Below the pieces are notes generated by a model, which saw only the letters and a program-made list of their open reading frames with translations, ran no database searches and was not told the DNA's origin. Both the position numbers and the translations under genes were made by a program. Source: an uncultured Bacteroidota bacterium (GTDB lineage: Bacteria > Bacteroidota > Bacteroidia > Bacteroidales > P3). From it: a stretch of 64,000 nt of DNA. Where the stretch lies: assembly GCA_902776365.1 (NCBI GenBank), contig CACYPU010000001.1, positions 1-64,000 on the forward strand. Reading direction: 5' to 3'. Every line of letters begins with the position of its first letter. Position 1 is the stretch's first letter. Below, in pieces: positions 1 to 64,000 of this stretch.

Positions 1-146
1 ATGGTGTCCTCGAAGTCCACGGGGGCATAGTCGATGCCCTTCTGGGCGTCCTCGTAATTCTTTTCGCGAAGCTCGACCAGGCGCTTCATTTGCGGATGCG
101 CCAGGTGGAACGCAATCTCGGGATGGTCGGTATAGTAATTAGCCAT
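1..146 (-). CDS. Acyl-CoA dehydrogenase, N-terminal fragment
   Basis: Only the first 48 codons lie in the window; the gene runs off the left edge. The translation begins MANYYTDHPEIAFHLAHP and continues to KGIDYAPVDFED, which I recognise as the N-terminus of the Bacteroidota acyl-CoA dehydrogenases encoded with ETF. The enzyme would oxidise an acyl-CoA with FAD and pass electrons to the ETF encoded just upstream. The ATG (144-146) is 6 bp downstream of the small membrane gene at 153-491, so it is probably the last gene seen of an etfB-etfA-orf-acd transcript. No catalytic residues are visible in this fragment, so the assignment rests on N-terminal similarity and context. Confidence 0.75.
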   Translation of the reverse strand, partial: MANYYTDHPEIAFHLAHPQMKRLVELREKNYEDAQKGIDYAPVDFEDT

Positions 147-152
147 AATGCC

Positions 153-491
153 TTATTTTTTCTTGGTTAATTCATTTTCCTTAAAAACACCAACAATTTC
201 ATTGGATTTTACATCGATGCAGTTGTAGGTGCCATCATTATAAATGTCGATTATTTCCATAATGCCATTATATGATTTTGCCGTAACCATGTCACCAATG
301 GAAAACTTGCTTCGACTTTTGTTTCTCTTGGTCTCTTCCGAGTTCCCCAATAGTCTTTTAATGTCTTTTATATTATTTGTCATTCCCCATATTTTGAAAA
401 ATAGGATGATGCTTAAAATGCCAAAGATTGTTAAGACAATACTTTCGATGATTTCGATGAGGTTTTCGATGAGGTTGATGTCGGAATGCAT
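153..491 (-). CDS. Small membrane protein of unknown function in the etf operon
   Basis: 112 residues. An N-terminal hydrophobic segment (about residues 14-36, SIVLTIFGILSIILFFKIW) is followed by a lysine/arginine-rich linker and a C-terminal domain (about 62-108) that starts FSIGDMVTAKSYNGIMEI and ends GVFKENEL. The GDxV...G...I...Y.C....GVF.E.EL pattern resembles small SH3-like YodC/DUF2158-type domains; this is a weak resemblance. It sits 7 bp after etfA and 6 bp before the acyl-CoA dehydrogenase, splitting genes that are normally adjacent, and is clearly more AT-rich than both. A recent insertion into the operon is likely. No function is proposed. Confidence 0.75.
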   Translation of the reverse strand: MHSDINLIENLIEIIESIVLTIFGILSIILFFKIWGMTNNIKDIKRLLGNSEETKRNKSRSKFSIGDMVTAKSYNGIMEIIDIYNDGTYNCIDVKSNEIVGVFKENELTKKK

Positions 492-498
492 AGGTGTT

Positions 499-1521
499 TT
501 ACTTGCTATTCTGTTTATAATATTTTATCATCTTTGGGACGACCTCTTCCACAGTGCCGGTAATCACGTAGTCGGCAATCTTGTTGATGGGGGCCTCGGG
601 GTCGGAGTTGATGCTGATGATGATGCCGCTGTCCTGCATGCCGGCGATGTGCTGGATCTGGCCGCTGATGCCGCAGGCGATGTACACCTTGGGGTGCACG
701 GTGACGCCCGTCTGGCCAATCTGGCGGTCGTTGTCAATCCAGCCGGCGTCGACGGCGGCGCGGCTTCCGCCCACCTCGCCGTGCAGCACCTTGGCGAGCT
801 CGAAGAGGCTGTCGAAGCCCTCCTTCGAACCTACGCCGTAGCCGCCGGCCACCACGATGGGGGCACCCTTCAGGTTGTGCTTCGCGGCTTCCACATGGTG
901 GTCGAGCACACGCACCACAAAGGCTTCGGGCGAGACATACTTGCTCACTTCGGGATAGACGACCTCTTTCTTGCAAGTGCCATCATACACAGCCTTTTGC
1001 ATGACGCCGCTGCGCACGGTGGCCATCTGCGGCCGGTGGTCGGGGTTGACGATGGTGGCCACGATGTTGCCACCGAAGGCGGGACGAATCTGGTAGAGCA
1101 GGTTCTCGTACACCTTGCCGCTCTTCTTGTCCTCGTAGGGGCCAATCTCGAGCTGCGTGCAGTCGGCGGTGAGACCGCTGGTGAGGCTCGACGAGACGCG
1201 CGGGCCAAGGTCGCGGCCGATGACGGTGGCGCCCATCAGGCAAATCTGCGGCTGCTCCTCCTTGAAGAGGTTCACCACGATGTCGGTGTGGGGTGCCGAG
1301 GTGTAGGGGAACAGCTCGGGGGCGTCGAAGACGAAGAGCTTGTCGACGCCGTAGGGCAGCACCTGCTCCTCGACTTTGCCCTTGATGCCGGTGCCGATAG
1401 CCACAGCGTGCAGCTCCACGCCGAGTTCATTGGCCAACTTGCGGCCCTTGGTCAGAAGTTCCTGCGACACCTCGCGCACTTCTGTTCCTTCAATCTCTAT
1501 ATATACGAATACGTTGTTCAT
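499..1521 (-). CDS. etfA: Electron transfer flavoprotein subunit alpha
   Basis: 340 residues, normal length. ETF alpha binds FAD and, with EtfB, carries electrons between acyl-CoA dehydrogenases and other redox partners. The C-terminal FAD-binding region (about 240-330) is well preserved: GQTGVTVHPKVYIACGISG, then IQHIAGMQDSGIIISIN and a DPEAPI motif. The ATG overlaps the etfB stop codon (ATGA), so the two are translationally coupled. The downstream partner gene in this operon is the acyl-CoA dehydrogenase at 1-146, which supports a role in acyl-CoA reduction or oxidation in an anaerobe. Confidence 0.95.
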   Translation of the reverse strand: MNNVFVYIEIEGTEVREVSQELLTKGRKLANELGVELHAVAIGTGIKGKVEEQVLPYGVDKLFVFDAPELFPYTSAPHTDIVVNLFKEEQPQICLMGATVIGRDLGPRVSSSLTSGLTADCTQLEIGPYEDKKSGKVYENLLYQIRPAFGGNIVATIVNPDHRPQMATVRSGVMQKAVYDGTCKKEVVYPEVSKYVSPEAFVVRVLDHHVEAAKHNLKGAPIVVAGGYGVGSKEGFDSLFELAKVLHGEVGGSRAAVDAGWIDNDRQIGQTGVTVHPKVYIACGISGQIQHIAGMQDSGIIISINSDPEAPINKIADYVITGTVEEVVPKMIKYYKQNSK

Positions 1522-2390
1522 CAGCCAATAATCTTATCGTTTAACAATTCCTGGATGAGGGCGTTGATGTCCTCGTCTTTTGCCGTGAGGGTCTTGCTCT
1601 CCTTGGCCTGGAAGGCGATGCTCTGCACCTCCTTGACCTTGGTGGGCGAGCCGCTCATGCCACACTGTGCGGGGTCGCCGTCGACGTCGGCCACGCTCCA
1701 CTGGATGAGGTTCAGGTAGGGACGCTCCTCGCGGAGGGCTTTGCGGCTGTCGTCCTCGGCCACTTCCAGCGGGCAGGCAGCATACTTGTACTTCATCACC
1801 AGCTTGGCGTTCTGGGGGCGGCACTCGGCGGCGCTTCCGTTCACGGTCACCACCAAGGGCAGCGGAGCCTCGACCACCTCCACGCCGCCGTCAATCATGC
1901 GGCGGATGGTGGCTTTGCCGTTCTCTATCTTAAGGATTTCCTCGGCGTAGGTCACCTGGTTGAGGCCCAGCTTCTGAGCTACCTGGGGACCCACCTGGGC
2001 GGTGTCGCCGTCGATGGCCTGACGGCCGCCGATGACGAGGTCGACATCGCCAATCTTCTTGATGGCGGTGGCCAGAGCATATGAAGTGGCCAGCGTGTCG
2101 GCACCGGCAAACAGCCTGTCAGTCAGCAGCCAGCCGGTATCGGCGCCGCGATAGAGGCCTTCGCGGATAATCTCGCCGGCACGTGGGGGACCCATCGTCA
2201 GCAACCCCACGGTGGTGCCGGGGTTCTGCTCCTTGATGCGGAGTGCCTGTTCGAGGGCGTTCAAATCTTCGGGATTAAAAATAGCGGGCAGCGCGGCGCG
2301 GTTCACCGTCCCCTCTGCCGTCATAGCATCCTTGCCAACGTTCCTTGTATCAGGAACTTGCTTTGCAAGTACAACAATCTTCAAACTCAT
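1521..2390 (-). CDS. etfB: Electron transfer flavoprotein subunit beta
   Basis: 289 residues. The protein starts MSLKIVVLAKQVPDT, typical of EtfB, and contains the adenine-nucleotide-binding region with VIGGRQAIDGDTAQVGPQ (about 120-140). It pairs with EtfA to form the AMP/FAD-containing heterodimer. It is the first gene of the unit: a Bacteroidota -7 element (TATCTTTG on the minus strand, 2413-2420) lies 22 bp upstream of the ATG, and the stop overlaps the etfA start. Order etfB-etfA-acyl-CoA dehydrogenase is common in anaerobes that use electron-bifurcating or standard ETF systems; the sequence alone does not say which. Confidence 0.95.
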   Translation of the reverse strand: MSLKIVVLAKQVPDTRNVGKDAMTAEGTVNRAALPAIFNPEDLNALEQALRIKEQNPGTTVGLLTMGPPRAGEIIREGLYRGADTGWLLTDRLFAGADTLATSYALATAIKKIGDVDLVIGGRQAIDGDTAQVGPQVAQKLGLNQVTYAEEILKIENGKATIRRMIDGGVEVVEAPLPLVVTVNGSAAECRPQNAKLVMKYKYAACPLEVAEDDSRKALREERPYLNLIQWSVADVDGDPAQCGMSGSPTKVKEVQSIAFQAKESKTLTAKDEDINALIQELLNDKIIG

Positions 2391-2412
2391 AAATTAACAT
2401 AATTTAAAAGTG

Positions 2413-2420
2413 CAAAGATA
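2413..2420 (-). promoter_or_regulatory. -7 promoter element for etfB operon
   Basis: On the minus strand this reads TATCTTTG, matching the Bacteroidota TAnnTTTG -7 consensus, followed by GC and a short AT-rich leader to the etfB ATG at 2390. Confidence 0.7.
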
Positions 2421-2484
2421 CGAATAAATTGAAAACTGGAAAATGAAAATTGAAATTTTAACATTATAAAGCACTCGTTAACTA

Positions 2485-2580
2485 GTATCGTTGTTCGATA
2501 GTTGTACGTTATTTGTCCGATAGTTGTCCGATAAATCATCGTACAAGTATCGTACAAGTATCGTACAAGTAACGTACAAA
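2485..2580. repeat. 11-bp tandem array with inverted arms
   Basis: The right half is three to four units of about 11 bp (GTACAAGTATC, with a last variant GTACAAGTAAC). The left half has units of TTGTCCGATAG type. TTGTACGTTA in the left half is the exact reverse complement of TAACGTACAA at the right end, so the array can fold on itself. It fills the 213-bp gap between the 3' end of the gene at 2604 and the etfB promoter. It is not a CRISPR: there are no spacers. Confidence 0.7.
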
Positions 2581-2603
2581 TGCTTATGGCAGAAAGGTGT
2601 ATC

Positions 2604-3512
2604 TCAGTCTTTTTGGCGTTCTTCGGTGCGAATCACTTGGAAGTTTTTGTTGTAGAAGTCGAGTTTGCCGTCGTAGCGTAGCATTACAGGGCCTTCTTCC
2701 CCCATGCCTACGTGTTCATCGTAGGTGAACGGGATGCGCACCTGTCCGCGGTAGTCGATGGCACCTGCGTTGACGCTGCCGTCGGCTTCCTGTCGGTAGG
2801 GGCACATCAGGCCTTCCGCGGGATAGCAGTTGCCATAGAGGGGGTTGGTGTTGAAGGGGCCGTACTGGGGCGGGACAATCTGGCGGCCGTTGCCGTCGAT
2901 GAGGCTCCAGCGGTAGCGGTCTTTCTCGTCGAAAGTGATTTTGGTGGCGGAATATTGGGCGTTTTCTTTCAGGGAGGCGTAGCGGGGCACCTCGATGACG
3001 GCGTAGAGGCCGTTGCCGGCTTCCGACCATCCGGTGTAGATCTTGCGGTTGATGGCCAGAGCCTTGAGTTGGCGGAGCATGGTGGCGGGGTCGAACGAGT
3101 AGGAGGTTCGGCCGTCGGTGTATTCCCGCAGGGCCTCGGCCTTCTGTTTCTCGAATTCCTTGTAGGCCTCGTCGAGTTGTGCTAGCAGCTCGGGGTTGTT
3201 CTTGAGCTGCTCGCGAGCCTGCTTGAGGCCGTCCTCCATCTCCTGCAGGTAGGAGGGCAGCGTCTGGTTGAGGTAGACCTGCATGATTTCCTCCTGCAGG
3301 GTGAGCAGGTTGTTGAAGATTTCCTCGTGGGCCTTCACCGTCTCTTCGGAGAAGAGCATATATTGCAGCAGGGCGTTGTTTTCATCGGTGCTGCCGGAGG
3401 CCACAAAATTGACCCAGGAGACATCGATCCAACTGGGAGGTTCCTGTTCTTCCTGCGCCGTTGCCGCAAGGCAGAAAGCGGCGAGGAGGAGGGTGAGAAA
3501 ACATTTTTTCAT
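2604..3512 (-). CDS. Exported WG-repeat-like protein
   Basis: 302 residues with a clear signal peptide (MKKCFLTLLLAAFCLAATAQ, cleavage after TAQ). Residues about 55-125 are strongly charged and helical, a likely coiled coil. The C-terminal part (about 165-295) has degenerate WG-type repeats, seen as RYRWSLIDGNGRQIVPPQYG and later DYRGQVRIPFTYDE. WG repeats occur in many secreted Bacteroidota proteins of unknown role. The gene starts 4 bp after the stop of the OmpA-domain gene at 3517, so the two form one transcript driven from the promoter at 4630-4637. No enzymatic motif is visible. Confidence 0.75.
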   Translation of the reverse strand: MKKCFLTLLLAAFCLAATAQEEQEPPSWIDVSWVNFVASGSTDENNALLQYMLFSEETVKAHEEIFNNLLTLQEEIMQVYLNQTLPSYLQEMEDGLKQAREQLKNNPELLAQLDEAYKEFEKQKAEALREYTDGRTSYSFDPATMLRQLKALAINRKIYTGWSEAGNGLYAVIEVPRYASLKENAQYSATKITFDEKDRYRWSLIDGNGRQIVPPQYGPFNTNPLYGNCYPAEGLMCPYRQEADGSVNAGAIDYRGQVRIPFTYDEHVGMGEEGPVMLRYDGKLDFYNKNFQVIRTEERQKD

Positions 3513-3516
3513 AACG

Positions 3517-4596
3517 TTATTTCTTTACGAATTCTACACGGCGGTTCTTGGCGCGGCCTTCTTCGGTGGTGTTGGGTGCGATGGGGGAGTGCGAGCCTTT
3601 GCCCACGGCGGTGAGGCGCGATTTATCGATGCCCTTCTCCACGAGGGCGTTCACGATGGCTTCAGCGCGCTTCTGGGAGAGCGGGTCGTTGACGGCGTCG
3701 GAACCGGTGTTGTCGCAATGGCCTTGCACCTCGAAGCTGAGGTCGGGATGCTCCTGCATGAGCTTGGCCACGCGGTTGATTTCGATGACGGATTCCGGTT
3801 TGAGGTCGGCTTTGCCGGTCTCGAAGGTGATGGCGTAGGAGACGATCTTGCCGTCGGAGGTCAGGCGGTCGTAGAGGGGCACGGCGCCTTTGCAGATACG
3901 AACGTTCTTGATGAAGAAGCGGTCTTTCTCTTCGCAGTTGGAGATGGACACCATCTTTATGCGGGTGGGACGCGCCACATTGGGGAGGTTTATCAGACGG
4001 GTGCCGTTGATATAGTATTTAAAGGCGCGCTTGTTGAACGAGGCGGACACATGGAGCCAGGTGTTGGCCTTGATGAGAGGGTCGAGGAGTTCGCCTTTGG
4101 CGCTGCCTTCGCGGCTATCGCCCGTCGGGGGCTGGAAAGTGTAGACGAGAGCGGCGTGGTCGCCCTCGTTGGGAGTGTTGTTGACGGCGGGGTTGAGGTC
4201 CACACGGACGATGCCGTCGGGGTATTCTTCCGAGTAGAGATCCAGACGAAGCCAGTCGTTATCGCTGAAGCCTAGGGTGGCGTTCGACCATACGTCGAAC
4301 TCGACGGTGAATTCCTCGGGCAGGTAGTTGGCTTGCTTCATCAGCGGGCCGATTTCGCTGTACCAGCCGGAGAGTTTGATGGCCTGAGCCCCTTTGTGGT
4401 TGACGATTTCGCACTCCTCGCCGGCAAGGAAGTCCCAATGCGACGGGAATTCGCCCAGTTTTTCCTTCTCTACAGGGTCGTCGAAGATGATTTCGTCGCC
4501 CGGGACGAAATCGCTCTTGGCGTAGTTGGTTTCCTGCGCATTTACAGCCAATCCGGCGAATAGGAGCAGCGCTGCTGCAAATAATGTTTTTTTCAT
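3517..4596 (-). CDS. OmpA-family protein with N-terminal lectin-like domain
   Basis: 359 residues. The ATG at 4594-4596 is chosen because it begins a signal peptide (MKKTLFAAALLLFAGLAVNAQ) and lies 33 bp inside the promoter; an in-frame upstream start lies in the promoter-leader region. Residues about 30-230 form a beta-rich domain (EFDVWSNATLGFSDNDWLRLDL, WLHVSASFNKRAFKYYINGTR) that looks like a concanavalin/LamG-type sandwich. Residues about 255-359 are an OmpA peptidoglycan-binding domain: SYAITFETGKADLKPES, then EVQGHCDNTGSDAVNDPLS and KNRRVEF. It probably links the outer membrane or a periplasmic ligand to peptidoglycan. It is cotranscribed with the WG-like protein and divergent from the glucan synthase. 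Confidence 0.85.
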   Translation of the reverse strand: MKKTLFAAALLLFAGLAVNAQETNYAKSDFVPGDEIIFDDPVEKEKLGEFPSHWDFLAGEECEIVNHKGAQAIKLSGWYSEIGPLMKQANYLPEEFTVEFDVWSNATLGFSDNDWLRLDLYSEEYPDGIVRVDLNPAVNNTPNEGDHAALVYTFQPPTGDSREGSAKGELLDPLIKANTWLHVSASFNKRAFKYYINGTRLINLPNVARPTRIKMVSISNCEEKDRFFIKNVRICKGAVPLYDRLTSDGKIVSYAITFETGKADLKPESVIEINRVAKLMQEHPDLSFEVQGHCDNTGSDAVNDPLSQKRAEAIVNALVEKGIDKSRLTAVGKGSHSPIAPNTTEEGRAKNRRVEFVKK

Positions 4597-4629
4597 ATTG
4601 TTGTTATTTTTCGTTCTTATTTTAAAGTG

Positions 4630-4637
4630 CAAAGTTA
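4630..4637 (-). promoter_or_regulatory. -7 promoter element for OmpA-family operon
   Basis: Minus-strand TAACTTTG followed by CAC, matching TAnnTTTG, 33 bp upstream of the ATG at 4596. It shares a 135-bp divergent intergenic region with the glucan synthase promoter. Confidence 0.65.
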
Positions 4638-4672
4638 CGAAAAAGTTTTTGAACTGTCCCTAAAAAATTTTT

Positions 4673-4704
4673 TTTGGTGGTTTTGAACTTTTTTCGTATT
4701 TTTG
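4673..4704 (+). promoter_or_regulatory. Promoter of the glucan synthase-like gene
   Basis: TTTG at 4673-4676 (-33) and TATTTTTG at 4697-4704 (-7) are separated by 20 bp, the expected Bacteroidota spacing. An ATG at 4702-ish falls inside the promoter, so translation must start downstream, at 4732. Confidence 0.7.
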
Positions 4705-4731
4705 CATTTTGCTTTATTATATACCATACGC

Positions 4732-7700
4732 ATGAAGAATATTTATAATGAGTTCAGGAATAGCGTAAAGGAGATTACGCGGTATTATATGCTGCTGGTG
4801 GAGGAGACGCGAAACCAGCGGCTGGTGGGTAGCACCAACGAGTGGGTGCTCGATAATTATTACATGATTAGTGAGCAGGAGAAGGTGATGAAGGAGGAGT
4901 TGAAGGGAATACGGAATTCGGAGTTCGGAGTGAGGAAAGAGCGTCAAGAGGTGTTGTGGGGATTGCTGGAAGGCTATCTGCGCAAGTGCCATCATCAAGT
5001 GGACAAGACGCTGTTCTTCCGCTATCTGAGTCAGGTGCAGGTGAAGGGGAAGGATTATCTGAGCTATCCGGAGGTGTGTGCGTTGCTGCCGCTGACGAAG
5101 GCCATCCTGATAAAGGAACTGGCGGATTTGTGCCGGAGACTGGAGGAGGAGAAGAGTTACCATTATATGCCGACAGACCGCAGTCAGGCCGATATGGACC
5201 AGCTTGACAGAGCGGCGCAGGAGAACCTGCAGATGATGAACACCTTCAATTCGCTGAAGAAACTGACGCGCCTGCCGGTATCGGAGCTTATCGACGCCGT
5301 GAGCTTTTCGGAAAGGATGCTGAAGGGCGAGAAAGCCGGTATGTATGACGAGATGCAGGACAAGACGAAGGAGGACTATCGGGCGAAGGTGGTGAGGTTG
5401 TCCAAGGCGAAAGGTGAAAGGTCAAAGGGGAAAGGTAATGCGGAGTATGCGTTTGTGAAGGCGTTGGTGGAGAAGGCAGACGAACGGGGTGAGCATGTGG
5501 GGTGGCAGCTGTTCCCACCGAAGCGCTGGAAGGCCCGTGCGCACAGCTATATCTGGATTGTGGCTGTGGTATCGTTGCTCTTAGCGGCGGGATTCGGATT
5601 GTGGGTTGTCAACGGTTTTGATTTTCAGTTTTTAGTTTTCAATATCATCTTGACTTTGTTGCTGTGGGTGCCGATGAGCCAGGTGGTGATAGACCTGTTC
5701 AACTGGCTGCTGGGTAAGTTACATCGGCCGATGGGGACCTTCAAGATGAAGTTCAAGGAGGGCTTGATTCCCGAGGAATACGCCACGATGGTGATTATGC
5801 CGACCATCTTGAAGAACAGGGCGAAGGTGGAGGAACTGCTGGGGGTGCTGGAGGTGTACTACCTGAGCAATATCAATCGAGGCGAGGGGAAAGTGGGAAG
5901 TCAAGGAGTGCAAGACAAGAGTAATCCTTCGCAGAATCTGTATTATACGTTGGTGGGTGATGCGGCTTCGTACAAGGAGGCCGATGCGCCGTGGGACGAC
6001 GAGGTGGTGGAGGCCGGATTGGCGAAAGTGAAGGAGCTGAATGAGAAGTACGGCGCCCATATCTTCAATTTCGTCTACCGCAAGCGTGCTTGGAGCGAGG
6101 GCGAACAGACGTGGCTGGGATACGAGCGCAAGCGCGGCGCGATACTGCATTTCAATGACCTCGTGCTGGGAAATACAAGTGAGGAGGAGAAAGAGGTGCG
6201 GTTCAGGTGCGAGACGATATCTTCATGGTTGGACACCCAAGGAGTGCGGAGGAGTGCAAGGGAGTACAAGGGAGTGCAAGACAATACCCATAAGAGTCCG
6301 ATACAGTTTATTATCACGCTGGACACCGATACGGAGTTGGTGCTTTATTCGGCGCAGAAGTTGATAGGTGCGATGGCGCATCCGTTGAACCGTGCGCAGT
6401 TGAGCGCGGACGGCCGCAGGGTGGATCGTGGCTACGGCATCATGCAGCCGAGGGTGAATGTGGATGTGGAGGTGACGAATAAGAGCCGCTATGCGCAGTT
6501 GTTTGCGGGCTTGGGCGGCTTGGATGTATATACGACGGCGAGTTTCGAGCTGTATCAGGATATTTTCAATGAGGGAAGTTTCTGCGGAAAGGGTATCTAC
6601 GACCTTAGGGTGTTCCAGAGGGTGCTGAAAGGTACGTTCCCGGAGAACCTCATACTGAGTCACGACCTCATCGAAGGATGCCATATCAGGTGTGGCCTCA
6701 TCAACGATGTGGAACTCTTCGACGACAATCCGAGCAACTGGATTGACGACGCCAAGCGTCATCATCGCTGGACGCGTGGCGACTGGCAGATTATTGCGTG
6801 GCTGAAGAAGAGGGTGAAGAACGAGAGTGGCGAGAAGGTGAAGAACCAAGTGAACACCATCGGCAAGTGGAAGATATTTGACAACCTGCGCCGTTCGGTG
6901 CTCAGCTTGAGTTTGGTTGTGGCTATCCTTGTGGGTTACATCCTATCAACTTTCAATTCTCAATTTTCGATTTCACCCTTCTGGTTTGTGGTGGTGGCGT
7001 TGGTGGCGGTGGCGAGCCCGATTGTGTTCTTCATAGTCGGACAGGTGACGAAGGTGCCGAAGTTCGGGAAGCGTTACCGCTATTATATGACGCTGATACG
7101 AGGTTTCAATGTGATTATTTACCGGAGTTTGGTGCAGTTTGCATTGTTGCCGAAGGAGGCGTGGATGTACACAGACGCTGCGGTGCGGGCGTGCTACCGG
7201 ATGTGGTTCTCGCATCGGAACCTGCTGGCATGGATTACGAGTGACGAGGCCTCGAAGAGCACAAAGGGTACTTTGGGCGACTATATCGGGAAGTTCTGGG
7301 TGAACTATGTAGTGAGTGCGGCTTTGGTGGTGCTGGGAGTGGTCACTGGCCAGTGGCCCGTGCTCAGTTGGATAGGTGTTGGATTCTGTGTGGTGACGTG
7401 GTGCGGGGCACCGCTGCTGATGTTCTGGCTGGGCAAGAAGTTCCCGCAGGACAAGAAGAGCCTGAATGCGAAGGAGACGGACGAGGTGAGGAGGCTGGCG
7501 CAGAAAACATGGGGCTTCTTCGACTATCTGATTACAGAGGAGACCAACTGGCTGATACCGGACAATTACCAGTTGAACCGCGAGAAGAAGACGGATTATA
7601 AGACGAGTCCGACGAATATCGGCTATTCGCTGACGGCCATCGTTAGCGCCGCTGAACTGGGATTCATCACGGAGAAGGCCGCCCTGACGCGCATTGACCA

Positions 7701-10700
7701 TATTATCGACACCGTTGGCCGATTGGAGAAGTGGAACGGACATCTTTACAATTGGTACGACATCAATACGCTGAAAGCATTGCCCAATTTCTTCATCTCG
7801 ACATGCGACTCGGGCAATTTTGTGGCGTGCCTGTATGTGGTGAAGGGATGGCTTATGGGAGTTCAAGGAGTTCAGGAAGTTCAAGGACTGTTGGAGAAGG
7901 TGGAAAGATTGATAGCGCAGACGGATTTCCGCAAGCTTTACAATCCAGAGCTGGATGTGTTCAGTATTGGCTACGACACGACGAACTACACGCTGCTGCC
8001 GTATCACTACAACAATTTCGCCAGCGAGGCGCGTCTGACGAGTTTCCTGACGATTGCGCAGGGCGATGCGCCGTACAAGCACTGGTTCTGTCTGGACAAG
8101 ACGCTGGTGCAGTATCAGGGCTACAAAGGTGTGGCCTCGTGGTATGGGACGCTGTTCGAGTATTTCATGCCGCTGATTTTCCTGCCTACGTACAAGCACA
8201 CGTTGATGGATGAGACCTACAGCTTCGCCATCCGTGCGCAGCGGTCGTTCTTCCCGTCGCCGTGGGGTATCTCGGAGACGGCCTACAACGAGCTTGACGA
8301 TGCGCAGAACTACAAGTATCACGCGTTTGGTGTGCCGTATCTGAAGTTCCAGAACACGACGCCGGACCGCATTGTGGTGTCGCCCTACAGCTCGCTGATG
8401 ACCATCGGTATCGACGACCGTGCAGTGTACGAGAATATACGGCAGTTCAAGAAACTGGAGATGTATGACGACTTCGGCTTCTACGAGAGCTATGACGAGG
8501 AGGACAAGGTGCCTGTGAAGGCGCACTACGCTCACCATCAGGGCATGATTCTGGCGTCGCTGGCGAACTATCTGGGCGACCACTGCCTGCAGCGCTACTT
8601 CATGCAGGAGCCTGCGATGAAGAGTATGGAGACATTGCTGAAGGAGAAGGCGCAAGTGAGACCGTATATCGACCTGAAGGTGACGCAGTACAAGCGCTAC
8701 CGCTATTCGAAGGTTCAGACGGAGAGCGACGCGAGGGATTTCGACACCATCGCCAATGTGCCGGAACTTGGAATCATCAGCAATGGGCAGTATACGGTGC
8801 TGATGAACGACCGAGGCAGTGGCTTCTCGCGCTACCGCAATATCCTGCTGGGCCGTTATCGCAAAATCAGCGCCGACCACTACGGCACATACGTATATAT
8901 CCGCAACCTGCGCACCGACCATCTTTGGTGTAACACCTATGCTCCGCTCGACGTGATGCCTCAGGGCTATCATGTGAGTTTTGCGAGCGACAAGATGAGC
9001 TTCCTGAGGGTGGACGACGGTGTGGAGACGAAGACAGAAGTAACGGTGCTGAAAGACCGCAGTGCCGAGATACGTCGTCTGACCTTCACCAATAATAGCA
9101 GCGAGGATGTGGATCTTGAACTTACCACCTACGGAGAAGTGGTGTTGGCACCTTCGGCCGAAGACGAGAATCACCGTGTTTTCAACGGTATGAAGGTACT
9201 CTCCGAATATGACGCGGAGCACCAAACTCTGCTTTTCAGCCGTCCAGGTAGTTTTGGCACGCGAAACTTTATGCTGCATAAGCTGTGGGTGTCTGACCCA
9301 TCTGACAAGTCCGACAGATCCGATGTTGTGGAATATGAGACTTCGAGAGTGAAATTCATCGGGCGAGGCAACAGCCTGCGGCATGCCGATGTCATTGACA
9401 ACCGACGTAACCTCTCGGGCACTGTGGGAACGACGCTAGATCCTGTGATGAGCATGCGCCGCAGGGTGCATGTGCCTGTCGACAAGAGCGTCGAAGCCTA
9501 TATCCTGACCGGTTTTGCCAAAGCTAAGGAACACCTGCTGCAGCTCACCGAGCAGTATCGTAGCAGCGTGGATGTGGAGCATGCCTTCAAGACAGCCTCT
9601 GTTTTCAACAATATGCGCACGAGCATGTCGCTGCTCAAAGGCAGTCAGATGCGCCTCTACAGCAGCATCTCGAAATATATGGCACAGACGGCCACCCTCG
9701 GCAACGAGCGACAGGCGATTCTTGCCAAGAACACGCTATCACAGAGTGGGCTCTGGCGTTTCGGCATCAGTGGCGATTTGGCCATCCTGTTGATGGAGAT
9801 AGACAGCATGGAACGCAGCGGCTTTGCCAAGGAGATGCTGAGGGCTTTTGAATACTATAAAGTACATGGAATGCGTCTGGATTTGGTCTTTATCAACGAC
9901 GCTCCGGAGCGTGAGCGCGAAGGACTCATGCATTTCATCCGCAATATGGCCAATACCGAGCACCTCTGGGCCGAGCATAGCGAGGCCGGCAAGGTTTATG
10001 TACTCGACGGCCATGAGCTCAGCGAGGCAGAGCGCATCCTCCTGCGCACTGTGGCACGTTTGACCTTCAACACATCCGATGGCATCACCATAGCCGAACA
10101 GTTGAGAAGACTTGAAATCGTCAACCAACACTATCAGGACAAGGTGGAATACCCCATTCTGAAGCCCAAGAAAGAGTTCCGTGTGTGGAGCAACTTGGAG
10201 TTCTACAACCAGTATGGAGGATTCGACCGCGAAGGACGCGACTATGTGGTGACGAACACCAATACACCCATGCCTTGGGTCAATGTGATGGCCAACGAGC
10301 AACATTTTGGTTGCATTGTCAGTAGCACTATGGCAGGCTTCACCTTCGCACACAATGCGCAGCAGTTCAAACTCACCGGCTGGAGCAACGACATTGTGCG
10401 CGACAATGCCAGCGAGATGCTGCTCATCAACAAGCAACAGTTCCTTCCCGCCACTGCCCGCCACGGTCAGGGTTGGTCGGCTTTCGACGCCGAGTATGAC
10501 GACATGAAGGTGGCTGTGCGTGTCTTCGTGGCTTGCGACAAGCCTGAGAAGTATTACCAGATTAAAGTGGTTAATAAGACCGAGACGCCGATGGAAGTGC
10601 AACTCGATATGGTGTACAAACTGGTTCTTGGCATGTGCGAGGAACAGACGGCCCGTTACCTCTATTCCGAGTGGAACGAGCAGGACAACACCCTCCGTGT

Positions 10701-12423
10701 GCGCAACGTATACCACCCCATCTACCACGACCAGGTGGTATGCCTGACAGCCACCGAGCCTCTCACCGACATCTCGCTCAACTACCCCAACCGCAAGCGT
10801 TTGGGTCTCAATGTGAACATCCCTGCCAAGGGAGAGGAGGAGATGGCTTTTGTGATTGAAGTGGAGAGCAAGGAAGTACAAGGGAGTGCAAGGGAGTGCA
10901 AGACAATGGAGGCTATCAACGCCGAGTTCGATAAGGTGGTCGATTACTGGGACGAGAAACTCTCCTTTATCCAGGTGGAGACTCCCGACCCGGCATTCAA
11001 CAACATGCTCAACCGGTGGTATCTATACCAGGTCTATGCCTCGCGTCTCTTTGCCCGTGCCGGTTTCTATCAAGTAGGTGGCGCCACAGGCTTCCGCGAC
11101 CAGTTGCAAGATGTGATGTCGCTTCTCTATAGCGACCCCACATACGCTCGTCGGCAGATTCTCGACCATGCCGCTCACCAGTTCCCCGAGGGCGACGTGC
11201 TGCACTGGTGGCACCAGAGCCTCCAGCTCGGCGCTCGCACCACCTTCTCCGACGACTACCTCTGGCTTGTCTTTGTCACCTACCAATATGTGCAGGTCAC
11301 AGGCGACCGCTCCATCCTCGAAGAGATGGTTCCCTTCTGTCAGGCCGATCAGCTGGCTCCCGGCGAGGCCGAGCGTGGCTTGAACTATGCTCAGGGCCAG
11401 GAGAAAGCCTCTCTGTATGAGCATTTGCGTCGTGCCGTGAACCGTTCGATGAGCCGCACGGGTGTCCATGGGCTTCCGCTGATGGGTTGTGGCGATTGGA
11501 ACGACGGCATGTCCGCTGTAGGTGTCGAGAATAAGGGTGAGAGCGTATGGGTGGCCTTCTTCTTGGCCGACCTCCTTCCGAAGATGGAGCAACTCACACA
11601 GATGGTGCCGGGTGCCGACTTGGGCTATTGCGAGGAACTCTCGGCATTCCACAAGAATCTCGTCGATGCCATCCAGAAGCATGCATGGGATGGTGCATGG
11701 TTCCTCCGGGCCTACTACGACAATGGTGACCCCATGGGTTCACGCAACAACATCGAGTGCCAGATCGACCTCATCTCCCAGGCGTGGTCCATCCTCACCG
11801 ATGTCGCCACCCCACAGCAGAAGGACTCTGTCTTCCGCGAGACAGACAACCGCCTCGTCAATCGCGAACATGAAATCATCCAGCTTCTCACTCCCGCCTT
11901 CCGCGCATCGCAGCCTTCTCCAGGTTATATAATGAATTATCCCGTCGGTGTCCGCGAAAACGGTGGCCAGTACACCCACGGTGCCATGTGGTACATCATG
12001 GCGGAACTGAAGGAAGGCCGTAACGATATTGCCTACTACCTCTACTCCATCATCAATCCTATCCACCGCACACAAACCCTCGCTGATGTGCTGAAGTACA
12101 AGGTGGAACCCTACTGTATTGCTGCCGACATCTACAGCAATCCGCAGCATCCAGGCCGAGGGGGATGGACCTGGTACACAGGCTCCGCCTCGTGGGCATA
12201 CAAGACGGGTATCGAAAACATCCTCGGCTTCCACAAGGTCGGCGACCAACTGACCATCGACCCGCGCATCCCCAGCGAATGGCCGTGTTTCACCGTTCGT
12301 TATCGCTATGGTTCCGCTGTCTATGTTATCAACTGCAGCAGACAAGGCAACGGGATGGAAACAGGTGGTGTAATCACTCTTGTCGACGATGGTCAAGTGC
12401 ACAATTTAGAAATAAAAATTTGA
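4732..12423 (+). CDS. Cyclic beta-1,2-glucan synthase-like protein (GT84-GH94)
   Basis: 2563 residues from the ATG at 4732 (an upstream in-frame ATG lies in the promoter). By similarity to NdvB/Cgs it would polymerise glucose from UDP-glucose on a protein-bound primer in the inner membrane and release a cyclic beta-glucan. Membrane pairs appear at about residues 275-325, 720-775 and 855-900. The glycosyltransferase part (about 480-720) has LDTDTE (about 530), SHDLIEGCHIRCG and HHRWTRGDWQ, the D, ED and QxxRW-like motifs. A middle region (about 940-1340) has the glucoamylase/GH189-like block WGISETAYNELDDAQN. The C-terminus is GH94: GATGFRDQLQDVMSLLYSDP (about 2125) and GDWNDGM (about 2257). 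At least eight short tandem arrays are translated in loops. It is a single-gene unit. Confidence 0.85.
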   Translation: MKNIYNEFRNSVKEITRYYMLLVEETRNQRLVGSTNEWVLDNYYMISEQEKVMKEELKGIRNSEFGVRKERQEVLWGLLEGYLRKCHHQVDKTLFFRYLSQVQVKGKDYLSYPEVCALLPLTKAILIKELADLCRRLEEEKSYHYMPTDRSQADMDQLDRAAQENLQMMNTFNSLKKLTRLPVSELIDAVSFSERMLKGEKAGMYDEMQDKTKEDYRAKVVRLSKAKGERSKGKGNAEYAFVKALVEKADERGEHVGWQLFPPKRWKARAHSYIWIVAVVSLLLAAGFGLWVVNGFDFQFLVFNIILTLLLWVPMSQVVIDLFNWLLGKLHRPMGTFKMKFKEGLIPEEYATMVIMPTILKNRAKVEELLGVLEVYYLSNINRGEGKVGSQGVQDKSNPSQNLYYTLVGDAASYKEADAPWDDEVVEAGLAKVKELNEKYGAHIFNFVYRKRAWSEGEQTWLGYERKRGAILHFNDLVLGNTSEEEKEVRFRCETISSWLDTQGVRRSAREYKGVQDNTHKSPIQFIITLDTDTELVLYSAQKLIGAMAHPLNRAQLSADGRRVDRGYGIMQPRVNVDVEVTNKSRYAQLFAGLGGLDVYTTASFELYQDIFNEGSFCGKGIYDLRVFQRVLKGTFPENLILSHDLIEGCHIRCGLINDVELFDDNPSNWIDDAKRHHRWTRGDWQIIAWLKKRVKNESGEKVKNQVNTIGKWKIFDNLRRSVLSLSLVVAILVGYILSTFNSQFSISPFWFVVVALVAVASPIVFFIVGQVTKVPKFGKRYRYYMTLIRGFNVIIYRSLVQFALLPKEAWMYTDAAVRACYRMWFSHRNLLAWITSDEASKSTKGTLGDYIGKFWVNYVVSAALVVLGVVTGQWPVLSWIGVGFCVVTWCGAPLLMFWLGKKFPQDKKSLNAKETDEVRRLAQKTWGFFDYLITEETNWLIPDNYQLNREKKTDYKTSPTNIGYSLTAIVSAAELGFITEKAALTRIDHIIDTVGRLEKWNGHLYNWYDINTLKALPNFFISTCDSGNFVACLYVVKGWLMGVQGVQEVQGLLEKVERLIAQTDFRKLYNPELDVFSIGYDTTNYTLLPYHYNNFASEARLTSFLTIAQGDAPYKHWFCLDKTLVQYQGYKGVASWYGTLFEYFMPLIFLPTYKHTLMDETYSFAIRAQRSFFPSPWGISETAYNELDDAQNYKYHAFGVPYLKFQNTTPDRIVVSPYSSLMTIGIDDRAVYENIRQFKKLEMYDDFGFYESYDEEDKVPVKAHYAHHQGMILASLANYLGDHCLQRYFMQEPAMKSMETLLKEKAQVRPYIDLKVTQYKRYRYSKVQTESDARDFDTIANVPELGIISNGQYTVLMNDRGSGFSRYRNILLGRYRKISADHYGTYVYIRNLRTDHLWCNTYAPLDVMPQGYHVSFASDKMSFLRVDDGVETKTEVTVLKDRSAEIRRLTFTNNSSEDVDLELTTYGEVVLAPSAEDENHRVFNGMKVLSEYDAEHQTLLFSRPGSFGTRNFMLHKLWVSDPSDKSDRSDVVEYETSRVKFIGRGNSLRHADVIDNRRNLSGTVGTTLDPVMSMRRRVHVPVDKSVEAYILTGFAKAKEHLLQLTEQYRSSVDVEHAFKTASVFNNMRTSMSLLKGSQMRLYSSISKYMAQTATLGNERQAILAKNTLSQSGLWRFGISGDLAILLMEIDSMERSGFAKEMLRAFEYYKVHGMRLDLVFINDAPEREREGLMHFIRNMANTEHLWAEHSEAGKVYVLDGHELSEAERILLRTVARLTFNTSDGITIAEQLRRLEIVNQHYQDKVEYPILKPKKEFRVWSNLEFYNQYGGFDREGRDYVVTNTNTPMPWVNVMANEQHFGCIVSSTMAGFTFAHNAQQFKLTGWSNDIVRDNASEMLLINKQQFLPATARHGQGWSAFDAEYDDMKVAVRVFVACDKPEKYYQIKVVNKTETPMEVQLDMVYKLVLGMCEEQTARYLYSEWNEQDNTLRVRNVYHPIYHDQVVCLTATEPLTDISLNYPNRKRLGLNVNIPAKGEEEMAFVIEVESKEVQGSARECKTMEAINAEFDKVVDYWDEKLSFIQVETPDPAFNNMLNRWYLYQVYASRLFARAGFYQVGGATGFRDQLQDVMSLLYSDPTYARRQILDHAAHQFPEGDVLHWWHQSLQLGARTTFSDDYLWLVFVTYQYVQVTGDRSILEEMVPFCQADQLAPGEAERGLNYAQGQEKASLYEHLRRAVNRSMSRTGVHGLPLMGCGDWNDGMSAVGVENKGESVWVAFFLADLLPKMEQLTQMVPGADLGYCEELSAFHKNLVDAIQKHAWDGAWFLRAYYDNGDPMGSRNNIECQIDLISQAWSILTDVATPQQKDSVFRETDNRLVNREHEIIQLLTPAFRASQPSPGYIMNYPVGVRENGGQYTHGAMWYIMAELKEGRNDIAYYLYSIINPIHRTQTLADVLKYKVEPYCIAADIYSNPQHPGRGGWTWYTGSASWAYKTGIENILGFHKVGDQLTIDPRIPSEWPCFTVRYRYGSAVYVINCSRQGNGMETGGVITLVDDGQVHNLEIKI
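4911..4932 (+). repeat. In-frame repeat in glucan synthase: GGAATTC-type
   Basis: Short units of CGGAATTCGGAGTTCGG translated IRNSEFGVR near residue 62. A similar, inverted motif appears in porU at about 54625-54658 (HSEFRM). Confidence 0.5.
5405..5437 (+). repeat. In-frame repeat in glucan synthase: AAAGGTG family
   Basis: Four to five units of 7-8 bp (AAAGGTG, AAAGGTC and variants) translated KAKGERSKGKG. The same family, same orientation relative to the gene, occurs in radA at 16073. Confidence 0.75.
5888..5929 (+). repeat. In-frame repeat in glucan synthase: GGAGTGCAAG family, copy 1
   Basis: Short copy ending in CAAGACAA, translated VGSQGVQDKS. The same 3' end closes the arrays at 6238, 10870 and 38205. 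Confidence 0.7.
6238..6284 (+). repeat. In-frame repeat in glucan synthase: GGAGTGCAAG family, copy 2
   Basis: Four 10-bp units (GGAGTGCAAG, GGAGTACAAG) ending CAAGACAA, translated QGVRRSAREYKGVQDN. It lies just before the LDTDTE motif, in a stretch where a loop is expected. Confidence 0.8.
6946..6975 (+). repeat. In-frame TTTCAAT array in a membrane loop
   Basis: Four 7-bp units (ACTTTCA, ATTCTCA, ATTTTCG, ATTTCA) translated LSTFNSQFSIS between two membrane helices of the glucan synthase. Confidence 0.6.
7858..7892 (+). repeat. In-frame 9-bp array in glucan synthase
   Basis: Three units GTTCAAGGA, GTTCAGGAA, GTTCAAGGA translated GVQGVQEVQG. Confidence 0.65.
9292..9324 (+). repeat. In-frame TCTGACNNN array in glucan synthase
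   Basis: Three to four 9-bp units translated SDPSDKSDRSD, a polar loop. Confidence 0.65.
10870..10906 (+). repeat. In-frame repeat in glucan synthase: GGAGTGCAAG family, copy 3
   Basis: Three 10-bp units ending CAAGACAA, translated EVQGSARECKTM. Three units of 10 bp give a 10-residue period in any frame. Confidence 0.8.
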
Positions 12424-12448
12424 TGATTAACTTAAAAAAATAAATATT

Positions 12449-13201
12449 ATGAAGAAGTTTATGCGTTATGTTTCCCTGGCGGCAGTATTGTCGTTGATGG
12501 TGACCAGTTGTACTGTCTATCATCCCCAGGCCGTCGACATTCCTCTCATCAACCATTCTGGTGATACGAGGGTAGATGCATCGGTGAGCATGTCCGCTTG
12601 GATTACTCCTGATGTGATGAATCTCAATGCTACCGTCTCCCACGGTTTCAACGACTGGCTCGCCGGTCAGGTCCACGTCAACTATGGTGGCGACAACTAC
12701 TACGGCCAGGTGGCTCCGGGCTACTATCTGCCTCTCGGCTCTAAGAGCGTCCTCGAAGCCTATGTAGGCTACGGCTACGGCGGCGTCAATCGCGAAGACG
12801 ATGATGACTCCAAGAACTATAACGATGGCACGCCAAACAGAAAATCCTCCGAATTCTTCGGCCACTACCACCTGCCCTTTGTTCAGTTCAACCTCGGATG
12901 GCACGACTTGGCCAACTCTCATCTCGATATCGGCTTTGGCTTCAAGGCTGGCGCTTTCTTACCCGACTACGAGTATCACGCCTATGATGAGTCAGGTGCC
13001 GAGATAATGTCCAAGCGCGAGATATATAACAACTCGAACATCCTCCTCGAACCCCAGGTCATGCTGCGTGTCGGTGGCGAAAAAGTCAAGGTTAGCCTCA
13101 AAGCAGGTTTCGCCATCTTGTCCGACTTTATGAACGACGAGGCCAAAGGTATGATTTACGACTTCGTCACCGCTTCCCTTGGTCTCACCTATTCTTTGTA
13201 A
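12449..13201 (+). CDS. Lipoprotein with predicted outer-membrane beta structure
   Basis: 250 residues. MKKFMRYVSLAAVLSLMVTSC ends in a lipobox-like sequence with Cys21, so a lipid-anchored export is likely. The rest is rich in alternating aromatic/polar strands (WLAGQVHVNYGGDNYYGQ, VLEAYVGYGYGGVN, FVQFNLGWHDL) and ends LGLTYSL, a terminal strand with an aromatic residue near the end as in outer-membrane barrels. It starts 25 bp after the glucan synthase stop, so it may be cotranscribed. No family name is recognised; a small periplasmic or outer-membrane barrel protein is the best description. Confidence 0.7.
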   Translation: MKKFMRYVSLAAVLSLMVTSCTVYHPQAVDIPLINHSGDTRVDASVSMSAWITPDVMNLNATVSHGFNDWLAGQVHVNYGGDNYYGQVAPGYYLPLGSKSVLEAYVGYGYGGVNREDDDDSKNYNDGTPNRKSSEFFGHYHLPFVQFNLGWHDLANSHLDIGFGFKAGAFLPDYEYHAYDESGAEIMSKREIYNNSNILLEPQVMLRVGGEKVKVSLKAGFAILSDFMNDEAKGMIYDFVTASLGLTYSL

Positions 13202-13207
13202 AAGGAT

Positions 13208-14131
13208 ATGAAAAGGTTCTTCCTGTTTGCCCTACTGGTATCACCTTTCACCTTTCACCTTTCACTTTGCCAGCAGACCTATCCTTTCGTCGAGCGCGAT
13301 TCGACGCTCTCGCTCGATGTCTACCGTCCTGCACAGCCACGTGCCGACAAAGCCTGTATCGTGTCGCTTTTCGGAGGAGGCTTCTTTATGGGCACACGCA
13401 ATGGAGGCCTTCAGCGCCAAATCGCCAGCCTCCTCACCGAACGTGGCTTTACGGTGGTTTGCATCGACTATCGGCTGGGACTGAAGGATAAGGCCAAGAT
13501 GGCCACTTTCACCGGCGTCAGCGGTACGTTGGATATGTTCCAGTATTGCATTGACATTGCCGTTGAAGACTGTGCCGCTGCGGTGAACTGGCTCTGCCGC
13601 CATGCAGCGAAACTCGACATCGACACCTCGAAGATTGTCCTCACAGGATCCTCGGCGGGTGCCATCACTGTGCTCCAACTCGACTGGTACAGGGCAAACC
13701 AGTCGTCTGTCGTCAGCACCATTTTGCCAGCAGGATGGAAGCCTGCTGCCGTCATCCCCTATGCCGGTGCCATTATGAGTCACGGCAGCCCCACTTGGAA
13801 GACGGCTCCGGCACCCACAATGCTCATGCATGGCACCAAGGACAAGATTGTCGACTACTCCACCTATCCTCCGGTCATCACCTATGCTCTTTATGGCTCG
13901 AAACGCGTTTTCAAGCAGATGCAGAAACAGAACTACCCCTGCTGGATAGTGCGCTTCGAGGGAATTGGCCATGAGGTCGCCAGCTGGCTTCCGGGCTCCG
14001 TCGACTTCTTCTGTGGCTTCGTCAATCAGGCCCTTGCCGGACGTATCACAACCCTCGATGCCACTATGAGCGACACCAAACTGGTGCCAACGAAGTGGAC
14101 TGATATGACAATTAAAGACCTTTACAAATGA
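13208..14131 (+). CDS. Secreted alpha/beta-hydrolase (esterase-like)
   Basis: 307 residues with a signal peptide whose hydrophobic core is the translated 7-bp repeat at 13241-13270 (SPFTFHLSLCQ). The fold signs are the oxyanion block SLFGGGFFMGTRNGG (about residue 55), the nucleophile elbow TGSSAGA (Ser about 150), a Asp in MHGTKDKIVDY (about 215) and a His in EGIGHEVASW (about 255). These make a Ser-Asp-His triad of the BD-FAE/carboxylesterase type. The substrate is unknown; carbohydrate ester removal would fit a Bacteroidales. It begins 6 bp after the lipoprotein and its stop overlaps the next start (ATGA). Confidence 0.85.
   Translation: MKRFFLFALLVSPFTFHLSLCQQTYPFVERDSTLSLDVYRPAQPRADKACIVSLFGGGFFMGTRNGGLQRQIASLLTERGFTVVCIDYRLGLKDKAKMATFTGVSGTLDMFQYCIDIAVEDCAAAVNWLCRHAAKLDIDTSKIVLTGSSAGAITVLQLDWYRANQSSVVSTILPAGWKPAAVIPYAGAIMSHGSPTWKTAPAPTMLMHGTKDKIVDYSTYPPVITYALYGSKRVFKQMQKQNYPCWIVRFEGIGHEVASWLPGSVDFFCGFVNQALAGRITTLDATMSDTKLVPTKWTDMTIKDLYK
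13241..13270 (+). repeat. CACCTTT array forming a signal peptide core
   Basis: Four 7-bp units (CACCTTT three times, then CACTTTG) translated SPFTFHLSL in the signal peptide of the esterase-like protein. Confidence 0.8.
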
Positions 14132-15381
14132 CCCATCACTCAGTTGAAATCATGTCCCCCGTGGGCTCCTACGAGAGCCTGCAGGCAGCCATCCAGGGTG
14201 GGGCCAATGCTGTCTATTTTGGCGTCGGCAAACTCAATATGCGCTCTCGCTCCGCGGCCAATTTCACCGTCTCCGACCTGCCCCGTATCTGCTCCATATC
14301 CCATGCCGCCGGTGTTCGCACCTACCTCACCGTCAACACTATCATCTACAACGATGAGATCTCCGAGATGCATGACCTTCTCCATGCCGCCCGCGAGGCT
14401 GGTGTCAGCGCCATCATCGCCTCCGATATGGCCGTCATCACCTATGCTAATCAGATTGGCGTCGAAGTGCATATCTCCACCCAGTGCAACGTCTCTAACA
14501 TCGAGGCTGTACGCTACTATGCTCGCTTCGCCGATGTGATTGTCACTGCCCGCGAATTGCCTCTGCGGCAGGTGGCGGAGATTACCCAGTTCATTCGCGA
14601 CAACGACATCCGAGGGCCCAAGGGCGAGCTGGTACAGATAGAGGTCTTCGCCCACGGCGCCCTCTGCATGAGCGTCAGCGGCAAATGCTACCTCTCGCTC
14701 GACAACTACAACTACTCTGCCAACCGTGGCGCTTGTCTGCAGGTGTGCCGTCGTGGATACATCGTCAAGGACAAAGAAAGTGATCTAGAACTGGAGATTG
14801 ACAACGAGTACATCATGTCGCCCAAAGACCTCTGTACCATCGGCTTCCTCGACAAGATAGTGAAGGCCGGAGTGCGGGTGCTGAAGATAGAAGGGCGGGG
14901 GAGGAGCGCCGACTATGTGAGGACGGTCACCGAGTGTTACTGCGAGGCCGTGGAAGCCATTGGAAACGGTACTTACACCCAAGAGAAGATTGAAGGATGG
15001 ATGCAGCGGTTGGCCACCGTATTCAACCGTGGTTTCTGGGATGGCTATTATCTCGGTCGCAAACTCGGCGAGTGGAGTGAACGCTATGGAAGTCAGGCTA
15101 CCGAGAACAAGGTCTACCTTGGGCTGGTGAAGAACTACTTCGGACGCATCAATGTCGCCGAAGTGAAACTGCAGACGGCAGAGACTCTGAAGGTGGGCGA
15201 CGAGGTGATGGTTACTGGCGAAACCACGGGTGTCTACCGCGATACAATAAAAGAACTCCGTACCGACCGCGAGCCCGTGCCTGAGGTGCACCAGGGTGAT
15301 TGCTTCAGCTTCGCTACCAGCGAATTGCTCCATCGTGGTGATAAAGTCTACCGTGTCGACAAAGTAATTGAAGAATTCTAG
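14128..15381 (+). CDS. Peptidase U32 family protein (TrhP/YegQ-like)
   Basis: 417 residues. Starts VEIMSPVGSYESLQAAIQGGANAVYFG, the U32 N-terminus, and carries the U32 signature IEVFAHGALCMSVSGKCYLS (about 170-190) with the conserved Cys pair, then NRGACLQVCRRGY. U32 proteins of this type act in prephenate-dependent 5-hydroxyuridine formation on tRNA (TrhP/YegQ) rather than as collagenases; the exact subgroup is not certain. The C-terminal part (about 330-417) is a small beta-barrel domain. It overlaps the esterase stop by 4 bp and is followed 3 bp later by the gene at 15385. Confidence 0.9.
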   Translation: MTHHSVEIMSPVGSYESLQAAIQGGANAVYFGVGKLNMRSRSAANFTVSDLPRICSISHAAGVRTYLTVNTIIYNDEISEMHDLLHAAREAGVSAIIASDMAVITYANQIGVEVHISTQCNVSNIEAVRYYARFADVIVTARELPLRQVAEITQFIRDNDIRGPKGELVQIEVFAHGALCMSVSGKCYLSLDNYNYSANRGACLQVCRRGYIVKDKESDLELEIDNEYIMSPKDLCTIGFLDKIVKAGVRVLKIEGRGRSADYVRTVTECYCEAVEAIGNGTYTQEKIEGWMQRLATVFNRGFWDGYYLGRKLGEWSERYGSQATENKVYLGLVKNYFGRINVAEVKLQTAETLKVGDEVMVTGETTGVYRDTIKELRTDREPVPEVHQGDCFSFATSELLHRGDKVYRVDKVIEEF

Positions 15382-15384
15382 ACG

Positions 15385-15957
15385 ATGAAAGAGGTCCATT
15401 TTTACCACTCCTATTGGTGCTACTACTGGTATGCTATAGCGCTCGCTATCGGTTTCGTAATGTTCGTTGTTCCTATCTATCACCCTGAGATTAAAAACGA
15501 GGTGCTGGTATCTGGTCTGGTGCTTTTGGCACTTGTCATCATTGTTTTTCCAGGCAGGGCCATGGTTGAAAGGAAGAATGGAACCCCTGTAATAACCCTC
15601 GCCGAGGACAGAATAATCTATGCCACATACCACAAAAAACATCTCTTCCTTTTCTCTGAGCTGAGAGACCTCTCCTCCTATGAGATAAAAAAGACAGGTC
15701 GAAAAGGAGGGGAATCCACGGAAGTGTCACACACCAATATCGTTCTCACCTATCGAGAGGATATCCTCCCTACAAAAATGGCCGAGGCCACCAAATCTGA
15801 ATGTCGCCGCATCAAACGCACCTATCGCCACCTTGGCGCACACTGTATGATTTACCTTGACGACCTTTCCAGAAGGTCCGAATACATCGCTAGTCTTGCC
15901 GTGGACTACTATAAAAAATATGAAAAAACATTGAACGAACAAAATCAAAAATCATAA
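15385..15957 (+). CDS. Two-helix membrane protein of unknown function
   Basis: 190 residues. Two hydrophobic helices (about 14-34 and 39-57, AIALAIGFVMFVVPIY and VLVSGLVLLALVIIVFPG) precede a soluble, basic region (about 65-190). The layout looks like DUF/PH-domain-like membrane proteins (a helical hairpin followed by a bPH-type domain, here with VITLAEDRIIYATYHKKHLFLF), but I do not recognise a family with confidence. It is packed between the U32 gene (3 bp) and radA (stop and start overlap by one base, TAATG), so it is cotranscribed with both. Confidence 0.75.
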   Translation: MKEVHFYHSYWCYYWYAIALAIGFVMFVVPIYHPEIKNEVLVSGLVLLALVIIVFPGRAMVERKNGTPVITLAEDRIIYATYHKKHLFLFSELRDLSSYEIKKTGRKGGESTEVSHTNIVLTYREDILPTKMAEATKSECRRIKRTYRHLGAHCMIYLDDLSRRSEYIASLAVDYYKKYEKTLNEQNQKS

Positions 15958-17357
15958 TGGCAAAAGCGAAGACATACTACTTCTGTCAGGAGTGCGGCTA
16001 CCAGAGCAGCTCGTGGCTGGGGCGCTGCCCTGAGTGTGGCAAGTTCGGTACCTTTGCAGAGGAGTTGGTGGGAGGTGAAAGGTTAAAGGCTAAAGGTGAA
16101 AGACGCGCCGGCATGTCAGTTCCACAACGGATACAAGAGGTAAAGTATAGCGAGACCAAACGTATCCCGACACACTGCGGCGAGTTCGACCGTGTATTGG
16201 GAGGTGGTATAGTCCCCGGATCTCTTCTCCTCCTCGGTGGTGAGCCCGGCATCGGAAAAAGTACCCTCCTCCTCCAGACGGCCCTCTCTATCACTCAAAC
16301 AATCAAACAATCAAGCAATCAAGCTATCCGTCTCCTCTACGTCAGTGGTGAGGAAAGCGAGCAGCAGATCAAGATGCGGGCCGACCGACTTACCTCCGAC
16401 CTCCAACCTCCGACCTCCGAATTGTATGTGGTCAGCGAGACGGTCACGCAGCGCATCTTCGAGCATGTCGACGCTGTGCAGCCTGACCTGCTGATTATCG
16501 ACTCCATCCAAACCATCTCCACCGAGGATATCGACTCGCCTGCCGGCAGTGTCAGCCAGATCCGCCAGTGTACTACCGAATTCCAACACTATGCCAAGAG
16601 CACCGGTGTCCCTGTGTTGCTCATCGGCCACATCACCAAAGACGGCACCCTCGCGGGTCCCAAGGTGATGGAACATATCGTCGATGCTGTCCTCCAGTTC
16701 GAGGGCGACCGCAACTACGGTTACCGCATTCTGCGGGCATTGAAGAATCGCTTCGGCTCCACCGCTGAGATAGGCATCTTCGAGATGCTCGGCAGCGGCC
16801 TTCGAGAGGTACCCAACCCCAGCGAGTTTCTGTTAAGCCAGCGTGACGAGACGCTTAGTGGCGCTGCCGTCGCCGCCACGCTAGAAGGCGCCCGTCCGAT
16901 GTTTATTGAGGTGCAAAGCCTCGTCAGCAGTGCCGTTTACGGCACTCCGCAGCGCAACGCCAACGGCTTCGACATGCGCCGACTCTCGATGTTGCTGGCC
17001 GTGTTGGAGAAACGTTGCGGTTTCAAACTCGGCGCCAAGGATGTTTTCCTCAACATCGCCGGTGGCCTTCGCGTCAACGACCCCGCCATCGACCTCGCCG
17101 TTGCCTGCGCCATCCTCTCCTCTAATGTCGATATCCCTATTTCGCCGCGCATCGCCTTTGCCGCCGAACTGGGTCTCTCCGGCGAGGTGCGCCCGGTGGC
17201 ACGTGTCGAGCAGCGCGTCGCCGAGGCCGACCGACTCGGATTCGAGAAAATATTCGTCTCCAAGTACAACCTTCGCGAACTCGACAAAAAACGGTACCAC
17301 ATCGAGGTGGTACCGGCAAGTGTTATCGAAGAGGCCTTCCGCGCCCTCTTCGCCTAA
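15957..17357 (+). CDS. radA: DNA repair protein RadA/Sms
   Basis: 466 residues. RadA is a RecA-like helicase/branch-migration ATPase in recombinational repair. Zinc finger CQECGYQ...RCPECGKF (Cys10, 13, 24, 27), Walker A GGEPGIGKST (about 93-102), the RadA-specific KNRFGS motif (about 262) and a Lon-type C-terminal domain (about 300-460) are present. The length is near normal, but three short repeats add residues: GERLKAKGERR after the zinc finger, TQTIKQSSNQAI after Walker A and TSDLQPPTSEL further on. Each sits where relatives have a variable loop. The gene overlaps its upstream neighbour by one base and converges with the gene at 17354 with a 4-bp overlap. Confidence 0.95.
   Translation: MAKAKTYYFCQECGYQSSSWLGRCPECGKFGTFAEELVGGERLKAKGERRAGMSVPQRIQEVKYSETKRIPTHCGEFDRVLGGGIVPGSLLLLGGEPGIGKSTLLLQTALSITQTIKQSSNQAIRLLYVSGEESEQQIKMRADRLTSDLQPPTSELYVVSETVTQRIFEHVDAVQPDLLIIDSIQTISTEDIDSPAGSVSQIRQCTTEFQHYAKSTGVPVLLIGHITKDGTLAGPKVMEHIVDAVLQFEGDRNYGYRILRALKNRFGSTAEIGIFEMLGSGLREVPNPSEFLLSQRDETLSGAAVAATLEGARPMFIEVQSLVSSAVYGTPQRNANGFDMRRLSMLLAVLEKRCGFKLGAKDVFLNIAGGLRVNDPAIDLAVACAILSSNVDIPISPRIAFAAELGLSGEVRPVARVEQRVAEADRLGFEKIFVSKYNLRELDKKRYHIEVVPASVIEEAFRALFA
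16073..16106 (+). repeat. In-frame AAAGGTG array in radA
   Basis: Four 7-bp units (GGTGAAA, GGTTAAA, GGCTAAA, GGTGAAA) translated GERLKAKGER between the zinc finger and the ATPase domain. Confidence 0.8.
16293..16327 (+). repeat. In-frame CAATCAAA array in radA
   Basis: Four 8-bp units (CAAACAAT, CAAACAAT, CAAGCAAT, CAAGCTAT) translated TIKQSSNQAI just after the Walker A helix. Confidence 0.8.
16392..16420 (+). repeat. In-frame CTCCGAC array in radA
   Basis: Four 7-bp units (CTCCGAC, CTCCAAC, CTCCGAC, CTCCGAA) translated TSDLQPPTSEL. Confidence 0.8.
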
Positions 17358-18535
17358 TCGCTCATTTTGCGCAGGTTGGAAATCCTCAGCATGTTGTAGC
17401 CGGTGCTCCAAATCTCGGTCATCAGCACCTTGTGCCAAATGCCGCTGTTCGAGGTTTTCTCCCAAGTGCCGTTTTCTTGTCGGATGTCGGTGTCGTAGTT
17501 CAGCATGCCGTCAATCCAACTCTTGAAGACCAGGACGATTTTCACGTTGTCGCGAATTTCCTCCACGGTATTGCCGTAGGTGGAGCGGCAGAAATAACCC
17601 TCGATGGTGCCGGGCTCACCCTCCTCGGGGAAGAGACCGTCGTTTTCATAGCGGATAAGTATGTTGTCATACGGCTCCATCGTCACCACCTTGAATTGGG
17701 TATCTTCCTCGTCGAGATCCTCTTCAAGTTTGATAATGAAGTGGGTGCCCAGCGGCAGCTCCAGCTGCGTGCCGGCACGGGTGGTGCTGGCCTCGTCGTG
17801 CGACTCGAACATCCGGCTTAGGGACATGAAACACTCGTGGATGTCGAAATAGAGCGTGTCCACCCCATGCTCATTGGCTTCGATGGGGAAGATGTCGCAA
17901 AAGCGTCCGTCGACCTGGCCAAGCGATTGATACTCCGGACTCAGGTCGTTCATGCTCATAATGAAATACGAATGCGCCACCGTGGAGAGGTGGAACGGTG
18001 CCTCGCGGCTGCCGTCGCCGCTGGAATAGACGGCGTCCATCATTGCCGAAAACTGGAAGCGGGCCACCGCCGTGCGGGGGTCCTCCTCGCCGTAGCCGTA
18101 GAAACAGCCGATAAGCCGGTAGTAGTACATTGGCAGCTCCGTGGGTTTCTTGGCCAGCACTCGGTTGGCCAGCTCGATCACCTTCTCGAAGTCCGCCTTG
18201 GTGGGTTCCTCGTTGCCAAAGAGAATCTTTTGGATATCGCCCAGCTCGTCGTAACTCTTATACGGGTCGAAGTCGGGCTGCTGCGTGTAGCCGTAGTAGA
18301 TACAGCGCACGTCGTTGATGTCCAGCGTCGTGTCGCCTTGGGACAGGCGCTTCAGCAGCCGCGGGTAATAGTAGTGGCCATTGGGGTCGCCGATGGAATC
18401 TTTGATAAGCTGGTAGTCGGGCGCCTGGAAAAAGACACCACGGTCGTCAACGATAATGTCGTCGCCCTCTTCGCTCTGTGTAAAGCCTACGCAGGGCACT
18501 AAGAACAAGAGCGTTGCAAGCAAAATCTTCTTCAT
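17354..18535 (-). CDS. Secreted DUF4919-like protein
   Basis: 393 residues from the ATG at 18533-18535, which opens the signal peptide MKKILLATLLFLVPCVGFTQ; the longer frame would start in the promoter. Features are a CIYYGY motif (about 77), a helical TPR-like part (KADFEKVIELANRVLAKKPTELPMYY split in two halves) and SSGDGSREAPFHLSTVAHSYF (about 170), followed by a beta-rich end with FNVVTM... type strands. This matches my memory of the Bacteroidota DUF4919 family. The N-terminal half has the same CxYYG and SSGxGSxEAPF motifs as the gene at 18613. Function is unknown. The stop overlaps the end of radA by 4 bp. Confidence 0.75.
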   Translation of the reverse strand: MKKILLATLLFLVPCVGFTQSEEGDDIIVDDRGVFFQAPDYQLIKDSIGDPNGHYYYPRLLKRLSQGDTTLDINDVRCIYYGYTQQPDFDPYKSYDELGDIQKILFGNEEPTKADFEKVIELANRVLAKKPTELPMYYYRLIGCFYGYGEEDPRTAVARFQFSAMMDAVYSSGDGSREAPFHLSTVAHSYFIMSMNDLSPEYQSLGQVDGRFCDIFPIEANEHGVDTLYFDIHECFMSLSRMFESHDEASTTRAGTQLELPLGTHFIIKLEEDLDEEDTQFKVVTMEPYDNILIRYENDGLFPEEGEPGTIEGYFCRSTYGNTVEEIRDNVKIVLVFKSWIDGMLNYDTDIRQENGTWEKTSNSGIWHKVLMTEIWSTGYNMLRISNLRKMSD

Positions 18536-18556
18536 GGTTCTATCTGTTTGGTGTTG

Positions 18557-18564
18557 CAAATGTA
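18557..18564 (-). promoter_or_regulatory. -7 promoter element for the DUF4919-like gene
   Basis: Minus-strand TACATTTG, matching TAnnTTTG, 21 bp upstream of the ATG at 18535. Confidence 0.65.
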
Positions 18565-18612
18565 CGAAAAAAATGGAAATCCCGGGCTTTTTGAAATGAT
18601 GTTGTTTGGGGG

Positions 18613-21402
18613 CTAGTGTGAGGGAGTGGAATTGGAGTTGTGGAGGCGTTTGTAGTTGCTGAGGACGCGCCAGGGGAGGTAGTGGGGCGGGTCGTAGAAT
18701 TCTGCCCCGTGGGGCGGCTCGACGCCGAGGTAGTCCCAGATGTTGGGCAGAGGGTGGCGGCGGAGGGGATAATCAATGGGTTGGCGGTGGATGGAGTGGC
18801 GAAAGTCTCGCCAGTAGGGCGGCGTGAGGTGTGAGGTCATATTCTCGTGGTACGAGGTGGCGTTCAAGTGTTTGCAAAGGGTTCTGCCCAGTTCGCCTGT
18901 GAACCAGTAGAGGGTGCCGGCCGTCATCTCGCCATGGCAGACGGAGGCGATGTGGATGGTGACGAAGCCCTCCTGCTCGATGGGGATGGGGAGGACTATG
19001 GTGTCGTTCGAGAGGAAGATGCGTTGGCTGCGCATGGGGCTGGCGTTGAAGGCCACGGAGACGATGGCTTGCTGGTCGGGCAGCCAGGTTTCGAGGTGGA
19101 GGCGCAGGGTGTCGCCCACGTTGAGGAACGAGGAGGTGTCGAGCCAGGCGTTGATGGGGTAGTCGACGAAGGGCATGCGGCCGGAGTAGAGGGTGACGCG
19201 CGAGGTGTCGATCATCTGATGTTTGGATTCGAGGAGTGTCAAGGTGGCGCGGTAAACGCCGTCGGGCAGCGTCGGCAGGGCGAAGGCGGAGCGGTCGACC
19301 TGCGAGTAGTATGTGCGTTGCGTGCTGAATACCAGGGTGTCGACCTCCCAGGAGTCGGGGGTGTTGTAAAGGCGGTCGTAGGCAAGGAGGGGGAATCGGC
19401 GGTGGAACTCGTGCTCGGAGAGTGTGTGCTGCTCGCCTTTAGGTGTCAAGGGGGTAATCAGGTGTTCCTGGGGCACATGCAGCCGCTCGAGGGTGAGGCC
19501 TATCTCGATGCCGTTTTCCCAGGGGGCAGGGTTCGTACGGCATTCGAAGTGCAGGCTGTCCCAGTGTTGGGTGCCTTGTTCGTAGATGTGGAAGGACGAT
19601 AAACTGAGGTCGTAGTCGTAGTCGGGGTTGTAGTAATCTAAGGTGTACTTGGGTTCAGGATAGGTGGAGACGTCGATGGAGCCGTATAAGCCTTGGTAGT
19701 CGACGATTTCGTATTCCACGCTGTCTTTCGGCAGGACGAAGAATCCTTGTCCCATGCCGTGAGGGTCGGAGATGAATTCGACGGAGTCGACAGGACCTTC
19801 GTCCCAGGGGATGAGGTATATCTTATGGGGTGTTTCGGGCAGGGGGCCGTAGATGGTGAAGAGAGCGCAGCAGAAATGGATGGTGTCGCCGGCGTGGCGG
19901 TAGATGCCCTCTTTCTGCCCGTCGACGGTGATATCGCAGAAGGTTCTTGTTGTCAGGTCTTCGTGCGGACGGTAGAGTCGGGTGCTGCGGCCGAGGTTGG
20001 TGCCGCAGATGCGCAGTTCACGTTCGATGTAGAGGTGGCTGAAATCGAAGGCACCAAGGCTGTCGGTGAGGGTGGTGGCGAGGAGGAGGCTGTCGAGACC
20101 TCTCGCTTCGACGGGGAATCCTTCGATAGGTTCGCCGGTGATGAGGTTGAGGACGAAGCCGTGGCCTTGGTCGTCGCAGTAGAGCACCCGGTCGGAGCGT
20201 ACCAGTTCGAGGTCGCTCCAAGTGGTGAATTTCTTGTCGGTGGAGGCGCGGAGGAGGTAGTGTCCCTCGGCCATGGGAGGCAGGTAGAGGTAGGCGCCGT
20301 GCCAGGTGTGGTCATCGTGACGGGTGACGGGCATGTCCCACTCATGGAGGGGATGCAAGAAGGCGGTGTCGGAAAAATCGTAGACTTTGATATACACGCG
20401 GTTGGCGTTGCGGTGCCAGAGGGAGCCGAGTGCCCATTCGGAGGCGGGCAGAGGGGCGATGCTCCATTGGCTATCGTTGTATATCATCACCTCGGGCAGG
20501 AGTATATGTTCGCGGAGGAGACGGCATCGGGTGGCGCCATCGGTGCCGGGGAAGAGGCGGAGGGTGGTGTCGCAGACGCCGAGGGCGAGGTCGAAGCACT
20601 GGTTGCAGCCGCGCTCGGTGGCTCGGAAGTAGTATTCCTTGGCCAGGAGGAAGTAGAGGTCGGCCAGCAGGGGAGAGGTGCATCCGTGGTAGCGGTTGAT
20701 GGCGGCGCGGAGACGGCGGGTGCTCCAGTAGTGGCGGGTGGCTACCTGGATTTCGGCCCAGATTTTCGCATCGGGGGTGTCGTAGGTGGAGAGCAGGAGG
20801 GTGAGAAGGCTGTCCTCGAAATATCCCGTTGTTATCTCCCGGAAGAGTTCGGCTTGCCGCTCGTCGGGCAGGAGACCTTGCTGGACGAGCAGGCGGCGTT
20901 GGTTTTCCTTCAAAGAGGGCTGGTATTCATTGGGATAGACGACGATGAAGGGGTTGGGGAGGAAGTCGCGGCATTCGTAGGACATGTAGCGTTCGTCGTC
21001 GGGGCAGGCGACGTAGAAGGGTGCTTCCTCGCTGCCGTTGCCGGAGGACCATACCGCCGAGAGGAGCATCTGGAGCCGCCACCAAGCCTGCTGCGTGGCG
21101 GGGTGCCACTGGCCGAGGCTGTCGGTGAGGTGGCGGTAGTGGCGGCCGAGGTGCATAAGGGTGTAGTTGGTGTCGGAGCGCAGGGCGGCGCCGTAGTAGA
21201 GGCAGCGGAAGTGGTCGATGGTGAGGGTGCTGTCGCAGCGGGCGAAGAGTTTCTCCAGTCGGCCGTAGCGGTAGTCGCCGAACCAGCGGCGGGTCTCCTT
21301 TTTGATGCGTGGGTAGTCGGGAGGCAGCGGCGCGGGGTTCTCCTGTGCCGAGGCTATGCAAGAGTTTATTATCAAATATATTATGAGCAATGCCCTTTTC
21401 AT
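18613..21402 (-). CDS. Large secreted protein: DUF4919-like N-terminus plus MG2-like domains
   Basis: 929 residues from the ATG at 21400-21402, which opens the signal peptide MKRALLIIYLIINSCIASAQ; the upstream extension lies across the promoter. Residues about 20-130 carry CLYYGAA and SSGNGSEEAPFYVAC, shared with the neighbour at 17354. A helical part (about 140-290) is followed by beta domains: one with YCDDQGHGFVLNLITGEPIEGFPVEA (carboxypeptidase-regulatory-like) and IYRHAGDTIHFCC, the alpha-2-macroglobulin MG2-type signature. No thioester motif is seen. It looks like a scaffold or adhesion protein of the A2M-like type, exported to periplasm or surface. The two paralogous genes lie in tandem, 77 bp apart, each with its own promoter. 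Confidence 0.7.
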   Translation of the reverse strand: MKRALLIIYLIINSCIASAQENPAPLPPDYPRIKKETRRWFGDYRYGRLEKLFARCDSTLTIDHFRCLYYGAALRSDTNYTLMHLGRHYRHLTDSLGQWHPATQQAWWRLQMLLSAVWSSGNGSEEAPFYVACPDDERYMSYECRDFLPNPFIVVYPNEYQPSLKENQRRLLVQQGLLPDERQAELFREITTGYFEDSLLTLLLSTYDTPDAKIWAEIQVATRHYWSTRRLRAAINRYHGCTSPLLADLYFLLAKEYYFRATERGCNQCFDLALGVCDTTLRLFPGTDGATRCRLLREHILLPEVMIYNDSQWSIAPLPASEWALGSLWHRNANRVYIKVYDFSDTAFLHPLHEWDMPVTRHDDHTWHGAYLYLPPMAEGHYLLRASTDKKFTTWSDLELVRSDRVLYCDDQGHGFVLNLITGEPIEGFPVEARGLDSLLLATTLTDSLGAFDFSHLYIERELRICGTNLGRSTRLYRPHEDLTTRTFCDITVDGQKEGIYRHAGDTIHFCCALFTIYGPLPETPHKIYLIPWDEGPVDSVEFISDPHGMGQGFFVLPKDSVEYEIVDYQGLYGSIDVSTYPEPKYTLDYYNPDYDYDLSLSSFHIYEQGTQHWDSLHFECRTNPAPWENGIEIGLTLERLHVPQEHLITPLTPKGEQHTLSEHEFHRRFPLLAYDRLYNTPDSWEVDTLVFSTQRTYYSQVDRSAFALPTLPDGVYRATLTLLESKHQMIDTSRVTLYSGRMPFVDYPINAWLDTSSFLNVGDTLRLHLETWLPDQQAIVSVAFNASPMRSQRIFLSNDTIVLPIPIEQEGFVTIHIASVCHGEMTAGTLYWFTGELGRTLCKHLNATSYHENMTSHLTPPYWRDFRHSIHRQPIDYPLRRHPLPNIWDYLGVEPPHGAEFYDPPHYLPWRVLSNYKRLHNSNSTPSH

Positions 21403-21412
21403 GATGCAGGTG

Positions 21413-21420
21413 CAAATATA
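21413..21420 (-). promoter_or_regulatory. -7 promoter element for the MG2-like gene
   Basis: Minus-strand TATATTTG, 10 bp upstream of the ATG at 21402, so the leader is very short. Confidence 0.6.
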
Positions 21421-21452
21421 CACTTTTTTTCTAATATGTTCTTTTTTTTTCG

Positions 21453-21460
21453 TATTTTTG
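21453..21460 (+). promoter_or_regulatory. -7 promoter element for hydF
   Basis: TATTTTTG, 46 bp upstream of the hydF GTG, after a long T-run. Divergent from the promoter at 21413. Confidence 0.7.
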
Positions 21461-21506
21461 CAGCATGAACCGAAGGTCGCGAACACCTTTATAAAAAATT
21501 AGTACA

Positions 21507-22643
21507 GTGAGCAAAAAAGGGAATGAATTGAAGCCGAGGATAGGCTTCTTCGGCCGTCGCAATGTGGGCAAGAGCACGATGATCAACTGGTTGACGGGTC
21601 AGCAGATTGCCATCGTGAGCGACACCGCCGGCACCACCACTGACCCCGTGCGCAAGAGCATGGAGATTGGCGGCATAGGTCCCGTGGTGTTGATAGACAC
21701 CGCCGGCATTGACGACGAGGGCGAGTTGGGCAGGATGCGTGTGGAGAAGAGCATGGCGGCATTGGCCGAGGTGGACCTGGCGTTGCTGCTCTACACCGAA
21801 GGCTGCTACGGCGAGCCCGAGGAGAGGGTAGAGAGGTGGTGCACCGAGCACGGCACGCCGATGCTGAAGGTGCTCACCAAGGAGGCTCCCATTGACAAAG
21901 AGAAATTCATAGAACAGATAAAGAAAGCGCTGCCGGAGAGCGCCTACCGTGGGCGTTCGCTGCTGGGAGACGTTGTGGGTCAGGGAGATACCGTGGTACT
22001 GGTGACGCCCATCGACTCGTCGGCTCCCGAGGGAAGGATGATTCTGCCGCAGGTGCAGGTGCTGAGGAATTTGATGGATATCCACGCACAGGCATTCTTC
22101 TGCCAGCCGGAGGAGTTGCCGTCGACGCTGGCGGCTCTGAAAGGGGCGCCGCAGCTGGTGGTCACCGACAGCCAGGCTTTCCAGAAGGTGGCAAAGATTG
22201 TCCCCGACGAGGTGCCGCTGACTTCGTTCAGCGTGGTGCTGGCGCGACAGAAGGGCCTCTTCAAAGAGTATCTGGAAGGGACACGGAGGATTGGCGAGCT
22301 GAAGGACGGCGACCGGGTGCTGCTGTTGGAGAGCTGCACGCACAACGTGACCTGCGAGGACATCGGCCGTGTGAAGTTGCCGGCGGCACTGAGGAAAGCT
22401 ACGGGGAAGGAACTGCAATTTGAAATTATTGGTGGCGCATCGACTGCTACCCACTACCCACTCTCCACTACCCACTATAAACTCGTCATCCAGTGCGGTG
22501 GTTGCGTGATTACCGCTCAGCAGGTGAAGGCAAGGCTGCTGCCTGCCTTGGAAGCTGGTGTATCGGTGAGCAACTACGGCCTCGCCCTTGCCTGGTGCGG
22601 TGGCATATTTGAAAGAGCAACAAAGATTTTCAACAATGATTGA
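21507..22643 (+). CDS. hydF: [FeFe]-hydrogenase maturation GTPase HydF
   Basis: 378 residues, GTG start at 21507. HydF is the scaffold that assembles the 2Fe subcluster and delivers it to the hydrogenase. GTPase motifs are GRRNVGKST (G1, about 15), DTAGTTTDPV (G2) and DTAGID (G3). The iron-sulfur ligands are in LLESCTHNVTCEDIGRVKLP (about 270) and VIQCGGC (about 330), followed by SNYGLALAW. A 7-bp repeat is translated as TATHYPLSTTHYK directly before the CGGC strand. HydE and HydG are not in the window. The stop region overlaps the folA start by 8 bp, so the two are coupled. Confidence 0.95.
   Translation: MSKKGNELKPRIGFFGRRNVGKSTMINWLTGQQIAIVSDTAGTTTDPVRKSMEIGGIGPVVLIDTAGIDDEGELGRMRVEKSMAALAEVDLALLLYTEGCYGEPEERVERWCTEHGTPMLKVLTKEAPIDKEKFIEQIKKALPESAYRGRSLLGDVVGQGDTVVLVTPIDSSAPEGRMILPQVQVLRNLMDIHAQAFFCQPEELPSTLAALKGAPQLVVTDSQAFQKVAKIVPDEVPLTSFSVVLARQKGLFKEYLEGTRRIGELKDGDRVLLLESCTHNVTCEDIGRVKLPAALRKATGKELQFEIIGGASTATHYPLSTTHYKLVIQCGGCVITAQQVKARLLPALEAGVSVSNYGLALAWCGGIFERATKIFNND
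22447..22480 (+). repeat. In-frame CCACTAC array in hydF
   Basis: Four to five 7-bp units (ACCCACT, ACCCACT, CTCCACT, ACCCACT) translated THYPLSTTHY. The same family lies in mutS2 (32989) and twice in ribF (35009, 35588). Confidence 0.85.
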
Positions 22644-23172
22644 TATCAACAAAAAACCGAATCTGAGCATCATCGTGGCTATGGCCGAGAACCGCGCCAT
22701 CGGCAAGAACAACGACCTGTTGTGGCATCTCTGCAGCGACCTCAAGCGTTTCAAGAAACTCACCACGGGGCATCCTGTCGTCATGGGCCGTCGCACCTGG
22801 GAGAGCCTGCCCAAGCGTCCGCTGCCCGGCCGTCGCAACATTGTGTTTACTCAGAATCCCGACTTTGAGGTCGCAGGAGCCGAGGTGGTGCATAGCGTGA
22901 ACGACCTCTTCACAGCGTTGAAAGACTGCGACGACGAGGTGTTCGTCATGGGTGGTGCGGCCATCTACGAGCTGCTGCTTCCGTTCACGAACCGCTTGTA
23001 TGTCACACGTGTATACCGCGAATTCGACGCTGATGTATTCTTCCCAACCATCGACATGTCGGAGTTCACGCTGGTGAGTCTGAGCGACCCGATGTTCGAC
23101 GAGGAGAGCGGCCTGGATTATGCCTACGAAGAATACGATAGGAAAATAATGCGTAAATGTGTGAATGTGTAA
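22636..23172 (+). CDS. folA: Dihydrofolate reductase
   Basis: 178 residues from the ATG at 22636; a longer frame starts inside hydF. DHFR reduces dihydrofolate to tetrahydrofolate with NADPH. Motifs are SIIVAMAENRAIGKNNDLLWH (split in two halves; the Trp and Asp of the active site are in NDLLWHLCSDL), VMGRRTWESLPKRPLPGRRN and VMGGAAIYELLLP. The last residues MRKCVNV are encoded by the start of the repeat at 23148-23183, so the natural C-terminus has probably been altered by the repeat. Starts 8 bp before the hydF stop; thyA is not adjacent. Confidence 0.95.
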   Translation: MIDINKKPNLSIIVAMAENRAIGKNNDLLWHLCSDLKRFKKLTTGHPVVMGRRTWESLPKRPLPGRRNIVFTQNPDFEVAGAEVVHSVNDLFTALKDCDDEVFVMGGAAIYELLLPFTNRLYVTRVYREFDADVFFPTIDMSEFTLVSLSDPMFDEESGLDYAYEEYDRKIMRKCVNV

Positions 23173-23183
23173 ATGCGTTAGTA
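23148..23183. repeat. Array of the GACTAACGCATT family (inverted)
   Basis: Reverse complement of the units at 47022, 60833 and 60963: ACTAACGCATTTACACATT. It spans the last codons of folA, its stop and the start of the spacer before cinA. Confidence 0.65.
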
Positions 23184-23185
23184 TA

Positions 23186-24430
23186 ATGAACGTTACAATC
23201 ATCAATATCGGCGATGAACTGCTCATCGGGCAGGTGGTCAACACCAATGCTTCGACGATGAGTCGTCTGCTCACTGCGGCGGGTATGGAGGTTCGCAAGA
23301 CCATGGTGGTGGGTGATATATATAAAGATATATGGGACGCCGTCGACGAGGCTATGCGCGAGAGCGACGCCGTGCTGGTCACCGGCGGCCTCGGCCCCAC
23401 GAAAGACGACATCACCAAAAAACTGCTGTCCGAGTATTTCGGCAGTGAGTTGATAGAGAACAATATGGCGCTGGAAAATGTGGAACGCATATTTAAGAGC
23501 CGTGGTTATGAGGTGACACCCGTCAACCGTGCTCAGGCCCTGGTGCCCAAGTGTTGTGAGGTGCTGAACAACGACCTCGGAACGGCGCCGTGCATGTGGT
23601 TTTCACACAAAGGTAGAGTGCTGGTATCGCTCCCTGGAGTGCCGTTCGAGATGGAGTGGCTGATGCGCAACCGCGTCATTCCCAAACTGCAGGAGACTTT
23701 CAACACCGACATTATACTCACTAAGAACATCCTCGTGCAGGGTATCGGAGAGAGTTTCTTGAGCGATTTGATAGAGCCGTGGGAACTGTCGCTACCGAAG
23801 AATGTCAAGCTGGCCTACCTGCCGGTGGCGGGGCTGACGAAGCTGCGCCTGACCGCAAGACTCCCTCACAACTTTCCACTTTCCACTTTCCACTTTCCAC
23901 TTGAAGGTCTTTATTCTTTGGCTGGAAAATATATCGTCGGCGAGGACTGCGAGACGCTTGACGAGCTGGTACACAAGACACTCGTCGAGCGAGGTCTCAC
24001 GCTGGCCACCGCCGAAAGTTGTACCGGTGGCAACATCGCGCGGCTGCTGACTGCACAGGCCGGCGCCTCGTCCTACTTCAAAGGCGGCGTGGTGGCCTAC
24101 AGCAACGAGGTGAAAGAGAGTGCTCTCGGCGTAAAACACGAGACACTCATAGATTACGGAGCTGTGAGCGAGGAGACTGTCCGCGAGATGGCGGAGGGAG
24201 TCCGCAATCGTCTTGGAGCCGACTTGACTATCGCCACCACCGGCATCGCTGGTCCCGATGGCGGCACAGCAGAGAAACCCGTGGGTACGGTATGGATTGC
24301 CGTGTCCAGCGCCACAAAAACAGAAGCCAAGCTGCTACAGTTCGGCGCCAACCGCCGCCAGCAAAACATCGACCGCTCGACCAATCAGGCATTTGCCATG
24401 TTAATACGTTTGATATGTCAAAAGGATTGA
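23186..24430 (+). CDS. cinA: CinA family nicotinamide-nucleotide amidase
   Basis: 414 residues from the ATG at 23186, which begins MNVTIINIGDELLIGQVVNTNA, the CinA/MoaB N-terminus; the upstream extension comes from the repeat. The N-terminal MoCF-like domain (about 1-165, GGLGPTKDDITK) is followed by the C-terminal PncC amidase domain (about 260-414, TLATAESCTGGNIA and ATTGIAGPDGGTAEKPVGTVWI). PncC recycles NMN to nicotinic acid mononucleotide. The linker between domains (about 228-239) contains the translated repeat NFPLSTFHFPL. The stop overlaps the start of the next gene by 16 bp. Confidence 0.95.
   Translation: MNVTIINIGDELLIGQVVNTNASTMSRLLTAAGMEVRKTMVVGDIYKDIWDAVDEAMRESDAVLVTGGLGPTKDDITKKLLSEYFGSELIENNMALENVERIFKSRGYEVTPVNRAQALVPKCCEVLNNDLGTAPCMWFSHKGRVLVSLPGVPFEMEWLMRNRVIPKLQETFNTDIILTKNILVQGIGESFLSDLIEPWELSLPKNVKLAYLPVAGLTKLRLTARLPHNFPLSTFHFPLEGLYSLAGKYIVGEDCETLDELVHKTLVERGLTLATAESCTGGNIARLLTAQAGASSYFKGGVVAYSNEVKESALGVKHETLIDYGAVSEETVREMAEGVRNRLGADLTIATTGIAGPDGGTAEKPVGTVWIAVSSATKTEAKLLQFGANRRQQNIDRSTNQAFAMLIRLICQKD
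23870..23902 (+). repeat. In-frame ACTTTCC array in cinA
   Basis: Four 7-bp units (ACTTTCC) translated NFPLSTFHFPL in the linker between the two CinA domains. Confidence 0.85.
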
Positions 24431-24789
24431 TAACCATCTTGATGCTCGTGGTGAGCAACGTCTTCATGACCTTCGCCTGGTACGGCAACCTGAAACTACA
24501 GCAGATGAACGTCATCAAGGACTGGCCGCTGATTGCCATCATCGCCCTCTCATGGGGAATGGCCTTCTTCGAGTACTCGTTCATGATCCCGGCCAACCGT
24601 ATCGGCAGTCAAATCACCGGTGGTCCCTTCTCGCTCATGGAGCTGAAAATCATCCAGGAGTGTGTCTCGCTGCTTGTCTTCACCATCATCGTGGCAACGG
24701 TCTTCAAGGGCGAACCTATTCGCTGGAACCACCTCGTCAGCTTCGGCTGCATCGTCCTAGCCGTCTTTTTTGCGTTCTTAAAACGATAG
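24415..24789 (+). CDS. DMT-like small membrane protein (DUF486)
   Basis: 124 residues. Four predicted membrane helices (about 5-25, 35-55, 65-90, 103-122). Signature blocks WYGNLKLQ, SWGMAFFEYSFMIPANRIGS and LMELKIIQE are those of the DUF486 family, small proteins related to drug/metabolite transporters; substrate is unknown. The ATG at 24415 overlaps the end of cinA by 16 bp, giving translational coupling. It is followed by the mannosidase at 24794 (4-bp gap). Confidence 0.9.
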   Translation: MSKGLITILMLVVSNVFMTFAWYGNLKLQQMNVIKDWPLIAIIALSWGMAFFEYSFMIPANRIGSQITGGPFSLMELKIIQECVSLLVFTIIVATVFKGEPIRWNHLVSFGCIVLAVFFAFLKR

Positions 24790-24793
24790 TGCG

Positions 24794-26875
24794 ATGAAAC
24801 GGCTGTTGTGGATTCCACTGATAGTGCTGCTGGCGTCGTGTGCCACGAGGCCGGACAGACTCTACTTGACGGACTGGACTCTTAACTATCAGAAAAAGGC
24901 ATACCCTGCCACGGTGCCGGGATTTGTTCATACCGATCTGATGGCCAATGGTCTTATCCCCGACCCTTTTTATGGCACCAACGAGGACTCGGTACAGCGG
25001 TTCAAGGATAATACTGGGTTTTATCATTATCATACCTGCGTCAGCCTCAAGGATCTGCCGAAAGGGGACACCCTCTGGCTGGTCTTCGAGGGACTGGCCG
25101 GATGGGTATATGTCGCCGATGTGTGGATTGACAAATATGGAGGCTTTGCTCCTCGCGATTACCTGGCAAACAACATGTTTGTCGAACATGTCATCCCCTT
25201 TGACATGAAGAAAGACCCCTTTATCTATTCGGAAGGCGGCGCCGACAGCCTGGGAATTGTTCTTAACTTTCTGATACCATTATCGGAGGAGGACGAATAT
25301 AGCGAGCAAGAGTACGGCATCCCGCTGCCCGACCGCCGTGCTTTCACCCGCGTAGCCCCCTACCAGCAGGGCTGGGACTGGGGTCCGAAGCTGCCCACCT
25401 GCGGCATATGGAAGCCCGTCTATATTACCAACAGAAAGCCTCTAACCGAAGGAAACCGAATTCGGATTAATTCGGATGGTTCGGTTAGAACTTTAAATGT
25501 TGAACTTCGGCAGGAGAAAGACAGCATCGGCCAAAGTTTCACCTTCTACCGCGACGGCAAGCCGCTTTTCGTCAAAGGCGCCAACTGGATTCCCGTCCAC
25601 TCGTTCCCCGTCCTCGACAGCGCCAACCGCGCACGCTACCGTCACCTGCTCACCTCTGCCAAGGAGGCGGGATTCAACATGCTGCGCGTTTGGGGCGGCG
25701 GCATCTATGAACACGACTATTTCTTCGACCTCTGCGACTCGCTGGACCTCATGGTCTGGATGGACTTCAACTTCTCCACCATGCTCTACCCAGACAACCC
25801 TGAGATGCTGGAGAGTATCCGCCAGGAAGCCGAACAAAATATCCGACGCATCGCTCGGCACCCCTGCGTTGTCCTCTGGTGCGGCAACAACGAGGTGAAG
25901 AATGGCTGGGAAGACTGGGGCTGGCAGGATGTCTACCATTGGACGCCTGAGCAGCGCGCTCGCCTGCAGCACGGCATCGACACCCTTTTCGGCGAGAATG
26001 GAATCCTCGCCAACGAGGTGAAGAAAAACGACCCCCTCCAGCGCCCCTACATCTCCACCTCGCCGCTCTACGGCTGGGGCCACCCCGAATGCGTCACCCA
26101 CGGCGACAGCCACTACTGGGGCGTCTGGTGGGGCGAGGAACCCTTCGAGAAATACGCCGAGAAAACAGGCCGCTTCATGTCCGAATTTGGCTTCCAGAGT
26201 TATCCCATGATGAGCACCATCCGCCGCTTCTGCCCTGAAGACCAACTTGATATCGACTCGCCGACGATGCGCAGCCACCAGAAGCACGGCCGTGGCCGCG
26301 AGATTATCGACAAAGCCATGATGCAGTACTACGGTTTCGACAGCCACACCCTCAGCCTCGAGGACTACGCCTATGTCTCCCAGCTGCTGCAGGCCTGGGG
26401 CACAGGCTATGGTATCTTCCAGCACATCAAGCAGCAACCCCACTGCATGGGCACCCTCTACTGGCAGCTCAACGACTGCTGGCCTGTCGCCTCCTGGTCG
26501 TCGATAGACTACTACGGAAACTGGAAAGCCCTCCACTACCGTGCACAAGCCCTCTTCGCCGACAATGTCGACCTAAATAAATGGGAACAATATTATAATG
26601 TATACCCCAAGGACCGCACTTATCCCGAACCCCGCTACCATTCAACATTCAACATTCAACTTTCAACATTAGAGGTCACCATCACCGCCGAGACCGATTT
26701 ATACGATGTCTTTATTGACACTGACCCGCATACCGACGGCCACTTCGAACAGAACTTTGTCGACCTTAAAAAAGGCGACACTCTCACTACCCGTTTCATC
26801 CCTGTCGACCCCAAGGCCGACCTCAGAAACGTGGCGGTGAGAGTGAAAACGCTCAACGAGATGATGCTTCGCTAA
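24794..26875 (+). CDS. Lipoprotein beta-mannosidase-like GH2 enzyme, shortened
   Basis: 693 residues. Lipobox LLASC (Cys16) anchors it to a membrane. N-terminal jelly-roll (about 25-215, DWTLNYQKKAYPATVPGFVH) and the TIM-barrel are recognisable as GH2 beta-mannosidase: FVKGANWIPVHSF, acid/base WCGNNE (Glu367) and nucleophile SEFGFQS (Glu464). The enzyme is about 150 residues shorter than the usual 840-860. The Ig-like domain expected between jelly-roll and barrel is missing; a 15-residue stretch coded by a palindromic repeat (25442-25488) lies in its place, and the region after the barrel is also short and contains the repeat STFNIQLSTLE (26640-26670). Catalytic residues are intact, so activity is possible. 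It converges with the lipoprotein gene at 26879. Confidence 0.85.
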   Translation: MKRLLWIPLIVLLASCATRPDRLYLTDWTLNYQKKAYPATVPGFVHTDLMANGLIPDPFYGTNEDSVQRFKDNTGFYHYHTCVSLKDLPKGDTLWLVFEGLAGWVYVADVWIDKYGGFAPRDYLANNMFVEHVIPFDMKKDPFIYSEGGADSLGIVLNFLIPLSEEDEYSEQEYGIPLPDRRAFTRVAPYQQGWDWGPKLPTCGIWKPVYITNRKPLTEGNRIRINSDGSVRTLNVELRQEKDSIGQSFTFYRDGKPLFVKGANWIPVHSFPVLDSANRARYRHLLTSAKEAGFNMLRVWGGGIYEHDYFFDLCDSLDLMVWMDFNFSTMLYPDNPEMLESIRQEAEQNIRRIARHPCVVLWCGNNEVKNGWEDWGWQDVYHWTPEQRARLQHGIDTLFGENGILANEVKKNDPLQRPYISTSPLYGWGHPECVTHGDSHYWGVWWGEEPFEKYAEKTGRFMSEFGFQSYPMMSTIRRFCPEDQLDIDSPTMRSHQKHGRGREIIDKAMMQYYGFDSHTLSLEDYAYVSQLLQAWGTGYGIFQHIKQQPHCMGTLYWQLNDCWPVASWSSIDYYGNWKALHYRAQALFADNVDLNKWEQYYNVYPKDRTYPEPRYHSTFNIQLSTLEVTITAETDLYDVFIDTDPHTDGHFEQNFVDLKKGDTLTTRFIPVDPKADLRNVAVRVKTLNEMMLR
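25442..25488 (+). repeat. Imperfect palindrome in the mannosidase
   Basis: CTAACCGAA at the left end is the exact reverse complement of TTCGGTTAG at the right end, with a further inner CCGAATT/AATTCGG match. It is translated LTEGNRIRINSDGSVRT at the place where a complete Ig-like domain is missing. Confidence 0.75.
26640..26670 (+). repeat. In-frame CATTCAA array in the mannosidase
   Basis: Four 7-bp units (CATTCAA three times, CTTTCAA) translated STFNIQLSTL in the shortened C-terminal part. Confidence 0.8.
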
Positions 26876-26878
26876 AGG

Positions 26879-27358
26879 CTATTTGTCGCGGGGCATATCG
26901 TACTCCACCGGGTAGGTGCAGACAGCGCGGAAGCGCATCGTCCGCAGTACGGCAGGGTTCACCAGCAAATCGCCGCAGTCGGTGATCACAAACGTAATCA
27001 CACCCTTCTCAATGGTGAAACGCACCTCTTGGGGAAGCACCACAGGATTGCCCGTCGTGGGATCCGTGAACTCGAAGGGATAGACATAAGGCAGCGGCAC
27101 CTGGCGGGTGGTTCCGTTCTGGACCTCGTAGAGGTAGGCTTGCACATTGCCGCACTGCAGCACATAGTCATCGATGACATCCCAGCGCAAAGAGCACACC
27201 AGGTCGTCGGTGGCCTGGTTGACCTCCCACTGGTCGTTGGTCACGGTGAACTCTGTCCACACCGTGTTCACACTCTCGATGAATCTGTCCTTCTCGCACG
27301 AGGTGGAAAACAATCCCATCACCATCGCCGCAAGGACAGGTAAGATGAACTTTTTCAT
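26879..27358 (-). CDS. Lipoprotein of unknown function
   Basis: 159 residues from the ATG at 27356-27358, which opens MKKFILPVLAAMVMGLFSTSC (lipobox Cys21). The mature part is beta-rich with NTVWTEFTVTNDQWEV, LQCGNVQAYLYEV and VITDCGDLL; two Cys could form a disulphide. The pattern is seen in many small Bacteroidales lipoproteins with no known function. It has its own promoter (27402-27409) and converges with the mannosidase with a 3-bp gap. No partner is indicated. Confidence 0.75.
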   Translation of the reverse strand: MKKFILPVLAAMVMGLFSTSCEKDRFIESVNTVWTEFTVTNDQWEVNQATDDLVCSLRWDVIDDYVLQCGNVQAYLYEVQNGTTRQVPLPYVYPFEFTDPTTGNPVVLPQEVRFTIEKGVITFVITDCGDLLVNPAVLRTMRFRAVCTYPVEYDMPRDK

Positions 27359-27401
27359 AACAGTCATACTTTGTTTAATTATTACTCAATTTTTTCAGGT
27401 G

Positions 27402-27409
27402 CAAAAATA
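27402..27409 (-). promoter_or_regulatory. -7 promoter element for the lipoprotein at 26879
   Basis: Minus-strand TATTTTTG, 43 bp upstream of the ATG. The rest of the 295-bp gap to rpoD (27359-27652) is very AT-rich; a weak TAAAATTG at about 27614 might serve rpoD but matches the consensus poorly. Confidence 0.65.
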
Positions 27410-27652
27410 CAAAAAAAATCGATAGGAAAAACCCACTCTCTCGACGTAAATTTCCATCTGTCATGCTAATAACTGAAAATCAGTACTATGTGAAAATGTT
27501 TTTTCGCTTTCTCCGCAGAAAAATCCTGAAAAAAAACTGCTGAAATGTTAAAAATACACTTTTTTAGAAAAAAAATTCACCCCCGATGTAACATTTTAAA
27601 AAAATCTGCGTTACTAAAATTGTTTTAATGGTGATAACTAATTAGGTGACGT

Positions 27653-28513
27653 ATGAGACAACTGAAGATTACACACTCCATTACCAACCGCGACATCAAG
27701 TCGTTGGACAAATACCTGCAGGACATCTGTAGCGAGGAACTGCTCACCCCTGAGCAGGAAGTACAGCTCGCGCAGCGCATCAAACAGGGCGACCAAGCCG
27801 CACTCGAACGCCTCACTAAGGCCAACCTGCGCTTTGTCGTCTCCGTGGCCAAGCAGTACCAAAATCAGGGACTCTCGCTGCCCGACCTCATCAACGAGGG
27901 CAACGTCGGCCTCATTAAGGCCGCCAAACGTTTCGACGAAACACGTGGCTTCAAGTTCATCTCCTACGCCGTCTGGTGGATTCGCCAGAGCATCCTCCAG
28001 GCCATCGCCGAAAACAGCCGCATCGTGCGCCTACCCTCCAACCAGCTCGGAGCCCTCAACAAACTCAAAAAAGAAATCTCCAAGCTCGAGCAGCAACTCG
28101 AGCGTCCGCCTTCAGAGGAGGAGCTGGCTGAACTACTCGACATCCCAGAGGACAAAATCAAAGCCATCATGGGTATCAGCGGCCGCCACGTCTCCATCGA
28201 CGCACCCCTCGCCTCCGACGAGGATGTCAATTTCGTCGACGTGCTCCCCAACGAGGACACCCCCCCGACCGACTCGAAACTGATGCAGGAGTCGCTCTCC
28301 CAGGAGATTGAGCGCAGCCTCTCCACCCTCACCGAGTATGAGCGCGAGGTCATTAAGATGTATTTTGGCATAGGGCTGCCACACCCGCTGAGCCTCGACG
28401 AGATTGCCATGAAGTTCAACCTCACGCGCGAGCGAGTGCGCCAAATCAAGGAGAAGGGCATCAAACGTCTGAAGACCAGCAGCAAAAGCAAGCATCTAAA
28501 GGCATACCTGTAA
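27653..28513 (+). CDS. rpoD: Primary RNA polymerase sigma factor RpoD
   Basis: 286 residues, the short sigma-ABfr type typical of Bacteroidota that lacks region 1.1. Visible are region 1.2 ([19 protein letters not shown]), 2.1-2.4 ([29 protein letters not shown]), 3 and 4.2 ([17 protein letters not shown]). It directs transcription from the TAnnTTTG promoters seen all over this window. The stop codon overlaps the rsmG start (TAATG), so the two genes are cotranscribed. Confidence 0.97.
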
Positions 28514-29133
28514 TGGATATTATCCTGAAATATTTTCCGGAATTGACAGAGCGGCAGCGTCAGCAGTTTGCCGCTCTGTTGCCTTTGTACGAAGAGTGGA
28601 ACGCGCAGATTAACGTCATCTCGCGCAAGGACATGGAGCATTTCTACGAACACCATGTGCTCCACTCGCTGGCCATTGCCAAAGCCATGCCTTTCGCTCC
28701 GATGAGCGAGGTGCTCGACGTGGGCACCGGCGGCGGTTTTCCTGGCGTGCCGCTGGCCATTCTCTTCCCCGATGCCCGTTTCACCCTCATCGACTCCATC
28801 GGCAAGAAAATCAAGGTCGTCTCCGATGTCATCTCCCGCCTCGACCTCTCCAACACCAAAGCCATGCAGATACGTGCCGAAGAGCTCGACGGCGAGTATG
28901 ACTTTGTCGTCTCCCGAGCCGTCACCACCCTCGGCGAGTTCGTCCCCTGGGTGAAAAATAAAATATCCAAATCGCAATACAACACCCTCCACAACGGCAT
29001 CCTCTACCTCAAGGGCGGCGATCTGAAGAACGAACTATTCCCCTTCCGACACAAGGTGCAGACCTGGGACATCAGCCAGTGGTTCTCCGAGGAGTTTTTT
29101 GAGACCAAGAAGGTAATCTATCTGCCATTGTAG
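28513..29133 (+). CDS. rsmG: 16S rRNA (guanine-N7)-methyltransferase RsmG
   Basis: 206 residues. RsmG methylates G527 of 16S rRNA. SAM-binding motif LDVGTGGGFPGVPLAILFP (about 72-90) and SRAVTTLGEFVPW with the conserved RA region (about 135) are present; the N-terminus YFPELTERQRQQFAALLPLY is typical. It overlaps rpoD by one base. A 55-bp hairpin repeat (29148-29202) follows between it and the convergent folD. Confidence 0.95.
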   Translation: MDIILKYFPELTERQRQQFAALLPLYEEWNAQINVISRKDMEHFYEHHVLHSLAIAKAMPFAPMSEVLDVGTGGGFPGVPLAILFPDARFTLIDSIGKKIKVVSDVISRLDLSNTKAMQIRAEELDGEYDFVVSRAVTTLGEFVPWVKNKISKSQYNTLHNGILYLKGGDLKNELFPFRHKVQTWDISQWFSEEFFETKKVIYLPL

Positions 29134-29147
29134 CAATATTGTTTTCC

Positions 29148-29202
29148 CATTGTTCTCCCATTAAAATGAAAGAACAATGAAAGAACAATGAAAGAACAGA
29201 GG
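29148..29202. repeat. 55-bp dispersed element with hairpin, copy 1
   Basis: CATTGTTCT and AGAACAATG form a 9-bp stem, followed by two more AGAACAATG-type 11-bp units. The 55 bases are identical, in reverse orientation, to 47888-47942. It lies between convergent genes (rsmG and folD), so it may also act as a terminator. Confidence 0.85.
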
Positions 29203-29211
29203 TTTAAATGG

Positions 29212-30093
29212 TTAATTATGAGCCTCGTGGCGTTTGTAAGCGGCCATGGTGTTCTGGAGAAGGGATACGATGGTGAGGGGGCCTACGCCGCCGGGGACGG
29301 GAGTCACCCAGCTGCAATGCTTGTCCACCTCGTCATGCTTCACGTCGCCAATGATGCGGTAGCCGTTTTTCTTTGTGGCGTCAGGGATGCGGTGGATGCC
29401 CACGTCGACCACTACGGCGCCTTCCTTCACCATGTCCTCGGTGACGAACTCGGGTTTCCCGATGGCCACCACCAGAATGTCGGCTTGAAGGCAGAGCTCC
29501 TTGAGGTTCTGGGTCTTGCTGTGGCAGAGGGTGACGGTACAGTCGAAGCCCTTGCGGCTCAGTAGGTTGGCTACGGGGGTACCCACAATGTTTGAGCGCC
29601 CCAGGACCACGCAGTGCTTGCCGGCGGTCTCGATGCCGTAGCGTCTCAGCAGGGTGCAGATGCCCATGGGCGTGGCGGGCAGGAAGCACTCCTCCCCGAG
29701 GACCATGCGGCCGATGTTCACGGGGGTGAAGCCGTCGACATCCTTGTCGGGCGAGATGGCGTCTATGACCTTCTGCTCGTTGATGTGCTTGGGCAGCGGT
29801 AGCTGAACAATGAAGCCGTCGATGTCGGGGTCGTTGTTGAGGAACGCTATCGTTTCCAGCAGTTGGGCCTCGGTGGTCTTCTCGCTCATGCGGTAGACGC
29901 TGGAGGTGAATCCCACTTCGTGGGAGGATTTCTCTTTGTTGGCGACGTAGGTCATGCTGGCACCGTCCTCGCCTACGATTACTGCGGCCAAGTGGGGAGC
30001 GCGGCGACCCTGCTGGGTGAGGGCGCGCACCTCGTTGGCTATCTCGTCTTTGATTTGCAAGGCCATAGCCTTGCCGTCCAATAGTTGTACCAT
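29212..30093 (-). CDS. folD: Methylene-THF dehydrogenase/cyclohydrolase FolD
   Basis: 293 residues. FolD interconverts 5,10-methylene-THF, methenyl-THF and 10-formyl-THF using [18 protein letters not shown] contains the YxxxK catalytic pair (Lys56 region), [10 protein letters not shown] and [16 protein letters not shown] are substrate-binding blocks, and [14 protein letters not shown] is the Rossmann NADP site. It starts 5 bp downstream of ffh, so the order ffh-folD forms a transcript. Confidence 0.96.
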
Positions 30094-30098
30094 AATTG

Positions 30099-31418
30099 TT
30101 ATCTATGTTTTCGCATCGGCAGTTTGCCTCCGTTTTTGGAGACCTGCTTCATAATTTTGCGGGTGTCGTCGAACTGTTTCAGGAAGCGGTTGAGCTCCTG
30201 GATGGAGCGGCCGCTGCCGGTGGCAATGCGCTGTTTGCGGCTGCCGTTGAGGCAGCTGGGGTTCTGACGCTCGTAGGGCGTCATCGAGCCTATCATCGCT
30301 TCAATGGGCTTGAAAGCGTCGTCGTTGATTTCCACGTCCTTGGTGAGTTTGTTCATGCCGGGAATCATGCCGATGAGGTCTTTCATCGAGCCCATCTTCT
30401 TGATTTGCGCTATCTGCGAGAGGAAGTCGTCGAAGTTGTACTCGTTGTGCATCAACTTCTTCTGAATCTTGCGAGCCTCCATCTCGTCGTATTGCTCCTG
30501 GGCGCGTTCCACGAGGCTCACCACGTCGCCCATGCCCAGGATACGGTTGGCCATGCGGTCGGGGTGGAACACGTCGAGGGCGTCCATCTTTTCGCCGATA
30601 CCGACGAACTTGATAGGTTTGTCCACCGTGTAGCGGATGGTGAGTGCGGCACCGCCGCGGGTGTCGCCATCGAGTTTGGTGAGGACGACGCCGTCGAAGT
30701 CGATGCGCTCGTTGAAGGCCTTAGCGGTATTCACGGCGTCCTGACCGGTCATCGAGTCCACCACGAAGAGGGTCTCCTGCGGCTGCAATTCGCGCTTCAG
30801 GGCGGCAATCTCGTCCATCATCTGTTCGTCGACAGCTAGACGGCCGGCGGTATCGACAATCACCACGTTGTAACCGCGACCCTTGGCCTCGTTGATGGCA
30901 TGCTTGGCAATCTCCACAGGGTTCTTGTTGCCTCCCTCGGTATAGACGGGCACCTGCACCTGCTCGCCGAGGGTCTGCAGCTGGCTGATGGCGGCGGGAC
31001 GGTAGACGTCGCCGGCGACGAGCATCACACTTTTCCCGCGTTTGGTCTTTAGGTAGTTGGCCAGCTTGGCACTGAAGGTGGTCTTACCCGAACCTTGCAG
31101 ACCGGCGATGAGCACCACGGCGGGCTGCCCCTTGATGTTGATGTCCACAGCCTCCGAACCCATCAGCTCGGTCAGCTTCTCGTGCACAATCTTCACCATC
31201 AGCTGGCCAGGCTCGATGCTTTGGATGACGTTGCGGCCCAAGGCTTCGGCCTTCACCTTGTCGGTGAATTCCTTGGCGATGGGGTAGCTCACGTCGGCGT
31301 CGAGCAGCGCCTTGCGCACCTCCTTGACGGTCTCCGCAATATTGATATCGGTAATCGACCCTTTGCCGCGGAGGGTATGTAATGCTTTCTCTATCTTGCT
31401 ACTAAGGTTCTCGAACAT
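30099..31418 (-). CDS. ffh: Signal recognition particle protein Ffh
   Basis: 439 residues. Ffh binds signal sequences and the 4.5S RNA and targets membrane proteins through FtsY. NG domain: [14 protein letters not shown] (G1, about 107), DTAGRLA (G3), [11 protein letters not shown] (G4). The M domain (about 300-439) has [15 protein letters not shown] and GMIPGMNKL, with [15 protein letters not shown] contacting RNA. It has a promoter at 31445-31452 (TATCTTTG) and leads into folD. Confidence 0.96.
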
Positions 31419-31444
31419 AGTGTAGGGACATTATTTTTCCGTTG

Positions 31445-31452
31445 CAAAGATA
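31445..31452 (-). promoter_or_regulatory. -7 promoter element for ffh
   Basis: Minus-strand TATCTTTG, 26 bp upstream of the ffh ATG. Confidence 0.7.
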
Positions 31453-31515
31453 CGAAAAAAGTGAGAAGTAAAAAGTGAAAAAATGAAAAGTTTGAAAAAA
31501 AATGAGTATATTTAC

Positions 31516-31541
31516 AAAAGGCAAAGAAAGAAGTTGCCTTT
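31516..31541 (-). terminator. Terminator of the mutS2 unit
   Basis: On the minus strand AAAGGCAA and TTGCCTTT form an 8-bp stem with a loop of 9 bases, followed by TTG and AT-rich sequence, 8 bp after the mutS2 stop. Confidence 0.65.
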
Positions 31542-31549
31542 GGGGCGAG

Positions 31550-34015
31550 TTACCGTAGTTGCACTATAGTGACGCCCACGCCTCCGAGCTCTATTTTCTC
31601 GGGGTGGAACGTGCGGACTTCGCGGATGGATTTGAGTTCCTGATGGACGACCTGCATAAGGATGCCGTAGCCTTTCCCGTGGAGGATGCGCACCTCTTTC
31701 TCGCTGAGGAGTATGGCTTCGTCTATGAAGCGGTGCAGCAGGTCAATCGCCTCTTCGACGCGGTGGCCACGGAGGTCGAGGGTGGGGTTGAAGTGGGCAC
31801 GCTTCTCGTTCATCTCGTCGAAGACTGAGGAATAGGCTTGGTTGCTCGATGGCTTGAGTGTGGGGAGTTTCTGCTTGGCGGTGCCCGTGAGACGGTCGAG
31901 GGCAATGGTCATGCGGAGACTGTTGCTTTCCACAACGGCTTTCTTTCCTTTGATTTCAACGACTTGTCCGAAGGTGTCTTCGCCGTCGATGCGGACAACG
32001 CTGCCCACCTGAACAGGCAGGGCCTGTTCCAATGAGGAATTAGGAATTAGTAATGAGGAATTGGCTGCCGCTTTATTCTTAATTCCTAATTTCTCATTCC
32101 TAATTATTTCATTTTCATTCTCGCGGGTGGCTTCGGCCAGACGGGCACGGGCGGCCTGGGTGGCTTCCTTCTCGGCTTTGGCTGATTTGATGTCGCTGAT
32201 GGTGCGTTCGACGGTGCGGTTGGCGTCGGTGAGAATCTGCTGCGCCTCGCGGCGGGCACCGCTGATGATTTCGTGGCGGCGGGCCTGGAGGCTGTCGTTG
32301 AGGCGCTGGTATTTCTGTGTCACCTCGGCAAGGAAGTCGTCGGCGACACGCAGCTCCTCTTTTTGGCGCGCAATCTCCTGTTTGTCGAGTTCCAACTGCT
32401 GCAGCTGATGCTCGAAGTTTAGTTGCTCGCGTCCCACTTTCTCGCCGGCACGGTCGAGGATATCCTTGGGGAATCCTATACTCTCAGCGATTTCGAAGGC
32501 GAAGCTGGAGCCGGGATGTCCCACAGCGAGGCGGTAGAGTGGACGCATGGCGTCGGTGTCGAAGAGCATGGCGCCGTTGACAACACCGGGAAGGCTGTCG
32601 GCGAGGAGTTTGAGGTCGGCGAAGTGGGTGGTGACGACGCCGAAGGCGCCGCAATGGTAGAGCGTTTCCAGTACCGCTTCGGCGATGGCGCAGCCGGAAC
32701 GGGGCTCGGTGCCGCCGCCCAGTTCGTCTAGGAGGAAAAGGGTCCGCTCGTCGGCCGAGGCAATGAGCGCCTTCATGTTTTGGAGGTGCGAGGTATAGGT
32801 GGATAGGTCGTTGTCGATGCTCTGCTGGTCGCCGATGTCGATGAAGATGGAGCTGAAGAGGCCGCACTCGGAGGTGGGACGCAGCGGCACGGGCATGCCG
32901 CACTGGAGCATGTATTGTATCAATCCCACGGCCTTGAGGCAGACGGACTTGCCACCGGCATTGGGGCCGGAGATGATGAGAATTTTAGTGGGTAGTTGGG
33001 AGTGGGTAGTGGATAGTTGAAGGGAGAAGGGGACGACGGCGTCTTTTTTCTGGAGGTATAGGAGGGGGTGGCGGGCGTCAATCCAGTCGATGCGGGGCTC
33101 GGGGTGGAGTATGGGGACGCTGGCGTTGAGCTCGACAGCCACGCGGGCTTTGGCACGGAGGAAGTCAATACGTGCGAGGAAGCGGTAGGCCTCCTCGAGT
33201 TGTGGTAGCAGGGGACGCAGACGGTCGCTAAAGGTGAGCAGGATGCGCTGTATCTCGTGGCGCTCGTCGAAGTCGAGCTCTCGCAGGTCGTTGCCCAGTT
33301 CCACCACTTCGGAGGGCTCGACGAAGGCAGTCTGGCGTGAGGCCGACTCGTCCTGGATAAGGCCGCGAATCTTGCGGCGGTGACTGGTGAGCAAGGGGAT
33401 GACGGGACGGCCATCGCGGATGGTGACTTCGGCGTCGGAGGGGGCCCAGCCTTCGCGCTTGGCGCGTGCGAGGGTGCTGGAGACCTGAGCGTCGACCTCG
33501 GCGGCCTTGCGGGCTTTAGTGCGCCGTATCTCAGCGAGGGCAGAGGAGGCGTTGTCGTAGAGCTCTCCGTGGTCGTCAATGAGTTTGCCTAACAGAGAGT
33601 TGATGACGTTGAGCTGCGAGCTTTTGCCGCCATAACCCAACTCCACCTCGATGGCGAGGTCTCGCAGGGCACTGTATTGCTGGTGCTCCTCGGCAGTGAG
33701 GAAATAGTAGCATTCGCGGATGGTCCGTAACGAGAGCTTCAGGTCGAAAAGGTTTTCCAGCGGAATAACAGTGTTCCCGACGCGAAGATGGGTGAGGATA
33801 GGGGTGAGGTCTATAAAGTCTTGCTGAGGGAAAGAACTCTCCATAAGCACAATCTGGCGCATCTCCTCGACAAGCTGAAGTTCGTGGCGGAGAGACTCGT
33901 AGTCAGAGGAGAAGGCCATCTCGTCGGCCATGCGGGTGGCGAGGGCGTTGGTGCACTGCGCCGCCACCATCTGGCGGATGCGGTCGAAGCCCAGTTTCTG
34001 TTCTATATTGTTCAT
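31550..34015 (-). CDS. mutS2: Endonuclease MutS2
   Basis: 821 residues. MutS2 is a MutS-like ATPase with a C-terminal Smr nuclease domain, implicated in recombination and ribosome rescue rather than mismatch repair. Walker A SGPNAGGKS (about 347), Walker B region LFLLDELGGGTEP (about 430) and the coiled-coil (about 515-640) are seen; the Smr domain (about 745-821) has LDLRGHRVEEAIDLL and HGKGYGIL. A CCACTAC-family array is translated LSTTHSQLPT immediately before the Walker A strand, and a second, long inverted array (32031-32122) lies between the coiled coil and the Smr part. It is the last gene of the five-gene unit starting at 38084. Confidence 0.95.
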   Translation of the reverse strand: MNNIEQKLGFDRIRQMVAAQCTNALATRMADEMAFSSDYESLRHELQLVEEMRQIVLMESSFPQQDFIDLTPILTHLRVGNTVIPLENLFDLKLSLRTIRECYYFLTAEEHQQYSALRDLAIEVELGYGGKSSQLNVINSLLGKLIDDHGELYDNASSALAEIRRTKARKAAEVDAQVSSTLARAKREGWAPSDAEVTIRDGRPVIPLLTSHRRKIRGLIQDESASRQTAFVEPSEVVELGNDLRELDFDERHEIQRILLTFSDRLRPLLPQLEEAYRFLARIDFLRAKARVAVELNASVPILHPEPRIDWIDARHPLLYLQKKDAVVPFSLQLSTTHSQLPTKILIISGPNAGGKSVCLKAVGLIQYMLQCGMPVPLRPTSECGLFSSIFIDIGDQQSIDNDLSTYTSHLQNMKALIASADERTLFLLDELGGGTEPRSGCAIAEAVLETLYHCGAFGVVTTHFADLKLLADSLPGVVNGAMLFDTDAMRPLYRLAVGHPGSSFAFEIAESIGFPKDILDRAGEKVGREQLNFEHQLQQLELDKQEIARQKEELRVADDFLAEVTQKYQRLNDSLQARRHEIISGARREAQQILTDANRTVERTISDIKSAKAEKEATQAARARLAEATRENENEIIRNEKLGIKNKAAANSSLLIPNSSLEQALPVQVGSVVRIDGEDTFGQVVEIKGKKAVVESNSLRMTIALDRLTGTAKQKLPTLKPSSNQAYSSVFDEMNEKRAHFNPTLDLRGHRVEEAIDLLHRFIDEAILLSEKEVRILHGKGYGILMQVVHQELKSIREVRTFHPEKIELGGVGVTIVQLR
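32031..32122. repeat. Inverted AATTAGGA array in mutS2
   Basis: AATTAGGAATTAG units on the left and TTAATTCCTAATT with TCTCATTCCTAATT on the right are nearly reverse-complementary, around an 18-bp non-repeat centre. The minus-strand translation is about 30 residues, NEIIRNEKLGIKNK to SSLLIPNSSLEQ. Confidence 0.75.
32989..33022 (-). repeat. In-frame CCACTAC array in mutS2
   Basis: About four 7-bp units translated LSTTHSQLPT next to the Walker A motif. Confidence 0.85.
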
Positions 34016-34804
34016 CTAGTCGAAGTCGAGGTATAAGGGCCAGTTATTTCTGAAGGTGTCGAGTTTGCCTTTGTCGAGGGTGAAAGAGACTGTTTGGTCG
34101 GCTCCGGCTTCAGCCTCGGTCAAGGGAAGCCCTTTGTAGTCGATGAGGGCGCTGTTGCCGGTGTATTTTCCTCCTACACCGTCGACACCGCTGCGGTTGC
34201 AGCCGAGCACATAGCATAGATTCTCGATAGCACGGGCTTTGAGTAAGGTTGTCCAGGCTTCGTGGCGGCTACCTGGCCAGTTGGCACAAACGAGCAATAA
34301 ATCATACTCCATGTTGTCGTTGCGGAGCCACCTGGGGAAGCGGAGGTCGTAGCAGACGGCGGGTTTAATGCGCCAGCCTTTGTATTCGAACACCTCGCGT
34401 CGGGTTCCTCGGCAGATGATGTTGTACTCGCCGCTGGGGCGGAAGGTGTGGGCTTTGTCGTAGTAGCCGAAGCTGCCGTCGGGGAAGACCCAATGGAGGC
34501 GGTTGTAGCATTTGTCGCCCTCACGGACAATCCATGTGCCGATGAACAAGATGTCGTATTGAGCGACCATGCGGCGAGCCCACTGCAGGGTAGGACCGTT
34601 CTGTTCCTCGGCCAATGCGGCCATGTGGTCGCCGAAGCCTGTGGTGAAGGTCTCGGGGACGACGAAGATGTCGGTGACTAGGGGAGTGCCAGGGATTGCA
34701 GGGGAGTGCAGGGAGGTGAGATTTTCTTCCACTCGACGGCGGTTGGCTTCGGGGTCTCCCCAGATGATGTCTTGCTGATAGAGGGTTATATGCAGCTCGT
34801 TCAT
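34016..34804 (-). CDS. Nitrilase-family amidase (omega-amidase-like)
   Basis: 262 residues. C-N hydrolase fold with Glu in FVVPETFTTGFG (about residue 52), Lys in YYDKAHTFRPSGE (about 118) and Cys in PAVCYDLRFPRW (about 154), the Glu-Lys-Cys triad. Similar YafV/omega-amidase enzymes hydrolyse 2-oxoglutaramate or small amides. Residues about 29-41 (SLHSPAIPGTPL) are coded by a degenerate GGGGAGTGCAGGG array. The stop abuts mutS2's start and its own start overlaps ribF by 4 bp, so it is the fourth gene of a tight operon. Confidence 0.9.
   Translation of the reverse strand: MNELHITLYQQDIIWGDPEANRRRVEENLTSLHSPAIPGTPLVTDIFVVPETFTTGFGDHMAALAEEQNGPTLQWARRMVAQYDILFIGTWIVREGDKCYNRLHWVFPDGSFGYYDKAHTFRPSGEYNIICRGTRREVFEYKGWRIKPAVCYDLRFPRWLRNDNMEYDLLLVCANWPGSRHEAWTTLLKARAIENLCYVLGCNRSGVDGVGGKYTGNSALIDYKGLPLTEAEAGADQTVSFTLDKGKLDTFRNNWPLYLDFD
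34680..34716 (-). repeat. In-frame GGGGAGTGC array in the nitrilase
   Basis: Plus-strand reading GGGGAGTGCCAGGGATTGCA, close to the GGAGTGCAAG family; translated from the minus strand as LHSPAIPGTPLV. Confidence 0.65.
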
Positions 34805-35733
34805 AGTTGGTAGCAGTTTTTGAGGTCTATTTGTAGTTGTTTTTTGAGGTCTTCGATGGAGTCGAAGTGTACGATGTCGCGGAGACGGTGGAGGAATTCG
34901 ACGGTGACGGTCTTTCCGTAGAGGTCGCCGTCGAAGTCAAGGAGATGGACTTCCAGCAGAGGTTTGTTGACGTCGAAAGTGGGTACGGGTCCTAGATTTG
35001 CCATGCCTAAAAAGTGGGTAGTGGGTAGTGGGTAGTGGGTAGTGGAAAGTTGTACGGCGTAGACGCCTTCCTTGGGGAGCATTTTGCGGGTGGAGGAGAG
35101 GTCGATGTTGGCGGTGGGGAAGCCGAGGGTGTGTCCCACGCCGCGGCCGTGCAACACCTTGCCTGTGATGGAATAGGGACGTCCAAGGAGTCTAGAGGTC
35201 TCCTCGACGATGCCGCTGGTGAGGCTTTCGCGGATACGGCTGGAACTGATGGGTTGGCCATCGAGGAGGAAGGGTTCGCCGCGGAGGAGGGTGAAGCCTA
35301 GCTCTTTGGCCAGGTTGGGCAGGCGGTCGAAGTCATCGTTGCTTTTGCTTCCGAAGCGGCTGTCATAACCTAGCAGGAGGCTGCGCATGTTCAGTTTGTC
35401 ATAAAGAATTCTTGCCATCTCGCAGGCCGAAAGTCCCGCCACTTCTCGGGTGAACGGTAGCATGGCGACATATTTGGCACCAGCCTCGAAGAGCAACCTC
35501 AGATGTTCGTCGGGGTCGTCGAGCCAGTATTCGCTATCGCGACGGCCGAGGATGAAGGAAGGATGAGCGGTGAGGGTTACTACGAGAGTGGGGAGTGGAT
35601 AGTGGGTAGTGGGTGGCATCTGTGACAACAGCTGCTGGTGGCCGCGGTGCACACCGTCGAACACACCCACCGTCACCGCTGTCTCTTCAACGATGGTGTC
35701 GATGGATCCGTGTATGTCGTAGAGTTGGAACAT
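34801..35733 (-). CDS. ribF: Bifunctional riboflavin kinase/FAD synthetase
   Basis: 310 residues. It phosphorylates riboflavin and adenylates FMN. N-terminal nucleotidyltransferase: VTVGVFDGVHRGHQQLL (about 20), with GYDSRFGSK and SSSRIRESL (about 170); C-terminal kinase: GHTLGFPTANI (about 205) and GVYAVQ, then VEFLHRLRDI. Two CCACTAC arrays are translated: PPTTHYPLPT near residue 40, in the loop after the first helix, and QLSTTHYPLPTTHF near 230, between two strands of the kinase barrel. Overlaps the nitrilase by 4 bp and abuts the outer-membrane protein gene. Confidence 0.95.
   Translation of the reverse strand: MFQLYDIHGSIDTIVEETAVTVGVFDGVHRGHQQLLSQMPPTTHYPLPTLVVTLTAHPSFILGRRDSEYWLDDPDEHLRLLFEAGAKYVAMLPFTREVAGLSACEMARILYDKLNMRSLLLGYDSRFGSKSNDDFDRLPNLAKELGFTLLRGEPFLLDGQPISSSRIRESLTSGIVEETSRLLGRPYSITGKVLHGRGVGHTLGFPTANIDLSSTRKMLPKEGVYAVQLSTTHYPLPTTHFLGMANLGPVPTFDVNKPLLEVHLLDFDGDLYGKTVTVEFLHRLRDIVHFDSIEDLKKQLQIDLKNCYQL
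35009..35050 (-). repeat. In-frame CCACTAC array in ribF, kinase part
   Basis: Five near-perfect 7-bp units (plus strand AGTGGGT) translated LSTTHYPLPTTHF. This is the longest and most regular copy of the family in the window. Confidence 0.9.
35588..35616 (-). repeat. In-frame CCACTAC array in ribF, N-terminal part
   Basis: Four 7-bp units translated PPTTHYPLPT. Confidence 0.85.
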
Positions 35734-36984
35734 TTAGTGCAACTTAATAGTGGGATAGAACGACAGGCTTACACCGACGGAGAACTGGTTGCGGTGGCCG
35801 TATTCCTGTGTGGTGCCGTCGGCGAAGGTGCCCGTGGAGGGCAGGTAGTGGTAGAGGGTGCCGTAAATCACCAGGTGGCATTTTCTGGGCCAGGTTGGGT
35901 AACTCTTCATCCAGCTGGCTTGCAGTGTCACCACTCGCGTGCGGTCGAAAGTCAGCCCGGCGGTGTTGGCCGAGAGGTTGCTAAAATGCCAGCTCCCCAG
36001 TAGGGGCACAAAGTCCTTGCCTTGCCAATAGCTAACGGACAACTTGTAGTTGAGGCCGTTGGTTACCGATAGTGCCGGGTAAATTCCCCAACCTTTGCTG
36101 AAAGGTATGGCGGCGTTGCCATGTTGGTGATACCACATCACGCGGCAGCTGAGGTCAACCATTTGCTCGCGAAAAGGTTTATTGACTCGCAAACCTGTGG
36201 AGAAGTTGAAGTTGTTGTTGATATTGTGGCTTACCGACATGTTCTGTCCTCCCTCATGCTGGACAATAAAATGCAGAGGAATGTATAATCCCCAATCCGC
36301 GTAGAAGGTTTGCAGGTCGCCGGAGAGGCCCGCTGTGAAGCGCTCGGGCACGGGGCTGCGATCCCAAATATATTCGCGCCAATCAGTCCACAAATCCAAA
36401 TTCGTCCAGATAAATGGAATCCCGGTAGGACCCTCGTATTTCAATTCGAAACCCGCTTCCGGGTCGCCTACCAGAGCTATCTCTTCGTTATAGAGTGGCC
36501 GTGGCAGTCCATGGCCGGAGGCATCGAGACTGCCTAGTGTCAGCTCCCATCGATTTGAGAGTTTCATCTTCACCTGCAACCACGGCAGGATGTGCATTGG
36601 GCGCGACACGCTGTCGTACAGTGGGTAGGCGTCATAGGATGTTACGGAGGGGTATTCACGGGCTCCCCAGTAGTGCAGCCAATGCAGGCCTCCCTTGAGA
36701 GTTACATCGTGATGGAGTTTCCACGCCACCTTGGGTTGCAGCACAAAGCCCGGCAGGGTGTAGCCGCTGATGCGGTCGCCGAAGTATTCGTTGTCGATGA
36801 AGAAGATGTTTCCTTCTGCCGACAGCCAAATCTCTTTGGACAGTTCGGCCTGGATTTCCTTGTCGATGCTGTCGAAGAAGTGGTCGGAAGTCTGCGCGTG
36901 GATGGGGTTAATGGGCAAAATAGGCTCAATTGGAAATAAACCCATTAAACCCATTAAACCTATTAAACCCAATAGTTTCTTCAT
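35734..36984 (-). CDS. Outer-membrane beta-barrel protein of unknown function
   Basis: 416 residues. The signal peptide (residues 1-31) is entirely made from two 9-bp repeats (GLIGLMGLMGLFPIEPILPI). The mature part is a long run of amphipathic beta strands (LHHDVTLKGGLHWLHYWG, YADWGLYIPLHFIVQHEGG, MVDLSCRVMWYHQHG) and ends QFSVGVSLSFYPTIKLH. It resembles capsule-assembly Wzi or similar barrels, but I cannot assign a family. The start overlaps the tlpA-like stop by 4 bp and its stop abuts ribF, so it is cotranscribed with both. Confidence 0.75.
   Translation of the reverse strand: MKKLLGLIGLMGLMGLFPIEPILPINPIHAQTSDHFFDSIDKEIQAELSKEIWLSAEGNIFFIDNEYFGDRISGYTLPGFVLQPKVAWKLHHDVTLKGGLHWLHYWGAREYPSVTSYDAYPLYDSVSRPMHILPWLQVKMKLSNRWELTLGSLDASGHGLPRPLYNEEIALVGDPEAGFELKYEGPTGIPFIWTNLDLWTDWREYIWDRSPVPERFTAGLSGDLQTFYADWGLYIPLHFIVQHEGGQNMSVSHNINNNFNFSTGLRVNKPFREQMVDLSCRVMWYHQHGNAAIPFSKGWGIYPALSVTNGLNYKLSVSYWQGKDFVPLLGSWHFSNLSANTAGLTFDRTRVVTLQASWMKSYPTWPRKCHLVIYGTLYHYLPSTGTFADGTTQEYGHRNQFSVGVSLSFYPTIKLH
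36905..36976 (-). repeat. 9-bp arrays forming a whole signal peptide
   Basis: Minus strand: four GGTTTAATG-type units (GLI GLM GLM GLF) followed by four CCNATTNNN units (PIE PIL PIN PIH). Both are 9-bp arrays. Confidence 0.8.
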
Positions 36985-38084
36985 TTCTTCAGGGCCTCTT
37001 TGATGGCTTCCTCGATGGCGGTGCCGCGGAGGCCGCGGGCGAGGATGGTACCATCGGGGCCGATGAGCATAATCTCGGGGATGCCGTTGACGCCATAGGT
37101 GTCGGTGGCGGTGAGGGTGCTGTCGACGAGCTGGGGGTAGGTGATGCCGAGGTCGGACATCACTTGCTCGTGGGCGGTCTTGCGGGCTTCGGCGTCGCCA
37201 CGCTCCCAGACGTTAAGGCCCACGATGACGAGGCCTTTGTTCCGGTATTTCTTCCACAGCGGCACGAGGTTGTCCTTGATCTCGGCGCGGCAGGGGCCGC
37301 ACCAGGAGGCGTAGAAGTCGACGAGCGCGAGCTTGCCGTCGATGAGGTCGCTCAGTTTGCTGTCAATGCCCTGGATGTCGGTATAGTGCTTGCCGGCGGA
37401 GGTGGCGTCAATGGCGCGCAGCTGCGCCAGTTTCTGCTGCACCTGCTTGTCGTTGGCCACCAGTGGGCTGGCGCTTTTGACGATGCTGTCGAACTGGCTG
37501 TAGGTGAAGGTGCCTTCCTTGGCGATGGTCCGCATGGCGTAGAGGCCCAGCAGGTTGTCGCCGTTCTGGTGGTAGAGGGTCCAGCAGCCGTCGAGCAGGC
37601 GTTTGACGCCCATCTCGTAGAGGCTGTCGAGTTTCTGCTCGACGGCGGCACGTGCTGCTGCGTTGGGGGCATTGTAGTACTCGGGGAGGAGTTCCTCCAT
37701 CTGGGCCTCGATTTCTTTTGTGTCGAGGTTCATGTTGAAGGCGTAGAACTTGTCGTTCAGCGGTGTTCCACCGAGGCTGTCGTATTTCACGACGATGGTG
37801 CCGGGTTCCACGAACAGTTCGGTCACCATTTCCTCGCGGGTCAGGAGGGTGGCAATCCAAGCGGTGTCAACGGTACCGGAGAAGGAGAATTTGCCGTCGG
37901 TGACGAGGGCGCTGTCTTTGGGGTTGCGCTGGTCCTCGATGTTGAAAAGATAGACCATCTTGCCGTCCAGCTCCTCGCCGACGGTACCGTTGATGGTGAA
38001 TTGGTTCGACTGGACGTTGCTGCCGCAGGCACCCAAAGTGGCGATAACTGCAACAGCACAAATCACTTGGAATACTTTGTTCAT
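36981..38084 (-). CDS. TlpA-like thioredoxin lipoprotein (DUF4369-type)
   Basis: 367 residues from the ATG at 38082-38084, chosen because it lies just after the promoter at 38111 and begins a lipoprotein signal (MNKVFQVICAVAVIATLGAC, Cys20). Residues about 30-110 fit the DUF4369 domain (NQFTINGTVGEELDGKMVYL), followed by a helical region and a C-terminal thioredoxin/TlpA domain with DFYASWCGPCRAE (CGPC about 263-266) and GVNGIPEIMLIGPDG. It probably reduces disulphides in periplasmic proteins or is involved in redox metabolism. First gene of the unit that ends with mutS2. Confidence 0.9.
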   Translation of the reverse strand: MNKVFQVICAVAVIATLGACGSNVQSNQFTINGTVGEELDGKMVYLFNIEDQRNPKDSALVTDGKFSFSGTVDTAWIATLLTREEMVTELFVEPGTIVVKYDSLGGTPLNDKFYAFNMNLDTKEIEAQMEELLPEYYNAPNAAARAAVEQKLDSLYEMGVKRLLDGCWTLYHQNGDNLLGLYAMRTIAKEGTFTYSQFDSIVKSASPLVANDKQVQQKLAQLRAIDATSAGKHYTDIQGIDSKLSDLIDGKLALVDFYASWCGPCRAEIKDNLVPLWKKYRNKGLVIVGLNVWERGDAEARKTAHEQVMSDLGITYPQLVDSTLTATDTYGVNGIPEIMLIGPDGTILARGLRGTAIEEAIKEALKK

Positions 38085-38110
38085 CTCTATACTATATAAA
38101 AATACGACTG

Positions 38111-38118
38111 CAAAAGTA
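38111..38118 (-). promoter_or_regulatory. -7 promoter element for the tlpA-ribF-mutS2 unit
   Basis: Minus-strand TACTTTTG, 26 bp upstream of the ATG at 38084. It drives five genes linked by overlaps or zero gaps. Confidence 0.7.
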
Positions 38119-38204
38119 CAACTTTTGCCCCACATGGCCAAATTTATTTTGATGGATACGTAATTTCTGCTTGCTGGGGAGTGAAGGAGGAGGGGGAAGG
38201 TGAG

Positions 38205-38258
38205 AGGTGCAAGTGGGGAGTGCGGGGAGTGCAAGGGAGTACTGGGGAGTACAAGACA
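38205..38258 (+). repeat. GGAGTGCAAG family array upstream of a wHTH fragment
   Basis: GGGAGTGC units and a variant GGGAGTAC, ending ACAAGACAA at 38251-38259. It immediately precedes the ATG at 38260, as if it had replaced the 5' part of the gene. Confidence 0.75.
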
Positions 38259-38259
38259 A

Positions 38260-38523
38260 ATGATGTTTTCTTTTATGCTGCGATGCATGAAGAGTGCCGT
38301 TGAGGAGATGCAGGAGAGTAACCAGAAAAGTAACCAGAAAAGTAACCAGAAAATACTCGCTGCCATGCATCGAGACCCTTCAGTTACCATCAAGGGGTTG
38401 CAGGACATCACTGGGCTCTCGGAAAGCGGCGTGAAGAAAGTCATCCGTCAGCTGCGTAGCGACGGCCTTGTCAGGCGCGTCGGTGGGGCCAAAGGCGGCC
38501 ATTGGGAAATAATTCAGAAATAA
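38260..38523 (+). CDS. Winged-helix fragment (AlbA/RecG-like C-terminus)
   Basis: 87 residues from the first ATG. After NQKSNQKSNQKILAAMHR (a tandem SNQK array at 38316-38357) comes a winged-helix DNA-binding domain: VTIKGLQDITGLSESGVKKV and LVRRVGGAKGGHWEII. This closely resembles the C-terminal wHTH of Bacteroidota Schlafen/AlbA-type ATP-binding DNA-binding proteins, which are several hundred residues long. The N-terminal domains are absent and the upstream sequence is a repeat array, so I read this as a decayed remnant or a stand-alone small DNA-binding protein. It has no obvious promoter of its own. Confidence 0.5.
   Translation: MMFSFMLRCMKSAVEEMQESNQKSNQKSNQKILAAMHRDPSVTIKGLQDITGLSESGVKKVIRQLRSDGLVRRVGGAKGGHWEIIQK
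38316..38357 (+). repeat. In-frame AGTAACCAGAAA array
   Basis: Three 12-bp units (AGTAACCAGAAA) translated SNQKSNQKSNQK before the winged helix. Similar Q/K-rich linkers are normal in this family, so it may be native. Confidence 0.6.
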
Positions 38524-38527
38524 TACG

Positions 38528-38535
38528 TATCTTTG
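38528..38535 (+). promoter_or_regulatory. Promoter-like -7 element in front of guaB, distal
   Basis: TATCTTTG followed by CAGTT. A second perfect -7 element (TACTTTTG, 38576-38583) lies 48 bp further on. Neither has a gene directly after it; guaB begins at 38807. They may be extra guaB promoters or relics of a lost gene. Confidence 0.4.
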
Positions 38536-38740
38536 CAGTTCAAAACTCACGCAAATAGGCTGCGCAGTGCAACTGTACTTTTGCAGCCGAAAACAACAAA
38601 AAAAAAGAAGTACAAAGTAGCGGTTTGACATCGTCCGAATGGGTGGGATTGTCGCTAGAAAAATATTCTTGCGGCTGTGGCTTGTTTTGCGTTGATTTTC
38701 AGTGGTTAATGGGTTGTTGTAAAAAAGATGTGATTTTTTC

Positions 38741-38772
38741 TTGTTTTATGTGGAAAAAAAGTCGTATTTTTG
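38741..38772 (+). promoter_or_regulatory. Promoter of guaB
   Basis: TTG at 38741-38743 and TATTTTTG at 38765-38772 are 21 bp apart; the ATG follows 34 bp later. Confidence 0.75.
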
Positions 38773-38806
38773 CAAATTAATTTCTTTGATAAAAAAACGC
38801 GTTAAT

Positions 38807-40279
38807 ATGTATACAGACACCACGAAATTCATCGGCGAAGGCCTTACTTACGACGACGTTCTGCTCGTCCCTGCCTATTCTGAAGTGCTGCCCCGCGAAG
38901 TCTCGGTAGCGTCGCGCTTTTCGAAGCGAATCACCCTCAACACCCCGCTTGTTTCGGCGGCCATGGACACTGTGACTGAGGCCGCTATGGCCATCGGTAT
39001 GGCTCAGGAAGGCGGTATCGGAGTGCTGCACAAGAATATGAGCATCGAGCGCCAGGCCAATGAGGTGCGCAAGGTGAAACGTGCCGAGAACGGCATGATT
39101 ATCGACCCCGTGACCCTCAACAAGGACGCCCAGGTGAAGGACGCCCTGCACCTGATGGAGGAGTACGGCATCGGCGGCATTCCCATCGTGGATGAGAACA
39201 AGATGCTTATCGGAATGGTGACGAACCGCGACTTGCGTTTCGAGCGCGATATGGAGCGTCCGCTGAGTGAGATTATGATTACCAAGCTTATCACCACCCA
39301 TGTGGGAACCACCTTCGCCGAAGCCACCGATATCCTGCAGCAGCACAAGATTGAGAAACTCCCGGTGGTGAACGACGAGGGCCAGTTTATGGGCCTCATC
39401 ACCTACCGCGATATTATGAAGACCAAGGAGCGTCCCAATGCCTGCAAGGACAAGGCTGGACGTCTGAGAGTGGCTGCCGGCGTGGGCATCACGCCCGACA
39501 TGATGGACCGCGTGGATGCGCTGGTGAAGGCTGGCGCTGACGCCATCGTCATCGACACCGCCCACGGTCACAGTATCCGTGTGGTGGAAGCGCTGAAGAA
39601 AGTGAAGAACACCTATAAGGATATCGACGTGGTGGTGGGCAACATCGCCACCGGCGAGGCCGCCCTGATGCTGGCCGAGGCCGGTGCCGACGCCATCAAG
39701 GTGGGTATCGGACCGGGTTCCATCTGTTCGACGCGTATCGTGGCCGGCATCGGCGTGCCGCAGCTCACCGCTGTGTGCGAGGTGTGCGGTGCCCTGAAGC
39801 AGAAGGGATACGACGTGCCTGTCATCGCCGACGGCGGCATCCGCTACAGCGGTGACATAGTGAAAGCCATTGCCGCAGGTGCCAGCAGCATTATGGTGGG
39901 CAGCCTGGTGGCTGGCGTGGACGAGGCTCCCGGTGAGACCATCATCTTCGAAGGCCGCAAGTTCAAGAGCTACCGAGGCATGGGCTCGCTGGAGGCCATG
40001 CAGAGCGGCTCGAAAGACCGCTACTTCCAGGACAAGGAGACCGACGCCAAGAAGCTGGTGCCGGAAGGTGTGGTGGGACGAGTGCCCTACAAGGGAACGC
40101 TGAGCGAGGTGCTCTACCAGATGGTGGGCGGCCTGAAGGCCGGCATGGGCTACACCGGCAGCCGCACCATCGGCGACCTGCAGCAGGCCAAGTTTATCCG
40201 TATCACCGCTGCCGGACGCACCGAGAGTCACCCGCACGACATTGCCATCACCCGCGAGGCACCGAACTATTCGAGATAA
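38807..40279 (+). CDS. guaB: Inosine-5'-monophosphate dehydrogenase
   Basis: 490 residues from the ATG at 38807 ([29 protein letters not shown] split by family: GLTYDDVLL is the IMPDH N-terminal motif); the longer frame covers the promoter. It oxidises IMP to XMP, the committed step to GMP. Two CBS domains (about 90-205) sit inside the TIM barrel, the catalytic Cys is in [11 protein letters not shown] (about 306), and the flap has GRVPYKG and AGMGYTGS. It is the first gene of the plus-strand run to panB, although a 44-bp repeat-like gap separates it from the PPIase at 40324. Confidence 0.97.
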
Positions 40280-40285
40280 TAAATA

Positions 40286-40323
40286 AGAGTTAGGAGTTAA
40301 GAATTAAGATTTAAAAATTAAGA
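40286..40323 (+). repeat. GAGTTAAGAATTAAG array after guaB
   Basis: Degenerate 7-8-bp units (AGTTAGG, AGTTAAG, AATTAAG, ATTTAAA, AATTAAG) fill the whole gap between guaB and the next ATG. A similar array lies at 61912. Confidence 0.65.
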
Positions 40324-42468
40324 ATGAAAGTGATCAGTAGTCAACGGTCAGTGGTCAGAGGCTTGCGCATGTTTATTTGCGTCAGCATAATTTTCCATTT
40401 TCCATTTTCAATTTTCAATTCGGTATCGGCCCAGGGGAGTGATCCGGTGATTCTGGAGGTGGGAGGACAGCAGATACGTGAGTCGGAGTTTATGCGTGAC
40501 TTCCGGATGTCGGCGGGCGAGAGTGCCCTCGGGTCGGGAAAGTCGCAGGCCGAGAAGAGCAAGGCCCTTGCTGAATATGCCGAACTCTATGCCAACTTCC
40601 GTGCCAAGCTTCTGGATGCCAAAACTTTGGGACTGGACACGGCCTCGACGCTGAGGTACGAACTAGCCAACTATCGCCACGACCTTGCAGCGCCCTACCT
40701 GATTGACTCGGTGATGCTCATGAACATCCTTCACGAGGCCTATGAGCGCAACCGGTATGCCCTTCACACGGCACATATCCTGGTGAAGGTGTCTTTGGAT
40801 GCATCGCCAGAGGACACTTTGGCGGCTTACAACCATTGCATGGAGTTGCGCAAGCGTATCGTGGGCGGTGAGGATTTCATGGCAGTGGCCATTGAAGAGG
40901 CTCAGCGTGCCAATCCCCGCAGTCCTGTGAAGCCCAACGAAGGGGAACTCTCTTATTTTTCTTCCTTCGCGATGGTGTATCCCTTTGAGTCGGCCGCCTA
41001 TGCCCTTGAGCCAGGCGAGGTGAGCATGCCCGTCCGCACGCGCTACGGCTATCATCTGATTAAGCTTTTCGACCGTGTGGAGATGTACGGCAAGGTGACG
41101 CTGCAGCATATCTGGCTCCGCGGCAGCGACAAGCAGCATGCCATCGGACGTATGTATGAAAACCTTTTGAATGGCACTCCTTTCGAGATTGTGGCGCGTC
41201 AGAGCGACGACGAGTCGACGGCGCAGCAGGGTGGCTACATCAGCGACGCCATGCTTGCCCAGCTCCCCCAGGAGTATGTCAAGGTTCTCAGTGGTCTGAA
41301 GGAGGGTGAGGTGTCGCGTCCGTTCCTATCGCGCTATGGATGGCATATCGTGAAGTTGGTTAAGAAAGACACATTGCCTCCATTCGAGTCGATGGTGCCC
41401 TACTATAAACAAAAGATGGTGCGTGACCAGCGTGGCGATGCTTCCCGCAAGTCGTTCGCCGCCTCAACCCGCAAGAAATACGGTATTGTCGACCTCACCG
41501 TCACTCCTGTCAAACAGCCGCAGGGCAAAGGCAAAGGTAAGAAGGCCAAGAAGCAGCCCGAGGTGATGATGGCCACGTTGGATGCGGTGACCGCTATTGT
41601 CAATGACTCCATCTTCCGCGGCGAGTGGCGTTTCCGCGACACGGCGCTGCATGACGTGACCCCCTTGGTGACGATTCCGGGAGGCGAGTACACGACGTTG
41701 GATTTTGCCCGTTATATCCGCAAGAACCAGCGTACCAAGTCCCGTTGCGACAAGGGATACCTTATCCGTACCTATTATGACGATTTCCTCGACAGCATCA
41801 GCATCGCCTATGCCGACAGCCAGCTGGAGAAGGAATACCCCGACTTTGCCGAGCTTGTCGACGAGTACCGCAGGGGTCTCATCATTTTCGACTATAACGA
41901 GAAGAAAATCTGGACAGCCGCCATCGAGGACAGCGTGGGCTTTGCTGCGTTCTATGCCCGCGAGAGTGCTAAGAAGAGCATGCAGAATCCTGAGGACTCC
42001 ATATATTTTTGGCGTACGCGTGCGCGCGTGGTGGTTCTCCATGTTGCCGACAGTTTGGCTTTGGAGCCTGGCAAAGCCGTGAAGCTGATGCGCAAGGCTC
42101 TTGACAAGAATCTGTCCTCATCCGCCATGCAGGAGATGCTTCTCGAGAAACTGAACCGCAAGAAGCTCCGTGTCCCCAATGCCGAGCCTGTCACCGTGAC
42201 TGTCGACCAGGTGGAGAAGAACCACCAGTCGGTTCTCGCTGACGACATGTGGCAGAGGGGCGTCTATGCTGTGTCTGACGGTAATATGGGCTACCGAGTC
42301 CTGGTGGTCCAGAGCATTATCGACCCCTGCTTGAAAAGCCAGCTGGAGGCCCGAGGCTACTACTTGAGCGGATGGCAGAACGAATATGAGCAGAACCTTT
42401 GCAAATCATTGCGTGCCAAATACAAGGTGAAGATTCATTATGATGCGCTCGGCAAGATACGCTATTAG
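40324..42468 (+). CDS. Periplasmic peptidyl-prolyl isomerase/chaperone (SurA-like, large)
   Basis: 714 residues. The start is uncertain: residues 1-15 (VISSQRSVVRG) come from a TCAGTGG-type array, and the signal peptide begins at a second Met (MFICVSIIFHFPFSIFNSVSAQ, itself coded by TTTTCCA/TTTTCAA units). The mature part has a SurA N-domain (ILEVGGQQIRESEFMRDF) and two PpiC rotamase domains (about 135-240, HTAHILVKV, and 250-360, LQHIWLRG), then a long helical C-terminal part. It probably folds outer-membrane proteins. The next gene overlaps its end by 29 bp. Confidence 0.85.
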   Translation: MKVISSQRSVVRGLRMFICVSIIFHFPFSIFNSVSAQGSDPVILEVGGQQIRESEFMRDFRMSAGESALGSGKSQAEKSKALAEYAELYANFRAKLLDAKTLGLDTASTLRYELANYRHDLAAPYLIDSVMLMNILHEAYERNRYALHTAHILVKVSLDASPEDTLAAYNHCMELRKRIVGGEDFMAVAIEEAQRANPRSPVKPNEGELSYFSSFAMVYPFESAAYALEPGEVSMPVRTRYGYHLIKLFDRVEMYGKVTLQHIWLRGSDKQHAIGRMYENLLNGTPFEIVARQSDDESTAQQGGYISDAMLAQLPQEYVKVLSGLKEGEVSRPFLSRYGWHIVKLVKKDTLPPFESMVPYYKQKMVRDQRGDASRKSFAASTRKKYGIVDLTVTPVKQPQGKGKGKKAKKQPEVMMATLDAVTAIVNDSIFRGEWRFRDTALHDVTPLVTIPGGEYTTLDFARYIRKNQRTKSRCDKGYLIRTYYDDFLDSISIAYADSQLEKEYPDFAELVDEYRRGLIIFDYNEKKIWTAAIEDSVGFAAFYARESAKKSMQNPEDSIYFWRTRARVVVLHVADSLALEPGKAVKLMRKALDKNLSSSAMQEMLLEKLNRKKLRVPNAEPVTVTVDQVEKNHQSVLADDMWQRGVYAVSDGNMGYRVLVVQSIIDPCLKSQLEARGYYLSGWQNEYEQNLCKSLRAKYKVKIHYDALGKIRY
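40331..40422 (+). repeat. Two arrays in the N-terminus of the PPIase
   Basis: 40331-40361 has TCAGTAG, TCAACGG, TCAGTGG, TCAGAGG (7 bp, translated SSQRSVVR). 40391-40422 has TTTTCCA and TTTTCAA units translated FHFPFSIFNS in the signal peptide. Confidence 0.75.
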
Positions 42469-43294
42469 CCTCCTGTCACTCTTTGTGATTCTGACGGCGT
42501 GCTCTCACGAGGCTGAGGAGTCTCCTGTGATTGTCAGTGTGTACAATCAGGAGCTCCGCGCCAGCGACCTCGAGGGCATTGTCCCTGCCGGGCTCAGTGC
42601 CGACGACAGCATCGCTATCGTTAACACTTATATTGAGCAGTGGATTCGTCAGGCCGTCATCCTGGAGAAGGCCGGCAGAAATGTCTCTGACAACTTTGAG
42701 CGTGAACTCCGCGAATACAAAAACAACCTTCTCGTATACGCTTACGAACGCCAGATCCTTGACCAGATTCTCGACACTGTCGTCACCGACCTCCAGATAG
42801 AGGACTACTATCGTCAGCACAAGTCTGATTTTACGCTTAAAAGCAGTATTGTCAAGGCTGTGTATGTCGTCGCTCCCGTCAAGTCGCCTGCCGTTGCCAA
42901 GCTGAAGAAAACCATCGAACACACCCCCTTTGTGGAGAAGGATATCATCGAGCTCGAGGAGACGGCCTCGCGCAACGGCTTCGCGGGCTACTACGATGCC
43001 GAGACTTGGATTCCGTTCTATACCCTGCAGTCGGCCGTACCGGTCACCACCTACAACGAGAGCCTCTTCCTCAAGCAGCATCGTGCTATCACCCTCTCTG
43101 ACGACTCCCTTTTCTATGCCGCCCGAATCCTTGACTATAAGGTTACCGACGACATTTCGCCCCTCGATCTGCAGCGAGACAACATCCGCGCCATCCTTCT
43201 TAACCACCGCAAGGTGGAAGCCCTCGAAAAACTCCGCTCCGACCTTCTTCAGGAAGCCGAACGCGGTGGACATGTGAAGAGAAATAACAAATAA
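42440..43294 (+). CDS. Lipoprotein related to SurA/PPIase N-domain
   Basis: 284 residues. Lipobox FVILTAC (Cys21). SurA-like pattern VSVYNQELRASDLEGIVP, long helices (YIEQWIRQAVILEKAG) and IEDYYRQHKSDFTLKSSIVKAVYVV as in SurA/PrsA N-domains; a complete PpiC domain is not obvious. It is the middle gene of three periplasmic folding genes (40324, 42440, 43344). It overlaps the previous gene by 29 bp, which suggests coupling. Likely an outer-membrane protein chaperone. Confidence 0.8.
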   Translation: MMRSARYAISLLSLFVILTACSHEAEESPVIVSVYNQELRASDLEGIVPAGLSADDSIAIVNTYIEQWIRQAVILEKAGRNVSDNFERELREYKNNLLVYAYERQILDQILDTVVTDLQIEDYYRQHKSDFTLKSSIVKAVYVVAPVKSPAVAKLKKTIEHTPFVEKDIIELEETASRNGFAGYYDAETWIPFYTLQSAVPVTTYNESLFLKQHRAITLSDDSLFYAARILDYKVTDDISPLDLQRDNIRAILLNHRKVEALEKLRSDLLQEAERGGHVKRNNK

Positions 43295-43338
43295 CAGTTA
43301 ACAAATAACAATTTACAATTAACCTTTAACAGTTAATG
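43288..43338 (+). repeat. AACAGTTAACAAATAAC array
   Basis: Units of 7-8 bp (AAATAAC, AAATAAC, AGTTAAC, AAATAAC, AATTTAC, AATTAAC) run from the stop of the lipoprotein gene to the SurA start. Confidence 0.75.
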
Positions 43339-43343
43339 CTGAA

Positions 43344-44690
43344 ATGAAAAAGATATTCCTCATAGCCGTCGTTTCACTTTTCGCTTCTCAGTTTTCACTT
43401 GTAAAGGCACAAGACGGAACGCTCGTCGATGGTGTTGCCGCTGTCGTGGGCAGGAATATAGTGAAATTTTCCGACATTGAGTCTTCTTACGCTCAGGCCC
43501 GCCTGCGCTCCGCCGATATTGATGCTGGCCAGACCCGATGCGACATCCTCGAGAATCTTATCCTTACGCAGCTGCTCGTCCACAAAGGCGAAATCGATAG
43601 TGTGGAGGTCTCCGATGAGGAGGTCGACCAGTATGTCCAGTATTACCTGAAAAGTCTTCTCCGCCAGTATGGGAGCAAGGCCTCAATCCGCGAGAACACA
43701 GGCCTCGACTATGATGAGCTCAAAGAGCAGTACGAGCGGATGGTTCGCACCAATCTCCTCAGCCGCCGTGTGGAGTACAACCTCACCGAGAGTGTGAAGG
43801 TCACACCTGCCGAGGTCACGGACTTCTTCAATTCCCTCCCTGCCGACAGCCTCCCAATGATGCCCGAGCGGTATGAGATTTCAGAGATAGTCATACAACC
43901 CACAGTCTCCGAGGCCGAGCGTGACAGGGTACGTACCGAGCTTGCCAACCTCCGCGAACGAGTCATCAAAGGCGAGAAATTCTCGATGCTTGCCACACTC
44001 TATTCCCAGGACCCCGGCTCCGCTTCAAAGGGCGGCGAGTTGGGATTCTTCTCCCGAGGCGACATGGTGGGCGAGTTCGAGGCTGCAGCCTTCGCCCTCA
44101 AACCCGGCGAGGTGTCGCCCATCATTGAAACCCAGTTTGGATTCCATATCATCCAACTCATCGAACGTCGCGGCAACTCCATCAATGCCCGCCACATCCT
44201 CATTATCCCCAAGGTCTCTTCCGAAGACCTTCTCAAGGCTCGTATGCGACTCGACAGCCTTGCCGTCGAGATACGTTCCGGCAACATCTCCTTCGAGGAT
44301 GCCGCCCGTCAGTACAGCACCGCCGACAACGCCCGTCAGGGTGGTGTCGTCACCAACTCCGCCGACGGCAGTGGGCGCTTCGACGAGAACACTGTCAAGG
44401 AGCAGTATCCTACTGTCGGTATCCCCGGTCTAGACGTCGGCGAAATCTCCAACGCCACAGCCTTCCGCACCTCCGACAACCACGACGCCTACCGCATCAT
44501 TCGCCTCAACAGGAAATACCCCTCCCATCGCGCCAACCTCAATGACGACTACGACAACATTTACAACGCCGCACTCGCCTCGGCCAAGCAGAAATTCATG
44601 CGCCAGTGGGCTCAGAATCAGGTGCGCAAAACCTTCGTCAAACTCTCTCCTGAATACCAAGACTGCACCTTCAAAAACCTTAGTTTCTAA
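43344..44690 (+). CDS. surA: Peptidyl-prolyl isomerase SurA
   Basis: 448 residues. The signal peptide (MKKIFLIAVVSLFASQFSLVKAQ) again has a degenerate 7-bp array in its second half (43372-43401). SurA N-domain VDGVAAVVGRNIVKFSDIESSYAQ, then two PpiC domains (about 175-275, YEISEIVIQPTVSEAERD with GGELGFFSRGDMVGEFEAAAF; about 285-385, NARHILIIPKVS). The FGFHIIQLIERRG motif is typical of parvulins. It chaperones outer-membrane proteins, including presumably the barrels encoded here. It is 22 bp before moxR. Confidence 0.95.
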   Translation: MKKIFLIAVVSLFASQFSLVKAQDGTLVDGVAAVVGRNIVKFSDIESSYAQARLRSADIDAGQTRCDILENLILTQLLVHKGEIDSVEVSDEEVDQYVQYYLKSLLRQYGSKASIRENTGLDYDELKEQYERMVRTNLLSRRVEYNLTESVKVTPAEVTDFFNSLPADSLPMMPERYEISEIVIQPTVSEAERDRVRTELANLRERVIKGEKFSMLATLYSQDPGSASKGGELGFFSRGDMVGEFEAAAFALKPGEVSPIIETQFGFHIIQLIERRGNSINARHILIIPKVSSEDLLKARMRLDSLAVEIRSGNISFEDAARQYSTADNARQGGVVTNSADGSGRFDENTVKEQYPTVGIPGLDVGEISNATAFRTSDNHDAYRIIRLNRKYPSHRANLNDDYDNIYNAALASAKQKFMRQWAQNQVRKTFVKLSPEYQDCTFKNLSF

Positions 44691-44712
44691 TCTCTAATTT
44701 TTAAAATCAGAC

Positions 44713-45690
44713 ATGTCCGACAAAGAACATCTCGACCTCTTCGAGCAGAAATATAACGACTTGCGCAACGAAATGGCTAAAGTCATCGTGGGCCAGCAGG
44801 AAGCTGTCGACAGTCTCTTGCTCTCTGTCTTCACCGGTGGCCACTGCCTCCTCCTCGGTGTGCCGGGACTCGCCAAGACCCTTATGGTCAACACCCTGGC
44901 TCAAACCCTCGGCCTCACCTTCTCGCGCATCCAGTTCACACCCGACCTTATGCCCTCCGACATCACGGGCTCCGAAATCCTCGACCGTGAGCGCAACTTC
45001 AAGTTCATCCAGGGCCCTGTCTTTGCCGGCATCGTCCTCGCCGATGAAATCAACCGCACTCCTCCCAAGACCCAGGCCGCACTCCTCGAGGCCATGCAGG
45101 AACATCGTGTCACCGTCTCCGGCACCTCTTATCCCTTGCCCAATCCCTTCTTCGTCCTCGCCACACAGAACCCCATCGAGCAGGAAGGCACCTATCCGCT
45201 CCCCGAAGCTCAGCTCGACCGTTTCATGTTCAACGTACGCCTTGACTACCCCTCTTTTGAAGAAGAGATGCAGATAGTCCGTCAGACCACCGTCGACAGT
45301 GACATCCAGGTGCAGAAAATACTCTCTGCCGACGAAATCCTCGCCTTCCAGCAACTTATCCGCCGCATGCCTGTACCCGACAATGTCGTCGAATATGCCG
45401 TCCGTCTGGTAAGTAATACTCGTCCAAATACCCAGTCACTCAGTCACTCAGATACACAGTCACTCAATCGCTATATCTCCTGGGGCGCCGGTCCCCGAGC
45501 CTCCCAGTACCTCATTATGGGTGCCCGCACCTATGCCGCTATGCACGGCAAATACTCCCCCGACGCCGAGGATGTCCGCGCCGTCGCCTTCAATGTCCTG
45601 CGCCATCGCATCGTACGCAACTACTATGCCGAAGCCGAAAACATCTCCACCGACCAAATCATCAATGAACTGTTGAAAGATGAAAAGTGA
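44713..45690 (+). CDS. MoxR-family AAA+ ATPase
   Basis: 325 residues. Walker A LLLGVPGLAKTLMV (about 45), Walker B GIVLADEINRTPPKTQAALLEAM (about 108), Sensor 1 FVLATQNPIEQEGTYPLPEAQLDRFMF (about 150-175). MoxR ATPases are chaperones that activate metal or von Willebrand-domain proteins. No VWA gene follows here, unlike many MoxR loci. An 8-bp CAGTCACT array is translated TQSLSHSDTQSLN near residue 245, a loop before the C-terminal lid. It may be cotranscribed with the SurA genes. Confidence 0.93.
   Translation: MSDKEHLDLFEQKYNDLRNEMAKVIVGQQEAVDSLLLSVFTGGHCLLLGVPGLAKTLMVNTLAQTLGLTFSRIQFTPDLMPSDITGSEILDRERNFKFIQGPVFAGIVLADEINRTPPKTQAALLEAMQEHRVTVSGTSYPLPNPFFVLATQNPIEQEGTYPLPEAQLDRFMFNVRLDYPSFEEEMQIVRQTTVDSDIQVQKILSADEILAFQQLIRRMPVPDNVVEYAVRLVSNTRPNTQSLSHSDTQSLNRYISWGAGPRASQYLIMGARTYAAMHGKYSPDAEDVRAVAFNVLRHRIVRNYYAEAENISTDQIINELLKDEK
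45430..45468 (+). repeat. In-frame CAGTCACT array in moxR
   Basis: Four 8-bp units (CAGTCACT, CAGTCACT, CAGATACA, CAGTCACT) translated QSLSHSDTQSLN. Confidence 0.85.
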
Positions 45691-45712
45691 GAGGTGAAAG
45701 GTGAAAAAAAGA
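45676..45712 (+). repeat. GGTGAAA array at the moxR stop
   Basis: GATGAAAAGTGAGAGGTGAAAG: 7-bp units AAGTGAG, AGGTGAA, AGGTGAA spanning the last codons of moxR and its stop. Confidence 0.65.
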
Positions 45713-45738
45713 AGATGACCATCTAAGAGTGCGTTCAT

Positions 45739-47025
45739 ATGAGAGAAATGAAATCCATAATAAAATCATTTATTATTGCGATAGCAATACCTTTCACCTT
45801 GTGCCTTTCACCTTTCACTTTGCAGGCCCAGTCCGGACTCTATGTCCCTTCGGCCAAGCCTGTCAAAAACATCCAGAAAGCCCTCACCAACCCGCCTACC
45901 TTCCACCTCCTGCTTTCCTATCACGGCAATGACTCCTCCTACTCTGTCAACGACCTCGACCTGCTCGACTCCGCCTACCGCATTGCTTTCGACATCGACA
46001 ATCCCAACTACTACACCATGACTGTCGAAAGCTATGGCAACGCCGACGACTCCTTGGGACAACGTCGTGTCGACGGCGTGGTGCGCTATTTCGCCGGCCG
46101 AAGCTATGCTCCCTTCCCCATCCGCATGGCTCACAACCCCATACGGTGCTCTTGTCACGGCGACACCGTCGAAACACTTCGTTTCGAAGTGCCGCTGGCC
46201 ACCGCCGTCTACAATTGCTCCGAGCTGCCTGAGGCTCGCCGCCTCCTCAACAAAAGCATCCCCTTGGAGAACACCGTCCTCGTCACCTTCACCAACAACC
46301 CCGACGAGTGTCTCGGCACCGCTCGCGGATGCTTCGTGCCGTCGTCCGACAGCATCGTCCGTGGCTATTATGCCACCCTCTTCCTCACCCGAGGCTCCGT
46401 CTATTCTATCGAAGGAACCAAGGACACCTGCCCCGGGGGACTCGAAATCTCTATTGAAGACCACCTCAACTACCGTCAGATAGTCGAACGCTACCGCCTC
46501 ATCCCGCATCCCAAGCAGATTCTTGTGCAGGCCGGCTACATTGTCATCAAAAGCAATTTCGGCCGTGGGGCCGACGAGTGCGAGCTGGAGCAGAAAGACT
46601 CTGTCTTCGTCCGCATCCCCGCCACCGCCGAACAGCTGGCGGCAAAACTGAAATTCTTCGCCAAAGTGAAGACCTCCCGTGGCTTGGAATACAAAGCTCT
46701 GCCCACACGCAAGTTGCCCGGCAAGGGCGACCTGGTGCTGCAGGCACCCATCAGCGTCGACCAGTTCGACACCATCTATCTCGGCAAGCGCATCCAGGAA
46801 AAGGAACTCGACGACTATTTTTATGAGGTCGACAGCCCCACCGAGGCCGCTGCCTTCGCTGTCGGCAAGCACTTCTTCGTCGCCTACCGTGTCGACAAAC
46901 ATGGACAATATAACCTCAAGCGCCCCCTCCGCGACCTCTTCCGCATCGTCCCCGAACAGGAAGAAGAGCTCGAACAACCCGCTGAACACAAAGAACTCAA
47001 GGGCGAGGAAATCATCGAAGACTAA
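45739..47025 (+). CDS. Exported protein of unknown function
   Basis: 428 residues. The start could be the ATG at 45739 or 45748. The signal peptide (residues 1-31) contains a CACCTTT-family array (translated [14 protein letters not shown]). The mature protein has [26 protein letters not shown], which resembles the core of an OmpA/MotB-like helix pair, a Cys-rich part ([15 protein letters not shown]), and [19 protein letters not shown]; the end is acidic ([17 protein letters not shown]). No family is recognised. It lies between moxR (48 bp) and panB (19 bp), so it is probably part of the same run. Confidence 0.7.
45790..45828 (+). repeat. CACCTTT array in a signal peptide
   Basis: Units TTTCACC, TTGTGCC, TTTCACC, TTTCACT, all 7 bp, translated [11 protein letters not shown]. 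Confidence 0.8.
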
Positions 47026-47043
47026 CACATTAACGCATTCAAT
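47022..47043 (+). repeat. GACTAACACATTAACGCATT element before panB
   Basis: Short copy of the family that flanks the tRNA at 60885. It covers the stop of the upstream gene and the leader of panB. Confidence 0.7.
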
Positions 47044-47044
47044 A

Positions 47045-47863
47045 ATGGCTTACCTCCAAACCGATGTCACCAAGGTCACCACGCGTGTCCTCCAGAACAT
47101 GAAACTCCATGGCGAGAAAATTGCCATGCTCACGGCCTATGACTACTCCATGGCCTCCCTCCTCGAAAGCGCCAAAATCGACGTCGTCCTCGTCGGCGAC
47201 TCCGCCGCCAATGTCATGGAAGGCCACAAGACCACGCTGCCCATTACCCTCGATGAAATGATTATCTATGCCGCCTCGGTGGTCAAGGCCATGAAGCGCG
47301 CACTCGTCGTCGTAGACATGCCCTTCGGCACCTACCAGGGCAACTCCAAGCAGGCCCTGGCCAGCGCCATCCGCATTATGAAGGAGACGGGCGCCGACGC
47401 CATTAAGATGGAGGGTGGCGAGGAAATCCTCGAAAGCATCCAGCGCATCCTCTCGGCAGGCATCCCCGTCATGGGGCACCTCGGCCTCACGCCGCAGAGC
47501 ATCAACAAGTTTGGCACCTATGCCGTGCGCGCCACCGACGAGGAAGAGGCCGCTCAGGTGAAGAAAGACGCCCTCATCCTCCAGGAGGCCGGCTGTTTCG
47601 CACTGGTGCTCGAGAAAATCCCCGCCATGTTGGCTGCCGAAGTCACTGCCGAACTGAAGATTCCCACCATCGGCATCGGCGCCGGTGCACAGACCGATGG
47701 TCAGGTGCTTGTGCTGCAGGACATGCTCGGTATCACCCAGCAGTTCAAGCCACGCTACCTCCGCACCTACGGCACCTTCGGCGAGGACATCTCCAACGCC
47801 ATCCGCCACTACATCAGCGATGTGAAAAGCGGTGATTTCCCAAACGAAAAAGAGCAGTATTAA
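47045..47863 (+). CDS. panB: 3-methyl-2-oxobutanoate hydroxymethyltransferase
   Basis: 272 residues from the ATG at 47045; a longer open frame upstream overlaps the previous gene and is not coding. PanB adds a hydroxymethyl group from methylene-THF to 2-oxoisovalerate, first step of pantothenate synthesis. Motifs: [45 protein letters not shown] (catalytic Glu/Mg region), [10 protein letters not shown] and [15 protein letters not shown]. Its stop codon lies inside the loop of the terminator hairpin 47847-47876. Other pantothenate genes are not present. Confidence 0.96.
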
Positions 47864-47876
47864 CCTGCTCTTTTTT
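47847..47876 (+). terminator. Terminator of panB
   Basis: AAAAAGAGCAG and CTGCTCTTTTT pair over 11 bp around a 7-base loop, followed by a T-run. The panB stop TAA (47861-47863) is in the loop. Nearly symmetric, so it may also serve the convergent gene. Confidence 0.85.
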
Positions 47877-47887
47877 AATCATTTCTG

Positions 47888-47942
47888 CCTCTGTTCTTTC
47901 ATTGTTCTTTCATTGTTCTTTCATTTTAATGGGAGAACAATG
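47888..47942. repeat. 55-bp dispersed element with hairpin, copy 2
   Basis: Exact reverse complement of 29148-29202 over 55 bases. Also between convergent genes (panB and the gene at 47972). Confidence 0.85.
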
Positions 47943-47971
47943 AAAGAAGTATGGTGAAAAAGAGGCAATTA

Positions 47972-48556
47972 TTATTTCACTACTTCTGCTTCGACGTAGT
48001 CGGCGTCTTTTTCTTCGAGGGCCTTGCGGGTGTTGCCGAGGTAGTCCTCGACGAGGTTCAGGCCGGCGAGGCCGGTGAAGCTGGCGAGGCCGATGCCGAG
48101 GAAGGCAATGCCGAAGAGGATGCCCAAGGGTTTGTTGACGGTGTCGGGGACGAAGGCACTCCAGATGCCGAATCCAATGACCATCAGACCGAAGAGGAGC
48201 ATGAGCCACCAGCCTTTGGCACCGGCGCGGTAGTATTTGATGGTGTTGAAGGTGAAGTCGATGCCTTCGAAGAGGATGAAGATGCCGAGGAGGATGGCGA
48301 TGATTTTGGGGTTGAAGATGATGAGGGCGCCGAGGGCCACCATCAGCAGGGAGGCGGAGATGCGCATGGTCTCGAGGCTGTGGGCGGCGGCTTTGTATTC
48401 GAGGAAGAAGAACACGACGCCGGCGATGACGATGACGATGCCGGCGATGCGTGCAAAGTTTTCCATGGTGTCCGCCGGGAAGCAGAAGCATACGATACCG
48501 AGGGCGGAGAAGAGGATTCCGCGAATGATGAGGCTTATTTTGCTACTTTTAAACAT
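47972..48556 (-). CDS. HdeD-family membrane protein (DUF308)
   Basis: 194 residues with six predicted membrane helices. FCFPADTMENFARIAGIVIVIAGVV, with the GI/GIxF helix pairs and LFGLMVIGFGIWSAF, are the DUF308/HdeD pattern. HdeD in E. coli is linked to acid resistance; the role in Bacteroidota is unknown. It is the last gene of the ispF-clpS-nfeD-floA run, 47 bp after floA, with a short array of GGTTTAAAG units (48560-48598) in the gap. Confidence 0.85.
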   Translation of the reverse strand: MFKSSKISLIIRGILFSALGIVCFCFPADTMENFARIAGIVIVIAGVVFFFLEYKAAAHSLETMRISASLLMVALGALIIFNPKIIAILLGIFILFEGIDFTFNTIKYYRAGAKGWWLMLLFGLMVIGFGIWSAFVPDTVNKPLGILFGIAFLGIGLASFTGLAGLNLVEDYLGNTRKALEEKDADYVEAEVVK

Positions 48557-48603
48557 GGCTTTTAAGGTTTAAAGGGTTTGAAAGGTTGAAAAGGGTCTCA
48601 CTT

Positions 48604-49596
48604 TTACTTGTCCAAGGGTTTGTTCGCGTTGGGCTTGGGAGTGGCGGCAGGGGTAGCGATACTGGCGCGCATGTCGGTGTCGGCCTGGATGTTCTTCATG
48701 CGGTAGTAGTCCATGATGCCAAGGTTGCCGTTGCGGAAAGCTTCGGCCATAGCCAGCGGCACTTCGGCTTCGGCCATGATGACTTTGGCGCGGGCTTCTT
48801 GAGCCTTGGCTTTCATCTCTTGCTCGGAGGCGACGGCCATAGCGCGGCGCTCCTCGGCCTTAGCTTGGGCGATGTTCTTGTCGGCATTGGCCTGATCCAT
48901 CTGCAGCTGGGCACCGATGTTCTTACCTACGTCGATGTCGGCGATATCGATGGAGAGAATCTCGAAGGCGGTACCGCTGTCGAGGCCCTTGGTGAGGACG
49001 AGCTTGGAGATGCTGTCGGGGTTCTCGAGCACCTGCTTGTGGCTGGTGGCAGAGCCGATGGAGGTGACGATACCTTCGCCGACACGGGCGAGGATGGTCT
49101 CTTCGCCGGCACCACCGACGAGTTGTTTGATGTTGGTGCGCACGGTGACACGGGCCTTGGCGATGAGCTGGATGCCATCCTTGGCAACGGCGGCCACGGG
49201 GGGCGTGTCGATGACCTTGGGATTGACGGAGGTCTGGACGGCTTTGAGGACGTCGCGGCCGGCGAGGTCGATGGCTGTAGCGGTCTTGAAATCGAGGTTC
49301 ATGTTGGCCTTGTCGGCGCTGATGAGGGCGTTGACGACGGAGTTGACATGGCCGCCGGCGAGGTAGTGGGCCTCGAGGTCGTTCTGCTTGAGTTGCAGGC
49401 CGGCCTTGGTGGCGGAAATCATGTTGTTGACGATGACGGTGGGTGGCACTTTACGGAAGCGCATGAAGATGAGCTGCACCAATGAGGTGTGAACACCCGA
49501 GATGAGGGCCTGGAACCAAATTCCGATGGGAACAAGGTAGAGGAACAGGACGAGGGCTACAAAGCACACTCCAATGATAATTAATGTTTCAGTCAT
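48604..49596 (-). CDS. floA: Flotillin-like protein FloA
   Basis: 330 residues. One N-terminal membrane hairpin (about 5-27, [20 protein letters not shown]) followed by an SPFH/band-7-like domain and a long coiled coil rich in A, E, K and Q (about 225-290, [21 protein letters not shown]). FloA organises functional membrane microdomains. The tail [19 protein letters not shown] is low complexity. It follows nfeD, its usual partner. Confidence 0.95.
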
Positions 49597-49631
49597 AAGG
49601 CAATATTATTTTTATTCTTAATTCTTAGTTC

Positions 49632-50111
49632 CTAGTTCTCAAACCGTTTGTCGTCGACTTCGCGGACATCGATGCGATAGCCTTCGGTGGCGACGACCTC
49701 GATGGAGCGGTCGGGATCGATGAATTTGTTGACGGCGTGGACTTCCATCTGCTGGCCGTCGATGAGGGCTTTGCCCGTGGGGGCGAGGCGGGAAATGGTG
49801 ACGCCACGGGTGCCGTTCTTTACGGCGGGTTCGAGTTGGTTGACTTTACTGTCGACTTCCTCGTTCAGGCTGAAGCGCTGCCAGGTCTTTGATTTCATGA
49901 AGAGCACAAGCATGAGGATGCAGAAGGCGATGGCGCAGAGGAGGATGATGGTGCCGACTCGGCTGCCGAATTGGACGTAGCTTTGCCATACGCCGACGCC
50001 GATGAAGAGCACGCCGAAGAATCCGGCGACGCCACCGGGGAGAGCCACAATCTCGAGTGCCAACAACACGACACCGAGGATGAGGAGGATGATTATCAGA
50101 GCAGTACTCAT
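49632..50111 (-). CDS. NfeD-family membrane protein
   Basis: 159 residues. Three helices at the N-terminus (LIIILLILGVVLLALEIVALPGGVAGFFGVLF) and a C-terminal OB-fold NfeD domain (about 95-155, GTRGVTISRLAPTGKALIDGQ and GYRIDVREVDDKRF). This is the short NfeD form without a protease domain. It forms with FloA the common nfeD-floA pair in membrane microdomain organisation. Starts 21 bp after clpS; 35 bp before floA. Confidence 0.93.
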   Translation of the reverse strand: MSTALIIILLILGVVLLALEIVALPGGVAGFFGVLFIGVGVWQSYVQFGSRVGTIILLCAIAFCILMLVLFMKSKTWQRFSLNEEVDSKVNQLEPAVKNGTRGVTISRLAPTGKALIDGQQMEVHAVNKFIDPDRSIEVVATEGYRIDVREVDDKRFEN

Positions 50112-50132
50112 GGGTTGAATTGTTTTGGGGTA

Positions 50133-50420
50133 TTATTCTACTATTTCGGTGGTTAACTGTTTGTTGAGGAGCGCGGTGTGCATGGGTAGCAGTTCGGAGT
50201 AGGAGCCGTGCTTGACGGAGCATTTTCCGTGGCAGTGGACGAGGATGGCGCATTGCTCGGCCTGTTCGGCGGTGTGGCGGCAGATGTCGACGAGGGCCTT
50301 GATGACGTAGTCGAAGGTGTGGACGTCGTCGTTCCACAGCACCAGCTGGCAGCCGTTGTCTTCGAGGACGGCGGCTTCGTCTTCCGCTTGGGGACTTACG
50401 TATGGTTTAGGCTCTTCCAT
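50133..50420 (-). CDS. clpS: Clp protease adaptor ClpS
   Basis: 95 residues from the ATG at 50420 (a GTG two codons upstream, at 50426, is possible). ClpS delivers N-degron substrates to ClpAP/ClpCP. The signature LVLWNDDVHTFDYVIKALVDI (residues about 26-46, split by family: NDDxHTF is the hallmark) and EQAEQCAILVHCHGKC match. It lies 2 bp after ispF, so it is coupled to it. Confidence 0.94.
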   Translation of the reverse strand: MEEPKPYVSPQAEDEAAVLEDNGCQLVLWNDDVHTFDYVIKALVDICRHTAEQAEQCAILVHCHGKCSVKHGSYSELLPMHTALLNKQLTTEIVE

Positions 50421-50422
50421 TT

Positions 50423-50899
50423 TCACTTTTCACTTCTTAAAAGTGCTACTGCTTGCGCCGATATTCCCTCTTCTCTTCCCTCGAATCCCAGGTGCTCGGT
50501 GGTGGTGGCTTTGACAGAGATTTGGTCGATGGAGATGCCGAGGGTGTCGGCAATGTTCTGGCGCATCTGCGGGATGTGGGAGGCCATTTTGGGACGCTGG
50601 GCAACGATGGTGGAGTCGATGTTGCCTACGGCATATCCGTACTCTTTCAGCAGTGTGCCGACATGCGACAGGAGTTTGAGGCTGGAGATGCCCTTGTAGG
50701 CAGGGTCGGTGTCGGGGAAGTGCTTGCCGATGTCGCCCAGTGCGGCGGCGCCGAGGAGGGCGTCGCAGATGGCGTGGAGCAGCACGTCGGCGTCGCTGTG
50801 GCCCAGCAGACCGTGGGTGTGCTCGATGCGCACTCCACCTATCCACAGAGGCAGCCCTTCTTGGAGTTTATGAACATCATATCCGGTTCCGATCCTCAT
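50423..50899 (-). CDS. ispF: 2-C-methyl-D-erythritol 2,4-cyclodiphosphate synthase
   Basis: 158 residues from the ATG at 50899 (the longer frame starts with TTG in a repeat). IspF makes MEcPP in the MEP isoprenoid pathway. Metal site GTGYDVHKL (Asp and His), [32 protein letters not shown] and [10 protein letters not shown] are all present. Unusually it is placed 59 bp downstream of the T9SS gene porV and immediately before clpS. No other MEP genes are near. Confidence 0.96.
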
Positions 50900-50957
50900 T
50901 TCAATTTTCAATTTTCAACTAATTACAGACTACTAACCACTAATCACTAACCACTGA
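50900..50957. repeat. TTTTCAA and CACTAAC arrays between ispF and porV
   Basis: TTTTCAA units followed by ACTAACCACTAATC and CACTGAC-type units fill the porV-ispF gap. The CACTGAC units match the array at the porU start (55488-55522). Confidence 0.7.
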
Positions 50958-52142
50958 CTACTTAGTCGGTTTCATATCAAGTCCGATGGAGATGCGGATG
51001 GTGTTGGCCAAGGAGTTGGTGGAGACGGTGGTGGTGGGGATGAGGTAGGCGAAGTCGCCGGAGAAGTAGTTGTAGCGGATGCCGAATCCCACGGTGGCAT
51101 ATTGGCGGCCGCCTTTGGTCTCGTGCTCGTAGAAGTAGCCGGCGCGGAAGGCGAAGGTCTCGGCGTACCAGTATTCGGCACCGGCGGAAATCTGTATTTC
51201 GTGCAGCTCTTCAGCGAAGCCGCCGGGAGCGTCGTAGAACGACTGGATGGCGCCCTGGATGACGCCGATATTGTTATATTCGGTGTAGTCGTTGGCGAAG
51301 CGCGAAGGATAGGTTACGCCGTCTTTGGTGTATGGCGGTGTGGGGACGAGGAGCTTGTTGAAGTCGAGAAGCACCGAAATCTTGTTGTACTCGTCAATGC
51401 GGTTGGTGTAGCGTCCGCCGAGACGGAGGTTGGCGGGCAGGAACTCCTTGTCGTTGTCGTCGTTGGAGTAGGAGAGTTTGGCGCCGAGGTTGGAGATGAA
51501 GAGACCCAGGGCGAAGTCCTGGACTTTGTCGATAGGTTGCTGGAAGTAGAGTCCGATGTCGGCAGCCAGCGAGTTGGCGGCCTGGGTGCTGGTCCACCCA
51601 CCACCATCCTCGATGCTCATACTGTTGGTGAGGTCCGACCGCATGAAGCGCCCCGTGGCACCCAGCGAGAGGTTGTCCGAGAGCTTGAGGGCGTAGGTGA
51701 TGTCGACGGCGAATTCGTTAGGGTGCAGGGTGTTGATTTTGTCGCCCTCCATGTTGGTCATATCGATGTCGCCGAGGGTGAAATAGGTGAGGCTGGCAGC
51801 AGCGGTGCTACGGTCGTTGATGCGGTAGTAGCCACCGAGGTAGAAGAGGTTCATGTCGCCCACTTTCAGCTTACGCAGCCAGGGAGTGTAGGTGGTGTAT
51901 ACACCTGCCACATTCTCGATGAAAGCGAATTTGGCGTTGTTCCAGTGGGCCGAGTAGGCGTCGGGGGTGGAGGCTACGCCGGCGTCGCCCATGGCGGCAG
52001 AGATGGCGTCGGGGGCAATGAGAATGATGGGCATGCCGGTGGAGATGAAGTTCTTGTTCTGTCCAATCTCAGAGTAAGCGGACTGGGCGCCGAGCGTTCC
52101 GCCCATCGCCACAAGCAGTGTCAGGAAAATCAGTTTCTTCAT
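50958..52142 (-). CDS. porV: Type IX secretion outer membrane protein PorV
   Basis: 394 residues from the ATG at 52142; the base triplet before is TTG. PorV (LptO) is the outer-membrane shuttle that binds T9SS cargo after translocation and presents it to the sortase PorU. The N-terminus of the mature protein, SEIGQNKNFISTGMPIILIAPDAISAAMGDAGVAS (divided here: FISTGMPIILIAPDAI then MGDAGVAS), is characteristic. FadL-type beta barrel follows. It is cotranscribed with porU upstream and ispF downstream. Confidence 0.95.
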   Translation of the reverse strand: MKKLIFLTLLVAMGGTLGAQSAYSEIGQNKNFISTGMPIILIAPDAISAAMGDAGVASTPDAYSAHWNNAKFAFIENVAGVYTTYTPWLRKLKVGDMNLFYLGGYYRINDRSTAAASLTYFTLGDIDMTNMEGDKINTLHPNEFAVDITYALKLSDNLSLGATGRFMRSDLTNSMSIEDGGGWTSTQAANSLAADIGLYFQQPIDKVQDFALGLFISNLGAKLSYSNDDNDKEFLPANLRLGGRYTNRIDEYNKISVLLDFNKLLVPTPPYTKDGVTYPSRFANDYTEYNNIGVIQGAIQSFYDAPGGFAEELHEIQISAGAEYWYAETFAFRAGYFYEHETKGGRQYATVGFGIRYNYFSGDFAYLIPTTTVSTNSLANTIRISIGLDMKPTK

Positions 52143-52152
52143 CAATAAAGGT

Positions 52153-52200
52153 TTGAAAGTTTTAGTTTTTACTTTTTACTTTTTAGTTTTCACTTTCCCA
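52153..52200. repeat. TTTTTACTTTTTAG array between porU and porV
   Basis: 7-bp units TTTTTAC, TTTTTAC, TTTTTAG, TTTTCAC in the 83-bp gap. It lies in the porV leader, so it could affect its expression. Confidence 0.65.
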
Positions 52201-52228
52201 GTAACGCAGAATAAAATCTTTTATTGTG

Positions 52229-55200
52229 TCAACGTACAATACATTTTGTTGTCACCTGTCGCGTCTCGCCGTCCGAGCAGCTGAGCACCATGCGGGCGAG
52301 GTAGAGTCCCGGCGGCACGGAGGTGACGTCCCAATACACGGGGCCGACGAGGAAAGCGCCGGCAGAGACGGTCGGGATGTGGGTGTAGAGCAGTTGCCCT
52401 TGCGAGGTGTATATCTGCAGCTCGGCCGACAGGATGTCGACGGGCGTGTTGACGCGCAGCGAGAAGGTGGCCCGTGTGGTGGCGGGGTTGGGAGCGCAGG
52501 TGAGTTCCGAGAAGGTGAGAGTGTCGCTGCTGTGCACCACGAAGGGGACAGTGGCGGAGGTCGAGAGACCGAAGATGTTCCATGCTTTCACCGTCACGGT
52601 GTGGCGTCCCGGGGTGAGGTCCTGCAGCGTGTAGGCCACGCTGCCGCAGCGGCCGTCGGCAATGTCGGGCTGGAAGAGGTCGTTGAGGACGATGAGGCTG
52701 CCGGGATTGTCGTCAACCATGGCTGTGATGTCGTGTCCCAGCCCCGTGCCGATATTCACGCCTGCCGAGTCGGTGATGAGTGCCAGCAGGGTGGGGGAGG
52801 AACCCGTCAGGCCGCCGGCACGGAAGTTGGTGTCGCCCAAGAAAAGCCGTATCGTCGGTGGCTCCGCGTCGGCGTACGACGAGTCGCTCAATCCGCCGAG
52901 CATTAGGTGCGTGAAGCTGCCGCTGGCATGGTCGAAGGAACTCTTGGCATAATGGCTCAGCTTGGCATAGTCATAGCGGTAGGAGACATCCATCGGCACG
53001 ATGAACGAATATTCGAAGCGGCCGCCACTCACGGCGTGGCTGCCTTTGTACAGCACGTTCTTCTGCTGCCAGAAGGAGACCTCCGTGCCGGGGTTGTCGT
53101 TGGCCAAAGTGGTGGTTCGCATCTCGCGGTCGTAGACCACAGGATAGATGGTGCCGTCGAAATCGCTCACCAGCTGCCCGTCGGCATCCTGAATCTCACC
53201 GCTCACGGTGACACGGCTCAGCACCTCGGCGGTCACATCGCTGGTGTCGTCCACCGGCGTGGCGTTGATGTGTGTCACCTTCACCCGGTTCGTCGGCTGG
53301 CTCAGCCGTAGCGCGGGGTCGCCAATCAGGGCTATCGACATCGAGACATAGGTGCGGTTCTTGGCTCTCCGCAGCGCATCGCCGATGGTGTTGGCAGGGT
53401 CAAGGGCGAAGAGCACAACCTCCTTGTTGAAGCGTTCAATATGGCTGATGGGTCGCGAGGCGGCGATGACGCCGATGGCGGCGGCAGGCGCCAGCAGGCA
53501 GGCCTCGGCACCGCACTCCTCGTCAGGCAGGTCGTAGTGGCCGTAGGAGCACGTACTCGTCACAAACAGCGGCAGCCGGTCGGTATTGCTGTAGGAATCG
53601 ATGTCCGCCGGCTCGATGTATCGCTCGGTGCCTATATAGGCCGTCGAGCCGTGGCCTATGTAGTTCAGCAGCAGGCATCCGTAGTCCATGCGTTGACGCA
53701 GCGCATTGTTCAGGTCAGGGTAGTACGAGCCGATGGCCCCCGACGACTGGTGGTAGGCGTCGGCATACAGACGGTCGATGTTCAGCTGCGGCAGCGTCTG
53801 CTTGATGGCCGTGGCGATAGCCTCTGACGAGTGGGCGAAAATGCTGTCGCCGCTATGTCCGGGGTCCGCATCGTCGGCCAGCAGCGCCACATAGTTGCGC
53901 CAGTCGCCGCGACTCCCCTCGTCGAGCATGTCGCGACGGGTCATGTAACCCTCTATCTTGTCCACTATGTGGGTCGCCTCGTCGGCACTCTTGGCTGGCA
54001 GCCTCCCCACGCTCACGTCGAGGGTCTCCGAGTAGTTGCCGTGCTCCTCGGGGTCCAGATATCCCAGCATGTCGTCGCTGGCATACGAACCCCCGTCGTC
54101 GTCGAAAGAGAAAGGTGTCTCGTAGGTGACCACCGTCGGCAAGCCGTTCCCCAGGAGGTCTCGGTTGTCGTAGCTCCCCTTGCCGAAAAGCACCAGGTAG
54201 CGTGGCGGACGCGAAGGATGCTCCTCCTTCATCCAGCGCAGCAGCGCACGGATGGCCATGGGGTCCTGTTTGCCCGACGAAAACTCGTTGTACACCTGCT
54301 CGTCGGTCACCACAAGGGCCGACAGTGTGTCGAGGAGCTCGTGCAGTGTGGCCAGGCGTGAGGCATGCTCAAGGAAGGAAGGATGTGCGACAACCACCAG
54401 GTCGGCGGCAGGACTGCCGTGCAGATTCTGGTTGTCCATCGGGACGATATCTTCAGGTGTAAGGTAGGAATAGTCGTCGAAAGCCACATAGGTGCGAGCC
54501 CCTCCGGTGCTGTCGCTCCAGCTGACCACCGACGGCTGTCCACTGCCCACTAAGTCCATCTCGCGTTCGCTGCCGGCCACCGTTACCTCCCAGACCCTCG
54601 CACCCACAGTGGAGGACAGTGTCATACGGAATTCCGAATGCGGGGTTCCTGGTTCCGAAATCCGGAACAGCTGTTGGCCGCCGCCGAAAGTCAAGGACGC
54701 GTCGCCTGTCAGCTCGATAAAATCCAGATAGCCGCTACCTCCGTTGTCGCTGGGAGAGAAACTGAGCGTGAAGGTGTAGGACGCCGCCGAGGCGCTCATC
54801 GCGTCGACCACGGTGCGGTAGGGGTTGTTTGCGCTGAGGGTCTCTCCCCGGTTGTAGCCGTTGGCGGTGAGGGAGAAGCTGCCCGAGGTCGTGCCGAGGG
54901 TGGCCACCGCCCAGCGTATCTTCACGTTGCTGATGTTGCTACCCGGCAGGCGCAGGTCGAAGGAGCGCGACGGCACCGCGCTGGTGAACTTCTCGCCCAT
55001 CCACAGCTGCCCCGTCTTGTACACGTTCACCAAGTCGTTGTCCACATGCGTCACCACCGTGTGTGTAGTAATCACATTGTCCGTAGCCACCGCTGCCGCC
55101 AAGGCTATGCGCCTCGTCGTGGCGGCGGAAGCCGTCAAGTAATAGTAGTTCTCGCGGGCGTAGGCGTGGTGTGTGAAGGTCCACCGCTGCAGACCGCTGT

Positions 55201-55549
55201 CGTAGCGCCATTCTTCGGCTCCTTCGCCGTAGAAGAGCAGGTCGTCGTCGCTGTCGAAAAGGCCGTTGCCGTTGCGGTCCCTCACCTCGATGGCCAGCTG
55301 ACGCAGCCCGTCGGTGGGTGTCTCGCTGTTATAGGTAGACAGCATGCCTGCGCCCATGCCGTAGACCGCCAGGCTGTCCACGCTGGCACCCGCCAGCGCC
55401 GGGATGTCGCTCGGCGTGACGCGGTAAACGCCCGCCGTCGCCGCCGACATCTTCCACCACTGCCCCGAGGAAAACACCGACTGCCCACCGGCCACCGACC
55501 ACTGACCACTGACTACTAACAATAATATATATTTCGCAATCCTTTTCAT
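52229..55549 (-). CDS. porU: Type IX secretion system sortase PorU
   Basis: 1106 residues from the ATG at 55547-55549 (preceded by TTG). PorU is a gingipain-like cysteine protease that removes the C-terminal signal of T9SS cargo and attaches it to A-LPS. The catalytic His is in LLLNYIGHGST (about residue 633) and the Cys in FVTSTCSYGHYD (about 666). An N-terminal beta region (SVFSSGQWWKMSAATAGVYRV) and a C-terminal Ig-like and sorting-type domain (FSLRVNTPVDILSAELQIYTS) frame the protease. The signal peptide core (LLLVVSGQWSVAGGQS) is coded by a CACTGAC array. porU-porV adjacency is as in Porphyromonas gingivalis. Confidence 0.95.
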   Translation of the reverse strand: MKRIAKYILLLVVSGQWSVAGGQSVFSSGQWWKMSAATAGVYRVTPSDIPALAGASVDSLAVYGMGAGMLSTYNSETPTDGLRQLAIEVRDRNGNGLFDSDDDLLFYGEGAEEWRYDSGLQRWTFTHHAYARENYYYLTASAATTRRIALAAAVATDNVITTHTVVTHVDNDLVNVYKTGQLWMGEKFTSAVPSRSFDLRLPGSNISNVKIRWAVATLGTTSGSFSLTANGYNRGETLSANNPYRTVVDAMSASAASYTFTLSFSPSDNGGSGYLDFIELTGDASLTFGGGQQLFRISEPGTPHSEFRMTLSSTVGARVWEVTVAGSEREMDLVGSGQPSVVSWSDSTGGARTYVAFDDYSYLTPEDIVPMDNQNLHGSPAADLVVVAHPSFLEHASRLATLHELLDTLSALVVTDEQVYNEFSSGKQDPMAIRALLRWMKEEHPSRPPRYLVLFGKGSYDNRDLLGNGLPTVVTYETPFSFDDDGGSYASDDMLGYLDPEEHGNYSETLDVSVGRLPAKSADEATHIVDKIEGYMTRRDMLDEGSRGDWRNYVALLADDADPGHSGDSIFAHSSEAIATAIKQTLPQLNIDRLYADAYHQSSGAIGSYYPDLNNALRQRMDYGCLLLNYIGHGSTAYIGTERYIEPADIDSYSNTDRLPLFVTSTCSYGHYDLPDEECGAEACLLAPAAAIGVIAASRPISHIERFNKEVVLFALDPANTIGDALRRAKNRTYVSMSIALIGDPALRLSQPTNRVKVTHINATPVDDTSDVTAEVLSRVTVSGEIQDADGQLVSDFDGTIYPVVYDREMRTTTLANDNPGTEVSFWQQKNVLYKGSHAVSGGRFEYSFIVPMDVSYRYDYAKLSHYAKSSFDHASGSFTHLMLGGLSDSSYADAEPPTIRLFLGDTNFRAGGLTGSSPTLLALITDSAGVNIGTGLGHDITAMVDDNPGSLIVLNDLFQPDIADGRCGSVAYTLQDLTPGRHTVTVKAWNIFGLSTSATVPFVVHSSDTLTFSELTCAPNPATTRATFSLRVNTPVDILSAELQIYTSQGQLLYTHIPTVSAGAFLVGPVYWDVTSVPPGLYLARMVLSCSDGETRQVTTKCIVR
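55488..55522 (-). repeat. CACTGAC array in the porU signal peptide
   Basis: Plus strand GACCACTGACCACTGACTAC: 7-bp units (CCACCGA, CCACTGA, CCACTGA, CTACTAA), translated VVSGQWSVAGGQ on the minus strand. Confidence 0.8.
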
Positions 55550-55576
55550 CAATAAAAAAACTCTCAGTTCCCTGTT

Positions 55577-55614
55577 GATTATTAATTTTCAATTTTCAAT
55601 TTTCAATTTTCAAT
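55577..55614. repeat. TTTTCAA array upstream of porU
   Basis: Five perfect 7-bp units TTTTCAA in the porU 5' region, AT-rich and unlikely to be a terminator. The 455 bp between porU and the Rhs gene (55550-56007) otherwise hold the small ORF at 55750 and two divergent promoters. Confidence 0.8.
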
Positions 55615-55749
55615 TGTATACTAACCCACTACCCCATAACGCTACAATTAATTAATTATTGTGCAGCAAGGCTCTTCGTCCTTTTTACTTTCCAAACTCG
55701 TTTATATTCGTTTGAATATTCCTTTTTTTATAACGTCTAAAACAAAGTT

Positions 55750-55899
55750 TTATTGTGTTTTGGATGAAAGAAGATGAGCGTTCTGGCAGATTTGCATTTT
55801 GTAGGCATCGGAAGCACGTGTGATTTGGAGCTCCCCGTTGGGAGCGTACTGGATGGAGCTGACCGAAAAGTTAAAATTGGATTCGATTCTAATATTCAT
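55750..55899 (-). CDS. Small ORF of unknown function upstream of porU
   Basis: 49 residues, beginning MNIRIESNFNFSVSS, then IQYAPNGELQITRASDAYKM and QICQNAHLLSSKTQ. A promoter-like TATCTTTA (minus strand, 55943-55950) lies 44 bp before the ATG. The composition looks coding (balanced, no long low-complexity stretches). I do not recognise a family. It is too short to predict a function; it could be a leader peptide for porU, a small protein or a fragment. Confidence 0.4.
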   Translation of the reverse strand: MNIRIESNFNFSVSSIQYAPNGELQITRASDAYKMQICQNAHLLSSKTQ

Positions 55900-55942
55900 T
55901 GTTACAGATATTTAATATGAGGATGGTCGATTTTTTCGGATG

Positions 55943-55950
55943 TAAAGATA
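55943..55950 (-). promoter_or_regulatory. -7-like element for the small ORF/porU
   Basis: Minus-strand TATCTTTA (one mismatch to TAnnTTTG). Confidence 0.45.
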
Positions 55951-55982
55951 CATAAATATTTATGTAAATCAAATAAAATATG

Positions 55983-55990
55983 TATTTTTG
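55983..55990 (+). promoter_or_regulatory. -7 promoter element for the first orphan Rhs gene
   Basis: TATTTTTG followed by CACC, 17 bp before the ATG at 56008. A canonical promoter in front of a truncated Rhs tail. Confidence 0.6.
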
Positions 55991-56007
55991 CACCGAGAAA
56001 AAGAAAA

Positions 56008-56919
56008 ATGCAACCGTCTATAGATAGCAAACCCTCCCGTGATGCGATGAAGACTCATGGCATGAAAGGGGCTTTTTTTTGCACTTTTTCTTCAAAAAAA
56101 GCAACTGCTCAATTGTTACCAAACAATTACACTCAAAGTATTTCTGAAAAATTCACAAGGTGTTCTTTCACCGGGAAAGAACGTGACGAGGAGACCGGCT
56201 ACGGATACTTCGGCGCCAGATATATGGACCACGAGCTGATGACCAGCTGGCTTAGCGTCGACCCGATGGCTGACAAGTACCCGAGCATCTCCCCATACAA
56301 CTATTGCATGTGGAACCCAGTTAAACTTATAGATCCGGATGGAAGAGATGTTTTGCCGTGTAGTGATGAAGCTTATGAAATGATTCTGAGATCGATACCT
56401 GTAGAGGCAAGAGCATATGTGAAACGCAATTCTGATGGTTATATCGATAGGGATTTGATAAATTCATATAGTTGCGAAAGTCAAAATTTCAATGACTTAA
56501 AGGAGCTTGTTAATCTAGATTGTGTTATAGAAGTCGCTGTTTCGCAAGAATATGAATATCTCGATAAAGATAATAATCCAAAAACGAATAAATATTTTTC
56601 AACTGGAATTTACGTTTACCCTGAAGAATCGGACTGGTTTGATGTCGAAGGGACAACTCCAAACTTCCTTAGCACAGGAGAAGTAGGGTGTACAGGAGTT
56701 ACTCAGTATCCAGAGTCGTCAGCGGCTTGGCCATCTACCAATGGGAATGTCAAGGTGCACGTAAATAGTCTGCTGTCTCCGCAAGGGAGAGCCGAAATTT
56801 TTGCTCATGAATTCTTTGGTCATGCATATATCTATGCCACAACGGGAGATGTTCATGCCGCATCACATTGGCCGGCGAAAGACGAAAATAATCAAGACTA
56901 TGATGCTAACAGTCGATGA
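56008..56919 (+). CDS. Orphan Rhs C-terminal protein with metal-site-like tail (1)
   Basis: 303 residues. Residues about 1-52 are not Rhs-like. Residues about 53-112 are the Rhs-associated core, FTGKERDEETGYGYFGAR to PYNYCMWNPVKLIDPDG, which normally ends a 1000-2000-residue Rhs/YD-repeat protein. After DPDG the DNA becomes AT-rich and the protein unrelated: a polymorphic C-terminal domain (about 113-303) with AHEFFGHAYIY, a His/Glu/His cluster suggesting a metal site (it is not a strict HExxH). No YD repeats, no PAAR domain, no signal peptide. Followed 60 bp later by a small secreted protein, the candidate immunity partner. A silent or displaced toxin-tail cassette is likely. Confidence 0.75.
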   Translation: MQPSIDSKPSRDAMKTHGMKGAFFCTFSSKKATAQLLPNNYTQSISEKFTRCSFTGKERDEETGYGYFGARYMDHELMTSWLSVDPMADKYPSISPYNYCMWNPVKLIDPDGRDVLPCSDEAYEMILRSIPVEARAYVKRNSDGYIDRDLINSYSCESQNFNDLKELVNLDCVIEVAVSQEYEYLDKDNNPKTNKYFSTGIYVYPEESDWFDVEGTTPNFLSTGEVGCTGVTQYPESSAAWPSTNGNVKVHVNSLLSPQGRAEIFAHEFFGHAYIYATTGDVHAASHWPAKDENNQDYDANSR

Positions 56920-56979
56920 CACACTCGAATAATAAACGCGAAACGAGAGGTTATTAACAATAATAAATAGTTTGTAATT

Positions 56980-57471
56980 ATGATAGGTAAAGTGCCATTT
57001 CTACTTTTCTCATTATCTCCAATGATATGTTTGTGTCAGCCATCTATAACAAGAAATGAGACCCAACTTTTGTTTAGTAATTCTCCATCAATAAAATCGA
57101 TAAGATATACGATTAAGAATACTGACGAAGACACAATTTACATATGGTTACAAAAAAAAGATATGTCATCAATTGGAGAACAATCTTTTATACGGTATTT
57201 TTTTGGCAAAAAGGAGTTTTCTTTATCCATGTTGTGCTTTGATGGCAGTGTGTATTTAGATTCCCCATTTATACCAGTTATAGGTGCCAATTTTATAAAA
57301 AGGCTTTCCCCAAATGAATCATTTTATGTTTATCTATTAAATTGTGATATAGATCCATCTATGATTCATTATGAATCAATCAACAACATCAAAAAGATAG
57401 TGCCGCCCAAAAGATTGGATGAATATGGTTTTATAGATGATTATGTTATTATAGACTCTGTCATCTTTTGA
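56980..57471 (+). CDS. Candidate immunity protein of the first Rhs tail
   Basis: 163 residues. Signal-peptide-like start (MIGKVPFLLFSLSPMICLCQ) and a beta-rich mature part (IRYTIKNTDEDTIYIWLQKK, SFYVYLLNCDID). I do not recognise a family. Its position after an Rhs toxin-like tail, its small size, low GC and export signal fit an immunity protein acting in the periplasm. This is inference from context only. The gap to the toxin gene is 60 bp with no visible promoter, so the two are probably cotranscribed. Confidence 0.55.
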   Translation: MIGKVPFLLFSLSPMICLCQPSITRNETQLLFSNSPSIKSIRYTIKNTDEDTIYIWLQKKDMSSIGEQSFIRYFFGKKEFSLSMLCFDGSVYLDSPFIPVIGANFIKRLSPNESFYVYLLNCDIDPSMIHYESINNIKKIVPPKRLDEYGFIDDYVIIDSVIF

Positions 57472-57585
57472 TTAACTTAGACTCTAGTTCAATATATAAA
57501 CTTCCTGTTGTAGCAACAAAAGAAACCAGTAGCGACATGGTTAATGTCCATCTCCTAATACGTGGTACAATGTGCAAATGTCTGA

Positions 57586-58845
57586 TTGGTGAAACAAAAA
57601 GAATATAAAAACGAAGGGGCAAACCGCACGAAAACCGTGCGGTTTTACCCCTTTATTTTTATCGGCAACGATGATGAGCTCCAGAGGAAGGCTGATAAAT
57701 TGTTTAAACAAAGCCTCGACCAAGTGAACCATCGTGTGCTTGATGAGAACGACCTCGACTGCATCATGCACAATGAGTTTGCAAGGGAGGAGTTTGGCTA
57801 TTGGATTGATGACATTCCCTACCAGATGAAGGCAGACGTTAAGTTTGACCACGACCAGTTCAAGGATATGGTCAACTCAATGTTGACCGATTATCATACC
57901 GGAGAGGAGAAGGAAGTGTATTTCTACCACTCGGACCACCTCGGCAGTGCCAGCTGGATTACCGACAGCATCGGCATTCCGATTCAACACCTGCAGTACC
58001 TGCCTTACGGCGAGCCGTACATCGACCAACGCGCTGCTGGCACAACCTACCGTGAACGTTTCCGGTTCACCGGGAAAGAACGCGACGAAGAAACTGGCTA
58101 CGGCTACTTCGGAGCGAGATACATGGACCACGAGCTGATGACAATGTGGCTGAGCGTCGACCCTATGACTGATAAGTATCCTGGCATCTCACCTTACAAC
58201 TACTGCATGTGGAATCCGATTAAGTTGGTGGATCCAGACGGGAATGAAATTGATGATTATTTTTCTTTGAGTGGGAAATATCTCGGTTCCGACAATGCAG
58301 AAACACACAATGTACGAATAATAAGTGATTTTTCATGGAACTCGTTGGATAAAAATGAAAATGGTAACGTAGATCATGATTTGGCATACGCCATGTCTAA
58401 ACCATTCTCTGACGTTAGTGGATATATGTCGACAGATGCTCAATTGTCAGTATACCAACACTACAATCCTACAGAATATAGGCTTGAAAGTTACGAAGAA
58501 GATGACGGTTCATCCTATGGGATGAGAAGCCGATTTGAACGTGATAAGGATCCCGTTATTCGGATCCATCTAAAAGGCAATGCTTCGTTAATTAAAATAT
58601 GCGATTATGCAGATGAGATAATAAGTACGTTCGCCCATGAAAAAGGCCATATAGATCTCTATCTAAATGTGGGGTTTTCCGAATACGTGGAGACAAGTGT
58701 GGATATTAGAGAGCAAATTGCCATCAAAGCAGAGATGAGCAATCCTTCTTGGAATGGGACACGAGAGGTGTACAAACAGGATGCAATAAAATATGGGAGA
58801 AAATTTGGGCTTAAAATAAATGAAAAAGGAGAAATAATGCAATGA
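57586..58845 (+). CDS. Orphan Rhs C-terminal protein with HExxH tail (2)
   Basis: 419 residues as an open frame, but it starts with TTG and has no plausible ATG before about residue 60, and a terminator-type hairpin lies in its first codons. Real homology to Rhs seems to begin at IGNDDELQRKADKLFKQ (about residue 26). Then YFYHSDHLGSASWITD (a hallmark of Rhs/YD proteins, about 107), the core FTGKERDEETGYGYFGAR to WNPIKLVDPDG, and an AT-rich variable tail with FAHEKGHIDLY (about 349-359), an exact HExxH zinc-protease-like motif. Its stop overlaps the start of the next gene by 4 bp, typical for toxin-immunity pairs. I read it as the 3' end of a broken or stored Rhs gene. Confidence 0.65.
   Translation: MVKQKEYKNEGANRTKTVRFYPFIFIGNDDELQRKADKLFKQSLDQVNHRVLDENDLDCIMHNEFAREEFGYWIDDIPYQMKADVKFDHDQFKDMVNSMLTDYHTGEEKEVYFYHSDHLGSASWITDSIGIPIQHLQYLPYGEPYIDQRAAGTTYRERFRFTGKERDEETGYGYFGARYMDHELMTMWLSVDPMTDKYPGISPYNYCMWNPIKLVDPDGNEIDDYFSLSGKYLGSDNAETHNVRIISDFSWNSLDKNENGNVDHDLAYAMSKPFSDVSGYMSTDAQLSVYQHYNPTEYRLESYEEDDGSSYGMRSRFERDKDPVIRIHLKGNASLIKICDYADEIISTFAHEKGHIDLYLNVGFSEYVETSVDIREQIAIKAEMSNPSWNGTREVYKQDAIKYGRKFGLKINEKGEIMQ
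57616..57657 (+). terminator. Terminator-like hairpin at the start of Rhs tail 2
   Basis: AAACCGCACG pairs perfectly with CGTGCGGTTT (10 bp, 5-base loop), with an outer GGGG/CCCC pair, followed by TTTATTTTTAT. It can end the transcript of the first toxin-immunity unit. It is within the open frame of 57586, which argues that translation does not start there. Confidence 0.75.
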
Positions 58846-59441
58846 AAAAGATGTTTGTACTTATGTTGTTGCTGTACCATTATGCAGGTTATAGTCAGCA
58901 TTATCTGATGATAGATTCGTTAATAGTATACGATATTATTGAATCCGAACCGGATAGTATTATTGACGAACAATTTGGAGAGGGACCATTTGTTTTCGGA
59001 TACTTTACCTTATATAACCATACGAATGAACCGTTAGTCATCCGGCAGTCAAATTATTCTATGCTGTTTTGCTATGATTTTGCAGAAGAAAAACATTCAA
59101 GTTTATTCATGCATTTGAATATGGAACAAGATCAAGTAACAATAAATGCAATGGATTCCCTTAAATTCAAATGTGGTGCCAGATTAATGATAGATGTTGA
59201 ACTTCAGGAATCGCAAAGATTCATAAGTCAAAATAAAAAAATTGTCAATCATTCTGAAATATTTAAGGATATTCTTCCTACACTTTATGCAGAGTTGACC
59301 CTTCAGAATGGTGTACATATTATTTCAACAACACAGGTGTGGAAATTTAATTGTGATAATGTGGAAATGGGAAAACCATTAAAAATATACCCTGATAATA
59401 GGCATTCTTACGAAGACACTCCTATACGCTATAGAGAATGA
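58842..59441 (+). CDS. Candidate immunity protein of the second Rhs tail
   Basis: 199 residues. Signal peptide (MKKMFVLMLLLYHYAGYSQ), then a beta-rich protein with FGYFTLYNHTNEPLVIRQSN, CGARLMIDVELQES and LYAELTLQNGVHI. AT-rich. It overlaps the toxin tail stop by 4 bp (ATGA), giving tight coupling. The NHTNEPLVI strand recalls NTDEDTIYIW of the protein at 56980, so the two may share a sandwich fold; this is a visual impression. Function as immunity protein is inferred from position. Confidence 0.55.
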   Translation: MKKMFVLMLLLYHYAGYSQHYLMIDSLIVYDIIESEPDSIIDEQFGEGPFVFGYFTLYNHTNEPLVIRQSNYSMLFCYDFAEEKHSSLFMHLNMEQDQVTINAMDSLKFKCGARLMIDVELQESQRFISQNKKIVNHSEIFKDILPTLYAELTLQNGVHIISTTQVWKFNCDNVEMGKPLKIYPDNRHSYEDTPIRYRE

Positions 59442-59454
59442 TATCTCATAAACT

Positions 59455-60807
59455 ATGAACATCGAACTGTCAGGTCATTATGGCTATCGGCGGATAGTGA
59501 AATCCGTGCTGCCTAGCATCGCCATGGTGCTGGTGACGTCGGTGTATTCGATTGTCGACGGCTTCTTCGTGAGCAATTTCGCCGGCAAGTCGGGCTTCGC
59601 CGCCATCAACCTGACGTTCCCTGTCATCATGATGATTGGCTCGCTGGGCCTGATGATCGGCAGCGGCGGCGCGGCGCTGACGGCCAAGCTCAAGGGCGAG
59701 GGCTATCCCCACAAGGCCAACCGCGTCTTCTCCATGTTGGTGAACTTCGGTCTGGCACTGGGGGTCGTCCTCGGCGTGCTGCTGGCCCTCTTCGCACCCC
59801 TGGTGTCGCGCTGGCTGGGCGCCGACGAGGCCATGATGGACGAGTGCGTGGTCTACATCCGCCTCAATATGTTCGGCATGCCGGGCTTCGTGCTGCAGTG
59901 CGCCTTCCAGTCGTTCTACATGGCCGCCGAGCGTCCGCAGCTGGGCACGGTGATGAGTGTCGTGGCGGGGGTGACCAATATCGTCCTCGACGCCGTCTTG
60001 GTGTGGGCCCTCGGCATGGGCGTGGCGGGTGCCGCCATCGCCACCTCGGCGGGATGCCTCGTGGGAGGCCTCTTCCCGCTCTACTACTTCTCCTCGCGCC
60101 GTAACCGCGGCAGCCTGCGCCTGGTGCGCACCCGCATGCTGTGGTCCTATGTCGGCAAGGCCTGCTCCAACGGACTCTCGGAGTATGTGGCCAATATCGC
60201 CATGAATATCGTCACCATCTGCTACAACCTCCAGCTCATGCGCTACCTCGGCGAGGACGGCGTGGCGGCCTACGGCGTGCTGATGTACATAGCCTTCATC
60301 TTCGTCGCCGTCTTCATCGGCTACAACATCGGCATCACCCCCATCATCGGCTTCCACTATGGCGCCCGCGATGTGCCTGAGCAGCGGTCGCTCTTGCGCA
60401 AGTCCCTGGTGCTCATCGCCGTGACGGGAGTGCTGATGACGGCCGTGTCCGAGCTCTTCGCCGGCCCTCTGTCGCGCCTCTTCGTGGGCTACGACAAGGG
60501 GCTGGCCGACATGACGGAGTACGGCATGCGACTCTACCTCCCGGCCATGCTCGTCTGTGGCCTGAACATGTTCACCTCGGCACTCTTCACCGGCCTGAAC
60601 AACGGCGTGGTGAGTGCCGTAGCCTCCTTCGCCCGCACGCTGGTCTTCGAGCTCTCCTGCGTGTGGCTGATACCCATGCTGCTGGGAATCAACGGTATCT
60701 GGCTGTCGTGGGGCATTGCCGAGGTGCTGGCACTCTTCCTCTGCAACTTCCTCGTCATCCGCTACGCCCCACAGCTGGTGAAAAAAAAATTCGCTCCCGC
60801 ACAATAA
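59455..60807 (+). CDS. MATE-family efflux transporter
   Basis: 450 residues with about twelve hydrophobic helices. Start MNIELSGHYGYRRIVKSVLPSIAMVL and GFFVSNFAGKSGFAAINLTFPV, plus GSGGAALTAKLKGEGY, are typical of MATE/NorM-like exporters (Na+ or H+ antiport of drugs). High GC like the core genes; the accessory island stops 14 bp before it. It is followed by the tRNA at 60885 with no obvious terminator. Confidence 0.93.
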   Translation: MNIELSGHYGYRRIVKSVLPSIAMVLVTSVYSIVDGFFVSNFAGKSGFAAINLTFPVIMMIGSLGLMIGSGGAALTAKLKGEGYPHKANRVFSMLVNFGLALGVVLGVLLALFAPLVSRWLGADEAMMDECVVYIRLNMFGMPGFVLQCAFQSFYMAAERPQLGTVMSVVAGVTNIVLDAVLVWALGMGVAGAAIATSAGCLVGGLFPLYYFSSRRNRGSLRLVRTRMLWSYVGKACSNGLSEYVANIAMNIVTICYNLQLMRYLGEDGVAAYGVLMYIAFIFVAVFIGYNIGITPIIGFHYGARDVPEQRSLLRKSLVLIAVTGVLMTAVSELFAGPLSRLFVGYDKGLADMTEYGMRLYLPAMLVCGLNMFTSALFTGLNNGVVSAVASFARTLVFELSCVWLIPMLLGINGIWLSWGIAEVLALFLCNFLVIRYAPQLVKKKFAPAQ

Positions 60808-60832
60808 TATTTGAAAAGGGGAGTTACTAAAC

Positions 60833-60873
60833 CGACTAACGCATTGACGCGATGACGCGTTAACGCAATAAAA
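60833..60873 (+). repeat. GACTAACGCATT family, left of tRNA-Arg
   Basis: ACCGACTAACGCATTGACGC, then GCGTTAACGC-type units. Same family and orientation as 60963. Confidence 0.75.
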
Positions 60874-60884
60874 AAAGAGTGTTT

Positions 60885-60961
60885 GGCCCCGTAGTTCAGC
60901 TGAATAGAACGTCGGATTCCGGTTCCGAAAGTCGTGGGTTTGAATCCCGCCGGGGTCACCA
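60885..60961 (+). tRNA. tRNA-Arg (anticodon CCG)
   Basis: Cloverleaf folds by eye: acceptor GGCCCCG/CGGGGTC, D stem GTTC/GAAC, anticodon stem TCGGA/TCCGA with loop TTCCGGT (anticodon CCG at positions 34-36), T stem GTGGG/CCCGC, discriminator A and encoded CCA. It reads CGG codons. It is flanked on both sides by the same tandem repeat family. Confidence 0.95.
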
Positions 60962-60962
60962 A

Positions 60963-61008
60963 AGACTAACGCATTAACACATTAACGCATTAACGCATTA
61001 ACACATTA
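60963..61008 (+). repeat. GACTAACGCATT family, right of tRNA-Arg
   Basis: GACTAACGCATTAACACATT followed by more TAACGCAT and TAACACAT units (about 8-9 bp), directly to the ATG of the next gene. Longest copy of this family. Confidence 0.85.
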
Positions 61009-61866
61009 ATGAAGCGTTCCTCCCATCCATTCATGCACTTGCTGGTGCTGGCGCTGTGGTCGCTGGTGCTGATGGTCGTTGCCGTCGTCGCCGGCGCCGC
61101 TCTCGGCATTTCCGGCACCCCTTCAGTCACGCAGTCGCACGGTCACGCAGCCGTCTTCCTGCTCTGGAATGTCGCCGTGCAGCTGCTGACCTTCGCCCTG
61201 CCGGTGGTGCTGGTGACGTGGATGTACTATCGTGACAATCAGCGCGATTTCTATCGGATGGACTTCGGCCGTCGGCGCTGGATGCTCGCCTTGGCGGGTG
61301 TGGCGGTGCTCCTGTTCCTGGTGCCGCTCACCGACTGGCTCACCACCTGGAACGACAGCTGGACGCTCCCCGAAGGCCTCCGCAAGGTCGGCGAGGAGTC
61401 GCAGCAGACGGTGGAAGCCCTGATGAAAGAATGCCATCCGCTGCTCGGCCTCTTCGGCCTGGCCCTGATTCCGGCGCTCTGCGAGGAGCTCTTCTTCCGT
61501 GCGGGCGTGCAGAATCTGTTGCGCCGCTGGTTCAAGAATCCCCATGCGGCGGTATGGGTGGCGGCGGCCATCTTCAGCCTCGCCCACTTCGAGCTCTCCG
61601 CCTTCCTGCCGCGTTTCTTCCTCGGCGCCCTCCTTGGATACCTCTATCTCTACGGCCGCTCGCTCTTGGTCAACGTCACGGCCCATTTTGTCAACAACGC
61701 CATCATAGTCCTGGCCTATGCCATTGCCGCCGATGGAAACTCGGGGTTCGACCCCTCCGCCCCGCTCGCCGTCCCCCCGCTGCTCACCGTCGCCTGCATC
61801 CTCGTCGCCGCCGCCCTCTTCTATGGGGTCTTCCTTCGCCACAAGTCCTTCCCTGAGACAGAATGA
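61009..61866 (+). CDS. CPBP-family intramembrane metalloprotease
   Basis: 285 residues, about eight helices. CPBP/Abi motifs: ALCEELFFRAGVQNLL (EExxxR, about 158-163), FSLAHFELSAFLPRFFLGALLGYL (FxxxH, about 200) and NVTAHFVNNAIIVLA (HxxxN). Such proteases process prenylated or other membrane proteins, or protect against bacteriocins. The start codon directly abuts the tandem array at 60963-61008, which therefore forms its leader. Downstream (61867-62113) is an AT-rich gap with the array at 61912 and the HU promoter. Confidence 0.9.
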   Translation: MKRSSHPFMHLLVLALWSLVLMVVAVVAGAALGISGTPSVTQSHGHAAVFLLWNVAVQLLTFALPVVLVTWMYYRDNQRDFYRMDFGRRRWMLALAGVAVLLFLVPLTDWLTTWNDSWTLPEGLRKVGEESQQTVEALMKECHPLLGLFGLALIPALCEELFFRAGVQNLLRRWFKNPHAAVWVAAAIFSLAHFELSAFLPRFFLGALLGYLYLYGRSLLVNVTAHFVNNAIIVLAYAIAADGNSGFDPSAPLAVPPLLTVACILVAAALFYGVFLRHKSFPETE

Positions 61867-61911
61867 TAATCGGCTAAAAATTAGTCGGTAATAGGGCGAA
61901 AGGACCCAAAA

Positions 61912-61948
61912 TGGGAATTAAGAATTGAGATTTAAGGATTAAGAGGTG
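61912..61948 (+). repeat. AATTAAGAATTGAG array
   Basis: 7-bp units AATTAAG, AATTGAG, ATTTAAG, GATTAAG, between the CPBP gene and HU. Same family as 40286. Confidence 0.65.
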
Positions 61949-62045
61949 TAATTGCAAATCAATGATAGATAGTGTATTGTGTAAGGATGAAATGTTAAAA
62001 ATAATTTTTTTTCAAAAAAAATCTTTCCGTTTCAAAAAATAGTTG

Positions 62046-62053
62046 TATTTTTG
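62046..62053 (+). promoter_or_regulatory. -7 promoter element for HU
   Basis: TATTTTTG followed by CACTCC, 60 bp upstream of the HU ATG. Confidence 0.75.
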
Positions 62054-62113
62054 CACTCCGATTTTTGGTTGAAAAACAGACAATAAGATTAACAATTAAA
62101 AATAATTAGAGAA

Positions 62114-62398
62114 ATGACAAAGGCAGAAATCGTAGCTGAAATAGCTCAGAAAACCGGTATCGAGAAGGTCGCCATCCAGGCCACCGTCGAGGAGTTTATG
62201 ACCGTTATCAAAGAGAGCCTCTCCGAGGGCGAAAATGTGTACCTGCGTGGCTTCGGCAGCTTCATCGTGAAGAAACGCGCTGAGAAGACTGGCCGCAACA
62301 TCAGCAAGAACACCACCATCATCATCCCCGCTCACAACATCCCCGCTTTCAAGCCCGCCAAGACTTTCATGCAGGATGTGAAAAAGAAAGTGAAATAA
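62114..62398 (+). CDS. HU-family DNA-binding protein
   Basis: 94 residues. MTKAEIVAEIAQKTGIEKVAIQATVEEFM is the HU/IHF helical part; GENVYLRGFGSFIVKKRAEKTGRN and the DNA arm NISKNTTIIIPAHNIPAFKPAK follow, with the intercalating Pro. It compacts and bends DNA. A strong promoter (62046-62053) precedes it. The small protein and RNase G genes follow on the same strand. Confidence 0.95.
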   Translation: MTKAEIVAEIAQKTGIEKVAIQATVEEFMTVIKESLSEGENVYLRGFGSFIVKKRAEKTGRNISKNTTIIIPAHNIPAFKPAKTFMQDVKKKVK

Positions 62399-62421
62399 TC
62401 AAGTATTAAACTTCATCAACT

Positions 62422-62511
62422 ATGCCTAACGGAAAAAAGCATAAACGCCACAAAATGTCTACGCACAAGCGTAAAAAACGCCTGCGCAAGAATAGGCATA
62501 AGAAGAAATAA
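62422..62511 (+). CDS. 29-residue basic protein (AURKAIP1/COX24, mS38-like)
   Basis: Sequence: MPNGKKHKRHKMSTHKRKKR then LRKNRHKKK, no other residues. It is extremely basic, and KRHKMxTHKRKKRLRKNRHKK is the bacterial form of the AURKAIP1/COX24 (DUF1713) domain, related to mitochondrial ribosomal protein mS38. The gene lies 23 bp after HU and is followed by a strong terminator. A ribosome-associated role is likely but inferred from the family. Too short for most gene callers. Confidence 0.85.
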   Translation: MPNGKKHKRHKMSTHKRKKRLRKNRHKKK

Positions 62512-62542
62512 ATAGGTTTTATTTATATCTTCTGAAAATTCT

Positions 62543-62589
62543 AAAACAAATTACACGCTACCTGTAAAGGTTAGCATGTAATTTGTTTT
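62543..62589 (+). terminator. Terminator after HU and the mS38-like gene
   Basis: AAAACAAATTACA pairs exactly with TGTAATTTGTTTT (13 bp), with an inner GCTACCT/AGGTTAGC stem and a GTAA loop. AT-rich tail follows. It is 31 bp after the small gene and 22 bp before the RNase gene. Confidence 0.9.
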
Positions 62590-62611
62590 ATTATAACACT
62601 AAGCAGTACTA

Positions 62612-64000
62612 ATGGATAAAGAACTAGTTATATCATCCTCCGACGAGGGCGTGCAGATAGCGCTGCTGGAAGACAAGCGTCTGGTGGAGCTCCACAAGGA
62701 GAAGACCACCGGCCAGTTCGCCGTGGGCGACATCTTCTTCGGCAAGGTGCAGAAAATCATGCAGGGCCTCAACGCCGCCTTCGTCGACATCGGCGGCGAC
62801 AAGGAGGGCTTCATGCACTACCTCGACCTCGGCCCCGATTACAACTCCGTCGACAAATACCTTCGCCTCGCCATGAACGGCGACCGCAACGCCGCCACCC
62901 TCGAGAACTTCAAGATAGAACCCATCCTCGCCAAGGTGGGCAACATGGGCGAAGCCCTCAAGGTGGGCCAGCCCGTCCTGGTGCAGGTCACCAAGGAACC
63001 CATCTCCACCAAAGGCCCCAAGGTGACGGGCGACATCTCCATCGCCGGCCGCTATTTGGTGCTCACCCCTTTCTGCGACAAGGTATCCGTCTCGCAGAAA
63101 ATCAAGCAGAACGCCGAACGCAGCCGCCTTCGCCGCCTCGTGAAGAGCATCTGCCCGCAGAACTTCGGCGTCATCGTCCGCACCGTGGCCGAAGGCCGCA
63201 CTGTGGCCGACCTCGACGCCGACCTGCGCCACCTCCTCGACGCCTGGACACAGATGACCGAGAAGCTCAAGCGCGTCAGCGCCCCCTGCAAGGTGCATGC
63301 CGAGCTGGGCACCACCTCGGCACTCCTGCGCGACGTCCTCACCGACGACTTCGCCACCATCTATGTCGACAATGCCGACCTCTATGCCGAAGTGCGCCAG
63401 TTCCTCAAAAGCCTCGAACCCGGCAAGGAGGACATCGTCAAGCACTACAAGATGGAGACCCCCATCTTCGACCAGTTCGGCATCTCGCGCGACATCCGCC
63501 GTGCCTTCGGCAAGATTGTCACCATCCGCTCCGGCGTCTACCTCTACATCGAGCACACCGAGGCCATGCATGTCATCGACGTCAACAGCGGCAACCATAT
63601 CAAGGCCGGCACCGGCCAGGAGGACACCGCCCTGCAGGTCAACATCGAGAGCGCCATCGAGATTGCACGCCAGCTGAGACTCAGGGACATGGGCGGCATT
63701 GTCATCGTCGACTTCGTGGACATGAACAAGGCCGAGAACCGCAAGAAACTCTTCGACGTGATGACCGAGGAGATGCGGCGCGACAAGGCACGCCACACCA
63801 TCCTGCCCCTCAGCAAGTTCGGCCTCATGCAAATCACGCGCCAGCGCGTGCGCCCCGCTATGGAGGTCGACGTCCAGGAGAAATGCCCCTTCTGCGACGG
63901 CACTGGCACCATCAAGTCCTCCCTCGTGGTCATCGACGAGATAGAGTCCAGCCTCAAATACCTCCTCGCTTCCGCCAACGAGAAGCGCCTCACCCTCATC
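62612..64000 (+). CDS. rng: Ribonuclease E/G family protein, N-terminal part
   Basis: 463 codons are visible; the gene runs off the right edge. Family marks: S1 domain FFGKVQKIMQGLNAAFVDIGG (split; FVDIG), GVIVRTVAEGR, GVYLYIEHTEAMHVIDVNSG (catalytic Asp, about 320), VIVDFVDM (second Asp, about 370), and the zinc link CPFCDGTGTI (about 424-433). RNase G/CafA processes 16S rRNA and mRNA. The ATG at 62612 follows the HU-mS38 terminator with no clear promoter. RNase E versus G cannot be decided without the C-terminus; G is usual in Bacteroidota. Confidence 0.93.
   Translation, partial: MDKELVISSSDEGVQIALLEDKRLVELHKEKTTGQFAVGDIFFGKVQKIMQGLNAAFVDIGGDKEGFMHYLDLGPDYNSVDKYLRLAMNGDRNAATLENFKIEPILAKVGNMGEALKVGQPVLVQVTKEPISTKGPKVTGDISIAGRYLVLTPFCDKVSVSQKIKQNAERSRLRRLVKSICPQNFGVIVRTVAEGRTVADLDADLRHLLDAWTQMTEKLKRVSAPCKVHAELGTTSALLRDVLTDDFATIYVDNADLYAEVRQFLKSLEPGKEDIVKHYKMETPIFDQFGISRDIRRAFGKIVTIRSGVYLYIEHTEAMHVIDVNSGNHIKAGTGQEDTALQVNIESAIEIARQLRLRDMGGIVIVDFVDMNKAENRKKLFDVMTEEMRRDKARHTILPLSKFGLMQITRQRVRPAMEVDVQEKCPFCDGTGTIKSSLVVIDEIESSLKYLLASANEKRLTLI

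What the first reader, a model, noticed from the sequence alone, without database searches (positions are those of the whole stretch)
2485..61948. Short tandem arrays of 7-11 bp spread through both spacers and housekeeping genes
Seen directly: more than thirty degenerate arrays (3-5 units), many in frame in radA (3), mutS2 (2), ribF (2), hydF, cinA, moxR, a nitrilase, a mannosidase and a glucan synthase (about 8). 7, 8, 10 and 11 are not multiples of 3, so an array encodes one cyclic peptide in every frame (7 bp gives a heptapeptide); it is tolerated as long as that strand has no stop. They sit at places where loops or signal peptides are expected. I infer a genome-wide process that inserts or grows such units. 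I know of no description of it.
Basis: partly seen in the sequence, partly recalled or inferred. Interest (0 to 1): 0.92.

Follow-up and report, generated by a model that had tools for sequence, protein, structure and literature searches.

The report
Hairpin tandem-repeat elements overrunning a genome
The genome of this gut bacterium and its relatives is peppered with tiny tandem-repeat patches, often paired into hairpins, that recur at many sites, fill gaps between genes and flexible parts of essential proteins, and differ from species to species at the same site, apparently through a copying process that is not yet known.

Summary
My scan finds 34 arrays of period 7-11 in the window, and shuffles give almost none; 458 kb of the contig hold 281 (period 7-12). 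The reading "a process inserts or grows short units" is partly right. Units are not born locally: the same heptamers recur at many loci (619 same-unit pairs against 13.5 expected). Many arrays are arms of R-array/core/Y-array hairpin elements (about 60-140 bp) in spacers between co-directional genes; others stand singly inside genes. In related species the same slot (hydF, radA, spacers) often carries other units or none. In one spacer with flanks 95.5% and 91.5% identical, the whole element differs between two species, and each species has two near-copies of its element within about 2 kb. Best reading: dispersed, non-autonomous repeat elements copied between loci and turned over quickly. The kind is known (heptamer repeats of cyanobacteria, Xanthomonas and Beggiatoaceae; in-frame Rickettsia palindromes); mixed periods, non-G units and slot-by-slot unit exchange make it a new variant. 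The copying enzyme is unknown: reverse transcriptase was found in 5 and Y1 transposase in 15 of 22 genome handles searched.

The parts
2490..2579 (.). 11-bp inverted array pair (GTTGTACGATA-type)n aatc (ATCGTACAAGT)n, a hairpin in a spacer; G036 lacks exactly one 11-bp unit at 2523
   Evidence: fold -39.2 kcal/mol, z -8.0
4906..4931 (+). 7-bp array in the large ORF, identical in G036
6240..6280 (+). 10-bp array (GGAGTGCAAG family) followed by half core GACAAT, inside the large ORF
10869..10902 (+). 10-bp array plus half core GACAAT inside the large ORF
16073..16096 (+). 7-bp array (AGGTGAA type) in the N-terminal part of radA
16295..16328 (+). 8-bp array (TCAAACAA) in radA, 27 bp (9 aa) longer than in the 5 relatives aligned here
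   Evidence: slot survey; an 8-residue gap in 5lkm at this place
16392..16420 (+). 7-bp array (ACCTCCG) in the radA slot that holds other repeats in other species
   Evidence: gaps of 1 and 3 residues in 5lkm at this place
22447..22477 (+). hydF slot, 31 bp (ACCCACT); 31 bp in G023 (same unit), G001, G002, G036 (other units) and G012 (degenerate); 22 bp without array in 7 relatives
23148..23175 (+). 8-bp array just upstream of cinA; 32 bp (4 units) longer than in 8 of 13 relatives
23871..23902 (+). 7-bp array (ACTTTCC) in cinA; several relatives hold other repeats at the same slot (by eye)
29138..29198 (.). 11-bp inverted pair (pyrimidine arm first) in a convergent spacer; the unit AAAGAACAATG again at 47892-47925
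32031..32105 (.). 7-bp R..Y array pair inside mutS2, open in frame; relatives hold pairs with other units (by eye)
35013..35045 (.). perfect (AGTGGGT)4.7 array in ribF (gene on the minus strand)
35586..35614 (.). (AGTGGGT) array in ribF, 29 of 29 letters shared with G036, absent in G002, G023, G008 and G004
40284..40420 (+). R arrays after a stop codon, core, and a Y array that lies in a signal-peptide-like N-terminus of the next gene; G036 and G002 hold other units in the same spacer
45674..45818 (+). R array (TGAAAGG) across the stop codon and Y array (CCTTTCA) in a signal-peptide-like N-terminus of the next gene
55584..55615 (.). 7-bp array (AATTTTC) upstream of porU
60967..61009 (+). 8-bp array (TAACGCAT)5 five bases behind tRNA-Arg (60885-60961); absent in G036

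Best explanation
The arrays are members and remnants of a class of dispersed, non-autonomous repeat elements. A full element is a hairpin of about 60-140 bp: a purine-rich array of 7-11-bp units, a short core, and a pyrimidine-rich array, in about half the cases the complement of the first. SHOWN: units recur far beyond chance. Pairs favour the order R then Y. Orthologous spacers and slots in genes often carry different units or none in different species. In one spacer the whole element differs between two species while both flanking genes stay similar, and in each species near-copies of one element occupy two spacers 1-2 kb apart. One shared element differs by exactly one 11-bp unit. INFERRED: elements spread by copying from locus to locus (ectopic gene conversion or replication template switching between repeat hairpins, or a transposase in trans); arms are homogenised and change length by slippage and hairpin-templated copying; selection leaves them where harmless: after stop codons, between co-directional genes, in signal peptides and loops, in frame, mostly with the pyrimidine strand as coding strand. 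Stems of 30 bp or more in mRNA spacers may affect processing, but no function is needed to explain the pattern.
For: Recurrence: 157 period-7 arrays of 49 canonical units; 619 same-unit pairs vs mean 13.5, maximum 30, in 500 draws of local 7-mers; (AGTGGGT)3 with <=2 mismatches has 64+74 overlapping matches in G000, 0 for the reversed control. Pairing at gaps <=120 bp: RY 38 vs YR 10 in G000, 18 vs 6 in G036; complementary units in 18 of 38 and 5 of 18 RY pairs vs 3.1 (max 11) and 0.8 (max 4) with shuffled partners; four hand-picked elements fold at -23 to -73 kcal/mol, z -4.8 to -9.5. Core family GACAAAT..ATTGTC: 7 of 8 matches in C1 and 2 of 4 in G036 lie between arrays. Turnover: of 65 orthologous G000/G036 spacers, 45 hold arrays in either: same unit 6, different 16, G000 only 15, G036 only 8. 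Element swap at C1 131020-131139, flanks 191 of 200 and 183 of 200 identical; the G000 element there is 88.9% identical over 117 bp to that of the neighbouring spacer 129755-129879, which G036 shares; G036 has its 7-bp element twice, at 95754-95839 and 97918-98001. One-unit change at 2523. Slots: hydF; radA second slot with nine canonical 7- or 8-bp units in eight genomes. Frame: 21 of 24 length differences are multiples of 3. Strand: period-7 coding arrays 41 pyrimidine-rich, 17 purine-rich, 10 mixed on the coding strand.
Against: No enzyme identified. No fixed target-site duplication seen; one 6-7-bp candidate (AATGAG at 66776-66886). Only 9 of 62 alignment gaps of >=5 bp near arrays are whole multiples of the unit, so simple slippage is a minor part or alignments are poor there. 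Similar cores were found for only some pairs of elements, so for several unit families a common element is not shown; 20 of 38 RY pairs in G000 are not complementary. At 74757 a same-unit pair encloses what looks like native gene sequence, and at 68371 the G036 array seems to start in native sequence; a single mobile element explains neither. Neighbouring arrays in the opposite order exist (10 in G000, 4 of them 11-bp with 11-bp or 12-bp partners). Near-copies could partly reflect recombination between species.
Confidence: 0.55

Rival explanations
1. REPIN/MITE-type transposition: a Y1 (RAYT-like) or other transposase in trans moves the hairpins.
For: Hairpin elements with inverted arms, half-elements in genes, Y1_Tnp present in 15 of 22 handles searched, REP-like palindromes (by eye) in the same radA slot in relatives, one candidate direct repeat at an insertion.
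Against: G000 shows one Y1_Tnp match that lacks the first 39 profile positions although it is array-rich. 7 of 22 handles show none, among them G019 and the L093 genome, which carry arrays; the genomes are drafts. No fixed end sequence or fixed target duplication seen.
Confidence: 0.2
2. Telomerase-like repeat addition: a reverse transcriptase with a short A-B-A' RNA template adds repeats at breaks, as DRT10 makes tandem-repeat cDNA.
For: Preferred array phases with the same three letters at both ends, e.g. 5 of 6 arrays of the TAACGGT family; mirror R..Y order; precedent in PMC12632851 (abstract, section 8 and passages seen).
Against: RVT_1 is found in 5 of 22 handles and not in G002, G001, G023 or the L086 genome, all rich in arrays. 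The G000 RT is a UG24-type defence RT beside a DnaG-like gene. The 49 canonical heptamers in one contig would need many templates. RTs too divergent for the Pfam model cannot be excluded, and no templating RNA was searched.
Confidence: 0.06
3. Local replication slippage of short seeds, with selection only on where arrays survive.
For: A polymerase-slippage preference for heptamers has been proposed (cited in PMC4692102, discussion read). One exact 11-bp unit difference. Purine-rich arrays often start at the stop codon of the upstream gene: of those starting within -30..60 nt of it, 28 of 91 (G000) and 10 of 47 (G036) start at 0-5 nt. At 68371 the G036 array begins in sequence that G000 also has.
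Against: The same units recur at unrelated loci, and in most empty sites viewed in relatives I do not see the unit (by eye).
Confidence: 0.08
4. Selected RNA elements: intercistronic hairpins that end transcription, protect or process mRNA, or G-quadruplexes.
For: Density between co-directional genes 36 per 10 kb vs 9.7 convergent and 13.4 divergent, purine arrays just after stop codons, strong folds. Heptamers with GG keep closer to four units (60% at 4.0-4.75 copies vs 44% without GG).
Against: Heptamer arrays without GG (84) have the same median copy number, 4.43, as those with GG (73), so G4 is not required. Arrays also stand singly inside genes. Presence and unit of a spacer array are poorly conserved between species (same unit in 6 of 45).
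Confidence: 0.11

Closest known systems
G-rich heptamer repeats of Xanthomonas and Nostoc (Rehm et al. 2015, PMC4692102; abstract and sections 3, 13, 14, 16 read)
   Same: Heptamers, about four units, singles and inverted pairs, mostly intergenic between aligned genes, purine strand just after or over stop codons, under-represented on the coding strand in genes.
   Different: Here 84 of 157 heptamer arrays lack GG, periods run from 7 to 11, 49 canonical heptamers coexist in one contig, and unit and presence change at the same slot between species; in Xanthomonas 83% of the repeats were found again in the same gene context of a close relative.
TAACTGA direct repeats of Beggiatoaceae, cyanobacteria and five Bacteroidetes (MacGregor 2015, PMC4679880; abstract and section 10 read)
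   Same: Short heptamer arrays, patchy distribution, 7-nt indels between relatives, presence in Bacteroidetes.
   Different: There one unit, in the type genome mostly just upstream of start codons; here many units, inverted pairs, slots inside genes.
P6b hairpin of the Nostoc tRNA-Leu intron (PMC4476775: abstract and passages; PMC3488679: passages seen)
   Same: Hairpin whose arms are complementary seven-nucleotide repeats; two repeat classes exchanged at one locus with the structure kept.
   Different: One locus there; genome-wide here.
Rickettsia palindromic elements (review PMC10969869, passages seen; original papers not read)
   Same: Repeat elements of similar size inserted in frame in unrelated metabolic genes.
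   Different: Those form families with a conserved peptide, not tandem arrays with changing units.
REP/REPIN with RAYT (recalled) and DRT10 tandem-repeat cDNA (PMC12632851, abstract, section 8 and passages seen)
   Same: Dispersed hairpins; enzymatic synthesis of short tandem repeats.
   Different: The enzymes are missing from several array-bearing drafts of this group.

Membership tests
Bacterial heptamer SSR/STRR class | Tandem units of 7 bp, about four copies, dispersed over the genome | tested here: met
   Period 7 is the largest class, 157 of 281 arrays; median 4.57 copies for the 127 with score >=13
Bacterial heptamer SSR/STRR class | Restricted to 7-bp units | tested here: not met
   Periods 8, 9, 10, 11 also occur: 35, 41, 13, 26 arrays
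G4-forming heptamers (Rehm 2015) | G-tracts in the unit explain the four-unit preference | tested here: not met
   84 of 157 heptamer arrays lack GG, with the same median 4.43; but 4.0-4.75 copies in 44% of them vs 60% with GG
G4-forming heptamers (Rehm 2015) | Location between aligned ORFs, purine strand after the stop codon, inverted pairs | tested here: met
[quoted passage not shown]
   Same unit in 6 of 45 spacers; G000 and G036 may be more distant than the two Xanthomonas
MITE | Terminal inverted repeats with fixed ends and target-site duplication | tested here: inconclusive
   Inverted arms yes; one 6-7-bp candidate duplication, others unclear
REPIN/RAYT | Full-length Y1 transposase in array-rich genomes | tested here: inconclusive
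   G000 match lacks profile positions 1-39; none in 7 of 22 handles, 15 of 22 have one; drafts
REPIN/RAYT | GTAG/CGTC-type tetranucleotide tag at one end | not tested
   The tag is known to me here only from a title in a search listing
DRT10/telomerase-like synthesis | Reverse transcriptase in the array-bearing genomes | tested here: not met
   RVT_1 in 5 of 22 handles; G000 RT is UG24; drafts, Pfam model only
DRT10/telomerase-like synthesis | Templating RNA with A-B-A' pattern | not tested
   No search made
Rickettsia palindromic element-like | In-frame insertion into unrelated housekeeping genes | tested here: met
   radA, hydF, cinA, mutS2, ribF
Rickettsia palindromic element-like | Conserved element sequence shared by all copies | tested here: not met
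   Units and cores vary between and within species

The most novel reading that the evidence does not exclude
A dedicated, largely sequence-independent copying process writes hairpins and arrays of 7-11-bp repeats over spacers and protein loops across this genus, overwriting older arrays at the same slots, so that each species carries its own repeat dialect and its housekeeping proteins carry species-specific in-frame peptides.
Probability: 0.25. Interest if true: 0.88.

Novelty: new variant of a known kind. Interest (0 to 1): 0.64.

Why it matters
Heptamer arrays of about four units have been noted in unrelated bacteria without a settled mechanism or function; G-quadruplexes were one proposed reason (PMC4692102). 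This genus (120 genomes of it searched) shows many units, several periods and empty, filled and differently filled versions of the same site, so the question of how such arrays are born, copied and removed becomes directly testable. It also shows housekeeping proteins, and what look like signal peptides, being rebuilt by repeat DNA in frame. It warns annotators: species-specific inserts in RadA, HydF or MutS2 here are probably repeat-derived, not functional domains.

Tried and rejected
Local birth by slippage alone: disfavoured by unit recurrence. G-quadruplex as the reason for four units: not required in this genome. RT/telomerase-like addition: one RT in G000, of UG24 defence type; RVT_1 in 5 of 22 handles. 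RAYT: one match without its first 39 profile positions in G000, Y1_Tnp in 15 of 22 handles. A common word near arrays: A/T-rich, promoter-like (recalled motif) and array-like words enriched, no shared core. Fixed array ends: phases are preferred but flanks show no strong consensus. Stop-codon logic: purine-strand stops in period-7 units are 138 of 157 vs about 122 expected from shuffled letters, so composition explains most of it; pyrimidine-strand stops are not avoided, 56 of 157 vs about 32. A closely related strain to watch events: none among 120 genus genomes, best full-length radA identity 79%. Plasmid search: uninformative. Literature: searches; in the titles and abstracts listed I saw no description of such arrays in this genus; that covers one open-access library only. 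Gene ends come from my own simple codon-usage caller, so spacer and coding counts are approximate.

Rows dropped or limited: one search kept arrays of period 7-12 with both flanks aligned; one search showed 17 chosen arrays and dropped rows with unaligned flanks over 40/45 bp (G025 at hydF among them); one search used a lower array score (>=7), left 13 of 55 rows unresolved at the second radA slot and holds some genomes twice (e.g. L064/L146, L065/L147, L070/L168); one search dropped spacers outside 15-350 bp or whose flanks did not align within 25 bp; one search measured 36 of the 91 coding arrays offered; at least one genome seems to appear under two handles (G023 and G147 give the same Y1 hit). 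In one search the reversed control also matched a few times in G002, G005, G019 and G034. In one search, five other Bacteroidales loci gave 9.4 arrays per 100 kb.

Full report
What was checked. TRF finds 86 rows in the window at score 30. A self-match scan (score >=11) finds 44 arrays, 34 with period 7-11. At score >=12, 20 local dinucleotide shuffles give 0.00-0.05 per period for periods 7-11, where the window has 19, 2, 1, 2 and 4; periods 2-6 have none. On the larger sample the median array length is 32, 32, 37, 37 and 36 bp for periods 7 to 11 (arrays of score >=13).

How far it extends. On 458 kb of the same contig (C1; G000 is an unnamed draft of 2,230,681 bases, 89.65% complete) I count 281 arrays of period 7-12: 163 intergenic (27.2 per 10 kb) and 118 in genes (3.0 per 10 kb), by my own gene calls. 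Relatives of the same genus carry them too, with other favourite units. Around radA, 30 loci with RadA identity of 72% or more average 19.9 arrays (periods 7, 8, 10, 11) per 100 kb, very patchily (0 to 136); five other Bacteroidales loci give 9.4, 45 loci of Pedobacter, Sphingobacterium and others 1.8, and shuffles 0.0-0.3. Named relatives are mostly rumen and other gut Bacteroidales MAGs, Candidatus Colimorpha pelethequi among them.

The units are shared, not local. The three-unit pattern of AGTGGGT with up to two mismatches has 138 overlapping matches in G000 and none for the reversed control; of 61 genomes 15 have it, G000 and 14 others, all of its genus. In C1, 157 heptamer arrays have 49 canonical units and 619 same-unit pairs; drawing heptamers from the local flanks gives 13.5 on average and 30 at most in 500 draws. 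The arrays therefore draw on a common stock.

They are often halves of hairpin elements. Neighbouring arrays within 120 bp are ordered purine-rich then pyrimidine-rich in 38 cases against 10 in the other order (G000), and 18 against 6 (G036). The right array complements the left one in 18 of 38 and 5 of 18 cases, against 3.1 and 0.8 when partners are shuffled. Some families have a conserved core, best seen in the 10-bp family GGAGTGCAAG with GACAAAT..ATTGTC between the arms; half-elements with GACAA lie inside genes. In G036 the same core carries an 8-bp array of another sequence. Four hand-picked elements fold strongly. Elements are densest in spacers between co-directional genes. Of purine arrays starting within -30 to 60 nt of a stop codon, 28 of 91 in G000 and 10 of 47 in G036 start 0-5 nt from its first base. 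Pyrimidine arrays can lie before or inside the next gene's N-terminus; two in the window read like signal peptide cores (by eye, no predictor run).

Slots turn over between species. In hydF the slot at 22447 is 31 bp with ACCCACT here and in G023, 31 bp with other units in G001, G002 and G036 and a degenerate one in G012, and 22 bp without an array in seven relatives. In radA the second slot holds nine canonical 7- or 8-bp units in eight genomes, palindromes (by eye) in others, and plain short loops in more (13 of 55 rows unresolved, some genomes twice); in the alignment to the solved RadA 5lkm the arrays at 16295 and 16392 fall where that chain has gaps. Of 45 spacers with an array in G000 or G036, only 6 share the unit. 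Of 36 coding arrays measured, 24 differ in length, 21 of them by a multiple of three, against 2 of 60 control segments.

Copying is visible. At C1 131020-131139 the flanks are 191 of 200 and 183 of 200 identical between G000 and G036, yet the spacer holds a 9-bp element in one and a 7-bp element in the other. The G000 element is 88.9% identical over 117 bp to the element of the neighbouring spacer 129755-129879, which G036 shares; in G036 the 7-bp element stands twice, at 95754-95839 and 97918-98001, with near-identical arms and a diverged loop. One shared 11-bp element differs by exactly one unit at 2523. At 66776-66886 an element of about 100 bp is present in G000 and absent in G036, with AATGAG on both sides.

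Mechanism. The best reading is dispersed non-autonomous repeat elements, copied between loci, with arms homogenised and length-adjusted, and purged where they harm. Recurrence, near-copies and turnover are shown by comparison; the copying step and its enzyme are inferred. A reverse transcriptase is missing by the RVT_1 model in 17 of 22 handles, including the genome of the densest of the 30 radA loci, L086, and a Y1 transposase in 7 of 22; these are drafts, so neither DRT10-like synthesis (PMC12632851) nor RAYT is excluded, but neither explains the pattern as it stands. Slippage alone fails on unit recurrence. G-quadruplexes are not required, because heptamers without GG have the same median copy number, although those with GG cluster somewhat closer to four (60% against 44%). 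Strand bias: period-7 coding arrays are pyrimidine-rich on the coding strand 41 to 17, with 10 mixed, but the stop content of units mostly follows composition. Results against a single mobile element: 20 of 38 RY pairs are not complementary, the pair at 74757 encloses what looks like native gene sequence, and the G036 array at 68371 seems to start in native sequence.

Relation to known things. The closest are the heptamer repeats of Xanthomonas and Nostoc (PMC4692102), which share location, polarity, inverted pairs and about four units; TAACTGA arrays (PMC4679880); the Nostoc intron hairpin with exchanged heptamer classes (PMC4476775, PMC3488679); and in-frame Rickettsia palindromes (PMC10969869). 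The case here adds several periods, many units without G-tracts, slot exchange across a genus and presence in housekeeping proteins. I rate it a new variant of a known kind.

Limits. The genomes are drafts, many of them MAGs by title. G000 and G036 are different species (median identity of 200-column windows 80.5% over aligned DNA), so single events are inferred. Gene calls are my own. A whole-genome count is extrapolation (about 1,400 arrays if C1 is typical).

Noticed in passing
L063 1299-7619 (G000 C3 about 50299-56619): A UG24-type reverse transcriptase (1126 aa, with an HD-CE domain) near a DnaG-like gene, a candidate DRT defence locus, followed by a HEPN/RES-domain gene.
   Followed up: partly
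window 56001-60000: GC content drops to 0.39-0.45 against about 0.52-0.60 in the other 2-kb windows, which suggests an acquired segment.
   Followed up: no
window 4702-12423: A 2573-aa ORF without any NCBIfam hit that holds five arrays of period 7-11.
   Followed up: no
L156 and L151 (radA of G004 and G107): A REP-like palindrome (CTCCCCTCTC..GAGAGGGG type, by eye) sits in frame in the same radA slot that carries tandem arrays in other species.
   Followed up: partly
G000 C1 154462-154651: An unusually long 8-bp array (190-bp spacer, TAACGCAT and TAACACAT units mixed) where G036 has no spacer.
   Followed up: no
G000 C1 2635-5182 and 23 other segments: Segments of 199-2547 bp with windows of at least 95% identity to G036 against a median of 80.5%, suggesting recent exchange between species or strong conservation.
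   Followed up: partly
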